This document shows, in pieces, positions 1 through 53,489 of a stretch of 53,489 nucleotides of DNA (positions are counted from its first letter, which is position 1; each line of letters begins with the position of its first letter). The stretch spans positions 1 to 53,489 of the forward strand of contig NZ_QLIX01000028.1 in NCBI RefSeq assembly GCF_003258945.1, written 5' to 3'. The position numbers and the translations under genes are program-made. The notes below the pieces were generated by a model that had not been told where the DNA came from, ran no database searches, and was given only the letters and a program-made list of their open reading frames with translations. Source of the stretch: Roseicella frigidaeris (GTDB lineage: Bacteria; Pseudomonadota; Alphaproteobacteria; Acetobacterales; Acetobacteraceae).

Positions 1-2
1 CC

Positions 3-89
3 CTCGCAGGCCTGCACGTCATCGCCTTCGTCAGCCTCATGCTCGCCAAAGCCACAGCCGCCTTCGACTTGGTCCGTAACACCGTCTAG
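3..89 (+). CDS. C-terminal end of an unidentified protein, cut by the window edge
   Basis: An open frame enters from the left edge and stops at TAG (87-89), giving 28 residues that begin LAGLHVIAFVSLML and end FDLVRNTV. The fragment is hydrophobic then basic. It ends 7 bases before the ATG of the ABC binding protein. A transposase tail is conceivable, but I do not recognise the family and there is too little sequence to decide. The only support is the open frame itself. Confidence 0.3.
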   Translation, partial: LAGLHVIAFVSLMLAKATAAFDLVRNTV

Positions 90-96
90 GCCGCCC

Positions 97-1659
97 ATGC
101 GCCGTCGCCGCCTTCCCGCCCTCGCCGCCGCCTGCCTCGCGCCCGCCCTGCGGCCCGTCGCGGCCCAGGCGGCGACAGGGACGGGGGCAGGGGCGGTGGA
201 CGAGCGCGTGCTGCGGATCGTCGCGCCCATCGAGATCGGCGGCCTCGATCCGGCGCGGTCCGGCTTCATCTTCACCCGCATGGGCGTGGTCGAGACCTTG
301 CTGGCGGCGGATGCCGAGGGCCGGCCGGTGCCTGCCCTGGCGGAGCGCTGGTCGGTCGATGCCGCCGGCCTCGAATGGCGCTTCACGCTGCGCCCCGGCC
401 TGCGGTTCCACGACGGGTCCGCCGTGACGCCGGGGGCGGCCGTGGCCAGCCTGCGGCGCGCCCTCGCCGATGCGACGGCCCTGGCGCGCGCGCCCGTCGC
501 GACGCTGGACGTCGCCGGCCGCGATGTGGTGATCCGGCTCGCCCGACCCTTCTCGATCCTTCCGGCCGTCCTGGCGAATTACGGCAGCGGGATCCTGGCG
601 CCCGCCTCCTATGACGCCGCCGGCCATGTCCAGGCGGTGATCGGCACCGGCCCTTACCGTGTCCTCTCCATCACGGCGCCGATGCGGCTCGAGGTCGAGC
701 GCTTCGATCTCTGGTGGGGGCCGCGCCCGGAGATCAGCCGCGCCATCTATCTGGTCGCGGGACAGGGCGAGGCGCGCGCCGCCATGGCGGAGAGCGGCCA
801 GGCCGACCTGGTCTTCGGCCTGCATCCGGCGACCATGGCGCGGTTGCGGCGAAACCCGGCGCTGGAGGTGCGGGCCGTCGCCATCCCGCGCAGCCGGATC
901 CTGAAGCTGAACCTGGCCTCGCCCTTCTTCGACAGCCTGGCGGAGCGCCAGGCCCTCGACCTCGCCATCGACCGCCAGGGCATCGCCACGGCGCTGCTGC
1001 GCAATCCCTCCCTGGCCGCGACGCAGCTCCTGCCGCCGATGACGGGCGACTGGCACCTGGCCGACCTGCCGCCAGCGGAGCGCGACCTGCCGCGCGCCCG
1101 GGCGCTGCTGGCCTCGGCGGGCTGGACCCCGGGGCCGGACGGCATCCTGCGAGACCGGCAGGGCCGTCGTTTCCGGGTGGTGCTCACCACCTATTCGACC
1201 TGGCCCGAGCTGCCGGCCATCGCCACCGCCCTGCAGGCGCAGTTCCGCGAGATCGGCGTGGATGTCGATGTCTCGATCGGCAACACCTCCGACATCCCGC
1301 GCCTGCATCGCGACGTGACGCTCGAGCTCGGCCTGATGTCGCGGAACTACGCCCTGGTGCCGGATCCTCTGGGGACCATCCTCACCGATTTCGCGCCGCA
1401 GGGCAGCGATTGGGGGGCGATGCACTGGACGGACCCGCAATTGGCTGCGGCGCTCGCGCGGCTGGAGGGCGCCACGGCGCCGGAGGAGCGCCGGGCGCTG
1501 ACGCAACGCGCGAGCGCCATCCTGCACGAGCAGCGGCCGGTGATCCCCATCGCCTGGTCCGAGCTCGCCGTCGCCATCGGCCGCCGCGTCGGGCATGTCG
1601 CCATCGACCCGTTCGAGACCAGCTACCGCCTACAGGACATGCGCTGGAGGGAGCCGTAG
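97..1659 (+). CDS. ABC transporter substrate-binding protein, family 5 (peptide/nickel type)
   Basis: This is a 520-residue periplasmic binding protein. The N-terminus (MRRRR, then an Ala/Leu-rich stretch ending VAAQA at about residue 25) is a signal peptide. The mature part follows the SBP_bac_5 pattern: an early 'GGLDPARSG' segment, a 'LAERWSVD' segment, and the family hallmark LRFHDGS near residue 104. Length is normal for the DppA/OppA/NikA group. Two permeases and a double ATPase follow with 1-base spacing or 4-base overlaps, so the four genes form one operon encoding a complete importer. The ligand cannot be read from sequence. Opine, peptide, nickel or metallophore uptake are all possible, and no ligand-specific neighbour is present. 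Confidence 0.88.
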   Translation: MRRRRLPALAAACLAPALRPVAAQAATGTGAGAVDERVLRIVAPIEIGGLDPARSGFIFTRMGVVETLLAADAEGRPVPALAERWSVDAAGLEWRFTLRPGLRFHDGSAVTPGAAVASLRRALADATALARAPVATLDVAGRDVVIRLARPFSILPAVLANYGSGILAPASYDAAGHVQAVIGTGPYRVLSITAPMRLEVERFDLWWGPRPEISRAIYLVAGQGEARAAMAESGQADLVFGLHPATMARLRRNPALEVRAVAIPRSRILKLNLASPFFDSLAERQALDLAIDRQGIATALLRNPSLAATQLLPPMTGDWHLADLPPAERDLPRARALLASAGWTPGPDGILRDRQGRRFRVVLTTYSTWPELPAIATALQAQFREIGVDVDVSIGNTSDIPRLHRDVTLELGLMSRNYALVPDPLGTILTDFAPQGSDWGAMHWTDPQLAAALARLEGATAPEERRALTQRASAILHEQRPVIPIAWSELAVAIGRRVGHVAIDPFETSYRLQDMRWREP

Positions 1660-1660
1660 C

Positions 1661-2623
1661 GTGGGCGGGAACGCATGGCGCGTCCTGCGGCCGCTGCTGT
1701 CGCGCCTCGGTCAGGCGGGTCTCGTGGCGCTGCTGGTCGGTTGCATCGGCTTCGCGCTGATGCACGCCCTGCCGGGGGACCAGGCCTTCCGCCTCGCCGC
1801 CGAGCGCTATGGCCCCGACATAGTGGATGCCCGCGCCGCAGCCGCGATGCGGGCGGAACTCGGGCTGGACCGGCCCCTGGCCCTGCAACTGCTCGAATGG
1901 CTCGGCCGTGTCGTCCGGCTGGACCTGGGCCGCTCCCTGGTGACCGGCGAGCCGGTGATCCAGGAGTTGCGCGTCCAACTTGGCTATACGGCGCTGCTCG
2001 CCGGCATGGCCCTGCCGCTCTCGGCCCTGATCGGCCTGCCGCTCGGCATCGCCGCCGGGCTGTGGCGGGGCCGCTGGCCGGACCATGCCGTGCTCAGCCT
2101 GGCGGTGCTGCTGCGCGCGGTGCCGGCCTATGCGCTGGGCCTGGCGCTGATGGTCCTGCTGTCGGTCCGGCTGCGCTGGCTGCCGCCCGGCGGCTTCGAG
2201 GGCTGGGCCGAGCTCGTGCTGCCCTCGCTCACCCTCGCCCTCGGCCTCGCGGCGGTGTCGAGCCGCGTCGCGCGGGAGTCGGTCGCGGCCGTCGCCGCCT
2301 CGCCCGTCCTGGCCTTCGCCCGATGGAAGGGCCTGTCGGAGCGGGATGCGGTGCGGCGGCACGGCCTGCGCAACGCCGCCATTCCCGTCCTCGCCGTGCT
2401 CGGCCTGCAGCTGATCGGGCTCGTCGAGGGCATCCTCATCGTCGAGACCCTGTTCGGCTGGCCCGGCATCGGCCACGCCCTGGTGCATGCCATCTTCGCG
2501 CGCGACGTCCCCCTCGTGCAGGGCACCGCCCTGATCATGGGGCTCGGCGTCGTGCTGCTCAACGCGGCGGTCGATCTCGCCTGCCTGCTGATCGACCCGC
2601 GGCGCGGCAGGCAGGCAGCGTGA
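1661..2623 (+). CDS. ABC transporter permease, DppB/NikB class
   Basis: This is a 320-residue inner-membrane permease starting with GTG one base after the binding-protein stop. It has an N-terminal membrane helix (LVALLVGCIGFALMHALPGD), the long periplasmic segment typical of DppB/OppB, then about five more helices. The coupling loop near residue 220 reads FARWKGLSERDAVRRHGLRN, and VETLFGWPGIG follows, both characteristic of this class. It should pair with the next permease to form the channel. The frame stays open 22 codons upstream, but that would overlap the binding protein, so the GTG is preferred. Confidence 0.88.
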   Translation: MGGNAWRVLRPLLSRLGQAGLVALLVGCIGFALMHALPGDQAFRLAAERYGPDIVDARAAAAMRAELGLDRPLALQLLEWLGRVVRLDLGRSLVTGEPVIQELRVQLGYTALLAGMALPLSALIGLPLGIAAGLWRGRWPDHAVLSLAVLLRAVPAYALGLALMVLLSVRLRWLPPGGFEGWAELVLPSLTLALGLAAVSSRVARESVAAVAASPVLAFARWKGLSERDAVRRHGLRNAAIPVLAVLGLQLIGLVEGILIVETLFGWPGIGHALVHAIFARDVPLVQGTALIMGLGVVLLNAAVDLACLLIDPRRGRQAA

Positions 2624-3435
2624 GCGGCCTTGCCTTTGGCCGACGCGTCGCGGCGCTTCCCTGCGCCCGCCTGGCCGGCGCCGGTCTCCTGCTGCTCCTG
2701 CTGGGTTTCGGCCTGGTCGGGCCGTGGCTGATCGAGGCCGATCCCGCGCGGCAGGACCTCATGGCGTCGCTCGCCCCGCCGGGGGCGCGCTTCCTGCTCG
2801 GCGCCGACCATCTCGGCCGCAGCATGCTGGCGCGCCTTGCCCATGCGGTGCGGCTGTCCTTCCTGCTGAGCGGGCTGACCGTCGCCGCTGCCGGCCTGCT
2901 CGGCACCGCGCTGGGGCTTCTCGCCGCCTGGGAGGGCGGCTGGCTGGACCGCGGGCTGAGCCTGCTCTCGGATACCGTGCTGGCCCTGCCCGGGCTGCTG
3001 CTCGTGCTGCTGGTGATCGCCTTCGCGCCGGGACAGATCCTGCCGCTCGCCGGTGGCATTGCCCTCGCCCTGTGGGTGGAGTTCTTCCGGGTGACGCGCG
3101 CCCAGGCGCGCAGCCTGCTGGCGCGGCCGCATGTGGAGGCGGCCCGGCTGCTCGGCTTCGGCCGGGCCTATATCCTGGGGCACCTCATCCTGCCGGAGCT
3201 GGCGCCCATCCTGTTCACCCTCGCGGGGTTCGGGATCGGCGGGGTGATCCTCACCGTCGCCACGCTCAGCTTCATCAGCATCGGCCTGAAGCCGCCGACG
3301 GCCGAGCTCGGCGGCATGACCAGCGAGATGCTGCCCTATCTCGCCGAGGCGCCGTTCCAGGCCCTGCTGCCCAGCCTCTTCGTCGCCCTGGCCGTCCTGG
3401 CCTGCCATCTGCTCGCCGGGGGCCGCCCGCGATGA
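2620..3435 (+). CDS. ABC transporter permease, DppC/NikC class
   Basis: This is a 271-residue permease whose GTG start overlaps the upstream stop (GTGA). It begins with one hydrophobic helix (AGLLLLLLGFGLVGPWLIE), has the DppC-type segment LLGADHLGRSMLARL (residues about 61-75), and then five helices. The coupling-loop motif is EAARLLGFGRAYILGHLILP, which contacts the ATPase. The motif LSFISIGLKPP near the C-terminus is typical of this family. The 4-base overlaps on both sides imply translational coupling with the first permease and the ATPase. Confidence 0.88.
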   Translation: MSGLAFGRRVAALPCARLAGAGLLLLLLGFGLVGPWLIEADPARQDLMASLAPPGARFLLGADHLGRSMLARLAHAVRLSFLLSGLTVAAAGLLGTALGLLAAWEGGWLDRGLSLLSDTVLALPGLLLVLLVIAFAPGQILPLAGGIALALWVEFFRVTRAQARSLLARPHVEAARLLGFGRAYILGHLILPELAPILFTLAGFGIGGVILTVATLSFISIGLKPPTAELGGMTSEMLPYLAEAPFQALLPSLFVALAVLACHLLAGGRPR

Positions 3436-4874
3436 GCGGCCATGTCCGGCTCCGCGACCTGACGGTGCAGGCCGCCGACGGTACGCCGCTCGTCGCGGGG
3501 CTGTCGCTTGCGGCGGGCCCTGGTACGCCCCTGGTGCTGCTCGGCGAGACCGGGTCGGGCAAGTCGCTGGTGCTGCAGGCCATCATGGGCGCCCTGCCGC
3601 CGCATCTGCGGCGCACGGGCGAGGTGGTGCTGGATGGGCAGCCGCTGCCGGAGGGGCGGGCGCGGCGCGGGCTCTGGGGCCGCCGGATCGCGCTGCTGCC
3701 GCAGGAGCCCTGGCTGGCGCTCGACCCGACCATGCGGGCGTTGGCGCAGGTCGCCGAGGTCTACCGCCTGGTGCGGGGGATGCCGGCGCCGCGCTCCCGC
3801 GCCGAGGCGGAGCAGCGCCTGCGGGATCTCGGGATCGAGGAGGCCGCCCGCCTCTATCCCTTCCAGCTCTCCGGCGGCATGGCCCAGCGCCTTGCCCTGG
3901 CCGTGCTGCGGGCCACGGACGCGCCGCTGCTGCTGGCGGACGAGCCGACCAAGGGGCTCGATGCGGCGCGGCGGGACGAGGCGGCGCTGCGCCTGCGCGA
4001 CGAGGCCGGGCGGGGGCGGACCGTCATCGCCGTGACGCATGACATCGGCGTCGCCCGCATCCTGGGCGGCCATCTCGCCGTCATGCTGGAGGGCCGCATC
4101 CTCGAGCAGGGGCCGTCGGAGAGGCTGCTGCGCGACCCCGCGCAGGATTACACGCGCCGGCTGATCGCGGCGGAGCCGTCCCAATGGCCGACCCAGTGGC
4201 GGGCGCCCTCCATCGCCCCGCCCCGCCCGGCGGGCGAGGCCGTCGTCGAAGGGCGCCGCCTCGGCAAGCGCTTCCAGGACCGCGCCGTGCTGCGGGAGGT
4301 GGATATCGCGGTCGGGCGCGGCGAGGTGGTGGCCGTCCTCGGCCCGAGCGGCTGCGGCAAGACGACGCTTGGCGACCTGCTGCTCGGCTTGCTCCCCCCG
4401 AGCCAGGGCGAGGTGCGGCGCGCCGCCGGCCTCGCCCCCTGGCGCTTCCAGAAGCTGTACCAGGACCCGCCGAGCGCCTTCGCCCCGCATCAGAGCATGC
4501 GCGATGCCCTGCGCCATCTCGGGCGGCGGCATGGCCTGGCGCCCACCCTCTTCGAAGGGTTGCGCGACCGCCTGCGCCTGCCGCCGGCGCTGCTCGACCG
4601 GCGCCCGGCGGAGCTGTCCGGCGGCGAGCTGCAGCGCTTCGCCCTGCTGCGCGCCCTGGCGCTCGATCCGGTTTTCCTTTTCGCGGACGAGCCGACATCG
4701 CGCCTCGATCCCATCACCCAGCAGGAGGTTGCGCTGCTGTTGCGCGGGCTGGTCTCCGAACGCAATCTGGGCCTGCTCCTCGTCACGCATGACGCGATGC
4801 TGGCCCAGCGGATGGCCGATCGCGTCTTCACCATCGAGGCGGCGAGGCTTCTTCCGGCAGGCCGCGCGGGCTGA
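3432..4874 (+). CDS. Fused double ABC ATPase of the peptide/nickel importer
   Basis: This 480-residue protein carries two complete nucleotide-binding domains, replacing the separate DppD and DppF subunits. Domain 1 has Walker A GETGSGKS (residues 38-45), signature LSGGM, Walker B LLLADEPTKGLD and switch histidine TH. Domain 2 has Walker A GPSGCGKTT (about residue 305), signature LSGGEL, Walker B FLFADEPTSRLD and a TH switch. Both sites look intact, so both should hydrolyse ATP. The ATG overlaps the permease stop (ATGA). Each domain lacks the usual C-terminal oligopeptide extension with its iron-sulfur cysteines. It closes the operon, with a repeat following 17 bases later. Confidence 0.9.
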   Translation: MSGHVRLRDLTVQAADGTPLVAGLSLAAGPGTPLVLLGETGSGKSLVLQAIMGALPPHLRRTGEVVLDGQPLPEGRARRGLWGRRIALLPQEPWLALDPTMRALAQVAEVYRLVRGMPAPRSRAEAEQRLRDLGIEEAARLYPFQLSGGMAQRLALAVLRATDAPLLLADEPTKGLDAARRDEAALRLRDEAGRGRTVIAVTHDIGVARILGGHLAVMLEGRILEQGPSERLLRDPAQDYTRRLIAAEPSQWPTQWRAPSIAPPRPAGEAVVEGRRLGKRFQDRAVLREVDIAVGRGEVVAVLGPSGCGKTTLGDLLLGLLPPSQGEVRRAAGLAPWRFQKLYQDPPSAFAPHQSMRDALRHLGRRHGLAPTLFEGLRDRLRLPPALLDRRPAELSGGELQRFALLRALALDPVFLFADEPTSRLDPITQQEVALLLRGLVSERNLGLLLVTHDAMLAQRMADRVFTIEAARLLPAGRAG

Positions 4875-5197
4875 GGCGCGGCCGACCGGTCCTGGAGCAG
4901 ATCCCGATCGGATGAGTCCACCAGAACGGCATCCCGGCGACGACGTCGACCTCGCCGTGCAATGCGAGACGTGGGGCTGCGCCTGGCCGCCTTGCCCGCC
5001 GACGCGAGGGCGGTGCCACGGCTACCACGCGGACCCTGACCCCGCGGGCGTCCGCCGAACAGGCCCAACACGTTCGACGAGTTGCGTCGCCCCCGGGCGG
5101 GCGTAGGGGGCAGGACCGCCGCTCAGTGATACCGGACCTATGCAGCCGGCCGAAGGGCCGCGGTCGGGTGGCCGGTGCGGGTCATGCCCAGCCGGGA
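4875..5197 (+). other. Gene-free interval after the ABC operon
   Basis: This 323-base interval separates the ABC operon from the converging acyltransferase gene. It begins with a truncated copy of the dispersed repeat (4892-4925). The rest is GC-rich, with no frame showing family similarity and no convincing terminator hairpin. I see nothing else in it. Confidence 0.5.
4892..4925 (+). repeat. Truncated copy of dispersed hairpin repeat family 1
   Basis: It starts CTGGAGCAGATCCCGATCGG, identical over 20 bases to the copy at 7601 and close to those at 26728, 47403 (reverse) and 53287. After about 30 bases similarity is lost, so the right arm of hairpin A and all of hairpin B are missing. Confidence 0.7.
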
Positions 5198-6358
5198 CTA
5201 TTGCTGCCAGGCGAGTTGCGTCTCGCGCCGGTGCCGGCCTGGCCCGCCTTCGCCCAGCACCCAGGCGGCACGACGGCGCATGATCCAGGCGAAGATGATC
5301 GGCAGGGTGAGGCCGAAGACGAGATTCAGCGGCACCATCCAGATGCTGGCCCGCAAGACCGCCTCGGGGCGATGCGTCGCCGCGGCGACGAGGGTGGTGA
5401 TGCCGCCGAAGACCAGCACATGCAGCGGGAAGATGACACGGCTTTCGAGCGACAGCGCGCGCAGCGAGCGGCTCGCCGGCAGGAGAACCGACACCCCGAT
5501 GAGGCCGGCCGTGCCGAGCGCGGCGCCGAGCAGGTAGAGCAGCGGGTCGCCGAAGCGCATCGCGTTGATGTTGACGAAGCCGTTCACCCCGGCGATGGCG
5601 GCGGTGAGCAGCAACCCGGACAGCGACAGGAATGCCAGGACCAAGCGGCCAACGGGCGTCCGTTGGGCGGACAGCAGCGTGCGGCGCGGGCCGAACAGGA
5701 GGCCGGCGAGGAAGAACATCGAGGCGACCGCGGCGCTGTCGGCGCTCCAGGGCAGCCGGACGGGCAGGGGCCCCATGACGATCATGGCACAGGCCAGGAG
5801 CGTCGCCAGCGCCAGGGCCCAGACGCGGCCCACCAATCGCATCAGGAGCAGCGAGCTGCAGGCGGTGAGGAAGAGCGCCGGGAAGAACCAGAGCACGCTG
5901 TTGGCGGGAATCCAGTCGGCAACGCCATAGGCGATGCCGCCCGCCATGTGCAGCAGGCTCCGCCACTGCGGCAGTCCGCCATGATGCAGCAACGCCGCCG
6001 CCTGCACATAGGCGAGCGTCAACAAGCCGAAGAAGGCGAAGGGGATCAGCAGGCTGTGGGCGAAGCGATGCAGCTGTCGCGGCCAGGGTTCGCCCGAGGC
6101 GGCGAGGGCGGTCACCCCGGCCAGGAAGAAGAAGAGCGGCATGTGGAAAGCGTAGAGGACGTCACGTGCATAGCCGGGAGAGAGCGCATGTCCCAGCACC
6201 ACGAGGACGATGCCCATGCCCCGCGCATTGTCGAGCCAAGCGATCCGCTCCGCTGATGCCCTGTGGCGCGAGCCCGTCCGTTCGCCCGACCAGGCCGGGT
6301 CAGCGGTGTTCGGTGCGGCACGTGAGCTGCGAAGGGTGGCGCTCTCGGACTCTGCCAT
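5198..6358 (-). CDS. Acyltransferase 3 family membrane protein
   Basis: This is a 386-residue integral membrane protein of the OafA/NodX acyltransferase-3 family. After a polar N-terminal tail of about 38 residues comes the family signature: RIAWLDNARGMGIVLVVLGH with the conserved histidine at residue 57, then the AFHMPLFFFLAG helix. About ten hydrophobic helices follow. Members move acetyl or other acyl groups from the cytoplasm onto surface sugars, so this enzyme probably modifies a lipopolysaccharide, capsule or exported glycan; the acceptor is unknown. It stands alone, converging on the ABC operon. The sugar cassette at 9.2-12.2 kb could supply a substrate, but it is a separate transcription unit. 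An alternative start at MGIVL would delete the signature, so the long form is kept. Confidence 0.85.
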   Translation of the reverse strand: MAESESATLRSSRAAPNTADPAWSGERTGSRHRASAERIAWLDNARGMGIVLVVLGHALSPGYARDVLYAFHMPLFFFLAGVTALAASGEPWPRQLHRFAHSLLIPFAFFGLLTLAYVQAAALLHHGGLPQWRSLLHMAGGIAYGVADWIPANSVLWFFPALFLTACSSLLLMRLVGRVWALALATLLACAMIVMGPLPVRLPWSADSAAVASMFFLAGLLFGPRRTLLSAQRTPVGRLVLAFLSLSGLLLTAAIAGVNGFVNINAMRFGDPLLYLLGAALGTAGLIGVSVLLPASRSLRALSLESRVIFPLHVLVFGGITTLVAAATHRPEAVLRASIWMVPLNLVFGLTLPIIFAWIMRRRAAWVLGEGGPGRHRRETQLAWQQ

Positions 6359-6951
6359 TCAGTCAACTCCGGGACGATGCAGTGATCACAGGGAACGAGT
6401 GATGCTCTGATGCGGGCTCTTTCGATGCAGCAGTGCAGCGACCGCGCGATGTGAGCGAACGACACGCTCGATCAGCGCGGTTTGAATGCGCAAGAGATGC
6501 CAGACCATATCACGGAGTCAATCACAGGCAGCGAGCACGGCGAAAGGCAGCAGTGGAGTGGCACGCAGACAAGACGCGTCGTCGCTGTGCTGGCCACCAG
6601 CTTTGCGGATGCCGCGTGGCGCCAGGAACGATCGCGACACGGCACGCCGCGACATCGGACGGAGTGCAGGGCATCGTCGATGGCAATGCCGTGCTGGGAT
6701 CGGCAGCGAAGTGTGCAGAATGTCCTAATGCAGTATTGCAGCCATGACAGCGGAGATGCAGCGTGGCGTTTGCCTGCACAGGCTTCGGCTTGCACGATCG
6801 GGGCAATGATGCTTTATGGGGTCGCAGGATGTTCTGACGGACATCTCGTCGATCTGGGCGTGCGTGTCCGGTTGCGCTTTTCGACTAGGATTGCGGCCTC
6901 GTTCGCGCGGCCGATCATCGTGATTCATGCGTGCTGGGGAGGTGTCTCGCG
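6359..6951 (+). other. Lower-GC gene-free interval
   Basis: This is about 590 bases between the divergent acyltransferase and RlpA genes. By eye the base composition is clearly less GC-rich than the flanks. Several short frames exist on both strands, but none shows a recognisable domain or a convincing start. A motif of the form ATGCAG-N3-TGCAGC appears at about 6425 and 6724. The promoters of both flanking genes must lie here. A regulatory RNA or decayed foreign DNA is possible. Confidence 0.45.
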
Positions 6952-7527
6952 TTGAACGGTCTCAATTCGGGCGCTGCACTGCGTCGTTCTGCACGCTTCA
7001 TGGCGAGCAATGCGGCAAAGTCGTGGCACGGCCGAGTCGTGACGCGCGGGATCATGCTTGGCCTGACCTCGCTGGCAGCGGCCTGTGCGCAGCAGGCTCC
7101 GATGCCGGATGCCGCCCTCATCGTGTCGAACATCGCCACCTCGCAGCCCGTGGCGGAGATGCAGCGCGAGGTTGAGCCGCAACCGGTCGTCGCACGGTCG
7201 CCGGCCATGCGTCCCGTCGGCAGGCCGCAACTCGGTAAGGCGTCCTATTACGGCCCGGAATTCACGGGCCGCACCATGGCCAATGGCAGGCGCTTCGATC
7301 CAGGCTCCACCAGTGTTGCGCATCGCACATTGCCCCTCGGCACGAAGGTGCTTGTCAGGAACCTGGACAATGGCCGGGTGACGACGGCGACGGTCGAGGA
7401 TCGCGGCCCCTTCATCCAGGGGCGGATCATCGATGTCAGCCCGCGGCTCGCGGAACGCCTCGGGATGCTGCGGGTGGGGGTGGTGCCGGTCGAGGTGCTG
7501 CCCGTCGAGGTGGCAGAGGCGCCGTAG
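6952..7527 (+). CDS. RlpA-like lipoprotein (double-psi beta-barrel)
   Basis: This is about 191 residues. The C-terminal half is a double-psi beta-barrel of the RlpA type: GKASYYGPEFTGRTMANG, then AHRTLPLGTKVLVRN and VEDRGPF...GRIIDVSP. RlpA proteins are septal or polar lytic transglycosylases or cell-wall binders. There is no C-terminal SPOR domain, so this is a short form. The segment LGLTSLAAAC is a lipobox, suggesting an outer-membrane lipoprotein processed at the cysteine codon at 7084. The start is uncertain: a TTG at 6952 has a good GGGGAGG site upstream, while ATG 7000 or GTG 7039 would give a more normal signal-peptide length. It is monocistronic and followed by a repeat. Confidence 0.82.
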   Translation: MNGLNSGAALRRSARFMASNAAKSWHGRVVTRGIMLGLTSLAAACAQQAPMPDAALIVSNIATSQPVAEMQREVEPQPVVARSPAMRPVGRPQLGKASYYGPEFTGRTMANGRRFDPGSTSVAHRTLPLGTKVLVRNLDNGRVTTATVEDRGPFIQGRIIDVSPRLAERLGMLRVGVVPVEVLPVEVAEAP

Positions 7528-7984
7528 CGGCACCCTGTCCGGTCGGGCAACCAGTCGGGGCGATGACTGTCGGGCCCGGATGGGGCGGTATGCCTTCCGG
7601 CTGGAGCAGATCCCGATCGGGTGGACGCACCTGATCGGCTGAAGATGCTCTGAAAGCAGGAGCCTAGGGCGTCGAGCCGGGGATAGGGGCTTTATCGCCT
7701 GCCCATGACGGCGGGGCCCTGCTTGGCAGCGGGGGACTTCCCCGCCCATCGAGGGCCATTAATCAAATGGCCACTCTTTGAAGTGCAGAATTCCTGTAAT
7801 TCGCGTTTGGTATTCCTGGCATGGCCAGAGGCCGCCAGGCCGGCCGTGCTGTGGTGGCAGCGCGCAATTATGGGTATCTCGCCGAATGGGTGGCGGCAGC
7901 CCAGGCAGGGGGAAAGCAGGGTGCGATGGGGGGAAAGGACGGCCTCGAGGTGGGCCCGGCCGGCGCGCAGCGCCAGGCCCAGGC
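7528..7984 (+). other. Gene-free interval with a repeat copy and small AT-rich hairpins
   Basis: This 457-base interval holds a repeat copy at 7601-7670. At 7754-7815 there is a locally AT-rich patch with a small stem (GGCCATT / AATGGCC, 7754-7772) and the inverted pair GAATT / AATTC. This patch is the best candidate for the promoter of the downstream small gene. No coding region is convincing. Confidence 0.4.
7601..7670 (+). repeat. Dispersed hairpin repeat family 1, copy 2
   Basis: It begins CTGGAGCAGATCCCGATCGG, forms hairpin A (CCGATCGGGTG / CACCTGATCGG), then has the linker GAAGATGCTCTGAAAGCAGG and a decayed hairpin B. It is nearly identical to the reverse copy at 47300-47403 across hairpin A and the linker. 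Confidence 0.85.
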
Positions 7985-8374
7985 ATGACGCCGCTCCCGC
8001 CTGACCGGATGGCCGGCATGCCCCTTCAGAACGCGCTGGACCTCTCGCGGGAGCCGGCCTTGCACAGCTTCATCACCGGCATCGGTGAGCGCGCCAGCCT
8101 CGATGAGCTGGCACGGTTGCGCATCGGCACGGCCCTGCGCCTCCGCCGGGCGTCGAAGCCGATCCGCGGCTGCGCGGTCGAGATCCGGTCTCCGGCCGGC
8201 AGCCCGCTGGGATGGCTGCCCCGGGAGGATGAGGCGGCGCTCGAAGCGCTGGGGATCGACCCCGACACGGCAACGGTCCGGGTGGCCGCCATCGTTCCCG
8301 CCTTCCAGCGGCCGCGGGTGCGCATCCAGATCCTCCTGCCCGATCCGGTCGCCGAGGTCGCGCCCGCGGCCTGA
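7985..8374 (+). CDS. Small HIRAN-like domain protein
   Basis: This is about 129 residues. The core reads LRIGTALRLRRASKP, then a polar 'CAVEIRSPAGSPLGWLPRED' segment and 'IDPDTATVRVAAIVP', ending in a beta-rich tail. This resembles the stand-alone HIRAN domain, in which a beta-barrel with a GxLPR(E) segment binds DNA ends or damaged DNA in SNF2 helicases such as HLTF. Stand-alone copies occur in many bacteria with unknown roles. The match is by pattern only, so the family call is moderate. The start is uncertain: ATG at 7985, 8009 and 8018 are all in frame and none has a strong ribosome site. Confidence 0.55.
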   Translation: MTPLPPDRMAGMPLQNALDLSREPALHSFITGIGERASLDELARLRIGTALRLRRASKPIRGCAVEIRSPAGSPLGWLPREDEAALEALGIDPDTATVRVAAIVPAFQRPRVRIQILLPDPVAEVAPAA

Positions 8375-8493
8375 TCCCCGGCGGGCCGGGGGCGACCATC
8401 CCTTGGGCGATAGGGCGCCCGGCCGGTCCCGACCCGGCTGTGCCCGGCCAGGCCGCCGCGCTATCAGGGCCTCTCCATGGCGTGAGGAGAGGG

Positions 8494-8865
8494 ATGATGG
8501 CGATCCGGCGGCTGGCCGAGGAGGAGCGGCTCTCCGGGGCGGTGGTGCAGGGCGGCCTTGTCTGGCTGGCCGGCCAGGTGGCCGAGGATCCCAGCCTCGA
8601 CGCGGAAGGCCAGACCGCCGACATCCTGGCCCAGATCGATGCGCTGCTCGCCGCGGCGGGGAGCTCGAAGCGGAACCTTCTCAGCGTCACCATCGTGCTG
8701 GCCGATATCGCCGATGCTGCGGCCATGAACCGTGCCTGGGATCGCTGGCTGGACCCGGCCGCCAAGCCCGCCCGCATGACCATCGAGGCGGCGCTGGTCG
8801 ATCCCCGCTGGAAGGTCGAGATCACCGGCGTCGCCGCCCTCGGCGCCGGGGCGGCCGTGGCCTGA
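8494..8865 (+). CDS. RidA family protein (reactive imine/enamine deaminase type)
   Basis: This 123-residue protein matches the RidA/YjgF/UK114 family in length and layout: a short N-terminal strand, VWLAGQVAED, the helix QTADILAQIDALLAAAGSSK, the strand LLSVTIVLADIAD, and the C-terminal ARMTIEAALVDPRWKVEI. The arginine of ARMTIEA aligns with the catalytic Arg105 of canonical RidA, so deaminase activity on 2-aminoacrylate-like intermediates is plausible. Two ATGs are adjacent (8494, 8497), behind a GAGGAGAG ribosome site. It is monocistronic. The substrate cannot be assigned because RidA subfamilies vary. Confidence 0.85.
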   Translation: MMAIRRLAEEERLSGAVVQGGLVWLAGQVAEDPSLDAEGQTADILAQIDALLAAAGSSKRNLLSVTIVLADIADAAAMNRAWDRWLDPAAKPARMTIEAALVDPRWKVEITGVAALGAGAAVA

Positions 8866-9177
8866 CAATGCCGCCGGGGGCGGGGAGGGGGGCCGAGAGG
8901 CCGCCCGCTCGCCGCGGCGCGGCCGCGGGCTCGCCAGCCCTGCCCCGAAGGGCTACAGCGGCAGCCCGCGTGTCTCGGCGACGACCTGGTCATTTGGCCG
9001 GCCTGCGAGGCAGGCAGGAGCCCTGCTGCCTGCGGGGCCGGCCCGCACCAGCCCCGGGATGATCGCGCCGCCCCGCCATCGCCGGCGCGCGGGCTAGCTT
9101 CCGCCGCAATTCGCGGCGATCACTGATGCAGGACTGGGCAATGGCTGCGCCCCGGCCCGCAGGAGGATGCAGGATCG
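8866..9177 (+). other. Gene-free interval with an inverted repeat
   Basis: This is 312 bases of very GC-rich sequence. At 8996-9043 outer GGCCGGCC arms enclose an imperfect GCAGGCAGG / CCTGCTGCCTGC pair, which could terminate ridA transcription although no T-run follows. A good ribosome site (AGGAGG, about 9161-9166) lies before the epimerase gene. I see nothing else. Confidence 0.4.
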
Positions 9178-10179
9178 ATGACCGACGCGGAACGGGCCGC
9201 CTTCTGGCGCGGCAAGCGCGTCCTGGTGACGGGCGGGGCCGGCTTCCTCGGCAGCGCCCTTTGCCACGGCCTGGCGAGGCTCGGGGCCCGGGTCACCGCC
9301 ATCGATGCGATGATGGAGGAGGGCGGCGCCAACATCGCCAATCTCGAGGGCGCCTCGGTTCTCCTGGTGCGCGGCGACATCCGCGACGTCGAGCTGCACT
9401 CGCTCTGCCAGGATGTCGACGTCCTGTTCAACATGGCGGCGCAGACCAGCCATATGGGCGGCCAGCGCGATCCGGTCGCGGATATCGCGATCAACGCGGT
9501 GGCACAGGTCCGCCTCATCCAGGTGCTGCGCGAGGCGGCGCCGCGCGCGACGGTGGTGCATGCCTCGACCCGGCAGTTCTACGGCCGGCCGCTCCGCCTG
9601 CCGGTGGACGAGCTGCATCCGGTGCAGCCGCCGGATGCCAACGGCGTCTCGAAATTCGCCGGCGAGCAGTATTGGCTGCTGGAGCAGCGCGTGCACGGCC
9701 GGCCGGTGGTCGCCTTGCGGCTGACCAATTGTTACGGCCCGCGGCTGCGGATCCGCGACGCCAAGCAGACCTTCCTCGGCATCTGGCTGCGCCGGGTGCT
9801 GGAGGGCGAGACCTTCGAGGTTTGGGGCGGCGAGCAGCTGCGCGACCTGACCTATGTCGACGACGTGGTCCAGGCCTTCCTGCTGGCCGCCGAGGTGGCG
9901 CCCCGGCCGGAGGCGGCCGGCCGGGTCTTCAACCTCGGCGGCTCCGCCCCCGCCTCCCTCATCGAACTCGCCGAGCGACTCATTGCGGCGAATGGCGGCG
10001 AGGGGCAGTATGTGGTGAAGAGCTTCCCGGCCGATCGTGCACCCATCGACATCGGCAGCTACCATGCCGATGACCGGGCCTTTCGCGCCGCCACGGGCTG
10101 GACGCCGAGGGTGGGCCTCGACGAGGGCCTGGCGCGGTCGCTGGAATGGTACCGCGCGCGGCTGGCCGATTACACCTGA
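9178..10179 (+). CDS. NAD-dependent nucleotide-sugar epimerase/dehydratase (SDR)
   Basis: This is a 333-residue extended short-chain dehydrogenase. The Rossmann motif GGAGFLG lies at about residues 20-26, with the acidic ribose-binding residue in AIDAMM. The active-site strand reads HASTRQFYGRP. The usual YxxxK is NGVSK: the lysine is kept but the tyrosine is asparagine. The block LRLTNCYGPRLRIRDAKQTF, then LRDLTYVDDVV, is typical of UDP-glucose 4-epimerase-like enzymes. It probably interconverts or oxidises a nucleotide sugar, feeding the aminotransferase 18 bases downstream, with which it should be co-transcribed. The ribosome site AGGAGG lies upstream of the start. Confidence 0.85.
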   Translation: MTDAERAAFWRGKRVLVTGGAGFLGSALCHGLARLGARVTAIDAMMEEGGANIANLEGASVLLVRGDIRDVELHSLCQDVDVLFNMAAQTSHMGGQRDPVADIAINAVAQVRLIQVLREAAPRATVVHASTRQFYGRPLRLPVDELHPVQPPDANGVSKFAGEQYWLLEQRVHGRPVVALRLTNCYGPRLRIRDAKQTFLGIWLRRVLEGETFEVWGGEQLRDLTYVDDVVQAFLLAAEVAPRPEAAGRVFNLGGSAPASLIELAERLIAANGGEGQYVVKSFPADRAPIDIGSYHADDRAFRAATGWTPRVGLDEGLARSLEWYRARLADYT

Positions 10180-10197
10180 CGGCATCCGGGACTTTCG

Positions 10198-11337
10198 ATG
10201 ACCGACGCATCCGCCATGATGATTCCGCAGGCCGCGCCTGGCGCCGGCTACCTCGCGCAGCAGCCGGCGATCGACGCCGCCGTGCAGCGCGCCCTGGCCT
10301 CGGGCTGGTACATCCTCGGCCGCGAGGGCGAGGCCTTCGAGCGCGAATTCGCCGCCTGGCTGGGGGTGACGCGGGCGGTCGGCTGCGCCAACGGCACCGA
10401 CGCCCTGGCCCTGATCCTGCGCGGCCTCGGCATCGGCGCGGGGTGCACCGTCGCCACCGTCTCCCACACCGCGGTCGCAACCGTCGCCGCCATCGAGATG
10501 GCGGGCGCCACGCCCCTGCTGCTCGATATCGACCCGGACACCTACACCATGGATCCGGAGGAGCTCGCTGCGGTGATCGAGGATCCGCCGCCCGGACTGC
10601 CGCCTCTCCGCGCCGCCATCGCGGTGCATCTCTACGGCCAGGCCTGCGACCTCGACCCGATGCTCGAGGCCTGCGGCGAGGCGGGGGTGGCGCTGATCGA
10701 GGATTGCGCGCAGAGCCATGGCGCGACGCTGCACGGCCGCAAGCTCGGCACCTTCGGCGCCGCTGCCGCCTTCTCGCTCTATCCGACCAAGAATCTCGGC
10801 GCCCTCGGCGATGCCGGCGTGCTGGCGACCGATGATGGGGCGCTGGCCGACCGCATCGCCGCCATCCGGCAATATGGCTGGGAGGAGCGCTACATCTCCA
10901 CCATGGCCGGGGTGAACAGCCGCCTCGACGAGATCCAGGCCGCCATCCTCCGCGTCAAGCTGCCGGTGCTCGATGCCGGCAATGCGCGCCGCCGCGCCAT
11001 CGCCGATGCCTATGACGCGGCGCTCGCCGGCGGACCGCTGGCGCCGCCGCAGCGCCGGGCGGATGCCGAGCATGTCTTCCACCAATACGTGCTGCGCAGC
11101 CCGCATCGCGCCGATCTCATGGCGCGGCTGCGCGCCGCCGGGATCGGCACCGGCATCCATTATCCGATGCCGGTGCATCTGCAGCCGGCCTACCGGCACC
11201 GGGTGGCGCTCGGGCCGGCCGGCTGCACCGAGACGGCGAGCGCCGCCGGCGAGGTGTTCAGCCTGCCCATCTATCCCGAGCTGACGGATGCCGAGGTGGA
11301 GCGCATCGGCGCGGCCCTGCGCGACCTGGGGCGCTGA
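10198..11337 (+). CDS. DegT/DnrJ/EryC1/StrS family sugar aminotransferase
   Basis: This 379-residue PLP enzyme has the class hallmarks: GCANGTDAL (PLP phosphate binding), IEDCAQSHGA (aspartate facing the pyridine nitrogen), SLYPTKNLGALGDAG with the PLP lysine, and the C-terminal GIGTGIHYPMPVHLQPAY. Enzymes of this family convert keto-sugars on nucleotide carriers into amino-sugars, usually with glutamate as donor. The epimerase immediately upstream could make its keto-sugar substrate. The product probably ends in a surface polysaccharide or glycoprotein; no transporter or polymerase is present to confirm this. A repeat copy follows 40 bases after the stop. Confidence 0.88.
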   Translation: MTDASAMMIPQAAPGAGYLAQQPAIDAAVQRALASGWYILGREGEAFEREFAAWLGVTRAVGCANGTDALALILRGLGIGAGCTVATVSHTAVATVAAIEMAGATPLLLDIDPDTYTMDPEELAAVIEDPPPGLPPLRAAIAVHLYGQACDLDPMLEACGEAGVALIEDCAQSHGATLHGRKLGTFGAAAAFSLYPTKNLGALGDAGVLATDDGALADRIAAIRQYGWEERYISTMAGVNSRLDEIQAAILRVKLPVLDAGNARRRAIADAYDAALAGGPLAPPQRRADAEHVFHQYVLRSPHRADLMARLRAAGIGTGIHYPMPVHLQPAYRHRVALGPAGCTETASAAGEVFSLPIYPELTDAEVERIGAALRDLGR

Positions 11338-11377
11338 GCCGGCCGCGCGGCGGGGCAGGGGGCGGAGGCCTGGCGCG

Positions 11378-11475
11378 CGATCGCCGGAGGTGGCCTCACC
11401 GAAGGCGTGAATCACGCGACCAGACAATGCGCTGGAGCATGATCCGCGAACCGGAGTGAGCGGATCATGCTCCAG
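11378..11475 (+). repeat. Dispersed hairpin repeat family 1, copy 3 (leader plus perfect hairpin)
   Basis: A leader resembling the 17428 and 53229 copies (GAGGTGGCCTCACCGAAGGC, then ATCACGCGACCAGACAA) runs into a perfect 16-base inverted repeat, CTGGAGCATGATCCGC (11432-11447) and GCGGATCATGCTCCAG (11460-11475), with a 12-base loop. It lies between two converging genes and may also act as a bidirectional terminator. Confidence 0.88.
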
Positions 11476-11479
11476 CCGC

Positions 11480-12232
11480 CTACCCGCCGTAGCGCGCCGC
11501 CGGTTGGCCGGCATAGTCATGCGCCCCGACATGCGTGAGGCGTCCCGCGGTATCGAGCCAGATCTTGCCGCCGATCGCCCGCCAGCGACGGCAGAAGGTG
11601 AAATCCTCGCTGAGATAGACGCCCGTCTCGCGGTCGATGACGCAGTCGAACAGCGCATGCAGCTCCGGCCGGGAGGCGGCGCCGGGGGCGAAGGCGTGGA
11701 TGGCGCGGTACCGCGTCTCGGGATAGGCGGCGATCATGCGCTCGATCGCGGCGCGGCGGATCAGCATGAAGCCGGTGCCGGCATACTCGGCCGTGACGAA
11801 ATCGCCGTCGCGCTCCGCCGCCGCGCCGGCCGCCGGCGTCCCGACATAGAGCAGCGGCGCCGTGTCCAGCGCCTCGCCGGCCGCGACGCGGGCGCAGGCG
11901 GCCCCGTCCCAGCGGATCGCCTTGATGGGGTAGAGGCCGGCGACGACGTCCTTCTCCGCGGCCAGCATGCGGCCGAGCTGCTCCGGCTCGAAGGCGATGT
12001 CGGCATCGACGAAGAGCAGATGCGTCGCCTCCCGCGTGTCGAGAAAGCGGCCGAGCAGCGTGTTGCGGCTGCGGGTGATCAGGGAATCATGGCCGAGCAT
12101 CTCGAGGCTGAGGCCGATCTCCCGCTCGGCCGCGTAGCGCATCAGCCGGATCACCGAGAGCATGTAGTCCTGGTGCACCAGCGCCCCGAAGCAGGGGGTG
12201 GCCACCACGACGCTCGCCTTCGCCTCCCGCAT
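11480..12232 (-). CDS. Glycosyltransferase-like protein (GT-A fold, unassigned family)
   Basis: This 250-residue protein starts with a Rossmann-like strand (ASVVVATPCFGALV). It has SLITRSRNTLLGRFL, then THLLFVDADIAFEPEQL near residues 90-106, where DAD is a DxD-type metal and nucleotide-sugar motif. Later come AGTGFMLIRRAAIERM and YLSEDFTFCRRWRAIGG, the acceptor-side pattern of GT2-like enzymes. There is no membrane segment. It probably transfers a sugar in glycan assembly, fitting the adjacent epimerase and aminotransferase, although it is on the opposite strand. The exact family and substrates are unknown. Confidence 0.68.
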   Translation of the reverse strand: MREAKASVVVATPCFGALVHQDYMLSVIRLMRYAAEREIGLSLEMLGHDSLITRSRNTLLGRFLDTREATHLLFVDADIAFEPEQLGRMLAAEKDVVAGLYPIKAIRWDGAACARVAAGEALDTAPLLYVGTPAAGAAAERDGDFVTAEYAGTGFMLIRRAAIERMIAAYPETRYRAIHAFAPGAASRPELHALFDCVIDRETGVYLSEDFTFCRRWRAIGGKIWLDTAGRLTHVGAHDYAGQPAARYGG

Positions 12233-12312
12233 CCGCCCCTCCCGTCGCTGAACCGGGCCGGCTTACGCCCCGGTTCCTTTCGATATCGCTACCGGCGACG
12301 GGAGGGCGGCTC

Positions 12313-13164
12313 TCAGGCGGAGGTGAGGGAGATCGCGCGGGTGGTCAGGGGACCCTCGGCGGTGCGGTCCAGCGCCTCGATCCGCACCTCCGGCTTGCCG
12401 TAGCCGACCGGACCGAAGGGCGAGCAGAAGGCCACCTCGGCGGCATCGCGCCCGACGCCGATGCGGACCAGCCCATCCGGCGCCGATTTCCGGGTGGGGT
12501 CGAAGAGGAACCAGGCGCCGCCCTCCGGCCCCTCCAGCCAGGCCTCGAGCACGGCGTGGAAGTCAGGCGGCGAGAGCCGCCAGGCATAGGCGCTGACGAA
12601 GCGGGCCGGGATGCCGAGGGCGCGGCAGAAGGCGATGCCGAGATGCGCGAAGTCGCGGCAGACGCCCTGGCGCTGCAGCAGGGTGTCGCGGGCCGAGGTC
12701 TGCTCGTCGCTGCTGCCTGCCACATAGTCGATGTTGTCATGCATCCAGTTGCAGATGGCGGTGACCCGCTCATGGTCCTGCGGCAGGCCGCCGAACTCCT
12801 TCTCCGCATAGGGGCGCAGCAGGTCGGCCTCGACGTAGCGGCTGGGATAGAGATGCGTCAGCGCCTCGAGCGGCAGGCGGCCGGCCGGCGCCTCCCGCAG
12901 GCTGGCCGGATCGATGGCGGCCGGATGCAGCGTGACGGTGGCGTCGTAGCGCAGGGTGAGCGTCCCGCGCCCGGCGCAGAGGCGGAAATACCGGTTGCCG
13001 CTCTCCGGCATGTCGAAGCGCTCGAGCGGCAGGTTCGGGGCGAGGCTGAGGGTTTCCTCCTCCACCACCTGGCCGGGGCGACGCTGCGCCTCGATGTTGA
13101 AGATGAAGGGCGTGTTCTCCGCCTGCACCTCGTAGTCGAGTTTGCACCCAAGCTTGTAGCGCAT
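12313..13164 (-). CDS. Transglutaminase-like cysteine protease family protein
   Basis: This 283-residue protein has an N-terminal beta domain of about 150 residues and a C-terminal transglutaminase-like domain. The catalytic triad is visible: Cys in RQGVCRDFAHLGIAFCRALG, His in PPDFHAVLEAWL, Asp in WFLFDPTRKSAPDG. Bacterial members usually act as peptidases or amidases rather than cross-linkers. There is no signal peptide, so it is probably cytoplasmic. I chose the ATG at 13164 because TCCGGAGGAGAAAG gives an ideal ribosome site; a longer frame upstream lacks one. It diverges from the PEP carboxylase homologue. Confidence 0.82.
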   Translation of the reverse strand: MRYKLGCKLDYEVQAENTPFIFNIEAQRRPGQVVEEETLSLAPNLPLERFDMPESGNRYFRLCAGRGTLTLRYDATVTLHPAAIDPASLREAPAGRLPLEALTHLYPSRYVEADLLRPYAEKEFGGLPQDHERVTAICNWMHDNIDYVAGSSDEQTSARDTLLQRQGVCRDFAHLGIAFCRALGIPARFVSAYAWRLSPPDFHAVLEAWLEGPEGGAWFLFDPTRKSAPDGLVRIGVGRDAAEVAFCSPFGPVGYGKPEVRIEALDRTAEGPLTTRAISLTSA

Positions 13165-13419
13165 CACTTTCTCCTCCGGACCGCCGCCCGGGGGCGGTGC
13201 TCGTCGTTTCGCGATGGCGCCGCTAACTGCGATCGGCGCTGCCGGTTGCCGCATGGCTGATCCCAAAATCGTGCATCCTGCCGGTGCAATGCTGGTCTAT
13301 GCCGAAAAAGTAGGCTGAATGCTGCTGTACTCAGCGGCGGGTGAGCGGGGCGATCCGCCCGTCTGCCCAGATTCCGGCCGCCGGGGCGTTCTTGCCCCTG
13401 GCGCGCCCCTGCTTCGCAG

Positions 13420-16212
13420 ATGCACCATGGCCCCATGCCGGACATCACGCCCGACCCCCTCCAGGAACTCCTCGCCCGCCTGCGGGAGGCGCGCGATGCC
13501 GCGGCCCAGGATCCCTTCGGCGATCCGGTGCTGCTGATCGCCCTGGCGATCAGCCGGCGGGTGGATGACGGGCTGCTCGATCTCGATGGCCTGGCGGCCC
13601 TGGTGCAGCGGCTCTCCGACCTCGCCGCGGCCGACCGGGCCCGGCGCCTCGCCGCCTATGTCGGGCTGTCGGGCGGCCCGCCCTCCATGCCCGCCCTGGC
13701 CGAGCGCCTGGTCCGGCCGGACCCCGAGGACAGCCCGATCCCCTTCGCGCGCTACCGGGCCCTGCTGGAGACCCCGCGCTTCGCCGCCGTCTTCACCGCG
13801 CACCCGACCTTCTCCCTGCCGCCCGAGACCAACACCGCGCTCGCCCAGGCGGCGAGCGGCGCGACCCTGCCCGAGGGGCTGGTGCACCGGCCCTCGCCGC
13901 CGACGCTCGGCGAGGAATTCCGCCAGGCGGCAGCGGCCATCGCGCGGGGGCGGGATGCGCTGGACGGCCTCGCCGCGGCGCTGCTGACCGCGGCCAAGGG
14001 CGTCTGGGGCGATCGCTGGACGACCCTGGTGCCACGCCCCGTGCTGCTCGCCTCCTGGGTGGGCTACGACACCGATGGCCGCACCGATATCGGCTGGTGG
14101 GACACGCTGCGGCTGCGGCTGACCATGAAGCGGCTGCAGCTCGAGCGGCTGCAGGGCCAGCTCGCCGGGCTCGGCGATTGCGCGGCGCCGCTCCGGGCCC
14201 GGCTCGGCGGCGCGCTGGACGCGGTCGCGACGCAGATTGCCGCGGTGCCGGAGCGGCCGGAGCCGGAGGCGGTGGAGCGCCTCGCGGCGGCGATGGTCGG
14301 GTTGCGGGAGGCGGCGCTGACCGGCACCGCGCCGCTGCTCGACCTCTTCCCCGAGGCGATCGCCGCCGCGCCGGACGACGCGACGCGGCTCGCCCTCGCC
14401 GTCGCCCGCGGCGGCCTTGCCGCGCATGGCCTGGCGCTGGCGCACACCCATATGCGGCTGAACGCGGCGCAGGTGCACAACGCCGTCCGCCAGCGCCTCG
14501 GCTTCGCCGCGGCGCCGGATGACATGGCGCAGCGCCGCGGGCTGCTCGCCGCCATCAACACCGCCCTCGCCGAGGTGGCGGCGCAGCCGGTGGATTTCGG
14601 CGCGCTGCTGGCCGAGCAGGCCTCGGCGGCGCGGCTGATGCTGATCTGCGCCCAGATCGCCAAGCATGTCGACGGCTCGGCGCCGATCCGCTTCCTCATC
14701 GCCGAGACCGAGACCGGCTACACGCTGCTCGCCGCGCTCTGGCTGGCGCGGCGCTTCGGCGTCGACCGGGCGGTGGAGCTCTCGCCGCTCTTCGAGACGG
14801 CGGAGGCGCTCGACCGCGGCGAGCGGGTGCTGGAGGAGGCGCTGCGCAGCCCGCATTTCCGCGACTACATCCGCCATCATGGCCGGCTCTGCCTGCAATT
14901 CGGCTATTCCGATTCCGGCCGCTACGTTGGCCAGCTCGCCGGCAGCTACCTCGCCGAGCGGCTGAAGCTGCGGCTGGTCGAGCTGCTGCGCCGGCACAAG
15001 CTGGACGGCATCGAGGTAGTGCTGTTCGACACGCATGGCGAGAGCGTCGGCCGCGGCGGGCATCCGGACAGCCTGGCCGACCGGCTGGCCTATCTCTCGC
15101 CGCCGCAGGCCCGCGCCGCGCTCGACCGCGCCGGGCTGAAGCTGCGCGAGGAGACCGCCTTCCAGGGCGGCGACGGCTACCTGCTCTTCGGCACGCCGCA
15201 GCTCGCCGCCGCCACCATCGCCGGCATCGCCGCGCATGCCTTCACCCCGATCGGCCCGGTGGACGACCCGGTCTATGCCGAAGCGGATTACGTGGCGGAT
15301 TTCTTCGCCACCGTGCGGCGGGAGATGCAGGCCCTCGTCGCCGATCCCGGCTATGCGGCGCTGCTCGGCGCCTTCGGCCCCGGGCTGCTCGACCGCACCG
15401 GCTCACGCCCGGCGGTGCGGCAGAGCGACGGGCTGGGGGGGCCGATGCGCATCAGCCACCCCTCGCAGCTCCGCGCCATCCCGAACAACGCCATCCTGCA
15501 GCAGCTCGGCTGGATGGCGAACTCCATCCACGGCCTCGGCATCGCCGCCGCCGCCAACCCCGATGCCTTCGCCGATCTCCGGGCGCGCTCGCCGCGCTTC
15601 AAGCGGGCGCTGGCGCTCGCGGCGCGGGCCGCCGCCTGCTCGGATATCGGCGTGCTGCGGGCGGTGGTCGATACGCTCGATCCCGGCCCCTGGCTCGACC
15701 GCGCCGGCTTCACCCGGCGGGAGGGGCGGCGGGCGGCGCTGCTCGGCATCGCCGAGGCGGTGGACCGGCTGGACCTCGACGCGCCGACGCGGCGCCTCTT
15801 CCGCCGGCTGCAGGCGGATCACCTCTCGCTGCGCGCCGCCTGGCCCGACCTGCCGGTCATGCCGGACCGGCTGGTGCTGCTGCACGCGCTCCGCCTCGCC
15901 CTGCTGCACCGCATCTGGCTGCTCGCCGTCGAGCTGCCCGAGTTCAGCCCGCGGCATGGCGCGACCCGGGACGCCCTCGTGCTGCGCATCCTGCAACTCG
16001 ACATCGAGCCGGTGCTGAAGCTGCTGGAGGAGATCTTCCCCGCCGCGCCCGGGGCCGTGGTCGGCCTCGATTTCCACGAACCGGCGCCGCCGCGCGAGGG
16101 GCTGAGCTATGCCCGCGAGCATGCCGAGATCTTCCGCCCCATGGCGCGGCTCTTCGCCCTGGTCCGCGGCTGCGGCGCCGCCATCACCCATGAGGTGGGC
16201 GCCTTCGGCTGA
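13420..16212 (+). CDS. ppc: Phosphoenolpyruvate carboxylase family protein, divergent
   Basis: This 930-residue protein is recognisable as PEP carboxylase, which makes oxaloacetate from PEP and bicarbonate. Kept elements include TAHPT (His128), LFET (metal glutamate), GYSDS (metal aspartate, Asp498), VGRGG (Arg545) and LRAIP. Three positions that are catalytic in the E. coli enzyme differ: Lys546 becomes Arg501, His579 becomes Asp537, and Arg581 becomes His539. The usual C-terminal QNTG is also absent; the protein ends EVGAFG. So the fold is clear but the activity is not. The ATG at 13435 is an alternative start. It stands alone, with no anaplerotic partner nearby. Confidence 0.75.
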   Translation: MHHGPMPDITPDPLQELLARLREARDAAAQDPFGDPVLLIALAISRRVDDGLLDLDGLAALVQRLSDLAAADRARRLAAYVGLSGGPPSMPALAERLVRPDPEDSPIPFARYRALLETPRFAAVFTAHPTFSLPPETNTALAQAASGATLPEGLVHRPSPPTLGEEFRQAAAAIARGRDALDGLAAALLTAAKGVWGDRWTTLVPRPVLLASWVGYDTDGRTDIGWWDTLRLRLTMKRLQLERLQGQLAGLGDCAAPLRARLGGALDAVATQIAAVPERPEPEAVERLAAAMVGLREAALTGTAPLLDLFPEAIAAAPDDATRLALAVARGGLAAHGLALAHTHMRLNAAQVHNAVRQRLGFAAAPDDMAQRRGLLAAINTALAEVAAQPVDFGALLAEQASAARLMLICAQIAKHVDGSAPIRFLIAETETGYTLLAALWLARRFGVDRAVELSPLFETAEALDRGERVLEEALRSPHFRDYIRHHGRLCLQFGYSDSGRYVGQLAGSYLAERLKLRLVELLRRHKLDGIEVVLFDTHGESVGRGGHPDSLADRLAYLSPPQARAALDRAGLKLREETAFQGGDGYLLFGTPQLAAATIAGIAAHAFTPIGPVDDPVYAEADYVADFFATVRREMQALVADPGYAALLGAFGPGLLDRTGSRPAVRQSDGLGGPMRISHPSQLRAIPNNAILQQLGWMANSIHGLGIAAAANPDAFADLRARSPRFKRALALAARAAACSDIGVLRAVVDTLDPGPWLDRAGFTRREGRRAALLGIAEAVDRLDLDAPTRRLFRRLQADHLSLRAAWPDLPVMPDRLVLLHALRLALLHRIWLLAVELPEFSPRHGATRDALVLRILQLDIEPVLKLLEEIFPAAPGAVVGLDFHEPAPPREGLSYAREHAEIFRPMARLFALVRGCGAAITHEVGAFG

Positions 16213-16317
16213 CGGGCCGCGGCTTGCCGCCGCGGCCGGGATCGCCGCACTCTGCCGGCGCGGGGGAAACGGGACCGGCCGGGCGGCCGCGCCCCGGCCC
16301 CGGGGAGGATATCGGCC

Positions 16318-17442
16318 ATGACGGCTCTGCTCTTCACGCCCACGCGGCTGCGCGACCTGACCCTCGCCAACCGCATCGTGGTCTCGCCCATGGCGCAGTA
16401 TTCCGCCGATGCCGAGGGGCGGGCGACGCCGTGGCACCTGATGCATCTCGGCACCCTCGCCGTCTCCGGCGCCGGGCTCGTCATCATGGAGGCGACGGCG
16501 GTCGAGCCGCGCGGGCGCGTCTCGCCGCGCTGCCTCGGCCTCTGGACCGAGGCCCAGGCCGAAGCCCTGCGGCCGGTGCTCGCCTTCTGCCGCGAGCATG
16601 GCGACGCGGCGCTCGGCATCCAGCTCGCCCATGCCGGGCGCAAGGGCTCGGTCGGGCGGCCCTGGGAGGGCAACGAGACCGTGCCGGAGGGGGCAGGGGG
16701 CTGGCAGCCCGTCTCCTCCTGCGACCTCGCCTATCCCGGACGGCCGGTGCCGCATGCGCTGACCATCGAGGAGATGGCGGCGATCAAGGCGGATTTCGTC
16801 GCGGCGACGCGACGCGCGGCCGAGCTCGGCTTCGATCTCGTCGAGCTGCATGCGGCGCATGGCTACCTGCTGAACAGCTTCCTCTCGCCGCTCGCCAATC
16901 GCCGGACCGATGCCTATGGCGGCGACCGCGCCGGGCGGATGCGCTGGCCGCTCGAGATCCTGGCGGCGATGCGGCAGGCCTGGCCGGCCGAGCGGCCGCT
17001 CGGGGTGCGAATCTCGGCGACGGATTGGGTCGAGGGCGGCTGGACGCCGGAGGACAGCGCCGTCTTCGCGGCGGAGGCGCGGGCGCAGGGCTGCGACTAC
17101 GTCACCGCCTCCTCGGGCGGCGTCAGCCCGGAGCAGCGCATCGCCCTCGGGCCTGGCTACCAGCTCCCCCTGGCGCGGCGCATCCGGGAGGCGACCGGCA
17201 TCCCGACCATGGCGGTCGGGCTGCTGCACGATCCGCAGCTGGCCGAACGGGCGTTGCAGGCGGGCGATGCCGACCTCATCGCCCTCGGCCGCGGCATGCT
17301 GTGGGAGCCGCGCTGGGCCTGGCACGCGGCCGATGCGCTCGGCGCCGCCGCGCCCTTCCCGCCGCAATACGCCCGCAGCCATCCTTCGATGCGCTTCGGC
17401 GATCCCGGCCGGCCGTTCCTGGAGCGTAATCGCCTGAGGTAG
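16318..17442 (+). CDS. Old Yellow Enzyme family NADH:flavin oxidoreductase
   Basis: This 374-residue FMN TIM barrel is closest in pattern to YqjM/xenobiotic-reductase types: LTLANRIVVSPMAQYSAD, LGIQLAHAGRKGS, DLVELHAAHGYLLNSFLSP, LGVRISATDWVEGGW and the phosphate-binding DLIALGRGMLWEPRW. Such enzymes reduce activated C=C bonds or nitro groups with NAD(P)H. The ribosome site GGGGAGG lies upstream of the ATG. The last residues (about NRLR and the TAG stop) lie inside the leader of a dispersed repeat beginning near 17428, so the native C-terminus seems to have been replaced by repeat sequence. No operon partner is visible. Confidence 0.87.
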   Translation: MTALLFTPTRLRDLTLANRIVVSPMAQYSADAEGRATPWHLMHLGTLAVSGAGLVIMEATAVEPRGRVSPRCLGLWTEAQAEALRPVLAFCREHGDAALGIQLAHAGRKGSVGRPWEGNETVPEGAGGWQPVSSCDLAYPGRPVPHALTIEEMAAIKADFVAATRRAAELGFDLVELHAAHGYLLNSFLSPLANRRTDAYGGDRAGRMRWPLEILAAMRQAWPAERPLGVRISATDWVEGGWTPEDSAVFAAEARAQGCDYVTASSGGVSPEQRIALGPGYQLPLARRIREATGIPTMAVGLLHDPQLAERALQAGDADLIALGRGMLWEPRWAWHAADALGAAAPFPPQYARSHPSMRFGDPGRPFLERNRLR

Positions 17443-17524
17443 AATTACCGAAGGCGCGAATCACGCGACCGAACGCCGCGCTGGACCATGGTCCGCGAAC
17501 CGGCGTGAGCGGATCGTGGTCTGG
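17428..17524 (+). repeat. Dispersed hairpin repeat family 1, copy 4
   Basis: The leader (AATCGCCTGAGGTAG, then ATTACCGAAGGCGCGAATCA) overlaps the last codons and stop of the upstream gene. The hairpin is CTGGACCATGGTCCGC (17481-17496) against GCGGATCGTGGTCTGG (17509-17524), with the same GAACCGG-GTGA loop as copy 3. Four stem positions are G-T pairs rather than Watson-Crick, so the stem would still form as RNA. Confidence 0.85.
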
Positions 17525-17556
17525 AGCGGCAACCGCGCCGCTGACGGCCTGCTGCC

Positions 17557-18042
17557 TCAGCCCGGCAGGTCGGCGACGCCGCCGAGCCCGAGCCGCGCCC
17601 CGGCGGCGGCGCGGGCCGCCGGGTCCAGTAGATCGGCGAGGCTCAGCCCGTCCAGCACCGCCAGGAAGGCGGCCATCGCCCGGCCGAGCGCCGATTGCAG
17701 GCGGCAGGCGCCGGCGAGGACGCAGCGCTGCCCGGTCTGGTCGCCGCAGGGATCGCCTTCGGGGGAGAAGCAGGCGACGAGGGCCAGGTCCTCCTCGGTC
17801 GCCCGCAGCACCGCGCCCAGCCGGATGGCCTCGGGCGGCCGCGCCAGCACCAACCCGCCGCCGCGCCCGCGCCGCGTCTCGATGAAGCCGGCGCCGGCGA
17901 GGCGCTGCACCACCTTGTCCAGATGGTTGCCGGAGATCCGCCAGGCGCTGGCGATCGCCTCGGTCTGCACGCGCTGGCCCGGGTGCAGAGCGAGGTGGAT
18001 CAGGGTGCGGAAGGCGAGGTCGGAATGCAGCGTCAGGCGCAT
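17557..18042 (-). CDS. nsrR: Rrf2 family regulator, NsrR-like
   Basis: This 161-residue protein begins MRLTLHSDLAFRTLIHLALH, with a winged helix (AIASAWRISGNHLDKVVQRL) and the wing TRRGRGGGLVLARPPE, all typical of NsrR. The iron-sulfur cysteines lie in ACFSPEGDPCGDQTGQRC and VLAGACRL. Compared with the common NsrR spacing there is an extra segment of about nine residues and a fourth cysteine. NsrR senses nitric oxide through its cluster and represses hmp. The divergent neighbour is hmp, with an AT-rich inverted repeat between them, so the assignment fits the context. The start is set by homology; a longer frame would run into the operator. Confidence 0.82.
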   Translation of the reverse strand: MRLTLHSDLAFRTLIHLALHPGQRVQTEAIASAWRISGNHLDKVVQRLAGAGFIETRRGRGGGLVLARPPEAIRLGAVLRATEEDLALVACFSPEGDPCGDQTGQRCVLAGACRLQSALGRAMAAFLAVLDGLSLADLLDPAARAAAGARLGLGGVADLPG

Positions 18043-18082
18043 GGCTCGCCGCAATAGATCGCATGCCGGGGCCGGACCGCAA

Positions 18083-18106
18083 GGTATAAGGAGTATAAAA
18101 TATACC
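18083..18106 (+). promoter_or_regulatory. Candidate NsrR operator / hmp promoter
   Basis: In otherwise GC-rich DNA there is an AT-rich island with GGTATA (18083-18088) facing TATACC (18101-18106) and a tighter inverted repeat GTATAAAATATAC (18093-18105). It sits 17 bases before the hmp ATG and 40 bases from the nsrR start. Rrf2 regulators bind such AT-rich palindromes. The sequence shows the palindrome; NsrR binding is inferred. Confidence 0.6.
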
Positions 18107-18122
18107 ATATTAGGAGCGACCC

Positions 18123-19319
18123 ATGCCCCTCGCACCCGCCACCATCGCCCTGGTCAAGGCCAGCATCCCGGCCCTCGAGCAGCGCGGCCTCGACATCACC
18201 CGACGCATGTACGAGCGCATGTTTCGCAACCCGGCGATCCGCGACCTCTTCAACCAGTCGCATCACGGCGAGGCCGGGTCGCAGCCGAAGGCGCTGGCCG
18301 CCGCGGTGCTCGCCTATGCCCGGAACATCGACAACCTCGGCGCGCTCGGCGGGCTGGTGGAGCGGATCGCGCAGAAGCATGCCGGGCTGGTGATCCTGCC
18401 GGAGCACTACCCCTTCGTGGCCGAGGCTCTGCTCGGGGCGATCGGCGACGTGCTGGGCGCGGCGGCGACCCCGGAGCTCCTGGCCGCCTGGGGCGAGGCC
18501 TATTGGGCGCTCGCCGACATCCTCATCAGCCGCGAGGCGCAGATCTATCGCGGCCTCGCCGAGACCCGGGGCGGCTGGACCGGCTGGCGGCGCTTCCGCA
18601 TCGCCGGGCGGCAGCGGGAGAGCGAGGTGATCGCCTCCTTCTACCTGGTGCCGGAGGATGGCGGACCGGTCCTGTCGCACCGGCCGGGCCAGTATCTCAC
18701 CTTCCGCCTGCACATCCCCGGGCACGGACCGCTCAAGCGCAATTACAGCATCTCCTCCGCCCCGAGCGATCGCGGCTACCGGATCAGCGTGAAGCGGGAA
18801 GGGCAGGGCATCGTCTCGAACTGGCTGCATGACGCGGCGAGCCCCGGGACGGTGCTCGAGGTCGCCGCCCCGGCCGGGGATTTCGTCCTGGCGGAGGCGC
18901 CGCAGCGGCCGGTGGTGCTGGTCTCGGGCGGGGTCGGGCTGACGCCGCTGCTCTCCATGCTGGAGACCATCGCGGAGCGGCACCCGGCGCTCGAGACGCA
19001 TTGGGTGCATGGCGCGCTCGACGGCGCCGTCCAGGCCTTCGGCCCGCGGGTGCAGGCCCTCGCCGCGCGGCATGGCCGGCTGCGCGCCACCACCTTCCAC
19101 GCGGCGCCGCGCCCGGAGGATCGGGGGTTGGCCGAGCCCGGCCTGATCACCCTCGACTGGCTGCGCCGCAACACGCCGGTCGCCGAGGCCGACCTCTATC
19201 TCTGCGGCCCGAGGCCCTTCCTGCGGGACCTGGTCGGCGGCTTGCTCGCGGCCGGCCTGCCGGCCGAGCGGCTGCACCATGAGGTCTTCGGCCCGGCCGA
19301 CGCCCTGCTGGCGGCCTGA
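18123..19319 (+). CDS. hmp: Flavohemoprotein, nitric oxide dioxygenase
   Basis: This is 398 residues in the standard Hmp order. The globin domain (about 1-140) has the proximal histidine in ERIAQKHAGLVI and the YPFVAEALL segment. The FAD domain has PGQYLTFRL and the RNYSISSAP flavin motif. The NAD domain has GGVGLTPLLSML and YLCGPRPFLRDL. It oxidises NO to nitrate with O2 and NAD(P)H in the cytoplasm. The ribosome site TAGGAG lies before the ATG, within the AT-rich control region shared with the divergent NsrR-like repressor, so NO-inducible expression is expected. Confidence 0.93.
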   Translation: MPLAPATIALVKASIPALEQRGLDITRRMYERMFRNPAIRDLFNQSHHGEAGSQPKALAAAVLAYARNIDNLGALGGLVERIAQKHAGLVILPEHYPFVAEALLGAIGDVLGAAATPELLAAWGEAYWALADILISREAQIYRGLAETRGGWTGWRRFRIAGRQRESEVIASFYLVPEDGGPVLSHRPGQYLTFRLHIPGHGPLKRNYSISSAPSDRGYRISVKREGQGIVSNWLHDAASPGTVLEVAAPAGDFVLAEAPQRPVVLVSGGVGLTPLLSMLETIAERHPALETHWVHGALDGAVQAFGPRVQALAARHGRLRATTFHAAPRPEDRGLAEPGLITLDWLRRNTPVAEADLYLCGPRPFLRDLVGGLLAAGLPAERLHHEVFGPADALLAA

Positions 19320-19320
19320 G

Positions 19321-19358
19321 CGGCCGCCCGGGCCGCCATCCTGTCGCGGGGGCGGCCG
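19321..19358 (+). terminator. Possible hairpin terminator after hmp
   Basis: CGGCCGCC (19321-19328) pairs with GGCGGCCG (19351-19358) directly behind the hmp stop and before argS. No T-run follows, so it is a weak intrinsic terminator at best. Confidence 0.3.
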
Positions 19359-19379
19359 CCCTGCTACACCCGCGCGACC

Positions 19380-21164
19380 ATGACCGACCACGACATCTTC
19401 GCCGCCCTCCGCGCCCGGACCGTCGCCCTCCTCGCCGAGCTGCTGCCCGACCTGCCCGGCGAGGCCTTCGCCCGCGTGCAGATGGAGCCGCCGCGCGACC
19501 CGAGCCATGGCGACATGGCGACGAATGCGGCCCTCGTCGTGGCCAAGCAGGCGCGGCAGGCGCCGCCGCGGCTGGCGGCGGCGCTGGCCGAGCGGCTGGC
19601 GGCGCTGCCCGAGGTGGAGAGCGCCACGCCGGCCGGCCCCGGCTTCGTCAACCTGCGGCTGCGCGACGCCTTCCTGCTCGCCCAGGTTCCGGTGATCCTG
19701 GCCGAGGGCGAGCGCTATGGCGACGGCCAGGCCGGCGCGGCGCGGCGGGTCGATGTGGAGTACGTCTCGGCCAACCCGACCGGGCCGATGCATGTCGGCC
19801 ATTGCCGCGGCGCGGTGGTCGGCGACGCGCTGGCCAACCTGCTGGCCAAGGCCGGCTGGGCGGTGACGAAGGAATATTACGTCAACGATGCCGGGGCGCA
19901 GGTGCAGGCGCTCGGCTACGCCGCCTATTGGCGCTACCTGCAGGCGCTCGGCACGACCATGGGCGAGGCCGAGTACGCCGCCCTCGTCCCCGGCGGGCTG
20001 CAGTATCGCGGCGAATACCTGATCCTGGTCGGCGAGGCGCTGCGGGTGCGCTTCGGCGACAGCCTGGCGCGGCGCGACGACGCCCATGGCTTCGGCATGC
20101 GCGACCCCGGCGAATGGCTCGACACGGTGCGGGAATTCGCGGTCGGCCGGATGATGGAGATGATCCGCGAGGATCTCGCCGCGCTCGGTGTCCACCAGGA
20201 TGTCTTCGTCAGCGAGGCCGCGCTGGTGCGCGCCGGCAAGCTGGAGCAGGCCGAGGCGCTGTTGGCGGGGAAGGGGCTGATCTATCGCGGCGTGCTGGAG
20301 CCGCCGAAGGGCAAGACGCCGGAGGATTGGGAGCCGCGCGAGCAGACGCTGTTCCGCGCCACGCAATTCGGCGACGAGGTGGACCGGCCGCTGCGCAAGT
20401 CCGACGGCAGCGGCACCTATTTCGCCAACGACATCGCCAACCACCTGCACAAGATCGAGCGCGGCTTCGCCGAGCTGGTGCATGTCTGGGGCGCCGACCA
20501 TGGCGGCTACGTCAAGCGCATGCAGGCCGCCGTCGCGGCGCTCTCCGGCGGCACCGTGCCGCTCGATGTCGTGCTGACGCAGATCGTGCATGTGGTGAAG
20601 GACGGCCAGCCGGTGCGCATGAGCAAGCGGGCCGGCACCTATGTGACGCTGCGCGACCTGATCGACGAGGTGGGGCGCGACGCGGTGCGCTTCACCATGC
20701 TCGCGCGCAAGGCCGACGCGCAGATGGAATTCGACCTCGACAAGGTGGTGGAGCAGTCGCGCGACAATCCCGTCTTCTACGTGCAGTATGCGCATGCCCG
20801 CATCCGCAGCGTGCTGCGCCAGGCCGGCGATCCACCGGCAGGCGATCTGGCCCTGGCGACGCTCGACAGCCTGAGCGAGCCGGCGGAACTCGCGCTGCTG
20901 CGCCGCCTGACCACCTGGCCGCGCATCGTGGAAGCCGCCGCCCTGGCCCGCGAGCCGCACCGAATCGCGTTTTTTCTCCATGACTTGGCCAGCGACTTTC
21001 ATGTACTGTGGAACAAGGGTCGCGAGGACGCGACCCTGCGATTCATCCGCCCGGATGAGCCGGAGGCGACACGGGCCAGGCTGGCCCTGGTCGCCGCCAC
21101 GGGGACGGTCATCCGTTCGGGCCTCGCGGTGATGGGGGTCACGCCCGTCGAGGAGATGCGGTGA
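19380..21164 (+). CDS. argS: Arginyl-tRNA synthetase
   Basis: This is a 594-residue class I synthetase charging tRNA-Arg. The N-terminal additional domain is present (about 1-115), followed by the HIGH-type motif VSANPTGPMHVGHCRGAV, the catalytic core with HVWGADHGGYVKRM, the KMSKS-type motif RMSKRAGTYV, and the DALR anticodon-binding domain (FYVQYAHARIRSVLRQA). The length is normal. It heads the cluster argS, SPOR protein, nagZ, M50 protease, scpA, scpB, with overlapping or near-touching genes; its TGA overlaps the next GTG by four bases. The arrangement is common in Alphaproteobacteria. Confidence 0.96.
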   Translation: MTDHDIFAALRARTVALLAELLPDLPGEAFARVQMEPPRDPSHGDMATNAALVVAKQARQAPPRLAAALAERLAALPEVESATPAGPGFVNLRLRDAFLLAQVPVILAEGERYGDGQAGAARRVDVEYVSANPTGPMHVGHCRGAVVGDALANLLAKAGWAVTKEYYVNDAGAQVQALGYAAYWRYLQALGTTMGEAEYAALVPGGLQYRGEYLILVGEALRVRFGDSLARRDDAHGFGMRDPGEWLDTVREFAVGRMMEMIREDLAALGVHQDVFVSEAALVRAGKLEQAEALLAGKGLIYRGVLEPPKGKTPEDWEPREQTLFRATQFGDEVDRPLRKSDGSGTYFANDIANHLHKIERGFAELVHVWGADHGGYVKRMQAAVAALSGGTVPLDVVLTQIVHVVKDGQPVRMSKRAGTYVTLRDLIDEVGRDAVRFTMLARKADAQMEFDLDKVVEQSRDNPVFYVQYAHARIRSVLRQAGDPPAGDLALATLDSLSEPAELALLRRLTTWPRIVEAAALAREPHRIAFFLHDLASDFHVLWNKGREDATLRFIRPDEPEATRARLALVAATGTVIRSGLAVMGVTPVEEMR

Positions 21165-21955
21165 GCGATCTGACTGTACCCTCCTGGCGCCCGCGCCAGG
21201 AGCGACAAGGGCCGTCCTGGCGCATGCTGGCCGTCGCCGGCGGCATGCTCGGCGCGGCGGCGCTGGCGGGCGCCGTCGCCTGGGGCCTCTCGCGCATGGG
21301 GCCGCGCCAGGTGCCGGTGATCGAGCCCGATCTGCGGCCGCTCAAGGTGCGGCCGGAGAATCCGGGCGGGTTGGTCGTACCGAACCAGGACCAGCTGGTG
21401 CTCGAGCCGGCGGCGGTGCGCCGCGAGGCGGAGCGCCGCAGCGGGCAGGCGCGGCTCGATGCCGGGCCGGAAATGCCGCAGCTCGACCTGCTGCGGCGCC
21501 AGGCCGCGCCACCGGCGCCGCCGCCCGCCCTGGCGTCGGAGAGCCCCGCCCCGGCCGCCGAGATGCCGCTGGTTGCGCCACAGGTCGCGCCGCCGGCCGC
21601 CGCCCCCGCCATGCCCGCGCCGCCTGTCGTCGCGGCCCCGGCGCCGGCCGTGCCGGTGCCGATGCCCGCCCCGCCGGTGGCCGCCCCGCGCCTCGCGCCC
21701 GTCGCCGGCGGCAAGGCGCTGATCCAGCTCGGCGCCCTGCCCAGCGAGGAGGCCGCCCGTGGCGAATGGGAGCGGCTGGCGAAGCGGGTGCCGGAGCTCG
21801 CTGGCTTCCAACCGCGCATCAGCCGTGTCGAGCGCGACGGCCAGTCGCCGCTCTTCCGCCTGCGCGTCGGCGGCCTCGCCGATGCCGGCGCCGCCAAGGC
21901 GCTCTGCGAGGCGGTGAAGGCCGGCGGCGGCGCCTGCCTTGCCATCGGAGGCTAG
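21161..21955 (+). CDS. SPOR domain-containing membrane protein
   Basis: This 264-residue protein has a cytoplasmic N-terminus, a single membrane helix (MLAVAGGMLGAAALAGAVAW, residues about 22-41), a long Pro/Ala-rich periplasmic linker (about 105-180), and a C-terminal SPOR domain (KALIQLGALPSEEAARGEW to GGACLAI). SPOR domains bind denuded peptidoglycan at division septa. The next gene, nagZ, recycles cell-wall sugars, so a cell-wall role is likely. Translation starts at GTG in a GTGA overlap with argS. Confidence 0.85.
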   Translation: MSDLTVPSWRPRQERQGPSWRMLAVAGGMLGAAALAGAVAWGLSRMGPRQVPVIEPDLRPLKVRPENPGGLVVPNQDQLVLEPAAVRREAERRSGQARLDAGPEMPQLDLLRRQAAPPAPPPALASESPAPAAEMPLVAPQVAPPAAAPAMPAPPVVAAPAPAVPVPMPAPPVAAPRLAPVAGGKALIQLGALPSEEAARGEWERLAKRVPELAGFQPRISRVERDGQSPLFRLRVGGLADAGAAKALCEAVKAGGGACLAIGG

Positions 21956-21959
21956 CCAG

Positions 21960-22961
21960 GTGCCGCAGCGCCCACGCGCCGCCATCGTCGGCATCGCCGG
22001 GCCGCGGCTCGCGGCGGAGGAGATCGCCCTCTTCCGCGCCGCGCCGCCGCTCGGCGCCATCCTCTTCGCCCGCAACATCCGCGACCCGGAGCAGCTCCGC
22101 GGCCTGACCGCCGATCTGCGCGACCTGCTCGGCGCCGGGGCGCCGATCCTGGTCGACCAGGAGGGCGGCAGGGTCGCCCGGCTGCGGCCGCCGCACTGGC
22201 CGGAATTCGCCCCCGCCGCCGCCTTCACCGGCGGCCCGGCCGAGGCGGCGCAGGCCAATGCCGCCCTGCTCGGCCTTGCCTGCGCCGGCGTCGGCTTCGA
22301 CGTGGTCTGCGCGCCGGTGCTCGACCTGCGCCTGCCGGGGGCGCATGACATCATCGGCGACCGCTCCTTCGGCGAGGATCCGGCGGAGGTGGCCCGGCTC
22401 GGCCTCGCCACGGTCGAAGGGCTGCAGCAGGCTGGCTGCATCCCGGTGATCAAGCACATCCCCGGCCATGGCCGCGCCCTGGCGGACAGCCATCTGGAGC
22501 TGCCGCGCGTCACCGCCGGCACCGAGGCGCTGGCGCTCGACTGCGCTCCCTTCGCCGCGCTGGCGGATGCCGGCGCCTGGGCGATGACCGCGCACATCCT
22601 CTACGAGGCGCTGGATGCCGAACGGCCGGCGACGCTCTCGCCGCGGGTCATCGCGGAGGTGATCCGCCGGGCCATTGGCTTCGACGGCGTGCTCGTCAGC
22701 GACGATCTCTGCATGAAGGCGCTCCGCGGCGAGGCGGGGGCGCTGGCGGCGGCCTCGATCGCCGCCGGCTGCGACCTCGTGCTGCACTGCAACGGCGTCC
22801 TCGCCGAGACCGCCGCCGCCCTGGCCGGCTGCCCGGCGCTGTCGGAGGAGGCGGAGTCGCGCCTCGCCGATGCGCGGGCCGCGACCCGGGCGCGCCGCCG
22901 GCCGCTCGATCCGGGCCGACTCGCTGCGGCGCGGGACGCCTGGCTGGTGCCGGTCGCGTGA
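21960..22961 (+). CDS. nagZ: Beta-N-acetylhexosaminidase (GH3)
   Basis: This 333-residue glycoside hydrolase family 3 enzyme removes GlcNAc from anhydro-muropeptides during cell-wall recycling in the cytoplasm. Diagnostic segments are ILVDQEGGRVARLRPPHWPE, IIGDRSFGEDPAEVA, the catalytic-loop motif IKHIPGHGRALADSHLELP with the Asp-His pair, and the nucleophile loop GVLVSDDLCMKAL. There is no signal peptide, in line with a cytoplasmic enzyme. The GTG at 21960 is 4 bases after the SPOR gene; its stop overlaps the M50 protease start by four bases. Confidence 0.93.
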   Translation: MPQRPRAAIVGIAGPRLAAEEIALFRAAPPLGAILFARNIRDPEQLRGLTADLRDLLGAGAPILVDQEGGRVARLRPPHWPEFAPAAAFTGGPAEAAQANAALLGLACAGVGFDVVCAPVLDLRLPGAHDIIGDRSFGEDPAEVARLGLATVEGLQQAGCIPVIKHIPGHGRALADSHLELPRVTAGTEALALDCAPFAALADAGAWAMTAHILYEALDAERPATLSPRVIAEVIRRAIGFDGVLVSDDLCMKALRGEAGALAAASIAAGCDLVLHCNGVLAETAAALAGCPALSEEAESRLADARAATRARRRPLDPGRLAAARDAWLVPVA

Positions 22962-23674
22962 CCGGGGGCGCCGGCTGGCTGCCGGAGCTGCTCACCGCGA
23001 TCATCGCCTCGGTCCTCGCCATCACGCTGCACGAGGCGGCGCATGGCTATGCGGCGCTCGGCCTCGGCGACGACACGGCCAAGCGGATGGGGCGGCTCAG
23101 CCTCAACCCGCTGCGGCATGTTGATCAGGTCGGGACCATCCTGCTGCCGGGCTTCCTGCTGCTCGTCCAGCTCCTGACCATCGGGCGGGTGGAGTTCATG
23201 TTCGGCTGGGCGAAGCCGGTGCCGGTGGATGTCACGCATATGCGCCGGCCGCTGCAGGGCATGATGCTGGTCGCCGCCGCCGGGCCGGCGATGAATTTCT
23301 TCCTTGCCTGGCTGGCCGGGCTGCTGGTGCATCCGGTGGAGAGCGGGGGCGCTTTCCTCTCGCCGGACTCGCTCGGCATCCTCTATCGCTTCCTCGGACT
23401 TTGCATCCTGGCGAATCTGGTCCTGGGGTTGTTCAACCTGCTTCCCATCCCGCCGCTCGACGGCGGACGCATCCTGGCCGGTCTGCTGCCGCGCTCCCTG
23501 GCGCTGCCCTATATGCGGCTGGAGCGCTGGGGCATCCTGATCGTGCTGTTCGGCGTCTTCCTGCTGCCGCGGCTGGTCGATGGCTTCGATCCCGTCGGCT
23601 GGGCGCTGCGCAACGTCGTCGCCTTCGCCTTCAACCTGGTGCTGCTGCTCTCGGGCAACGGGAGCGGCGGATGA
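22958..23674 (+). CDS. Site-2 protease-like M50 membrane metalloprotease
   Basis: This 238-residue protein has about six membrane helices. The zinc motif HEAAH lies at residues 25-29 in helix 1, and the third ligand is the aspartate of NLLPIPPLDGGRIL near the C-terminus. GPAMNFFLAW is the conserved third motif. There is no PDZ domain, so this belongs to the compact M50B group of intramembrane proteases. The substrate is unknown. This compact protease often precedes scpA in Alphaproteobacteria. The GTG start overlaps nagZ by four bases and the stop overlaps scpA. Confidence 0.88.
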   Translation: MTGGAGWLPELLTAIIASVLAITLHEAAHGYAALGLGDDTAKRMGRLSLNPLRHVDQVGTILLPGFLLLVQLLTIGRVEFMFGWAKPVPVDVTHMRRPLQGMMLVAAAGPAMNFFLAWLAGLLVHPVESGGAFLSPDSLGILYRFLGLCILANLVLGLFNLLPIPPLDGGRILAGLLPRSLALPYMRLERWGILIVLFGVFLLPRLVDGFDPVGWALRNVVAFAFNLVLLLSGNGSGG

Positions 23675-24444
23675 GCGGGCCCGCGGCGCCGACCTTGCAT
23701 CTGCGGCTGGAGGGCTTCGAGGGGCCGCTCGACCTGCTGCTCGACCTGGCGCGGGCGCAGAAGGTGGATCTGCACCGCATCTCCATCATCGATCTGGTGG
23801 ACCAGTTCCTCGCCGTGCTGGAACAGGCGCGGCGGGTGCGGCTGGAGCTGGCGGCGGACTGGCTGGTGATGGCCGCCTGGCTCGCCTGGCTGAAATCGCG
23901 CCTGCTGGTGCCCGATGACCCGGAGGGCGAGGAGGATGCCGAGGCGCTGGCGCAGGCGCTCACTGACCGGCTGGCGGAGCTGGCCCGGATGCGCGCCGCC
24001 GCGGCTTGGCTCGGAGAGCGGCTGCAGCTCGGCCGCGACGTCTTCCCCCGCGGCGCGCCGGAATCGCTGCGGGTCGAGGATCGCAGCGGCCTCGCCGCCG
24101 ACCTGCCGGCCCTGCTGCAGGCCTATGCCGCGGCGCGCCGGCGGGCGCTGGCGCGCCGGCCCTACACCCCGAAGCCGCGCAAGCTCTGGACGGTGCAGGA
24201 GGCGCTGGCGCAGCTCGGCCGGCTGGTCGGGGCGCTGCCGGACTGGTCGGTGCTGCAACGCTTCCTGCCCGATGGCCTGACCGATCCGGTGGAGCGCCGC
24301 GCCGCCATGGCGAGCACCCTGGTGGCGGCGCTGGAGACCGCCCGCGGCGGTGCCATCGAGCTGCGGCAGGAGCAGAGCTTCGGCCCCATCCTGATCCGCC
24401 GCCGCAGCCTGGGCGAGGAGTTGCCCGATGCCCGTGCCGCCTGA
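23671..24444 (+). CDS. scpA: Segregation and condensation protein A
   Basis: This is the 257-residue kleisin subunit of the SMC-ScpAB condensin. The N-terminal signature LRLEGFEGPLDLLLDLARAQ, then DLHRISIIDLVDQFLAVL, binds the SMC neck and ScpB. The AWLAWLKSRLLVPDD helix and the C-terminal winged helix follow. It bridges SMC heads during chromosome compaction and segregation. The ATG overlaps the protease stop (ATGA), and its 3' end overlaps scpB by 17 bases, so stoichiometric coupling with ScpB is likely. Confidence 0.93.
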   Translation: MSGPAAPTLHLRLEGFEGPLDLLLDLARAQKVDLHRISIIDLVDQFLAVLEQARRVRLELAADWLVMAAWLAWLKSRLLVPDDPEGEEDAEALAQALTDRLAELARMRAAAAWLGERLQLGRDVFPRGAPESLRVEDRSGLAADLPALLQAYAAARRRALARRPYTPKPRKLWTVQEALAQLGRLVGALPDWSVLQRFLPDGLTDPVERRAAMASTLVAALETARGGAIELRQEQSFGPILIRRRSLGEELPDARAA

Positions 24445-25138
24445 GGCGGCGGACGGGGCGCCGCCGCCCGCCGATGCCGATGTCGATGCCGCCGCGACCG
24501 GCCCGGCGGTGGCCGGCGGCGAGGCGGCCGCGGCCGATGGCCCCGCGCCGGCGGAGCCCGAGCAGCCGCCGCCCGATCCGGCGCTCTTCGCGCATGCGCT
24601 GCGGCTCGCCGAGGCGCTGGTCTTCGCCAGCGACCGGCCCGTCACCCCGCAGCGGCTGCAGCAGGCGCTGCCGCCCGGCCTCGATGCCCGCGCCGTGCTG
24701 ACCGCCCTCGCCGCGCACTGCGCCGACCGGCCGGTGCAGCTCGTCGAGGTCGCCGGCGGCTTCGCCTTCCGCACGGCGCCGGAGCTGGCGCCGGCGCTCA
24801 CCCGCGTGGTCGAGGTGCCGCGCCGCCTGCCGCGGGCGGCGATGGAGACGCTGGCCATCATCGCCTATCACCAGCCCGTGACGCGGGCCGAGGTGGAGGA
24901 GATCCGCGGCGCCAGCCTCTCGCAATCGACCCTGGAGGCGCTGCTGGAGATGGGGCTGATCGCGCCGCGTGGCCGCAAGGAGGTGCCGGGCCGGCCCAGC
25001 CTCTGGGGCACCACGCCGCGCTTCCTCGAGCAATTCGGCCTGCGGGCGCTCACCGACCTGCCGCGCCGGGAGGAGCTGGTGAACGAGCCGGGCGCGCCGC
25101 TGCTGGCGCCGGCCGGGGCCGACCCGCCGGCGGCGTGA
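24428..25138 (+). CDS. scpB: Segregation and condensation protein B
   Basis: This 236-residue protein has an acidic, Pro/Ala-rich N-terminal tail (about 1-50) before two winged-helix domains. Characteristic segments are HALRLAEALVFASDRPVT, RAAMETLAIIAYHQPVTRAEVEEIRG, LLEMGLIAPRGRKEVPGRPS and GTTPRFLEQFGL. It dimerises and binds ScpA in the condensin complex. The ATG lies 17 bases inside scpA. The N-terminal extension is longer than in many ScpB proteins and low in complexity. Confidence 0.93.
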   Translation: MPVPPEAADGAPPPADADVDAAATGPAVAGGEAAAADGPAPAEPEQPPPDPALFAHALRLAEALVFASDRPVTPQRLQQALPPGLDARAVLTALAAHCADRPVQLVEVAGGFAFRTAPELAPALTRVVEVPRRLPRAAMETLAIIAYHQPVTRAEVEEIRGASLSQSTLEALLEMGLIAPRGRKEVPGRPSLWGTTPRFLEQFGLRALTDLPRREELVNEPGAPLLAPAGADPPAA

Positions 25139-25382
25139 GACGGGTGCCGAGGGCCGCAAAGCTGGACGCCGGGTGACGCTTCGGTCGGATGGCGGGGCTG
25201 GCTTCGCATTCCTGCCCGCCACTGCCTAGATAAGGCCTGCGGCGCGGTCCGGGCCGCGTCGGTCGGGCGGCCGGGGTCCTCGCGGCGGGCGGGCGCTGAT
25301 TGTTGGAACCCGGGGTTCCTGCTAACGGAGGCGACCTTGCGGCGGCGGGGGGCTGGCCACCCGCACCGCGGTCGGAGACGTC

Positions 25383-25919
25383 ATGTTCGACCTTGCCTGG
25401 TCCGAGATTGCGTTGATCGGCGTGGTGGCGCTCGTCGTCATCGGCCCGAAGGACCTGCCGGAGGCCATCCGCGGCCTCGCGCGCGGGGTGCAGAAGCTGC
25501 GGCGCATGGCCGGGGAGTTCCAGAGCCAGGCGGACGAGCTGGTGCGCGAGGCCAATCTCGAGGAGGTCCGCAGCTCGATCAACGAGATCCGCAACTTCAA
25601 TTTCCGCGACACGGTCGAGCGGCATGTCGACAGCGACGGCACGATCCGGCGGAGCTTCACCGAGGATCCGTTGAAGACCGATTACGCGGCGCCCCCATCC
25701 GCCACCGCTGCAACACCGGCCGCGCCTGACGCCGCGCCGCCGGCCATGGAGGGGACAACGGCCTCCCCCGTCAGCGCCGAGCCGCCGCCGCCCGCCGTCC
25801 CGGCCTTCATCCCGCCCGCCTATGCGCCGCCGGCCGAGACGCCTGCCGCCGCCGGGCCGCCGGCGCCGCCCGCCTTCGTCCCGCCCGGCGAGACGCCGGC
25901 ACCGACCCACAAAGCCTGA
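25383..25919 (+). CDS. tatB: Sec-independent translocase protein TatB
   Basis: This 178-residue protein begins with one membrane helix (IALIGVVALVVIGPKDLPEAI), followed by the amphipathic helix RGLARGVQKLRRMAGEFQSQ. A C-terminal tail from about residue 105 is rich in Pro and Ala. The length, the P-K-D-LP hinge and the long tail indicate TatB rather than TatA. It binds twin-arginine signal peptides together with TatC, which follows 8 bases later. The 244-base gap upstream holds no tatA, unlike many alphaproteobacterial tatABC clusters. TatA must be elsewhere, or this protein may cover both roles. Confidence 0.9.
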   Translation: MFDLAWSEIALIGVVALVVIGPKDLPEAIRGLARGVQKLRRMAGEFQSQADELVREANLEEVRSSINEIRNFNFRDTVERHVDSDGTIRRSFTEDPLKTDYAAPPSATAATPAAPDAAPPAMEGTTASPVSAEPPPPAVPAFIPPAYAPPAETPAAAGPPAPPAFVPPGETPAPTHKA

Positions 25920-25927
25920 GCTGATCC

Positions 25928-26731
25928 GTGCCGCGCGACCCGGACGATACCATCGACGACAAGCCGATGCCGCTGCTCGACCACCTGATGGAGCTGCGCA
26001 CGCGGCTCCTCTGGTCGGTCGGCGCCTTCGCCATCGCCTTCGCCGTCTGCTACTACTTCTCGGCGCAGATCTACGGCTTCCTCGCCAAGCCGCTCGCCGA
26101 TATCCTGCAGCACCAGGGCGGCGGCGACCGGCGGATGATCTTCACCGCCCTCTACGAGGCCTTCTTCACCTATCTGAAGGTGGCCTTCTTCGGCGCCGTC
26201 TTCTTCAGCTTCCCGGTCTGGGCGACGCAGCTCTGGCTCTTCGTCGCGCCCGGTCTCTACCGGTCCGAGAAGCGTGCGATCTATCCCTTCCTGATCGCCT
26301 CGCCCTTCCTCTTCGTGCTCGGCGCGGCGCTCGCCTACTACTTCATCTTCCCGCTCGCCTGGCGCTTCTTCATCACCTTCGAGACGCCGCCGGGCGAGGG
26401 CACGCTGCCGATCCAGCTCGAGGCCAAGGTCAGCGAATACCTCTCGCTGGTCATGCAGATGATCCTCGCCTTCGGCGTCGCCTTCCAGTTGCCGGTGCTG
26501 CTGACGCTGCTCTGCCGCGTCGGCATCCTGGACGTGGCGACGCTGAAGAAGGGGCGGCGCTATGCCATCGTCGGCATGTTCGTCGTGGCGGCGGTGCTGA
26601 CGCCGCCCGACGTGATCAGCCAGATCGGCCTCGCCGTGCCGCTGCTCGGCCTGTACGAGATCTCGATCCTGGCGGCGACCTGGATGGCGCAGCCGAAGAA
26701 GACGCCGGACGGCGGCAGCAGTAGCAGCTAG
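25928..26731 (+). CDS. tatC: Sec-independent translocase protein TatC
   Basis: This 267-residue protein has six membrane helices. The cytoplasmic N-terminus contains MPLLDHLMELRTRLLWSVG, the signal-peptide-binding region of TatC. Other conserved parts are YEAFFTYLKVAFFGA, FPVWATQLWLFVAPGL and the first periplasmic cap. It forms the receptor for folded twin-arginine substrates; msrP at 48.5 kb has such a signal. Translation starts at GTG 8 bases after tatB. The TAG stop lies in the first bases of a dispersed repeat, so the tail GGSSSS probably ends differently from its ancestor. Confidence 0.94.
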   Translation: MPRDPDDTIDDKPMPLLDHLMELRTRLLWSVGAFAIAFAVCYYFSAQIYGFLAKPLADILQHQGGGDRRMIFTALYEAFFTYLKVAFFGAVFFSFPVWATQLWLFVAPGLYRSEKRAIYPFLIASPFLFVLGAALAYYFIFPLAWRFFITFETPPGEGTLPIQLEAKVSEYLSLVMQMILAFGVAFQLPVLLTLLCRVGILDVATLKKGRRYAIVGMFVVAAVLTPPDVISQIGLAVPLLGLYEISILAATWMAQPKKTPDGGSSSS

Positions 26732-26835
26732 AGCAGATCCCGTTGGGGTGGACGCACCTGACCGGGTGAGGATGCTCGTAAAAACAACTACCTAGAGCAT
26801 TGCAGGTGAACGGAAGTTCGCAGGACATGCTCTAG
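26728..26835 (+). repeat. Dispersed hairpin repeat family 1, copy 5 (full two-hairpin form)
   Basis: Hairpin A is CCCGTTGGGGTG against CACCTGACCGGG with loop GACG; some pairs are G-T. The linker is GATGCTCGTAAAAACAACTA. Hairpin B (26792-26835) has outer arms CTAGAGCAT / ATGCTCTAG and inner arms GTGAAC / GTTCGC around GGAA. It is closely matched by the copy at 53285-53390. Its first bases (CTAG) contain the tatC stop codon. Confidence 0.9.
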
Positions 26836-26919
26836 GCCGGGGCATCGCCCCCGCGCCCGCCGTTCCAGGGCCGCGCCGAGGTCCTGGCTTCCGCTCCGCC
26901 TCTCCCGGACCCGTTTGCC

Positions 26920-28206
26920 ATGCACGATATCCGAACAGTACGCACCGATCCGGCCGGCTTCGATGCCGCCATGGCCAGGCGCGGCCTGCCGCCCGTGGCC
27001 GAGGCGGTGCTGGCGCAGGATGCCGCGCGCCGTGCGGCGCAGCAGGCGTTGCAGGAGAAGCAGGCGCGCCGCAACGCCCTCGCCAAGGCGATCGGCCAAG
27101 CCCGCCGCACCGGGGCCGACAGCGCCGCGCTGGAGGCCGAGGGGGGCGCGCTGCGCGACGAGATGGCGGCGCTGGAGGCGGCGGCGGCCGAGGCGGAGCG
27201 GGCGCAGACCGCGATCCTCGAGGCGCTGCCCAACATCCTCGATGCCGATGTCCCGGAGGGGCGCGACGAGGCGGACAATGTCGTGCTGCATCAGCATGGC
27301 GAGCCGCCGCGGCCGAATTTCGCGCCGCGCCAGCATTTCGAGCTCGGCGAGGCGCTCGGCCTGATGGATTTCGCCGCCGCCGCCAAGCTGGCTGGCGCGC
27401 GCTTCACCGTGCTGCGCGGCGCGCTGGCGCGGCTCGAGCGGGCGCTCGGCCAGTGGATGCTGACCCTGCACACCGAGCAGCACGGCTATGCCGAGACGGT
27501 GGTGCCCTACCTCGTCAATGCCGCGACCATGTACGGCACGGGGCAGCTGCCGAAATTCGAGGAAGACCTCTTCAAGACCACGGACGGCCGCTACCTGATC
27601 CCGACCGCCGAGGTGCCGCTCACCAACCTGGTGCGCGAGGAGCTTCTGCCCGAGGCGGCGCTGCCCCTGCGCTTCGCCGCCCTCTCGCCCTGCTTCCGCT
27701 CCGAGGCCGGCAGCGCCGGGCGCGATACCCGCGGCATGCTGCGGCAGCACCAGTTCCAGAAGGTGGAGATGGTTTCCATCACCCGCCCCGAGGACAGCGC
27801 CGCCGAGCATGAGCGCATGACCCGTTGCGCCGAGCGGGTGCTGACCGAGCTCGGCCTGGTCTGGCGGCGCGTGGTGCTTTGTGCCGGTGATACCGGCTTC
27901 AGCGCCGCCAAGACCTATGACCTCGAGGTCTGGCTGCCGGGGCAGGGGGCGTGGCGGGAGATCTCCTCCTGCTCCAATTGCCGCGACTTCCAGGCGCGGC
28001 GGATGAATGCCCGCATGAAGCCGGCGGAGGGGCCGGAGGGGAAGAAGCCGAATGCCTTCCTGCACACGCTGAATGGCAGCGGCGTCGCGGTCGGGCGGGC
28101 CCTGATCGCGGTGCTGGAGACGCATCAGCAGGCGGATGGCAGCCTGCTCATCCCCGAGGTGCTGGTGCCCTGGATGGGCGGCCTGGAGCGGATCGGCCCC
28201 GCCTGA
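26920..28206 (+). CDS. serS: Seryl-tRNA synthetase
   Basis: This 428-residue class II synthetase charges tRNA-Ser (and tRNA-Sec where present). The N-terminal long coiled-coil (about 30-100, e.g. [20 protein letters not shown]) binds the tRNA long arm. The core contains [26 protein letters not shown] (motif 2 region), [40 protein letters not shown], and motif 3 with [16 protein letters not shown]. The gene follows tatC after a repeat and ends before a second-family repeat. Start at ATG 26920 gives normal length. Confidence 0.96.
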
Positions 28207-28256
28207 CGGCCCGGGGCCCGGGGCCCGGGCGCCACCGGCGCGCCCACCTGCCCTAA

Positions 28257-28384
28257 GAGCGCCCATCAAAACCGTCGCTGTCCGTTGCCCTGCCGTGGCT
28301 TTGCCACGGCAGGCTGTGACGTCCCCTTGGTCAGGAGGGGGCTCCATGGGGCCCCCGCAAAGCCGCGCAGCGGCTTTGTGGGGT
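28257..28384 (-). repeat. Dispersed two-hairpin repeat family 2, copy 1
   Basis: Read on the minus strand it starts directly after the stop codon of the DUF815 gene. Hairpin 1 pairs CCCCACAAAGCCG with CGGCTTTGCGGGG. A spacer GCCCCATGGAGCCCCCTCCT follows. Hairpin 2 pairs CCTGCCGTGGC with GCCACGGCAGG around AAA, and the copy ends GATGGGCGCT. It is about 110 bases long and similar along its length to 31893-31991. Confidence 0.8.
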
Positions 28385-28386
28385 CT

Positions 28387-29232
28387 TCACATCGCCACGC
28401 CCTGCCGGCCGGCGAGGTCCTGGATGAATTGCCAGGCGACGCGCCCGGAGCGGCCGCCGCGCGTCACCGACCACTCATTCGCCTCGCGCCGCAGCGCCTC
28501 CTCCGGCATCTCGATGCCGAGCGCCCGGGCATAGCCCTCGACCATCGCGAAATAGGTCGGCTGGTCGCAATTGTGGAAGCCGATCCAGAGGCCGAAGCGG
28601 TCGCTGAGCGAGACCTTCTCCTCCGTCGCCTCCGAGGGGTTGATCGCCGTGCTGCGCTCATTCTCGATCATGTCGCGCGGCATCAGGTGGCGGCGGTTGC
28701 TGGTGGCGTAGAACAGCACGTTGGGCGGCCGTCCCTCGATGCCGCCGTCGAGCACGCTCTTCAGCGCCTTGTAGTCGGCATCCTCCTTCTCGAAGGAGAG
28801 GTCGTCGCAGAAGACCAGGGCGCGACGGTCCTGGGCGCGGAGGATGTTCAGCAGCTCCGGCAGGGTGCGGATATCCTCGCGGTGGATCTCGATCAGCGCC
28901 AGGCTGCCGGGCGCCTCGGCATTCGCCGCCGCATGCGCCGCCTTCACGAGGCTCGACTTGCCCATGCCGCGGGCGCCCCAGAGCATGACGTTGTTGGCCG
29001 GGAAGCCGCGGGCGAAGCGCAGCGTGTTGGCCAGCAGCAGGTCCTTCTGCCGGTCGATCCCCTGCAGCAGGGCGATCTCGACCCGCGAGACGCGCGGCAC
29101 GGGCGCAAGGCGCGGTGCCGGGCCCGGGTGCCAGACGAAGGCGTCCGCGCCCTCCAGGCGGGGCAGCGCCGGCGGTGGCGGCGCCAGCCGCTCCAGCGCC
29201 TCGACGAGGCGGATGATCAGGGCTTGGTCCAT
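28387..29232 (-). CDS. DUF815 family AAA+ ATP-binding protein
   Basis: This 281-residue protein has a helical N-terminal region, then an AAA+ core: Walker A LWGARGMGKSSLVKAAH (about residues 84-100), Walker B RALVFCDDLSFEK, sensor-1 VLFYATSNRRHLMPRD, and the arginine-rich DRFGLWIGFHNCDQ segment. This pattern identifies the DUF815 family of small bacterial ATPases whose role is not established. There is no signal peptide, so it is cytoplasmic. It diverges from yajC with about 100 bases between them. Its 3' end touches a repeat-family-2 copy, likely its transcript end. Confidence 0.88.
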   Translation of the reverse strand: MDQALIIRLVEALERLAPPPPALPRLEGADAFVWHPGPAPRLAPVPRVSRVEIALLQGIDRQKDLLLANTLRFARGFPANNVMLWGARGMGKSSLVKAAHAAANAEAPGSLALIEIHREDIRTLPELLNILRAQDRRALVFCDDLSFEKEDADYKALKSVLDGGIEGRPPNVLFYATSNRRHLMPRDMIENERSTAINPSEATEEKVSLSDRFGLWIGFHNCDQPTYFAMVEGYARALGIEMPEEALRREANEWSVTRGGRSGRVAWQFIQDLAGRQGVAM

Positions 29233-29335
29233 GGCGTGTTCCGGAATTCTGGCCGCACTTGACGGGAAGGGGGCGGAAGCTAGTTTGCGCCCGCCTCATA
29301 CGGCAAGAGCCCGAACCAAGAGGACGACGCCCGGG

Positions 29336-29677
29336 ATGCTCATCTCCCCCGCCTTTGCACAGGATGCCGCCGGTGGCGGGTTGGCGCTGATCACCCAATT
29401 CGCGCCCCTCATCCTCATCTTCGCGGTCTTCTACTTCCTGCTGATCCGGCCGCAGCAGAAGCGCCAGAAGGAGCACAAGGTGCTGCTCTCGGCGCTGAAG
29501 CGCGGCGACCGCGTGCTGACCGCGGGCGGCATCCTCGGCCGCGTGACCCAGGTGAAGGACGGCGCCGACGAGGTCGAGGTGGAGATCGCCCCCAATGTCC
29601 GGGTGAGCGTCCTGCGCCAGACCATCGGCGACGTGCTGAAGCCGATCAGCGCCAACGATACCGGCGCCAAGAGCTGA
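29336..29677 (+). CDS. yajC: Sec translocon accessory protein YajC
   Basis: This 113-residue protein has one membrane helix (LITQFAPLILIFAVFYFLLI), followed directly by the family signature RPQQKRQKEHKVLLSALKRG and GDRVLTAGGILGRV. YajC associates with SecDF and the SecYEG channel. In many Proteobacteria it sits just before secD and secF, but here secDF are not next to it; a short unknown gene follows instead. The start at ATG 29336 is set by the short periplasmic N-terminus typical of YajC. Confidence 0.93.
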   Translation: MLISPAFAQDAAGGGLALITQFAPLILIFAVFYFLLIRPQQKRQKEHKVLLSALKRGDRVLTAGGILGRVTQVKDGADEVEVEIAPNVRVSVLRQTIGDVLKPISANDTGAKS

Positions 29678-29703
29678 GGCCCCGTCCGGGGCCGGCGGAC
29701 GGG

Positions 29704-30204
29704 TTGCCGCCGCGCGCCTTCGCCGGCGCGCCCGCGGCCTTCCCGCGCCGTCGCGCCCTGCTTGCCCTTGCCGTGCTGCCGGCTGGCCAGGCCCGGGCCG
29801 CCTCGCCCGAGGCGGCGCGCCTGCGGCAGGCGGCGGGCGGCACCCTGGCGCAGCTCGCGGCCCAGCCGGCCGTGGCGGCGCCGCTGCGTGGCGCCGCCCG
29901 GGGCCGGCAGCAGAAGGTCTATGACGGGCTGCACGCGCCCGGGCCGCCGGTCGCGCTCTGGGAGGGGCGCTGGCTGGTCGGCTGGAGCTGTGCCGATCCG
30001 GCGCCGGGGGGCGGCTGCCGGGAGCGCGGCCTCTTCCTCGCCATCGATGCCGAGACCGAGCGGCTCTTTCTCATGCTGCTGGTGGACGGCGTGCCGGATT
30101 TCCTGGCACCGGCGCGAACCGGGCGCTGGCCGGCCGCCCTGGCGGCGCCCTTCGCCGAATTCGCCGCCGACTTGGCGCATCCCCCGGTCTTCGATCAGCC
30201 CTGA
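29704..30204 (+). CDS. Hypothetical exported protein
   Basis: This is a 166-residue frame with a TTG start, 26 bases after yajC. A basic stretch (FPRRRALLALAVLPAGQARA) looks like a signal peptide, possibly Tat-type because of the RRR, with cleavage near residue 32. The mature part has WEGRWLVGWSCADPAPGGGC with two cysteines and a compact beta-like region (GLFLAIDAETERLFLMLLVD). I do not recognise the family. Codon use fits the neighbours, and the spacing suggests co-transcription with yajC. The start is uncertain; no strong ribosome site is visible. Confidence 0.6.
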   Translation: MPPRAFAGAPAAFPRRRALLALAVLPAGQARAASPEAARLRQAAGGTLAQLAAQPAVAAPLRGAARGRQQKVYDGLHAPGPPVALWEGRWLVGWSCADPAPGGGCRERGLFLAIDAETERLFLMLLVDGVPDFLAPARTGRWPAALAAPFAEFAADLAHPPVFDQP

Positions 30205-30245
30205 TCCAGGTTCAGGTCGGGGCGCCCGGGAGTGGCATGCAAGAA

Positions 30246-30269
30246 GGGGCGCCGGCGAACCGGCGCCCC
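30246..30269 (-). terminator. Intrinsic terminator of the superoxide dismutase gene
   Basis: There is a perfect 10-base inverted repeat, GGGGCGCCGG / CCGGCGCCCC, with a CGAA loop. On the minus strand it is followed by TTCTTGC and lies 26 bases behind the superoxide dismutase stop. It could also serve the converging upstream gene. Confidence 0.75.
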
Positions 30270-30294
30270 ACGGGCAGGGCGAAGCCCTGGCGGC

Positions 30295-30933
30295 TCAGGC
30301 GCTCTGGCCGGACTTCAGGCCGCCCTGCTGCAGCAGGGTGTTCACCACCTCCCAGTCCACCAGCTTGTTCAGGAAATTGTCGAGATAGCCCGGGCGGACG
30401 TTGCGGAAGTCCAGGTAGTAGGCGTGCTCCCAGACATCGACGCCGAAGATCGGCGTGCCCTCGCCGGTCGAGAGCGGGTTGGCGCCGTTCGGGGTCTTGG
30501 TGACCTTCAGCTTGCCATCCGGGGCGATGATCAGCCAGGCCCAGCCGGAGCCGAACTGCGTCACGCCGGCCTGCTTAAAGGCTTCCTTAAACTGCGCGAG
30601 GCCGCCGAGATCCTGGTCGATCTTCGCGGCCAGCGTGCCGGGCAGCTTGTCGCCGCCGCCCTTGGGCGACATCACCTGCCAGAACAGGATGTGGTTCCAG
30701 TGCTGGCCGGCCTGGTTGAGCACCGGCAGGCCATCGGCGCCCTGCTTGCCGGCCTCGGCAACGATCTGCTCCAGCGACTTGCCGGCCAGCCCCTTGCTCT
30801 CGATCAGGCCGTTCAGCGCCACGACATAGGCATTGTGGTGCTTGTCGTGGTGCAGCTCGAGCGTCTCCTGGCACATGCCCTGACCGGCGAGCGCGTTGTG
30901 GGAATAGGGCAGCGGCGGCAGGGTGAAGGCCAT
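30295..30933 (-). CDS. sodB: Superoxide dismutase, Fe/Mn family (Fe-type residues)
   Basis: This 212-residue enzyme dismutates superoxide to O2 and H2O2 in the cytoplasm (no signal peptide). Metal ligands are His in LELHHDKHHNAYV, His in NQAGQHWNHILFW, and Asp and His in VDVWEHAYYLDF. The glutamine in AGQHWNH sits where iron SODs have it; manganese enzymes usually place Gln later (GGDTQPDAGGLN-like), which is not seen. An iron or cambialistic enzyme is therefore more likely. It is monocistronic, ending at a strong terminator. Confidence 0.94.
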   Translation of the reverse strand: MAFTLPPLPYSHNALAGQGMCQETLELHHDKHHNAYVVALNGLIESKGLAGKSLEQIVAEAGKQGADGLPVLNQAGQHWNHILFWQVMSPKGGGDKLPGTLAAKIDQDLGGLAQFKEAFKQAGVTQFGSGWAWLIIAPDGKLKVTKTPNGANPLSTGEGTPIFGVDVWEHAYYLDFRNVRPGYLDNFLNKLVDWEVVNTLLQQGGLKSGQSA

Positions 30934-31061
30934 GGGCTGTCTCTCCTGTTTCTTGGCTGGAGCGCGCCCGGCGCGGCGGCGGCGCCTCAGGACCGGGTGC
31001 CGGCGAAACAGCTAGGGGGCGTGCCGTGGCGCGTCAAGCAAGGGCCGGGCATAAGGCGCCG

Positions 31062-31892
31062 ATGCCGAGCCCGCCCGCGTTGTCGCCCGTCGCCGAATTC
31101 GCGCGCCAGCACGATCCCGACCGATTCCTCTGCGCCCTCTTCGCGCCGGCCGCGGAGCGCGAGGCGTTGTACGCGCTGATCGCCTTCAACCACGAGCTTG
31201 CCCGCGCGCGCGAGGCGGCGCGGACGCCGCTGATCGCCCTGATGCGCCTGCAATGGTGGCGCGAGGTGGTGGAACAGGCCGTGGCGGGCCAGCCGCCCCG
31301 GCGGCACGAGGTGGCGGAACCCTTGCATGCCGCCATCCGCGGCGGCCGACTCGATCCCGAGACACTGCTGGCCATGGCGGATGCGCGCGAGAGCGAGGCG
31401 GAGGAGGAGGGGCTCCCGACGCGCGAGGCCTTCGCCGCCTATCTGCGCGGCAGCGCCGGCGGCTTCGCCCTGGCCGCTGGCCGGCTGCTCGGCGCGCCCG
31501 CCGCGCGGCTGCCGGCGTTGCAGGCGGCGGGCCATGTCTATGGGCTGGCGGGCCTGCTGCGGAGCGTGCCGGCGCTGGCGGCGCAGGGGCGCTGCCTCCT
31601 GCCGCTCGATGCACTGGCGGCGGCGGGGCTGGGGGCGGAGGCGGTGATCCGCGACCCGGCCGCCGCCCGGCCCGTCATCGCCGCGCTGGCAGACGAGGGC
31701 AGGGCGGGCCTGGCGCAGGCGCGGGCCGGGCTGCGCGGCCTTGGCCGGGGCGCGATCGCCGCGGCGCTCCCGGCGGTGCTGGCGGCGCGCGACCTGCGCC
31801 GCCTGGCGCGCGGCGGGGGGGCTGGCGCCGCGCCGCGCGGCCTGGGGGATCGCCTCGCCGTGGTGCTGGCCGGCCTCGCCGGGCGGGTTTAA
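31062..31892 (+). CDS. Squalene/phytoene synthase-like protein (NDUFAF6 type)
   Basis: This 276-residue protein belongs to the squalene/phytoene synthase superfamily: RFLCALFAPAAEREALYALIAFNHELAR, ALMRLQWWREVVEQA, GGFALAAGRLLGAP and AGHVYGLAGLLRSVPAL. The first aspartate-rich motif of real prenyl synthases is replaced by NHELARARE and the second is missing too, so it should not bind pyrophosphate. This matches the NDUFAF6 (complex I assembly factor) branch common in Alphaproteobacteria. I chose ATG 31062; GTG 31026 would add 12 basic residues. A repeat-family-2 copy begins at its stop codon. Confidence 0.8.
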   Translation: MPSPPALSPVAEFARQHDPDRFLCALFAPAAEREALYALIAFNHELARAREAARTPLIALMRLQWWREVVEQAVAGQPPRRHEVAEPLHAAIRGGRLDPETLLAMADARESEAEEEGLPTREAFAAYLRGSAGGFALAAGRLLGAPAARLPALQAAGHVYGLAGLLRSVPALAAQGRCLLPLDALAAAGLGAEAVIRDPAAARPVIAALADEGRAGLAQARAGLRGLGRGAIAAALPAVLAARDLRRLARGGGAGAAPRGLGDRLAVVLAGLAGRV

Positions 31893-31991
31893 CTCCACGA
31901 AGCCGCTTCGCAGCCTCGTGGGGCCCATGAATCCCCTCCTGCCGCGGCGAAGCCGCAACAGGAAAGGGGCGGCGGCGGTCCTGAGGGGCGC
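31893..31991 (+). repeat. Dispersed two-hairpin repeat family 2, copy 2
   Basis: It begins at the base after the upstream TAA. Hairpin 1 pairs CCACGAAGCCGC with GCAGCCTCGTGG. A spacer GGGGCCCATGAATCCCCTCC follows, then a second stem CCTGCCGCGGC / GCCGCAACAGG. The order and spacing equal those of 28257-28384 (minus). It lies between two converging genes. Confidence 0.8.
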
Positions 31992-31993
31992 GT

Positions 31994-34891
<2,898 letters not shown>

Positions 34892-34923
34892 TCGGTCGCT
34901 CCGGAAGCCGGGACGGGCCCGGG

Positions 34924-34938
34924 GTTCTCATTGTGTTC
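34924..34938 (-). promoter_or_regulatory. LexA SOS box of uvrA (and possibly ssb)
   Basis: GTTCTCATTGTGTTC matches the alphaproteobacterial LexA box GTTC-N7-GTTC exactly. It lies 33 bases before the uvrA start and about 140 bases before the ssb start. SOS control of uvrA fits known alphaproteobacterial regulons. Confidence 0.82.
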
Positions 34939-35077
34939 TGGATGGAATGCCACCATATTGAGGTGGCGGGAAGGGTTTTCCGCAGGGTGACGCGCCGCGC
35001 CCGGCCCCCGGTCCGACACTGGCCCGGACGGCGGGTGGCCGATATGCTAGGCGCTCGATTCCAGGGGTTTTGACGGC

Positions 35078-35584
35078 ATGGCCGGCAGCGTGAACAAGGT
35101 GATCCTGGTGGGTAATCTGGGGCGCGACCCCGAGGCCCGCAACATGCAGTCGGGCGGCAAGGTGGTCTCCTTCTCCGTCGCCACCTCCGAGACCTGGAAC
35201 GACCGCGCCTCCGGGGAGCGGAAGGAGAAGACGCAGTGGCACCGCGTCGCCATCTTCAACGAGCGCCTCGGTGAGATCGCCGAGAAGTACCTGCGCAAGG
35301 GCAGCAAGGTCTATCTCGAAGGCGCGCTCGAGAGCCGTAAGTACACCGACAAGGACGGCCAGGAGCGCGAGATCACCGAGGTGGTGATCAGCCGCTTCAA
35401 GGGCGAGCTGACCCTGCTCGACAGCCGCGGCGGCGGTGGCGAGGCGGGCGAGGGCGGCGGCTATGGCGGCGGCCGGTCCTCGGGCGGCGAACGCGGTGGA
35501 CGCGGCGGCGGTGGTGGCGGTGGGGGCGGTTGGGACAGCAAGCCGAAGGGCGGCGCCGATCTCGACGACGACATCCCGTTCTAA
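35078..35584 (+). CDS. ssb: Single-stranded DNA-binding protein
   Basis: This is a 168-residue SSB. The OB fold is complete: [72 protein letters not shown] and [18 protein letters not shown] glycine-rich linker (about 117-152) leads to the conserved acidic tip DLDDDIPF, which recruits repair and replication partners. It diverges from uvrA; both are DNA-repair genes, and they may share LexA control. Confidence 0.96.
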
Positions 35585-35839
35585 CGCCGTCCCCGCAACG
35601 ACGCCCACCTGACCGACGCCCGGCGCAGGGCCATTGCGGGCGCCGGTGACGGGTGGCCGGGCCATGGCCGGCGCGGGGGCTGGAAGCGGGCCCCGGCGGG
35701 CATCGGGCGCGGGGGCTCCCCGGCCCGGGCCGGCCGGCCCGCCGGTTTGGATTTCGGGCCGGAATCACGTATATTGTGCCTCTTGGAATGACCATCCGCC
35801 GCCGTCCGGCGCGCGGTCGTCCGGCCCTGTCGCCGGACC

Positions 35840-38698
35840 ATGGAAGGCAGCAGCACCAGCGTGAGCGAGACCGAGAACGGCAGCGGCGGCATCCGGCCGG
35901 AGGACGCCGTGCCCGTCACCCTCGAGGAGGAGATGCGCCGCTCCTACCTCGACTATGCGATGAGCGTCATCGTCGCCCGTGCCCTGCCGGACGCGCGCGA
36001 CGGGCTGAAGCCGGTGCATCGCCGCATCCTCTTCGCCATGCAGGAGAGCGGCTACTCGGCCGACAAGCCGCACCGGAAATCGGCCCGCGTCGTCGGCGAC
36101 GTCATGGGCAAGTACCACCCGCATGGCGACGCGGCGATCTACGACGCCATGGTGCGCATGGCGCAGTCCTTCTCGATGCGCGTGCCGCTCATCGACGGCC
36201 AGGGCAATTTCGGCAGCATGGACGGCGATCCGCCGGCCCAGATGCGCTACACCGAGGTGCGCCTGGCGCGCGCTGCGGCCGGCCTGCTCGAGGGGATCGA
36301 GGAGGACACGGTCGATTTCCAGCCGAATTACGATGAGTCGGAGAGCGAGCCGCGCGTCCTGCCGGCGGCCTTCCCGAACCTGCTGGTCAATGGCGCGCAG
36401 GGCATCGCCGTCGGCATGGCGACGAACATCCCGACCCACAACCCGGCCGAGGTGATCGACGCCACCCTCGCCCTGATCGCCGAGCCGGAGACGCCGCTCG
36501 CCGAGCTGATGAAGATCATCCCCGGGCCGGATTTCCCGACCGGCGCGCTGATCCTCGGCCGCGCCGGCATCCGCGCCGCCTTCGAGACCGGCCGCGGCTC
36601 CATCCCGTTGCGCGCCCGCTGCGAGATCGAGGAGATGCGCGGCGGCCGTCAGGCGATCGTCGCCACCGAGATTCCCTACCAGGTCAACAAGGCCAACCTG
36701 ATCGAGAAGATCGCCGAGCTGGTCCGCGCCAAGGCGATCGAGGGCATCTCGGACCTGCGCGACGAGAGCGACCGCGAGGGCATGCGGATCGTCATCGAGC
36801 TGAAGCGCGACGCGACGGCGGAGGTGGTGCTGAACCAGCTCTACCGCATGACGCAGCTGCAGACCTCCTTCCCGGTCAATTTCCTCGCCCTCGACAACGG
36901 TCGGCCGCGGCAGATGGGCCTGATCGACGCGCTGCGCGCCTTCATCGCCTTCCGCGAGGAGGTGATCCTGCGGCGCTCGCGTTTCCGCCTCGCCAAGGCG
37001 CGGGAACGCGGCCACCTGCTGATCGGCCTCGCCATCGCGGTCGCCAATATCGACGAGGTCATCCGCCTGATCCGCGCCAGCCGCGACGGCACCGAGGCGC
37101 GCGCCGCGCTGATGGCGCGCGACTGGCCGGCCGGCGATGTCGGCGCGCTGCTGGCGCTGATCGAGGATGCCGGCAATGTCGTGACGCCCGAGGGCACGGT
37201 GCGGCTGACCGAGGCGCAGGCGCGCGGCATCCTGGCCCTCACGCTGAACCGCCTCACCGGCCTCGAGCGCGAGAAGATCGCCGCCGAGCTGGAGGAGATC
37301 GGCGGCCGCATCCGCGAGCTGCTGGAGATCCTCGGCAGCCATCCGCGCCGCCTCGAGGTGATGGCCGAGGAGCTGCGCGCCATCCGCGCCCAGGTCGCCA
37401 CGCCACGCCTCACCCAGATCGTCGACGGCATCGCCGAGGTCGATGACGAGAGCCTGATCGAGCCGGGCACCATGGTGGTGACCCTGACGCGCGACGGCTA
37501 TGTGAAGCGCACCCCGCTCGACACCTTCCGTGCCCAGAACCGCGGCGGCCGCGGCCGCTCGGCGGCGTCGACGCGGCAGGACGACGTGGTGGTGCGCAGC
37601 TTCATCGCGCACACCCATCAATGGGTCCTGTTCTTCACCAGCCGCGGCATCGCCTTCCGCGAGAAGGTCTGGCAGCTCCCCGAGGGCGGCGCCCAGGGCA
37701 AGGGCCGCAGCCTGCGCCAGGTGCTGCAGCTGCAGGAGAACGAGCAGGTCACCGCCGTGCTGCCGCTGCCGCAGGACGAGAGCCTGTGGGAGGGGCTGCA
37801 CCTCGTCTTCGCCACCGCCTCGGGCAATGTCCGCCGCAACCGCCTCTCCGATTTCCGCAACGTCCGCGCCGTCGGGCTGATCGCGATGAAGCTGGAGGAG
37901 GGCGACAGCCTGATCGGCGTGCAGACCTGCCGGGAGGGCGACGACGTGCTGCTCGCCACCCGCCGCGGCCGCGCCATCCGCTTCCAGGCGAGCGAGGATG
38001 TCCTGCGCGTCTTCGCCGGGCGCGACAGCAGCGGCGTGCGCGGCATCCGCCTCGGCAAGGGCGACGAGGTGATCGCCCTGTCCGTGCTTCGCCATGTCGA
38101 GGCGACGCCGGCCGAGCGCGAGGCCGCGATCCGCAACGCCGCGCAGCGCCGCCGCGCCAACGGCAACGGCCATGACGAGGCCGAGGTGGCCGCCATCGGC
38201 GCCGAGGAGGGCGAGGAGGCGCCGGCCGAGGAGATCACCCTGGCCGAGGAGCGCGCCCGGGAGCTCGAGGAGGCCGAGGAGATCATCCTCGTCATCACCG
38301 ATGGCGGCTTCGGCAAGCGCAGCCTCGCCTATGACTACCGCACCACCGGGCGGGGCGGGCAGGGCTTCGAGAACATGCTGTTCAGCCGCCGCACCGGCCA
38401 GGCGGTGGTCGCGACCTTCCCGGTCCGCCCGGGCGACGACGTGATGCTGGTGACGGATACCGGCCGGCTGATCCGCCTGCCGGCCGACCAGGTGCGCTTG
38501 ACGCGCCGCCGCAGCCTGGGCGTGATGCTCCTCCGATTGAACGAGGGGGAAACCGTGATCAGCTGCTTCCCGGTCGTGGATGACCAGGGCGAGGCCGGGG
38601 TGGATGCCGGCCTGGCCCAGGCCGGCGACCAGACCGATGTCCAGGCCGGGGGCCTCGCGGCCACGACGGAGGAGATGGAGCCCGACTCCGATGCGTGA
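35840..38698 (+). CDS. gyrA: DNA gyrase subunit A
   Basis: This 952-residue type IIA topoisomerase subunit introduces negative supercoils with GyrB. The N-terminal breakage-reunion domain has [19 protein letters not shown] and [11 protein letters not shown], the quinolone region [20 protein letters not shown], and the catalytic tyrosine in MRYTEVRL (Tyr137). The GyrA box-type beta-propeller follows ([10 protein letters not shown] region). An acidic insert lies at about 775-830, followed by the last blade. The serine usual at E. coli position 83 is Ala98 here and the Asp87 equivalent is Asp102. It overlaps coaD by 8 bases. Confidence 0.96.
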
Positions 38699-39203
38699 GC
38701 GGATCGGCCTCTATCCGGGCACCTTCGACCCCGTCACCAACGGCCATCTCGACGTGATCGGCCGGGCGGCCCGGCTGCTCGACAGGCTGGTGGTGGGCGT
38801 TGCGATCAATATCGGCAAGGGGCCGCTCTTCCCGCTCGAGGAGCGGGCCGAGCTGGTGCGGGCCGAGACCGACATCATCGCCGCCCGCACCGGCACGGTG
38901 ATCGAGGTGCGGCCCTTCGAGGGGCTGCTGGTCAGCTTCGCGCAGGAGGTCGGCGCCAGCATGATCGTCCGCGGCTTGCGGGCGGTGACGGATTTCGACT
39001 ACGAGTTCCAGATGGCCGGCATGAACCGGCGGTTGGACAGCGCCATCGAGACCGTCTTCCTGATGGCCAGCGAGACGAACCAGTTCATCTCCTCGCGTTT
39101 CGTCAAGGAGATCGCGCGGCTCGGCGGCGACATCTCCACCTTCGTCCCCAAGCTGACGCTGGAGCGGACGCTGGCCCGGGTCCGCGCCCCGGCCAAGGGC
39201 TGA
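38691..39203 (+). CDS. coaD: Phosphopantetheine adenylyltransferase
   Basis: This 170-residue enzyme of coenzyme A synthesis transfers AMP to 4'-phosphopantetheine. The motifs [20 protein letters not shown] (H-x-G-H type, residues about 8-27), [35 protein letters not shown] and the C-terminal [17 protein letters not shown] are all present. The ATG lies 8 bases inside the gyrA end, so translation is coupled. Linkage of gyrA and coaD occurs in other Alphaproteobacteria. Confidence 0.96.
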
Positions 39204-39251
39204 CGTCGCGGCCGGAGGCCGGCGGGCCGAGGCCGAGAGAAAGGAAATCCC

Positions 39252-39788
39252 ATGCTGCGACGACATCTCGCCGGCTTCGCGCTGCTCGGCGCGCCGGCCC
39301 TCATCCGCCCCGCGCGTGCCGCGGAGGAGCGCCTGGTCCTCGATCTGAAGGACGGCCCGGTCATCATCCAGCTCCTGCCCGATGTGGCGCCGCGGCATGT
39401 GGAGCGCATCAAGACCCTGGCGGGCCGCGGCTTCTACGACGGCACGCCCTTCCACCGGGTGATCGAGGGCTTCATGGCCCAGGGCGGCGATCCCACCGGC
39501 ACTGGCACGGGCGGCAGCGACCTGCCCAACCTGCCGGCGGAGTTCACCGACAAGTATCGCTTCCTCCGCGGCGTCTGCGGCATGGCCCGCACCTCGGATC
39601 CGAACAGCGCCAACAGCCAGTTCTTCATCATGTTCGGCCCGGCGCCGAACCTCGACCGGCAATACACCGTTTGGGGCCGCGTGGTCTCCGGCATGGAGGC
39701 GGTCGACAAGATCAAGCGCGGCACCGGGGCCGGCGGGGTGGTGCAGAACCCCGACAAGCTGCTCCGGGCCCGCGTCGCCGCCGCCTGA
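39252..39788 (+). CDS. Peptidyl-prolyl isomerase, cyclophilin type, exported
   Basis: This 178-residue protein has a signal peptide (MLRRHLAGFALLGAPALIRPARA) followed by a cyclophilin domain. Active-site segments are RGFYDGTPFHRVIEGFMAQG, GGDPTGTGTGGSDLPNL, GVCGMARTSDPNSANSQFFI and GRVVSGMEAVDKI. The Arg of FHRV, the Gln of FMAQG and the Phe of SQFFI are the catalytic positions. The conventional tryptophan for cyclosporin binding is absent. It catalyses proline isomerisation in the periplasm. A second cyclophilin without a signal peptide follows 26 bases later; the two look like a tandem duplication. Confidence 0.9.
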   Translation: MLRRHLAGFALLGAPALIRPARAAEERLVLDLKDGPVIIQLLPDVAPRHVERIKTLAGRGFYDGTPFHRVIEGFMAQGGDPTGTGTGGSDLPNLPAEFTDKYRFLRGVCGMARTSDPNSANSQFFIMFGPAPNLDRQYTVWGRVVSGMEAVDKIKRGTGAGGVVQNPDKLLRARVAAA

Positions 39789-39814
39789 TCCGCCCCAGAA
39801 TCAAGGACTTCCTC

Positions 39815-40483
39815 ATGAGCGATGAAACCGGCAGCCCCGAGAAGATCCCCGGCGAGCCCCCAATCGGCGAGACGCCAGCCAGCGAGACGCCAGCCAGCGA
39901 GACATCGGCAAGCGAGACGCCAGCGAGCGAGGCTGCGGTGAGCGAGGAGGCGCCGGCGGCTGCAGCCGCCGAGCCCGATCCGAAGCTCGAGAACACGCTG
40001 ATCCTTGAGCTGAAGGACGGCGCGGTGACGATCGAGCTGCTGCCCGAGCTGGCGCCGCAGCATGTCGAGCGCATCAAGACCCTGGCGCGCGCCGGCTTCT
40101 ACGACAACACGCCCTTCCACCGGGTGATCGAGGGCTTCATGGCCCAGGGCGGCGACCCGACGGGCACCGGCACCGGCGGCGCCCGCGAGCAGGGCTATGC
40201 CGACCTGCCGGCCGAGTTCTCGCCGCCGAACCGGGCGCGCTTCGTGCGCGGCACCTGCGGCATGGCGCGGACCATGAACCCGCACAGCGCGAACAGCCAG
40301 TTCTTCATCATGTTCGCCTCGGCGCCGAGCCTCGACGGGCAGTACACCATCTGGGGCCGTGTGGTCGCCGGCATGGAGATCGTCGACAAGATCAAGCGCG
40401 GCACCGGCAACAACGGCATCGTCCAGGGGCCGGACCGGCTGGTGAAGGCCCGCGTCGCCGCCGACGCGCCGGCGGCCGCCTGA
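39815..40483 (+). CDS. Peptidyl-prolyl isomerase, cyclophilin type, cytoplasmic
   Basis: This 222-residue protein has an acidic N-terminal tail of about 55 residues built on ETPAS repeats, then a cyclophilin domain almost parallel to the preceding gene: GFYDNTPFHRVIEGFMAQGG, TCGMARTMNPHSANSQFFIM and WGRVVAGMEIVDKI. It has no signal peptide, so it should work in the cytoplasm. The two genes share the string FHRVIEGFMAQGGDPTGTGT. The first segment of the tail is encoded by a 15-base tandem repeat. Confidence 0.9.
   Translation: MSDETGSPEKIPGEPPIGETPASETPASETSASETPASEAAVSEEAPAAAAAEPDPKLENTLILELKDGAVTIELLPELAPQHVERIKTLARAGFYDNTPFHRVIEGFMAQGGDPTGTGTGGAREQGYADLPAEFSPPNRARFVRGTCGMARTMNPHSANSQFFIMFASAPSLDGQYTIWGRVVAGMEIVDKIKRGTGNNGIVQGPDRLVKARVAADAPAAA
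39869..39943 (+). repeat. 15-base tandem repeat, five units
   Basis: Five units of 15 bases based on GAGACGCCAGCCAGC encode ETPAS, ETPAS, ETSAS, ETPAS and EAAVS within the cyclophilin tail. The first two units are identical and later units are diverging. Unit length is a multiple of three, so copy-number changes would keep the frame. Confidence 0.85.
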
Positions 40484-40499
40484 TCCGCGCCGGCCGCGG

Positions 40500-40540
40500 T
40501 TGACATTCCGGCCGCCGCGCGCTTTTCCCGCGCGCGGCGG
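40500..40540 (+). promoter_or_regulatory. Candidate tRNA-Lys promoter overlapping a strong palindrome
   Basis: TTGACA at 40500-40505 is a consensus -35 box. An 11-base perfect inverted repeat follows (CCGCCGCGCGC, 40512-40522, and GCGCGCGGCGG, 40530-40540), with loop TTTTCCC where the -10 box is expected at 17-base spacing. The palindrome may also terminate the cyclophilin transcript. Confidence 0.4.
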
Positions 40541-40547
40541 AGGCTGT

Positions 40548-40623
40548 GAGCCGGTAGCTCAGCTGGTAGAGCACGGGACTTTTAATCTCGTGGCCGTGGG
40601 TTCGAGCCCCACCCGGCTCACCA
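40548..40623 (+). tRNA. tRNA-Lys(TTT)
   Basis: The sequence folds into a full cloverleaf. The acceptor stem GAGCCGG / CCGGCTC is closed by A and an encoded CCA. The D-arm GCTCAGCTGGTAGAGC and the anticodon stem CGGGA / TCTCG with loop CTTTTAA give anticodon TTT. The T-arm is GTGGG TTCGAGC CCCAC. It reads lysine AAA/AAG codons. Length including CCA is 76 bases. Confidence 0.97.
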
Positions 40624-40698
40624 CAGCCGAGAGAGCCGGGCTTGACCCGTGCGGCCCTTCCGATGACATGGCGCACCGATCCCGCAAGGAGCGCCCCC

Positions 40699-41286
40699 AT
40701 GCGTCCCCGCCTTCTCTGCGCCCTGCTGCTCGTCGCCGCTCCCGCCCTGGCGCAGCCGGCCGGCCCACCGCCCGTGCCGATGCGCGATGTCGCGGTGCTC
40801 TATCGCGCGAGTGGCGGGACGATCCAGGAATTCCGCATGGCCTGGCTCGCGGCCGAGGGGAAGCTGCGCATGGAGACGCCGGGCGGCGCCCTGCTGCACG
40901 ACACCCGCAGCAAGCGCACCACCCTCCTGATGACCGAGCGGCGGATGTTCGTGGAGGATGTGGAGGACGACCGGGCGCCCGGCATCGGCCTGGTGCCGCC
41001 CGGCAGCCGCGTCGCGCGCCTCGGGGCGGACCGGATCGCCGGCCTCGACTGCACGCTCTGGCGGATCGAGCCGCCCAGGGAGGATGCCGAGGAGGAGCCG
41101 TCCGTCACCCAGGCCTGCATCACCGCGGATGGGGTGCCGCTGCGCATCCGCCAGGCCGAGGGCTCCGATCAGGCGAGCGACGCGGTGGCGCTCAAGGTCG
41201 ATTATGCCCGCCAGGACCCGGCGCAGTTCCAGGTGCCCCTGGGCTATCGTCCCTTCGATCCGAAGGCCGCCACGCCAAAGCGCTGA
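40699..41286 (+). CDS. Periplasmic protein of unknown function
   Basis: This 195-residue protein has a signal peptide (MRPRLLCALLLVAAPALAQ). The mature part is beta-rich: DVAVLYRASGGTIQEFRMAW, KLRMETPGGALLHD, TTLLMTERRMFVEDV, then one cysteine pair in GLDCTLWRIEPP and QACITADGVPLRIRQ, likely a disulfide. The pattern resembles outer-membrane carrier-like or DUF4412-type periplasmic proteins, but I cannot assign a family. It follows the tRNA gene and is monocistronic. Confidence 0.75.
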   Translation: MRPRLLCALLLVAAPALAQPAGPPPVPMRDVAVLYRASGGTIQEFRMAWLAAEGKLRMETPGGALLHDTRSKRTTLLMTERRMFVEDVEDDRAPGIGLVPPGSRVARLGADRIAGLDCTLWRIEPPREDAEEEPSVTQACITADGVPLRIRQAEGSDQASDAVALKVDYARQDPAQFQVPLGYRPFDPKAATPKR

Positions 41287-41655
41287 CGCGCTCCAGGACG
41301 GCCGGCCTCGGCAGGCGCGGGAACGGGGGGAGGGGGCGAGCATCGGTCCCGGAGGCGCGCTTCGAGCCCCGGCTTCCCCAACGCCCTCAGAGGCATGCGG
41401 AGGGGAGGCCCCTTTCGGCTCCCGCCAGCATGATACCGCTCATTCCGTGTCATGAAATTTGCGATTGGGTTAACGCGGCTTGAGCCATGACCGCGCCGGT
41501 CCTCCAGGCCGGGCGATTCGGGGCGGCGCGACGCCCACCGCGGACGGCGCCGATCGTTCCGCCGCACGGTGGCGCCGGATTGACCGGCCGCGCCTGGCAT
41601 GCGCCACTGCCGCCCCGCGGCCCGGTCGGGCGATACGAGGCGGGAGGAGGAACCC
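41287..41655 (+). other. Gene-free interval
   Basis: This is about 370 bases. The middle (about 41430-41485) is less GC-rich (CATTCCGTGTCATGAAATTT, then GGGTTAACGC) and may hold the promoter of the NIPSNAP gene. The ribosome site GGGAGGAGG (41643-41651) precedes the next ATG. No coding frame or repeat copy is convincing. Confidence 0.4.
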
Positions 41656-42336
41656 ATGTTCATCGAGCAGCGCATCTACACCGCGCATCCCGGCAAGCTG
41701 CCGGCCTGGCTGAAATGCTACGGGGAGATCGGCGGCCCGGCCTCCTCCCGCACCCTCACGCCGCTGATGGGCATGTTCACCGTCGAGTTCGGCCAGATCA
41801 ACCGCGTGCTCTTCCTGCGCGGCTTCGACGACATCGACCAGCGCGAGCGCGGCCTCGCGGCGCGCGACGCCGATCCGGAGTGGAAGCGCTTCCTCGAGGA
41901 GAGCCGCGGCATCGGCGCGCTCGTGGCGCAGGAGGCGAAGCTGCTGAAGACGGTGCCCTTCTCGCCGATCCAGACGGTGGGCCAGCCCTTCAAGCGGACA
42001 ATCGAGGGCGAGCAGATGTTCGTCGACCACCGCACCTATGATTTCGAGCCGGGCCGCATCAATGCCTGGATCGAGGCCTATCGCGACATCGGCAAGCCGG
42101 TGCAGGACCGGTTGCTCGGGCAGCTGCTCTTCTTCGCCGTCACCGAATGCGGGCCGATCAACCAGGCGGTCTTCGCCTGGGCCTATTCCTCGATGGCGGA
42201 CCGCGACCGCCGCCGCACGGCGATGGCGGCAGATCCGGGCTGGGCGGAGTTCCAGAAGGCGACGGGCGGGCTCGGCGCGCTGAAGGCGCAGACGACGATG
42301 ATCCTGAAGCCGGTCCCCTGGTCGCCCATACGCTGA
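41656..42336 (+). CDS. NIPSNAP family protein with two domains
   Basis: This 226-residue protein consists of two tandem ferredoxin-like NIPSNAP domains. The first starts MFIEQRIYTAHPGKLPAWLK and ends at KTVPFSPI. The second starts MFVDHRTYDFEPGRINAWIE and ends LKPVPWSPIR. The repeats share the R-T/Y-TY opening, the W-x-E/K helix, and the V/P-W/F-SPI closing. Members are often associated with ring degradation or unknown metabolic roles; the biochemical function here is unknown. The strong GGGAGGAGG ribosome site fixes the start. Confidence 0.82.
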   Translation: MFIEQRIYTAHPGKLPAWLKCYGEIGGPASSRTLTPLMGMFTVEFGQINRVLFLRGFDDIDQRERGLAARDADPEWKRFLEESRGIGALVAQEAKLLKTVPFSPIQTVGQPFKRTIEGEQMFVDHRTYDFEPGRINAWIEAYRDIGKPVQDRLLGQLLFFAVTECGPINQAVFAWAYSSMADRDRRRTAMAADPGWAEFQKATGGLGALKAQTTMILKPVPWSPIR

Positions 42337-42491
42337 CACCTGCCGGGGCGCCGCCCAGTGGCGGCGCCCGCCCTATGACGCGCCGGCCGCCGGAGGGCCG
42401 GGCCGCGCGGTCGTTCCGGCATGGCATTTTCAGGCTATCCTCCCCGGCCAGGTCTGTGCACCTGATCAGAAACGGCTCGAAGGAGATTTGC

Positions 42492-43514
42492 ATGCGTCCC
42501 CTCCGCTGGCTCGCCGCCGGCCTCCTCGGACTCGGCCTCGCTGCCGGGCCGGCCCTCGCCGGCCAGACCTTCGACACCATCCGGTCCCGCGGCACGCTGA
42601 ACTGCGGCGTGAATGTCGGCGTCGCCGGCTTCTCGCTGCCGGACAGCCAGGGCGTCTGGCGCGGCATGGATGCCGATCTCTGCCGTGGGCTGGCGGCGGC
42701 GATGCTGGGCGACCCGGCCAAGGTGCGCTTCGTGCCGCTGACCGCGGTGCAGCGCTTCACCGCGCTGCAATCCGGCGAGATCGACGTGCTGATCCGCCAG
42801 ACCACCCTGTCCATGACGCGCGACACCTCGATCGGCCTGCGGCTCGTCATCGCCAACCTCTATGATGGCCACGGCTTCATGATGCGGCGCGACGCCAATA
42901 TCCGGGAGCCGAAGGAGATGGATGGCATGACCATCTGTCTCTCCCCCGGCACCACCAACGAGCTGGTGACGACCGACTGGTTCCGCAGCAACAAGCTCCG
43001 CTTCACCCCGGTGCTGCAGGAGCGGATGCAGGACAACGCCCAGGCGCTGCAGGCCGGGCGCTGCGACGCGATCGGCACCGATGCGACGCAGCTCGCCGCG
43101 CTGCGCAGCCAGTTCACCACCCCGAACGACTACGTGATCCTGCCGCAGCGCTTCTCGAAGGAGCCCTATGGGCCGGTGGTGCGGCGCGACGACCAGGAAT
43201 GGTTCGACGTGGTGCGCTGGACGGTCTCCGCGCTGATCAATGCCGAGGAGCTCGGCGTGACCAGCCAGAATGCCGAGGAGATGCGCCGCAGCAGCGCCAA
43301 CCCCGAGATCCGCCGCCTGCTGGGGGCCGACCCGGTGCTCGGCAACACGCTGAAGCTCGACCCGGCCTGGGCCTACAACGCCATCCGGGCGATCGGCAAT
43401 TACGGCGAGCTGTTCGAGCGGACCCTCGGGCCGAAGACGCCGATCGGGCTGGATCGGGGGCTGAACCGGCTCTGGACCGATGGCGGGCTGATGTATTCCT
43501 GGCCGATGCGATGA
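42492..43514 (+). CDS. Amino-acid ABC transporter substrate-binding protein (AapJ-like)
   Basis: This 340-residue periplasmic protein has a signal peptide (MRPLRWLAAGLLGLGLAAGP...ALA) and an SBP family 3 fold: TFDTIRSRGTLNCGVNVGVA, GVWRGMDADLCRGLAAAMLG, ALQSGEIDVLIRQTTLSMTR, GTTNELVTTDWF, ARSQ-like ligand loop and NAIRAIGNYGELFERTLG. The pattern matches AapJ/BztA, which bind general L-amino acids. No permease or ATPase gene is next to it, so the rest of the transporter is elsewhere or it works as an orphan. The ribosome site AGGAG precedes the ATG. Confidence 0.88.
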   Translation: MRPLRWLAAGLLGLGLAAGPALAGQTFDTIRSRGTLNCGVNVGVAGFSLPDSQGVWRGMDADLCRGLAAAMLGDPAKVRFVPLTAVQRFTALQSGEIDVLIRQTTLSMTRDTSIGLRLVIANLYDGHGFMMRRDANIREPKEMDGMTICLSPGTTNELVTTDWFRSNKLRFTPVLQERMQDNAQALQAGRCDAIGTDATQLAALRSQFTTPNDYVILPQRFSKEPYGPVVRRDDQEWFDVVRWTVSALINAEELGVTSQNAEEMRRSSANPEIRRLLGADPVLGNTLKLDPAWAYNAIRAIGNYGELFERTLGPKTPIGLDRGLNRLWTDGGLMYSWPMR

Positions 43515-43590
43515 GCGGCAGGCGGGCGCCGGGAAGCGGTACCGGCGCCGTGCCTCGCGCAGCAGCCTCGTGCGTTGGGTGGCGCCCTGG

Positions 43591-44673
43591 TCAGGGGCGC
43601 GCCTCGATCACCATGTTGAAGGGCGTCTCGGCGGCGAGCCGCACATGGCCGAACCCCGCCTCGCCGAGCACCGCCCGCAGCCGGGCCGGGCCGGCCTGGG
43701 CGCCGAGCGCGGCGCCCACCTCCTGCGCCATGGAGGCCGGGGTGCAGATCAGCGCCGAGGCGGCATAGTAGACGCGCCCGACCGGGTTGAGGTTGTCCTC
43801 CACCCGGTCGCCCGCCCTCGGTTCCACCACCATCAGCATGCCATCCGGCCGCAGCAGGCCGCGGAGATGGGCCGCCGCGCCGACCGGGTCGCCCATGTCG
43901 TGCAGGCAGTCGAACAGGCAGACCAGGTCGTAGAGGCCCTGGCCCGGCACCTCCTTCGCCCTGGCCACCGTGAAATGGGCCCGATCCGCGAGCCCTGCGC
44001 GCGCCGCAGCCTCGGTGGCCGCCGCGACCGAGGCCGCGTGGTAGTCGAACCCCTCGAAGCGGGATTGCGGGAAGGCCCGCGCCATGATCAGCGTCGAGGC
44101 GCCATGGCCGCAGCCGATATCGGCGATCCGCGCCCCGCGCTCCAGCCTGGGGAGGATGCCATCGAGCGCGGGCAGCCATTGTTGCGCCAGCAGATGGCGG
44201 TAGCTGGTGGCGAAGAAGCGCTCGGTGCCGCAGAACAGGCAGCCATCGCGCTCGTGCCAGCCGAGGCCGCGGCCATGCCGGTAGCTCTCGGTGATGCGCG
44301 GCTCGTCGCGCCAGGCGCTGGCCGCGATCTCGAAGAAGCCGCCGAGATAGACCGGGCTGGCATCGTCGGCGAGCACCGCGGCCTGCTCGGGCGGCAGGCT
44401 GTAGCGGCCGTCGCGGGGGTCGTAGTCGAGATAGCCGGCGGCGGCCTGGGCGGCGAGCCATTCCCGCGCCGCCCGCTCGGCGGTGCCGGTGCGGCGGGCG
44501 AGGCCGGCGGAGTCGATCGGCCCGCTTTCGGCGAGGCAGCGCCAGTAGCCGAGGCGGTCGCCGAGCAGGACCGCCGGACCGTTCATCATGGCGCCGAGAT
44601 CACCGAGGAAGCGACCGAGGAAGAGATCGAGCTTCTCCTGATCGAGGCTGGGGGCGACCTGCGGGCTGGCCAT
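43591..44673 (-). CDS. Class I SAM-dependent methyltransferase with N-terminal winged helix
   Basis: This 360-residue protein has an N-terminal winged-helix dimerisation region (about 10-95; LARRTGTAERAAREWLAAQA and GYLDYDPRDGRYSL), then a class I methyltransferase core with SAM motif ARIADIGCGHGASTLIMA (about 180-197), FEGFDYHAAS, LYDLVCLFDCLHDMGD and PDGMLMVVEPRAGD. The layout resembles the Rv2258c-type O-methyltransferase group. The substrate is unknown. A longer stop-free stretch exists upstream, but ATG 44673 fits the domain start. It follows the LuxR-fusion gene on the same strand, 108 bases away. Confidence 0.85.
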   Translation of the reverse strand: MASPQVAPSLDQEKLDLFLGRFLGDLGAMMNGPAVLLGDRLGYWRCLAESGPIDSAGLARRTGTAERAAREWLAAQAAAGYLDYDPRDGRYSLPPEQAAVLADDASPVYLGGFFEIAASAWRDEPRITESYRHGRGLGWHERDGCLFCGTERFFATSYRHLLAQQWLPALDGILPRLERGARIADIGCGHGASTLIMARAFPQSRFEGFDYHAASVAAATEAAARAGLADRAHFTVARAKEVPGQGLYDLVCLFDCLHDMGDPVGAAAHLRGLLRPDGMLMVVEPRAGDRVEDNLNPVGRVYYAASALICTPASMAQEVGAALGAQAGPARLRAVLGEAGFGHVRLAAETPFNMVIEARP

Positions 44674-44781
44674 CGACGGCGCTCCTGGCGGAAGGGGAGC
44701 GGAGGCTGACGTGGTGGCCGATCCCGCCGCATCGCCCGGCCGGGCCCCCTCGGGGCTGGCCCGATCGGGCCATGGCCGCTC

Positions 44782-46365
44782 TCAAGGGAGGCCGGCGCGG
44801 GCCGCCAGGGCCGCCGCGGCGGCCCGGCTCGGCAGGTTCAGCTTCACCAGGATGTTGGCCATGTGGCGCTTCACCGTGTGCTCCGAAAGGGTGAGCGCCG
44901 CGGCGATGGCGGGGTTGGACAGGCCGCGCGCCACGAGTTGCAGGACCTGCCGCTCCCGCGCCGAGAGGCTCCGCGGCAGGCAGGCCGCGCCGGTCCCTGC
45001 CATGGGCGCCGGTGGCCGATCGTCGCCGGCCAGCGTGAGGAGGCCGAGCCGTCCCCGATCCGCCTCGGCAGGCAGGGCAAGCCTCGGATCGCGCTCGCGG
45101 AAGCGCAGGCCGGCGCCGACGACGAGATCGCGCAGCGTCGTGCTCGCCAGGATTTCGCCGGGCCGCGCCAGGCCGGCGATCCGCTGCGCCAGATGCAGGG
45201 CCAGGCAGGCCGGGTCCGCCGCCGGATCAGCGGGCACCTCGCCGGCATGCAGGCCGCAGCGGAGCGTCGCGCCGCCGAGCAGGCCGGGCGCTGCCTCGCG
45301 CAGCGCGGCGGCGCAGCGGAGGGCGCGGGCGGGCCCATCGAAGGCGGCGAGGAGGCTGCCATCGGGCGGGGGACCGCCGATCGCCTGGCCCCGGAAGCGC
45401 GCCAGCACCGTCGTGACGGTGCCGCGCCAGGTTGCGAGCCGGTCCCGCCAGGCGGCGTCGCCCATGGCCCCGGCGGCGCGGTCCGCGCCATCGAGGCTGG
45501 CGGCGAGCAGCGTCGCCAGGACGCGATCCGGCCAGGCCGGCGCCTTCGCCCGCGCGCCGGTGAGGAAGGACTCGATCTCGTCGAGGACGGCATCGACATC
45601 GCCCGACCAGAGGACGTGGTCACCGCCCGGCAGCTCGACATAGCGGGCGCCGCGGATCGCGGCGGCAAGCGCGCGGCCGGCCTCCACCTTGACCCGCGGA
45701 TCGTCGCGGCGATGCAGGACGAGCACCGGTATCCGGATCGCCGGAAGAATGTCGCGGACATCGATCAGCGCATTCATGCGGGCGAGGGCGATCGCGGCGC
45801 GCGGGCTCGCCCCGAGCCGCTCGAACCGTCCCCACCAAGCGCTGAAGGCGGGATCGCCGAGGCGCCCCGGCGCGAAGGCCCCGAGGCTCGCGCCGGTGCC
45901 CCAGCGCGCCTCGATGCCGGCGACGAAGCCCTCGAACTGCTCAGGCGGCAGGACGGCCGAATGGAAATGCGCATAGCCGCCATAGAGGATCAGGGCGCTC
46001 ACCCGCTCGGGATGGGCGGCGGCGAAGAGCATGGCCAGCGGCACGCCCTCGGACGCGCCGAGCAGCACCGCGCGTGCGACGCCGGCCGCGTCCATCACCG
46101 CGCGCACGTCGTCCATGCGCGTCTCGAGGATCGGAAGGGCTTCCACGGGATCCGAGAGGCCGGTGCCCCGCTTGTCGAACTGGACCACGCGGGCGAAGCC
46201 GCCGAGGCGCGTCAGCAGATGCGCCAGGCCGGGCTCCTCCCAGTGGAGTTCGAGGTTAGAGATGAAGCCGTGCACCAGGACCAGGTCGCGCCTGCCGGCG
46301 CCGTGGACCTGATAGGCCACATGCACCGTCCCGCTGCGTGCGTAGCGCGTCTCCGGCCCGGCCAT
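44782..46365 (-). CDS. Alpha/beta hydrolase - degenerate cyclase - LuxR-type regulator fusion
   Basis: This 527-residue protein has three parts. Residues about 1-260 form an alpha/beta hydrolase: [15 protein letters not shown], the nucleophile elbow [11 protein letters not shown], Asp in HRRDDPRVK and His in [11 protein letters not shown]. Residues about 270-420 resemble the class III adenylate cyclase domain of similar fusions ([50 protein letters not shown]), but the usual metal-site TDIVGS is ASLDGA. Residues about 455-527 form a Lux[24 protein letters not shown] to [14 protein letters not shown]. It is probably a transcription factor sensing a small molecule through the hydrolase. The ATG at 46365 is chosen at the hydrolase domain start; the start is somewhat uncertain. 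Confidence 0.82.
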
Positions 46366-46445
46366 GGCGCCAGACGCCCCTGCCGTGACCGGGAATGATG
46401 GGGTGCCGACCTCGCTGCCGCAAGCATTTGCCGCCTGAGGCCGCG

Positions 46446-47222
46446 TCAGGAGCCCTGGCGCGGCGGCAGCATGAGCCGCCCGGCCAGCGGGATCGGCATG
46501 GCGCGATAGGCGTCGAGGCCACGCCCGGCGCCGGCGGTGACGGGTAGCGGCACGATCCGTGCCGGGCCGTTGCCCAGCATGGCGCCGCCGGCGGGCAGGG
46601 GCGGTCGCGGCAGGCCCGGCATCGCGCCCGGCATGGCGGGCGGGGCGGCAAGCGCGGCGAAGGCGGCGGGCGATGGCGGCGCCCCCGGCTGCTGCTCCGC
46701 CAGCATGGCGGCCGCGACCCGGGCGCGGTAGGGCTCGGCATGGGCCGGCGTCTGCGAATGGTAATGCGAGGCGGTCAGCATCCAGTCGTTGCGGGTGGCC
46801 TGCATCTCGGCCAGGAATCGGGCGGCGTAGCGGGCGTTGGCCAGGGGGTCGAAGGCCTCCTCGAGGCTGGCGAAGGCCTCCGGATGGTGGCGCAGGTTGA
46901 TCTGCATGCAGCCGACATCGATGGAGCGCACGCCCTGGGCCTGCAGCGCCCGCACGGCGGCAATTGCTGCCGCCTTGTCGGGGAAGAAGCTGCCGCGCCC
47001 CTCGGCATTGATCGCCCAGGGCCAGGGGGAGAAGGCGCCGGTCTGCGGATCGCGGCGCCCGCTCTCGACCCGGCCGATGGCAGCCAGCAGCCGCGGCGGC
47101 AGGCTCCGCTCCTGCTCCGCCCGGGCGATGGCGGCGCGGCAGAGCTGGCCGGGATCCGGCGCCTGGGCCCACGCGGCGGCGACCGGTAGCAGGAGAGACA
47201 GGCAGAGAAGGAAGGTGCGCAT
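46446..47222 (-). CDS. Lytic transglycosylase, SLT family
   Basis: This 258-residue protein has a signal peptide ([20 protein letters not shown]) and an SLT domain at about 25-170: [20 protein letters not shown] with the catalytic glutamate, then [51 protein letters not shown] and [14 protein letters not shown]. The C-terminal 85 residues are Pro/Ala/Gly-rich and probably disordered. It cleaves peptidoglycan in the periplasm. This type is related to VirB1-like and flagellar muramidases. It is 80 bases upstream of the hydrolase-LuxR gene on the same strand. Confidence 0.87.
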
Positions 47223-47299
47223 CCGGACCGGCTCCCGCCGCCCGCGGGATGCGGGCCTGGCGCGGTGCAGCGCAACCGGCGTGCCAGGATGGGCGGCCA

Positions 47300-47403
47300 G
47301 GGCGCTTCCCGTGAACGCCGGTTCACGGGAAGCGCCCCAGGCTCCTGTTTTCAGAACATCTTCGCCCGATCAGGTGAGGCCACCTGATCGGGATCTGCTC
47401 CAG
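47300..47403 (-). repeat. Dispersed hairpin repeat family 1, copy 6 (reverse)
   Basis: Read on the minus strand: CTGGAGCAGATCCCGATCAG, hairpin A with perfect arms CCCGATCAGGTG / CACCTGATCGGG, linker GAAGATGTTCTGAAAACAGG, then hairpin B with perfect 16-17-base arms (GGCGCTTCCCGTGAAC, 47301-47316, and GTTCACGGGAAGCGCC, 47321-47336). Hairpin A and linker match copy 2; hairpin B is a different sequence from the 26.8 and 53.3 kb copies. Confidence 0.9.
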
Positions 47404-47476
47404 GCGGCCACGCCGCCGGTCTCCTACGCACGGCCGTCGATGGGTCGCCGGCAACCGCCGTTCGTATCAGTGAAGA

Positions 47477-48256
47477 TCAGGCCGTGGCGGCGAGAAATCG
47501 AGGCGCACGGCGGACCCAGCCGCGCGGCGCGGGTTCCGCCTCGGTCTGCCGGGTCTTCCGCGCCGCTTCGATCGCCGCCGGGGTCGGCTCGAACACCACG
47601 TAGCCGCGGCCCCAGACGGTGCGGATGATCTCGGCGGCGCCGGCGGCGGTGAGCTTGCGCCGCAGCTTGCAGACGAAGACGTCGACGATCTTCGAATCCG
47701 GTGCCTCGCTGTCGGCGTAGAGGCGCGTCATGAAGCGCTCCTTCGTCAGCAGCACGCCCTTGTGCAGCATCAGCGTCTCGAGGAAGTCGAACTCGCGGGC
47801 CGTCAGGTTCACCCGGATGCCGTCCACCATGACCGCATGCTGCTCCTGGTCCAGCGTGACATTGCCGCAGACCAGCTCGGCGCAGGTATAGCCGCGGGCG
47901 CGGCGGGCCAGCGCTTGCATCCGCGCATGCAGGACGGAGAGGCGGAAGGGGTGGAAGATCACGTCGTCGGCGCCGGCATGCAGCACCGCTTCCTCTTCCT
48001 CGGCGTCGGCGGAGGTGGCGCTGTAGACCATGATCGGCAGGGTCATGCCGCGGCGGCGCAGATCGCGGATCACCGGCAGGGCGTTGCGCAGCGCCTGCCC
48101 GACCCGCAGCAGGACGAGGTCGTAGGGACCGCTCAGGGCGACGATGGAGGGCAGCTCGGCCATGCTCTCCGCCGGATCGCAGAGCACGCCGAGCGCAGCG
48201 AGGGCGGCTTCGAGCTCGGCGGTGGGAGCAGCGTCGGAAGCGACTGCAATGCGCAT
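47477..48256 (-). CDS. Atypical CtrA-like response regulator
   Basis: This 259-residue OmpR/PhoB-class regulator has a receiver domain (1-120) and a CtrA-like winged helix (about 128-225): VNLTAREFDFLETLMLHKGV, LTKERFMTRLYADSEAPDSK, IVDVFVCKLRRKL and RTVWGRGYVVFEP. The receiver lacks its chemistry: the phospho-acceptor (CtrA Asp51) is Arg51 in LVLLRVGQ, the conserved Lys is His102 (FHPF), and the second acidic residue is Ala9. It probably does not use phosphorylation. The ATG at 48256 aligns with CtrA's start; a 22-codon upstream extension has no support. There is no histidine kinase next to it. Confidence 0.88.
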   Translation of the reverse strand: MRIAVASDAAPTAELEAALAALGVLCDPAESMAELPSIVALSGPYDLVLLRVGQALRNALPVIRDLRRRGMTLPIMVYSATSADAEEEEAVLHAGADDVIFHPFRLSVLHARMQALARRARGYTCAELVCGNVTLDQEQHAVMVDGIRVNLTAREFDFLETLMLHKGVLLTKERFMTRLYADSEAPDSKIVDVFVCKLRRKLTAAGAAEIIRTVWGRGYVVFEPTPAAIEAARKTRQTEAEPAPRGWVRRAPRFLAATA

Positions 48257-48294
48257 GCGATCTCCAATTGTCACAAGCAGGTGTGTTAGATCAC

Positions 48295-48322
48295 ATGATA
48301 GTGCGCCGCGTTTAGGATACAA
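48295..48322 (-). promoter_or_regulatory. Predicted promoter of the atypical regulator
   Basis: On the minus strand TTGTAT (48322-48317) and TATCAT (48300-48295) are separated by 16 bases, a plausible sigma-70 pair in an AT-rich patch between the divergent regulator and msrP genes. TACAAT on the plus strand (48318-48323) overlaps it and could be the -10 of msrP. No experimental support. Confidence 0.35.
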
Positions 48323-48457
48323 TCATAAAGTGCACAGAAGCCGGGGATGATTGCCACAGGTAACCCGCCGGCCCCTCTCGGCGAAGCAGCCTGGACGCCC
48401 GCCCCCATGCCGGACCCGCCCCGATCCGGCCCCGGTCGGGCGCCACGGAGGCCTGCG

Positions 48458-49393
48458 ATGCTGATTCGAATCCCGCGCGGCTGGGAGCTGCCCGAGCGCG
48501 CCGCCACGCCCGAACCGCTCGTGTTCGGCCGTCGGGCGGCGCTGCAGGCCGCGGCAGGCCTCGCCGTTGCCGGCCTGGCCGGGCCGGCGGCGGCGCAGGA
48601 GATCGGCGGCGCCGCGCGCAATCCCCGCTATCTTCCGGGACGTGACATCACGGCCGAGAAGGACGCGACGACCTACAACAACTACTACGAGTTCGGCACC
48701 GACAAGGGCGTCTACCGCTCGGCCCAGAAGCTGCCGCTGCGCCCCTGGGTGGTGAAGATCGACGGCCTCGTCAGCCAGCCGCGCGACTACGGCCTCGACG
48801 ACCTGCTGCGCGCCATGCCGATCGAGGAGCGAGTCTACCGACTCCGCTGCGTCGAGGCCTGGTCGATGGTGGTGCCCTGGACCGGCTTCCCGCTGGCGGC
48901 GCTGCTCAAGGCGGCGGGACCGAAGCCTGAGGCGCGCTATGTCCGCTTCGAGAGCGCGGCGCTGCCGGCCGTCATGCCCGGGCTGCGCCAGTCCTGGTAT
49001 CCCTGGCCCTATGTCGAGGGCTGCACCCTGGAGGAGGCGGCGAACGACCTCTCCTTCCTCGTCGTCGGTGCCTATGGCAAGCCGCTGCCGCCGCAGAATG
49101 GCGGCCCGCTCCGCATCCACCAGCCCTGGAAATACGGCTTCAAGGGCGGCAAGTCGCTGGTGCGGATCAGCCTGGTCGCCGAGCGGCCGACATCCTTCTG
49201 GGAGGCGATCCAGCCCTCCGAATACGGCTTCTGGGCCAATGTGAACCCCGAGGTGCCGCATCCGCGCTGGAGCCAGGCGAGCGAGCGGGTGCTCGGCACC
49301 GGCGAGCGGATCCCGACCCAGCTCTTCAACGGCTATGGCGAGTTCGTCGCTGGCCTCTATGCCGGGTTGCAGAAGGAACGCCTCTGGACCTGA
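48458..49393 (+). CDS. msrP: Protein-methionine-sulfoxide reductase catalytic subunit MsrP
   Basis: This 311-residue molybdoenzyme (YedY family) repairs oxidised methionines in periplasmic proteins. A Tat-type signal is present (VFGRRAALQAAAGLAVAGLA). The mature part has TTYNNYYEFGTDKG, the molybdenum-ligating cysteine in YRLRCVEAWSMVVPW, GFPLAALLKAAGP, the YPWPYVEGCTLEEA segment and KSLVRISLVAERPTSFWE. The upstream frame reaches 48347, but ATG 48458 has an ACGGAGG ribosome site. The usual heme partner MsrQ is not downstream; gltX converges instead. Confidence 0.92.
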   Translation: MLIRIPRGWELPERAATPEPLVFGRRAALQAAAGLAVAGLAGPAAAQEIGGAARNPRYLPGRDITAEKDATTYNNYYEFGTDKGVYRSAQKLPLRPWVVKIDGLVSQPRDYGLDDLLRAMPIEERVYRLRCVEAWSMVVPWTGFPLAALLKAAGPKPEARYVRFESAALPAVMPGLRQSWYPWPYVEGCTLEEAANDLSFLVVGAYGKPLPPQNGGPLRIHQPWKYGFKGGKSLVRISLVAERPTSFWEAIQPSEYGFWANVNPEVPHPRWSQASERVLGTGERIPTQLFNGYGEFVAGLYAGLQKERLWT

Positions 49394-49428
49394 GCCCGCC
49401 CTCCCCGGCCGGGGAGGGCGCGCGCCGC

Positions 49429-50826
49429 TCAGCCCTCGGCCGCGGCCAGGATGCGGTCCATCGCCTCGGTGCGGCCGAGCGCCCAGAGCACGGCGTCGAT
49501 CGGCGGGCTCTGCGTGCTGCCGGTGAGCGCCACCCGCAGCGGCTGCGCCACCTGGCCGAGCTTCAGCCCCTTCACCTCGGCATAGTCGCGCAGCCAGCTC
49601 TCGAGATCGGCCCGCTCCCACGGGGCATCGGTCAGGAACTGCGCGAGATCGGCGAGGCGGGCCTTGGCCTCCGGCGTCAGCAGCGCCGCCGCCTTCGCCT
49701 CCAGCGGCGGCGGGCCCTCGATCACCGCGAAGGCGGCCGAGGCGGCCAGCTCCTCCAGCGTCTTCGCCCGCTCCTTCAACACCGGCATCAGCGCCCGCAC
49801 CCGGTCGGCGCCCAGGGTCCCGAAGGAGACCACGTGCCGGCCCAGCCGCTCCAGGACGTCGCGGGTCAGGCGGTCGTCGTCGCTGCCCCGGAGATAGACG
49901 CCGTTCAGGTGCAGCAGCTTGGCGTAATCCATGCGCGAGGCGGCCCGGCCGACGCCATCGAGGTCGAACAGGGCGATGGCGCGCTCGCGCGGGATCACCT
50001 CCTCGTCGCCATGCCCCCAGCCGAGCCGCATCAGGTAATTGCAGACCGCCTCGGGCAGGAAGCCCTGCTCGCGGAACTCGAGCGCCCCGACCGCGCCGTG
50101 CCGCTTCGACAGCTTCGCCCCGTCCGCGCCATGGATCAGCGGAATATGGGCGAAGCGCGGGCGGCTCCAGCCCATGGCGTCGTAGACCATGCATTGCCGG
50201 AAGGTGTTGGTCAGGTGGTCGTCGCCGCGGATGACATGGGTGATCGCCATGTCGTGGTCGTCGACCACCACCGCGTGCAGGTAGGTCGGCGTGCCGTCCG
50301 AACGCAGGATGATCATGTCGTCCAGCTCGCCATTGGCGACGCGGACCGTGCCCTGCACCAGGTCCTCGACCACGGTCTCGCCCTCGCGCGGCGCCTTGAT
50401 GCGGATGGCGGGCGCGACCGAGGGGGCGTCCTTCGGATCGAGCCCCTGCCAGCGGCTGCCGTCGTATTTGAAGGGGCGCTTCGCCGCCTCGGCCGCCTCC
50501 CGCTGCGCCGCCAGCTCTTCCGGCGTGTCGTAGGCGAGATAGGCGCTGCCGCGCGCGAGCAGCGCGCGGGCCACCTCGGCATGCCGCGTCTCGCGCGAGG
50601 CCTGGAAGACCGGCGGCTCGTCGGGCGAGAGGCCGAGCCAGGCGAGGCTGTCGAGGATCTGCTGCACCGCCTCGGGCGTGCTGCGCTGCCGGTCGGTGTC
50701 CTCGATGCGCAGCAGGTAGGTGCCGCCATGGTGGCGCGCGAAGAGATAGTTGAAGAGCGCGGTGCGCGCCCCGCCGATATGCAGAAAGCCGGTGGGCGAG
50801 GGGGCGAAGCGAGTGCGGACGGACAT
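49429..50826 (-). CDS. gltX: Glutamyl-tRNA synthetase
   Basis: This 465-residue class I synthetase charges tRNA-Glu. It has the HIGH-type motif RFAPSPTGFLHIGGARTALFN, LLRIEDTDRQRST, the specificity region DDHDMAITHVIRGDDHLTNT, and the KMSKS-type KLSKRHGA, followed by the helical anticodon-binding domain to ILAAAEG. The zinc-cysteine site common in some family members is replaced by AYLAYDTPEE. Many Alphaproteobacteria have a second GltX paralogue, and this copy could be either. The ATG at 50826 starts directly with SVRTRFAPS; an upstream in-frame ATG lacks support. Confidence 0.95.
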   Translation of the reverse strand: MSVRTRFAPSPTGFLHIGGARTALFNYLFARHHGGTYLLRIEDTDRQRSTPEAVQQILDSLAWLGLSPDEPPVFQASRETRHAEVARALLARGSAYLAYDTPEELAAQREAAEAAKRPFKYDGSRWQGLDPKDAPSVAPAIRIKAPREGETVVEDLVQGTVRVANGELDDMIILRSDGTPTYLHAVVVDDHDMAITHVIRGDDHLTNTFRQCMVYDAMGWSRPRFAHIPLIHGADGAKLSKRHGAVGALEFREQGFLPEAVCNYLMRLGWGHGDEEVIPRERAIALFDLDGVGRAASRMDYAKLLHLNGVYLRGSDDDRLTRDVLERLGRHVVSFGTLGADRVRALMPVLKERAKTLEELAASAAFAVIEGPPPLEAKAAALLTPEAKARLADLAQFLTDAPWERADLESWLRDYAEVKGLKLGQVAQPLRVALTGSTQSPPIDAVLWALGRTEAMDRILAAAEG

Positions 50827-51063
50827 GGCGTGATTCCCAGGCTGCCTGGCGTCGGCGTGCCAGGTTGGGGGGTGGATCACGGCCCGGCCTCCGGTTCAAG
50901 GCCGAAGGCCGCGATGCCGCCCGCGACCCGGCGCGGGTCTTGGCTGCGCGGCGCCCGGCGAGTCGGGCGGAGCTGCCACGCTTCGTCAATGGAAGGATGG
51001 ACTTGATTTTCGGAAATCCCTTTTAAGTTGAAATTCCCGAGTCGCCGGCGCTAAGCGACCGGG

Positions 51064-53223
51064 GTGTCCCTGTCCCTGACCCGATCCGGTGCCGCGCCCG
51101 GTGGCCCCCCGGCCATGGTCGTGGCCTTGCTCGGGCGGCTCCTCGCCGCCGAACGGGGACGGCTGCCGCCCTGGCTCGCCGTGGCGATGGGTGGCGGGGT
51201 GCTGCTCTATTTCAGCCTGCCGGCGGAGCCGCCGCTGGCCCTCGCCGGTCTCGCCCCGCCGTTGCTCGCCCTCGCCGTCTGGACCGCGGCGCGCGGGCCG
51301 GTGCTCGGCTGGCTGCTCGGCCTGCCGGCGGCGGCGGCGCTCGGCTTCGCCGCCGCCGCCTGGAGCGCCGCCGGGCAGCCGCCGATGCCCGACCTGCCGC
51401 ACGGGGCGGTCGAGGTCGTGGGGCGCATCGCCGCCGTGGAACTGCTGCCGGAGGGACGGCGGCTGACGCTGGAGGCGGCGCGCCTCGGCGGCGAGGCGCC
51501 GCTGCACCGCCAGCTCCGTCTCCGTCTGCGGGCCGAGGACCCGGCACGCCCGGTCCCGGGCGACGGCATCCGGGTGCGCGCCCTGTTGCGGCCGCCAGCG
51601 CCGCCCGCCTATCCCGGCGCCTGGGATTTCCAGCGCGCCGCCTGGTTCTCCGGCCTCGCCGGCAGCGGCTTCGCCATCGGCCCGGCCGAGATCGAGCCGG
51701 CTGCGAGCGGCACGCCGGGGCTCGCCGGGCTGCGGTCCGGGATGGAGGCCCGCGTCACCGCGGCCTTGCCGGGCGCCGCCGGCGCGGTCGCCGCCGCGCT
51801 GCTGACGGGGGGGCAGAGCGCCATCCCAGCCGCGGACCTGGCGGCGATGCGCGACAGCGGGCTGGCGCATCTGCTGAGCGTCTCGGGCCTGCACATCGCG
51901 ATCGTGATGGGGCTTGCCTTCGGCGTGCTGCGGTTCCTCCTCGCCCTCATCCCCGCCCTGGCGCTGCGTCTGCCGGGCAAGGCGATGGCGGCGGTCGGCG
52001 CGCTGGCGGTGGGTGGCCTCTACCTGCTGCTGACCGGAGCGGCGGTGCCGATGCAGCGCAGCTTCGCCATGGCGGCGCTGGCGACGCTGGCGATCCTCAC
52101 CGGCCGCCGGGCCCTTAGCCTGCGCGCCTGGGCCCTGGCCGCCGCCGCGGTGCTGCTGGCGCAGCCGGCGGCGCTGCTCGGGGCGAGCTTCCAGATGAGC
52201 TTCGCCGCGGTGCTGGCCCTGATCGCCGGCTGGGAATGGCTGCGGCCCCGGCTGCCGAAGCCGGGCGCCGGCCGCGCCGCCTGGGGGCGGCGGCTGGCCC
52301 TGGCTGGCTTCGGGGTCGTCGCCACCTCGCTGCTGGCCGGGGCGGCGACCACGCCCTTCGGCCTGCACCATTTCGGGCGGCTGCAGCTCTATGGCGTCGT
52401 CGCCAATGCGGTCGCGGTGCCCCTGACCTCGGTTCTGGTGATGCCGGCCGGCATGGTGGCCGCGGCGCTCATGCCCTTCGGCCTCGATGGCCCGGCGCTG
52501 CGGGTGATGGGCTGGGGGGTGGAGGCGATCCTCGCCGTCGCCCATGCCGTCGCCGCCTGGCCGGGGGCCGCCCTGCCGGCGGTGCCGATCCCGGCCTGGG
52601 GGCTCGGCGCCTGCGCCTTCGGCCTGCTCTGGCTCTGCCTCTGGCAGGCCTCCTGGCGGCTGCTCGGCCTGCCGCTGCTGATCCTCGGCTTGGCCAGCGC
52701 GGCCTGGCAGCGGCCGCCGGATATCCTGGTCTCGGCCGATGCCCGGCTGATCGCCTTCCGCATGCCGGAGGGGCTGGCCCTGCAGCGCCTCTCCGGCGCC
52801 TCGGCGCTGACGCGCGAGAGCTGGCTCCGGCTGTTCGGCTTGGCGGCCGCGCTGCCGCTGCCGAAGCAGGGCGCGCTGGGCGAGGGGATGCTGGAATGCC
52901 AGCCGGAGCATTGTCGCTACCGGGGCCTCTACCGGGGGGCCGGCCCCGCGCCGGCCGCCATCCTGCTGCGCGGCGGTGCCGCAGCGGAGGCCTGCGCCGG
53001 CGCCGCGCTGGTGGTCTCGGCCGAGCCGGTGCGCGGCCGCTGCGCGGCGCAGCGGATCGATCGCTTCGCGGTGTGGCGGAACGGCGCCCATGCGATCTGG
53101 CTGGGCCTGGACGGGGTGAGGGTGGTGAGCGACCGGGCCGCCCGGGGCGACCGGCCCTGGGTGCCGCCGCCGCCGGTGCCGCGCGGCGTCCCGTCCCAGG
53201 ATCCGCCGGCGCCGGCGGATTAG
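51064..53223 (+). CDS. comEC: ComEC/Rec2 family DNA-uptake channel protein
   Basis: This 719-residue membrane protein begins with a short hydrophobic region and DUF4131 (OB-like; about 110-205). The competence domain with about nine helices follows; it contains LAHLLSVSGLHIAIVMGLAF (about 275-294) and GGLYLLLTGAAVPMQRSFAM. The C-terminal part (about 555-719) is soluble and cysteine-containing but lacks the zinc ligands of the metallo-beta-lactamase domain found in long ComEC. This short type is normal for Alphaproteobacteria. It could pass single-stranded DNA across the inner membrane during transformation. GTG start; divergent from gltX with an AT-rich patch between (about 50990-51045). Confidence 0.86.
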   Translation: MSLSLTRSGAAPGGPPAMVVALLGRLLAAERGRLPPWLAVAMGGGVLLYFSLPAEPPLALAGLAPPLLALAVWTAARGPVLGWLLGLPAAAALGFAAAAWSAAGQPPMPDLPHGAVEVVGRIAAVELLPEGRRLTLEAARLGGEAPLHRQLRLRLRAEDPARPVPGDGIRVRALLRPPAPPAYPGAWDFQRAAWFSGLAGSGFAIGPAEIEPAASGTPGLAGLRSGMEARVTAALPGAAGAVAAALLTGGQSAIPAADLAAMRDSGLAHLLSVSGLHIAIVMGLAFGVLRFLLALIPALALRLPGKAMAAVGALAVGGLYLLLTGAAVPMQRSFAMAALATLAILTGRRALSLRAWALAAAAVLLAQPAALLGASFQMSFAAVLALIAGWEWLRPRLPKPGAGRAAWGRRLALAGFGVVATSLLAGAATTPFGLHHFGRLQLYGVVANAVAVPLTSVLVMPAGMVAAALMPFGLDGPALRVMGWGVEAILAVAHAVAAWPGAALPAVPIPAWGLGACAFGLLWLCLWQASWRLLGLPLLILGLASAAWQRPPDILVSADARLIAFRMPEGLALQRLSGASALTRESWLRLFGLAAALPLPKQGALGEGMLECQPEHCRYRGLYRGAGPAPAAILLRGGAAAEACAGAALVVSAEPVRGRCAAQRIDRFAVWRNGAHAIWLGLDGVRVVSDRAARGDRPWVPPPPVPRGVPSQDPPAPAD

Positions 53224-53228
53224 AGCCT

Positions 53229-53390
53229 GATCGCTCGAGGTGGGCTCATCGAAAAGCGTGACTCACGCGATCAGACAACGGCCTGGAGCAGATCCTGTCC
53301 GGATGAACTCATCCGGACAGGTGAAGATGCTCCTAAAAATAAATACCTAGAGCATTGCAGGCGAACGGAAGTTCGCAGGAAATGCTCTAG
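53229..53390 (+). repeat. Dispersed hairpin repeat family 1, copy 7 (leader plus two hairpins)
   Basis: This is the most complete copy. The leader (GATCGCTCGAGGTGGGCTCA, then GACTCACGCGATCAGACAA) resembles copies 3 and 4. Hairpin A has perfect 13-base arms CCTGTCCGGATGA / TCATCCGGACAGG. The linker is GATGCTCCTAAAAATAAATA. Hairpin B (53347-53390) has arms CTAGAGCATT / AATGCTCTAG and inner GCGAAC / GTTCGC. It starts 6 bases after the comEC stop and ends where the insertion sequence begins. Confidence 0.92.
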
Positions 53391-53489
53391 CAGGCTGCTG
53401 AAAAACTGTCGCGTTGGCGGCTCTGGCGTGATTCCTTCTGGTCAGGCGGGAGGCGGGCGATGCGCGGCACGGACGATCGGACGGAGAGC
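53391..53489 (+). mobile_element. Left end of an insertion sequence, truncated by the window
   Basis: The sequence right after the repeat, CAGGCTGCTGAAAAACTGTC, has the look of an IS terminal inverted repeat. At 53460 an ATG opens MRGTDDRTES, which resembles the N-terminus of IS5/IS1182-like transposases (MRG-x-D-x-R). Only ten codons are in the window. The family call rests on the end sequence and this short start. Confidence 0.6.

What the first reader, a model, noticed from the sequence alone, without database searches (positions are those of the whole stretch)
4892..53390. Dispersed mosaic repeat with leader, hairpin A, linker and hairpin B modules
Seven copies sit between genes (4892, 7601, 11378, 17428, 26728, 47300 reverse, 53229). 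Modules mix: a leader occurs in copies at 11378, 17428 and 53229; hairpin A with its GATGCTC linker occurs at 7601, 26728, 47300 and 53285; hairpin B has a CTAGAGCAT version (26792, 53347) and an unrelated GGCGCTTCCC version (47300). Copy 11378 has another hairpin, CTGGAGCATGATCCGC and its complement. Palindromes ending GATCATGCTC are familiar from other Alphaproteobacteria, but this modular arrangement looks unlike simple REP units. It may be mobilised by a transposase elsewhere or act in transcript ends.
Basis: partly seen in the sequence, partly recalled or inferred. Interest (0 to 1): 0.7.

Follow-up and report, generated by a model that had tools for sequence, protein, structure and literature searches.

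The report
Two-hairpin mobile repeats at stop codons
The repeats are copies of a small, gene-less mobile DNA unit made of two hairpins that inserts at the rare sequence CTAG, often in the stop codon of a gene so that the gene still ends correctly; it resembles a repeat family described in Caulobacter, and its ends suggest which kind of transposase may move it.

Summary
The seven copies are real and belong to a genome-wide family: 26 clusters in a 400-kb grid sample, so roughly 380 in this 5.8-Mb genome (genus of Roseicella sp. DB1501). The unit is 105-108 bp: a 5' hairpin (A1, A2 or L), a linker, a 3' hairpin (B, Bp or C), CTAG at both ends. It was never found inside genes. 49 of 89 distinct clusters abut a gene stop; 49 of the 52 stops are TAG. 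At 14 orthologous sites in the relative none holds a full unit; at the cleanest one a single CTAG stands where this genome has CTAG-unit-CTAG. One unit is nested inside another. Element-bearing genomes lack RAYT (Y1) transposases. IS630 elements also sit at CTAG/TA, and the commonest unit ends share 10-12 of their 14 terminal bases (14 of 14 for one copy in another genome). The A stem shows strong compensatory change, and a model of it finds relatives in other families of the class. Size, two arms, TA ends and partly a GANTC loop fit published CIR repeats, whose mobility was called unresolved. Verdict: a CIR-type, MITE-like unit; that IS630 (Tc1/mariner) transposases move it is inferred.

The parts
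4892..4929 (+). truncated A2 arm
   Evidence: model positions 1-38
7601..7658 (+). A2 arm with linker; a CTAGGGCG remnant of a Bp arm follows at 7664
11372..11474 (+). L-C unit between convergent genes
17420..17522 (+). L-C unit; the upstream gene (16318-17442) ends at a TAG inside the L arm
26728..26835 (+). A-B unit with CTAG at both ends; absent at the orthologous place in G003
26728..26731 (+). CTAG that is both the unit's left end and the TAG stop of the tatC gene (25928-26731)
47299..47403 (-). A2-Bp unit
53221..53390 (+). L arm followed by an A1-B unit (53283-53390)
53221..53223 (+). TAG at the left end of the L arm, stop codon of a competence-family (PF03772) gene, 51115-53223
42427..42478 (-). 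degenerate A2-like arm (weak)

Best explanation
The repeat is a non-autonomous, MITE-like mobile unit of the CIR type: two hairpin arms joined by a linker, with TA (usually CTAG) at both ends. Shown: copies are absent from orthologous places in a close relative; the cleanest empty site has one CTAG where the filled site has CTAG-unit-CTAG; units lie beside and inside one another, mostly sharing a CTAG; none was found inside a gene; many overlap the CTAG of a TAG stop. Inferred: an IS630-family (Tc1/mariner) transposase encoded elsewhere recognises the ends and moves the unit by cut-and-paste into C^TA^G. Because CTAG is rare here and in-gene insertions would be lost, surviving insertions gather at stop codons, in 3' regions and in the CTAGs that the units themselves bring, which makes the mosaics. 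That arms are exchanged among families by nested insertion and recombination is also inferred.
For: Insertion polymorphism: 15 element-bearing loci tested in G003; both flanks found, in whole or part, at 14; none holds a full unit; at 9 of 14 the interval is 66 nt or less. L087: a single CTAG in G003; L008: the right-hand CTAG is in G003 and G004. Nested unit in L009; 31 of 48 distinct between-unit junctions overlap by 2-4 nt. CTAG 91 observed, 443 expected; 25 of the 91 in elements; 8 of 18 CTAG stops carry one. 49 of 89 distinct clusters abut a stop, 49 of 52 such stops TAG, 37 overlapping by four bases. IS630 copies between TA/CTAG. Commonest own unit ends against 13 IS630 ends over 14 nt: A2 12 (p 0.0009), A1 11 (0.006), L 12 (0.0015), C 11 (0.005), Bp 11 (0.014), B 10 (0.046); G001 B end 14 of 14, G003 B end 12.
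Against: The matching tips are short and no IS with a longer match to a unit was found. IS5 ends match some unit ends too (own B 10 of 14, p 0.028; L 10, p 0.036; G003 B end 11, p 0.003; G001 B end 11, p 0.008). The Bp copy tried first gave only 9 of 14 against IS630 (p 0.21). The best L and C matches are to an IS630 of G002, not of this genome. G020 has units but no IS630 match at E 1e-10; G002 and G004 have IS630 but gave no A1-B match. An exact CTAG in the relative was seen at only two loci (L087, L008); L025, L030 and L034 show CTAA, CTAT and TTAG, L020 none. The compensatory changes and nearly invariant internal loop of arm A and the solo arms are not predicted by a plain DDE transposition model.
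Confidence: 0.6

Rival explanations
1. The same mobile unit, but moved by IS5-family (IS427-like) transposases, which in these genomes also sit between CTAGs.
For: IS5-family copies with CTAG on both sides: own C1 (L208, directly at the CTAG of an A1 arm) and G020 (L199, L210). An IS end at contig ends reads CTAG-AGCGTGTTACGG, close to the L end CTAG-AGCGTGATCGC. G020 has IS5 and units but no IS630 match.
Against: Beyond TAGAGC the ends agree less than with IS630: commonest own ends 8-10 of 14 against IS5, 10-12 against IS630. Fewer IS5 ends (7) than IS630 ends (13) were compared, though the shuffles allow for that.
Confidence: 0.15
2. The hairpins are kept by selection as RNA at transcript ends (termination, 3'-end protection or processing), and mobility is secondary.
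For: Strong compensatory change in arm A; gene-end position; low-energy folds of four of five units tested.
Against: No significant orientation bias relative to the adjoining gene (32 same, 20 opposite, p 0.13); absence from 14 orthologous gene ends in the relative; A and B-type arms lack an adjacent T run in the scanned stretches; no Rfam match. The L-C unit at 17424 folds only weakly (z -2.0).
Confidence: 0.1
3. A folded single strand is what an unknown recombinase (not Y1) recognises, and single arms or whole units move between CTAGs.
For: Compensatory change and a nearly invariant asymmetric loop in arm A; single arms and several 5' arms in a row.
Against: No candidate enzyme; end similarity to IS630 would be unexplained; single arms could be remnants of larger units.
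Confidence: 0.1
4. REP/REPIN system moved by a RAYT (Y1) transposase.
For: Short intergenic palindromes with a tetranucleotide at the foot.
Against: No PF01797 match in seven of eight genomes, including the six with element matches; foot is CTAG, not the GTAG recalled for REPs; the two arms of a unit differ in sequence.
Confidence: 0.02

Closest known systems
CIR elements (Caulobacter CcrM-associated intergenic repeats; Chen and Shapiro 2003, not held; described in Delihas 2007, PMC2229807, passages read)
   Same: about 110 bp; two inverted-repeat arms joined by a linker; GANTC at the terminal loop of one arm in part of the copies; TA at the ends; intergenic; several kinds in one genome
   Different: here target duplication, empty sites, CTAG/stop-codon position and IS630-like ends are documented; the young A1 arm lacks GANTC; roughly 380 clusters estimated; letter-level homology to CIR1-CIR4 not tested
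RUP of Streptococcus pneumoniae with IS630-Spn1 (passages in PMC2229807, and PMC3049150)
   Same: 107 bp, no gene, TA target, ends like those of a resident IS630
   Different: RUP is described as one stem-loop, not two arms with a linker; no relation of sequence tested
BOX elements of Streptococcus (passages in PMC3049150)
   Same: modular, with modules in varying order and number, and insertion of repeats into one another
   Different: other module structure and host; no relation of sequence tested
RIME1 of Rhizobium (Osteras 1995; not held; size and two palindromes recalled)
   Same: recalled as about 108 bp with two large palindromes, mosaic, intergenic
   Different: sequence not seen, so relation unknown
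Bru-RS palindromic repeats with IS711 (passages in PMC2266754)
   Same: palindromic repeats reported as preferred insertion places of an IS with target YTAR; here too IS copies abut unit CTAGs
   Different: sequence not compared; the IS is a visitor, not shown to move the repeat

Membership tests
CIR | about 110 bp, two inverted-repeat arms joined by a linker | tested here: met
   105-108 bp units; two-arm folds (the L-C unit at 17424 only weakly)
CIR | GANTC at the terminal loop of one arm | tested here: inconclusive
   33 of 91 distinct A sequences from own and related genomes; A1 copies lack it; 16 of 23 class loci have a GANTC somewhere in the arm
CIR | intergenic, TA at the termini | tested here: met
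   0 of 89 distinct clusters inside genes by midpoint; TAG found at the end of 15-34 of 17-48 copies per arm type, e.g. A1 26 of 29, A2 29 of 48, B 15 of 21, Bp 34 of 42, L 20 of 43, C 17 of 40; the rest carry variants such as CTGG or CCAG
CIR | sequence homology to CIR1-CIR4 | not testable with these tools
   the 2003 paper is not held
IS630-type MITE (as RUP) | insertion with target TA (CTAG) duplicated | tested here: met
   L087 and L008 empty sites; exact at few loci
IS630-type MITE (as RUP) | ends like those of a resident IS630 | tested here: inconclusive
   10-12 of 14 for commonest own ends, 14 of 14 for one G001 copy; short, and IS5 matches some ends as well
IS630-type MITE (as RUP) | moved in trans by the IS630 transposase | not testable with these tools
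   needs a transposition assay
REP/REPIN-RAYT | RAYT (Y1, PF01797) transposase in the genome | tested here: not met
REP/REPIN-RAYT | two inverted copies of one palindrome | tested here: not met
   the arms of a unit differ
intrinsic terminator | GC stem directly followed by a T run | tested here: not met
   A and B-type arms not flagged in the stretches scanned; one weak stem in L at 53268-53256 was; 42427-42478 was not scanned
RIME1 | sequence match to RIME1 | not testable with these tools
   paper not held

The most novel reading that the evidence does not exclude
One superfamily of two-arm hairpin elements, with CIR and perhaps RIME and Bru-RS as members, spreads through Alphaproteobacteria by inserting at CTAG; it uses the TAG stop codon as a safe harbour because the duplicated target rebuilds the stop, and it is recognised partly in folded form, so that single arms as well as whole units can move.
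Probability: 0.2. Interest if true: 0.8.

Novelty: new variant of a known kind. Interest (0 to 1): 0.6.

Why it matters
CIR-type repeats were described in 2003, and the 2007 review whose passages I read says that more information is needed on how they move. This genome supplies empty sites, a target (CTAG), a nested insertion and candidate IS630 partners, so the question becomes directly testable. It also suggests how a small element can load gene ends without breaking genes: its target is rare elsewhere, and the duplicated target keeps the stop codon.

Tried and rejected
RAYT/REP: rejected. Terminators: rejected for the A and B-type arms in the stretches scanned. Rfam: only a tRNA in the window, nothing at E up to 0.1 in six loci. 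IS5 as mobiliser: kept as a rival. The first gene calling was misled by shadow ORFs on the opposite strand and was replaced by a self-trained codon model. A fuzzy regular-expression search timed out. The inverted-repeat search around transposases gave mostly chance pairs; I used only pairs with TA/CTAG flanks, and many IS630 copies gave no clear ends. The end comparison used single copies, for Bp an atypical one; one search repeated it but captured few copies because of a narrow window; one search corrected that. Literature searches listed no paper that by title or abstract start links these repeats to IS630, CTAG or stop codons; I saw listings and, of nine papers, passages, none whole; subscription journals are mostly missing.

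Full report
OBSERVATION. The seven copies are real. The genome G000 (5.82 Mb, 87 contigs; the window is contig C21) holds many more: the 109-bp unit at 53282 has 19 copies of at least 87% identity over 104 nt or more, itself included; L-C gave 46 rows and A2-Bp 90 rows, about 40 near full length each, with 40 of 167 and of 193 candidates scored. A fixed grid of 20 stretches of 20 kb has 26 clusters and the window 8, degenerate ones included; the grid extrapolates to about 380 per genome. The reversed sequences gave no hit at E<0.1.

ANATOMY. A unit is a 5' arm with linker (A1, A2 or L) followed by a 3' arm (B, Bp or C, 42-44 nt). Outer ends read CTAG or a variant such as CTGG. The commonest of 95 clusters in L001-L091 are A2-Bp (19), L-C (15) and A1-B (6); A1-Bp, A2-B, several 5' arms in a row and tandem units also occur. 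L133:6125 is a chimera of L and A2. In L009 an A1-B unit lies inside an L-C unit at the L|C junction; 31 of 48 distinct between-unit junctions overlap by 2-4 nt, that is, neighbours share one CTAG-like word; the other 17 do not. Arm A has an outer stem GAGCA/TGCTC, an asymmetric internal loop with nearly invariant letters, and an inner stem of 12 pairs. Over 42 distinct sequences from six genomes, 94.1% of cells pair (29.6-40.1% when slid by 1-3 columns), and 71 cells carry changes on both sides (26 in shuffles, none of 500 as high); the number of pairs with such changes, 8, was reached by 39 of 500 shuffles. Relatedness inflates the shuffle control. As single-stranded DNA four of five units fold far below shuffles (z -4.4 to -11.9); the L-C unit at 17424 does not (z -2.0).

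TARGET. In 453 kb (grid plus window) CTAG occurs 91 times against 443 expected from trinucleotides; 25 of the 91 lie in elements. 18 of 61 TAG stops are CTAG and 8 of these 18 carry an element. With gene calls from a self-trained codon model (401 genes, stops TGA 312, TAG 61, TAA 13), 0 of 34 clusters have their midpoint in a gene; 11 are convergent, 18 tandem, 2 divergent and 3 at stretch ends, while gaps of 60 nt or more number 22, 137 and 49. In 13 of 34 the TAG of a flanking gene lies at the element's edge. In the larger but hit-selected set (89 distinct clusters) none is inside a gene, 49 abut a stop, 49 of 52 such stops are TAG, 37 of the 52 overlap by four bases, and orientation is not significantly biased (32 same, 20 opposite, p 0.13). 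In the window, tatC (25928-26731) and a competence-family gene (51115-53223) end in the first TAG of an element.

MOBILITY. Fifteen element-bearing loci were tested; both flanks were found, in whole or part, at 14 (not L080). None has a full unit in G003. At 9 of 14 the interval is 66 nt or less; at the other five (L018, L027, L056, L026, L088) 154-942 nt of other sequence lie between, in L027 with one weak partial A2 match (E 0.0067). In L087 G003 has one CTAG where G000 has CTAG-unit-CTAG. At L008 the right-hand CTAG is present in G003 and G004. L025, L030 and L034 have CTAA, CTAT and TTAG in G003; L020 has no CTAG. At the tatC stop G001 carries, by eye, a different two-hairpin unit between CTAGs, with GCTCTGAAAACAACA as linker on one strand (only a weak A2 match, E 0.0035).

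ENZYME. No Y1 transposase was found in the six element-bearing genomes. IS5-family copies between CTAGs exist. IS630-family copies were found in own and related genomes; own C10 is bounded by CTAG on both sides, own C1 by CTAG on one side and TA on the other. Over the terminal 14 nt the commonest own ends match the best of 13 IS630 ends at A2 12 (p 0.0009), A1 11 (0.006), L 12 (0.0015), C 11 (0.005), Bp 11 (0.014), B 10 (0.046); against 7 IS5 ends at 9, 8, 10 (p 0.036), 9, 9 and 10 (p 0.028). Single copies from relatives: G001 B 14 and G003 B 12 against IS630, 11 and 11 against IS5 (p 0.008, 0.003); G015 B 11 and 9. The six own end types share start letters, so these p values are not independent. 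Against the model: G020 has units but no IS630 match at E 1e-10; G002 and G004 have IS630 but no A1-B match at E 1e-5. That IS630 prefers CTAG I take from a title in a reference list.

RELATIVES. An exact A2-linker pattern was found in one species of the GTDB contigs, Roseicella sp. DB1501; that scan may leave out the window's genome. A covariance model of arm A matched 19 of 289 genomes of the class, own included, 20 candidates scored per genome. Of 23 class loci examined, 18 have TA at the left end, 16 contain GANTC and 11 are followed by a stable second hairpin; the weakest, such as L333-L335, look like chance or coding sequence.

COMPARISON. Delihas 2007 (passages) describes CIR repeats of Caulobacter and Brucella: about 110 bp, two arms and a linker, GANTC at a terminal loop, TA at the ends, target duplication marked '?', mechanism of mobility to be ascertained. 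That is the closest match in anatomy. GANTC is at the A loop in 33 of 91 distinct A sequences, and the A1 copies, which spread recently, lack it, so it is not needed for spread. It works like an IS630-mobilised MITE, as proposed for RUP; by anatomy it is a CIR-type unit; letter-level homology to CIR could not be tested.

VERDICT. Real, mobile and recent; the mobiliser is inferred. The stem covariation is what the IS630 model explains least.

Noticed in passing
window 1-89; L178, L179, L180, L186: The window begins in the end of an IS whose reading frame (LAGLHVIAFVSLMLAKATAAFDLVRNTV*) takes its TAG stop from an adjoining CTAG; other contig ends carry an IS end abutting CTAG. That it is IS5-like is my reading, from recall.
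   Followed up: partly
window 53391-53489; L190: After the last element the contig ends in CAGGCTGCTGAAAAACT..., and contig C87 begins with a similar word beside TTAGAGCAGATC; it looks like another IS end at an element's CTAG.
   Followed up: no
L080 right flank; G003 loci L266-L283: A different dispersed repeat of about 100 bp (query 2259-2360) has about 30 matches of 75-83% identity in G003.
   Followed up: no
window 39252-40483: Two neighbouring small genes are duplicates: direct repeats of 226 and 183 nt, 81% and 87% identical, spaced 665-680 nt.
   Followed up: no
own-genome sample, 453 kb: CTAG is depleted to 0.21 of expectation and GTAC to 0.57, while GATC, CATG and AGCT are near 1.
   Followed up: partly
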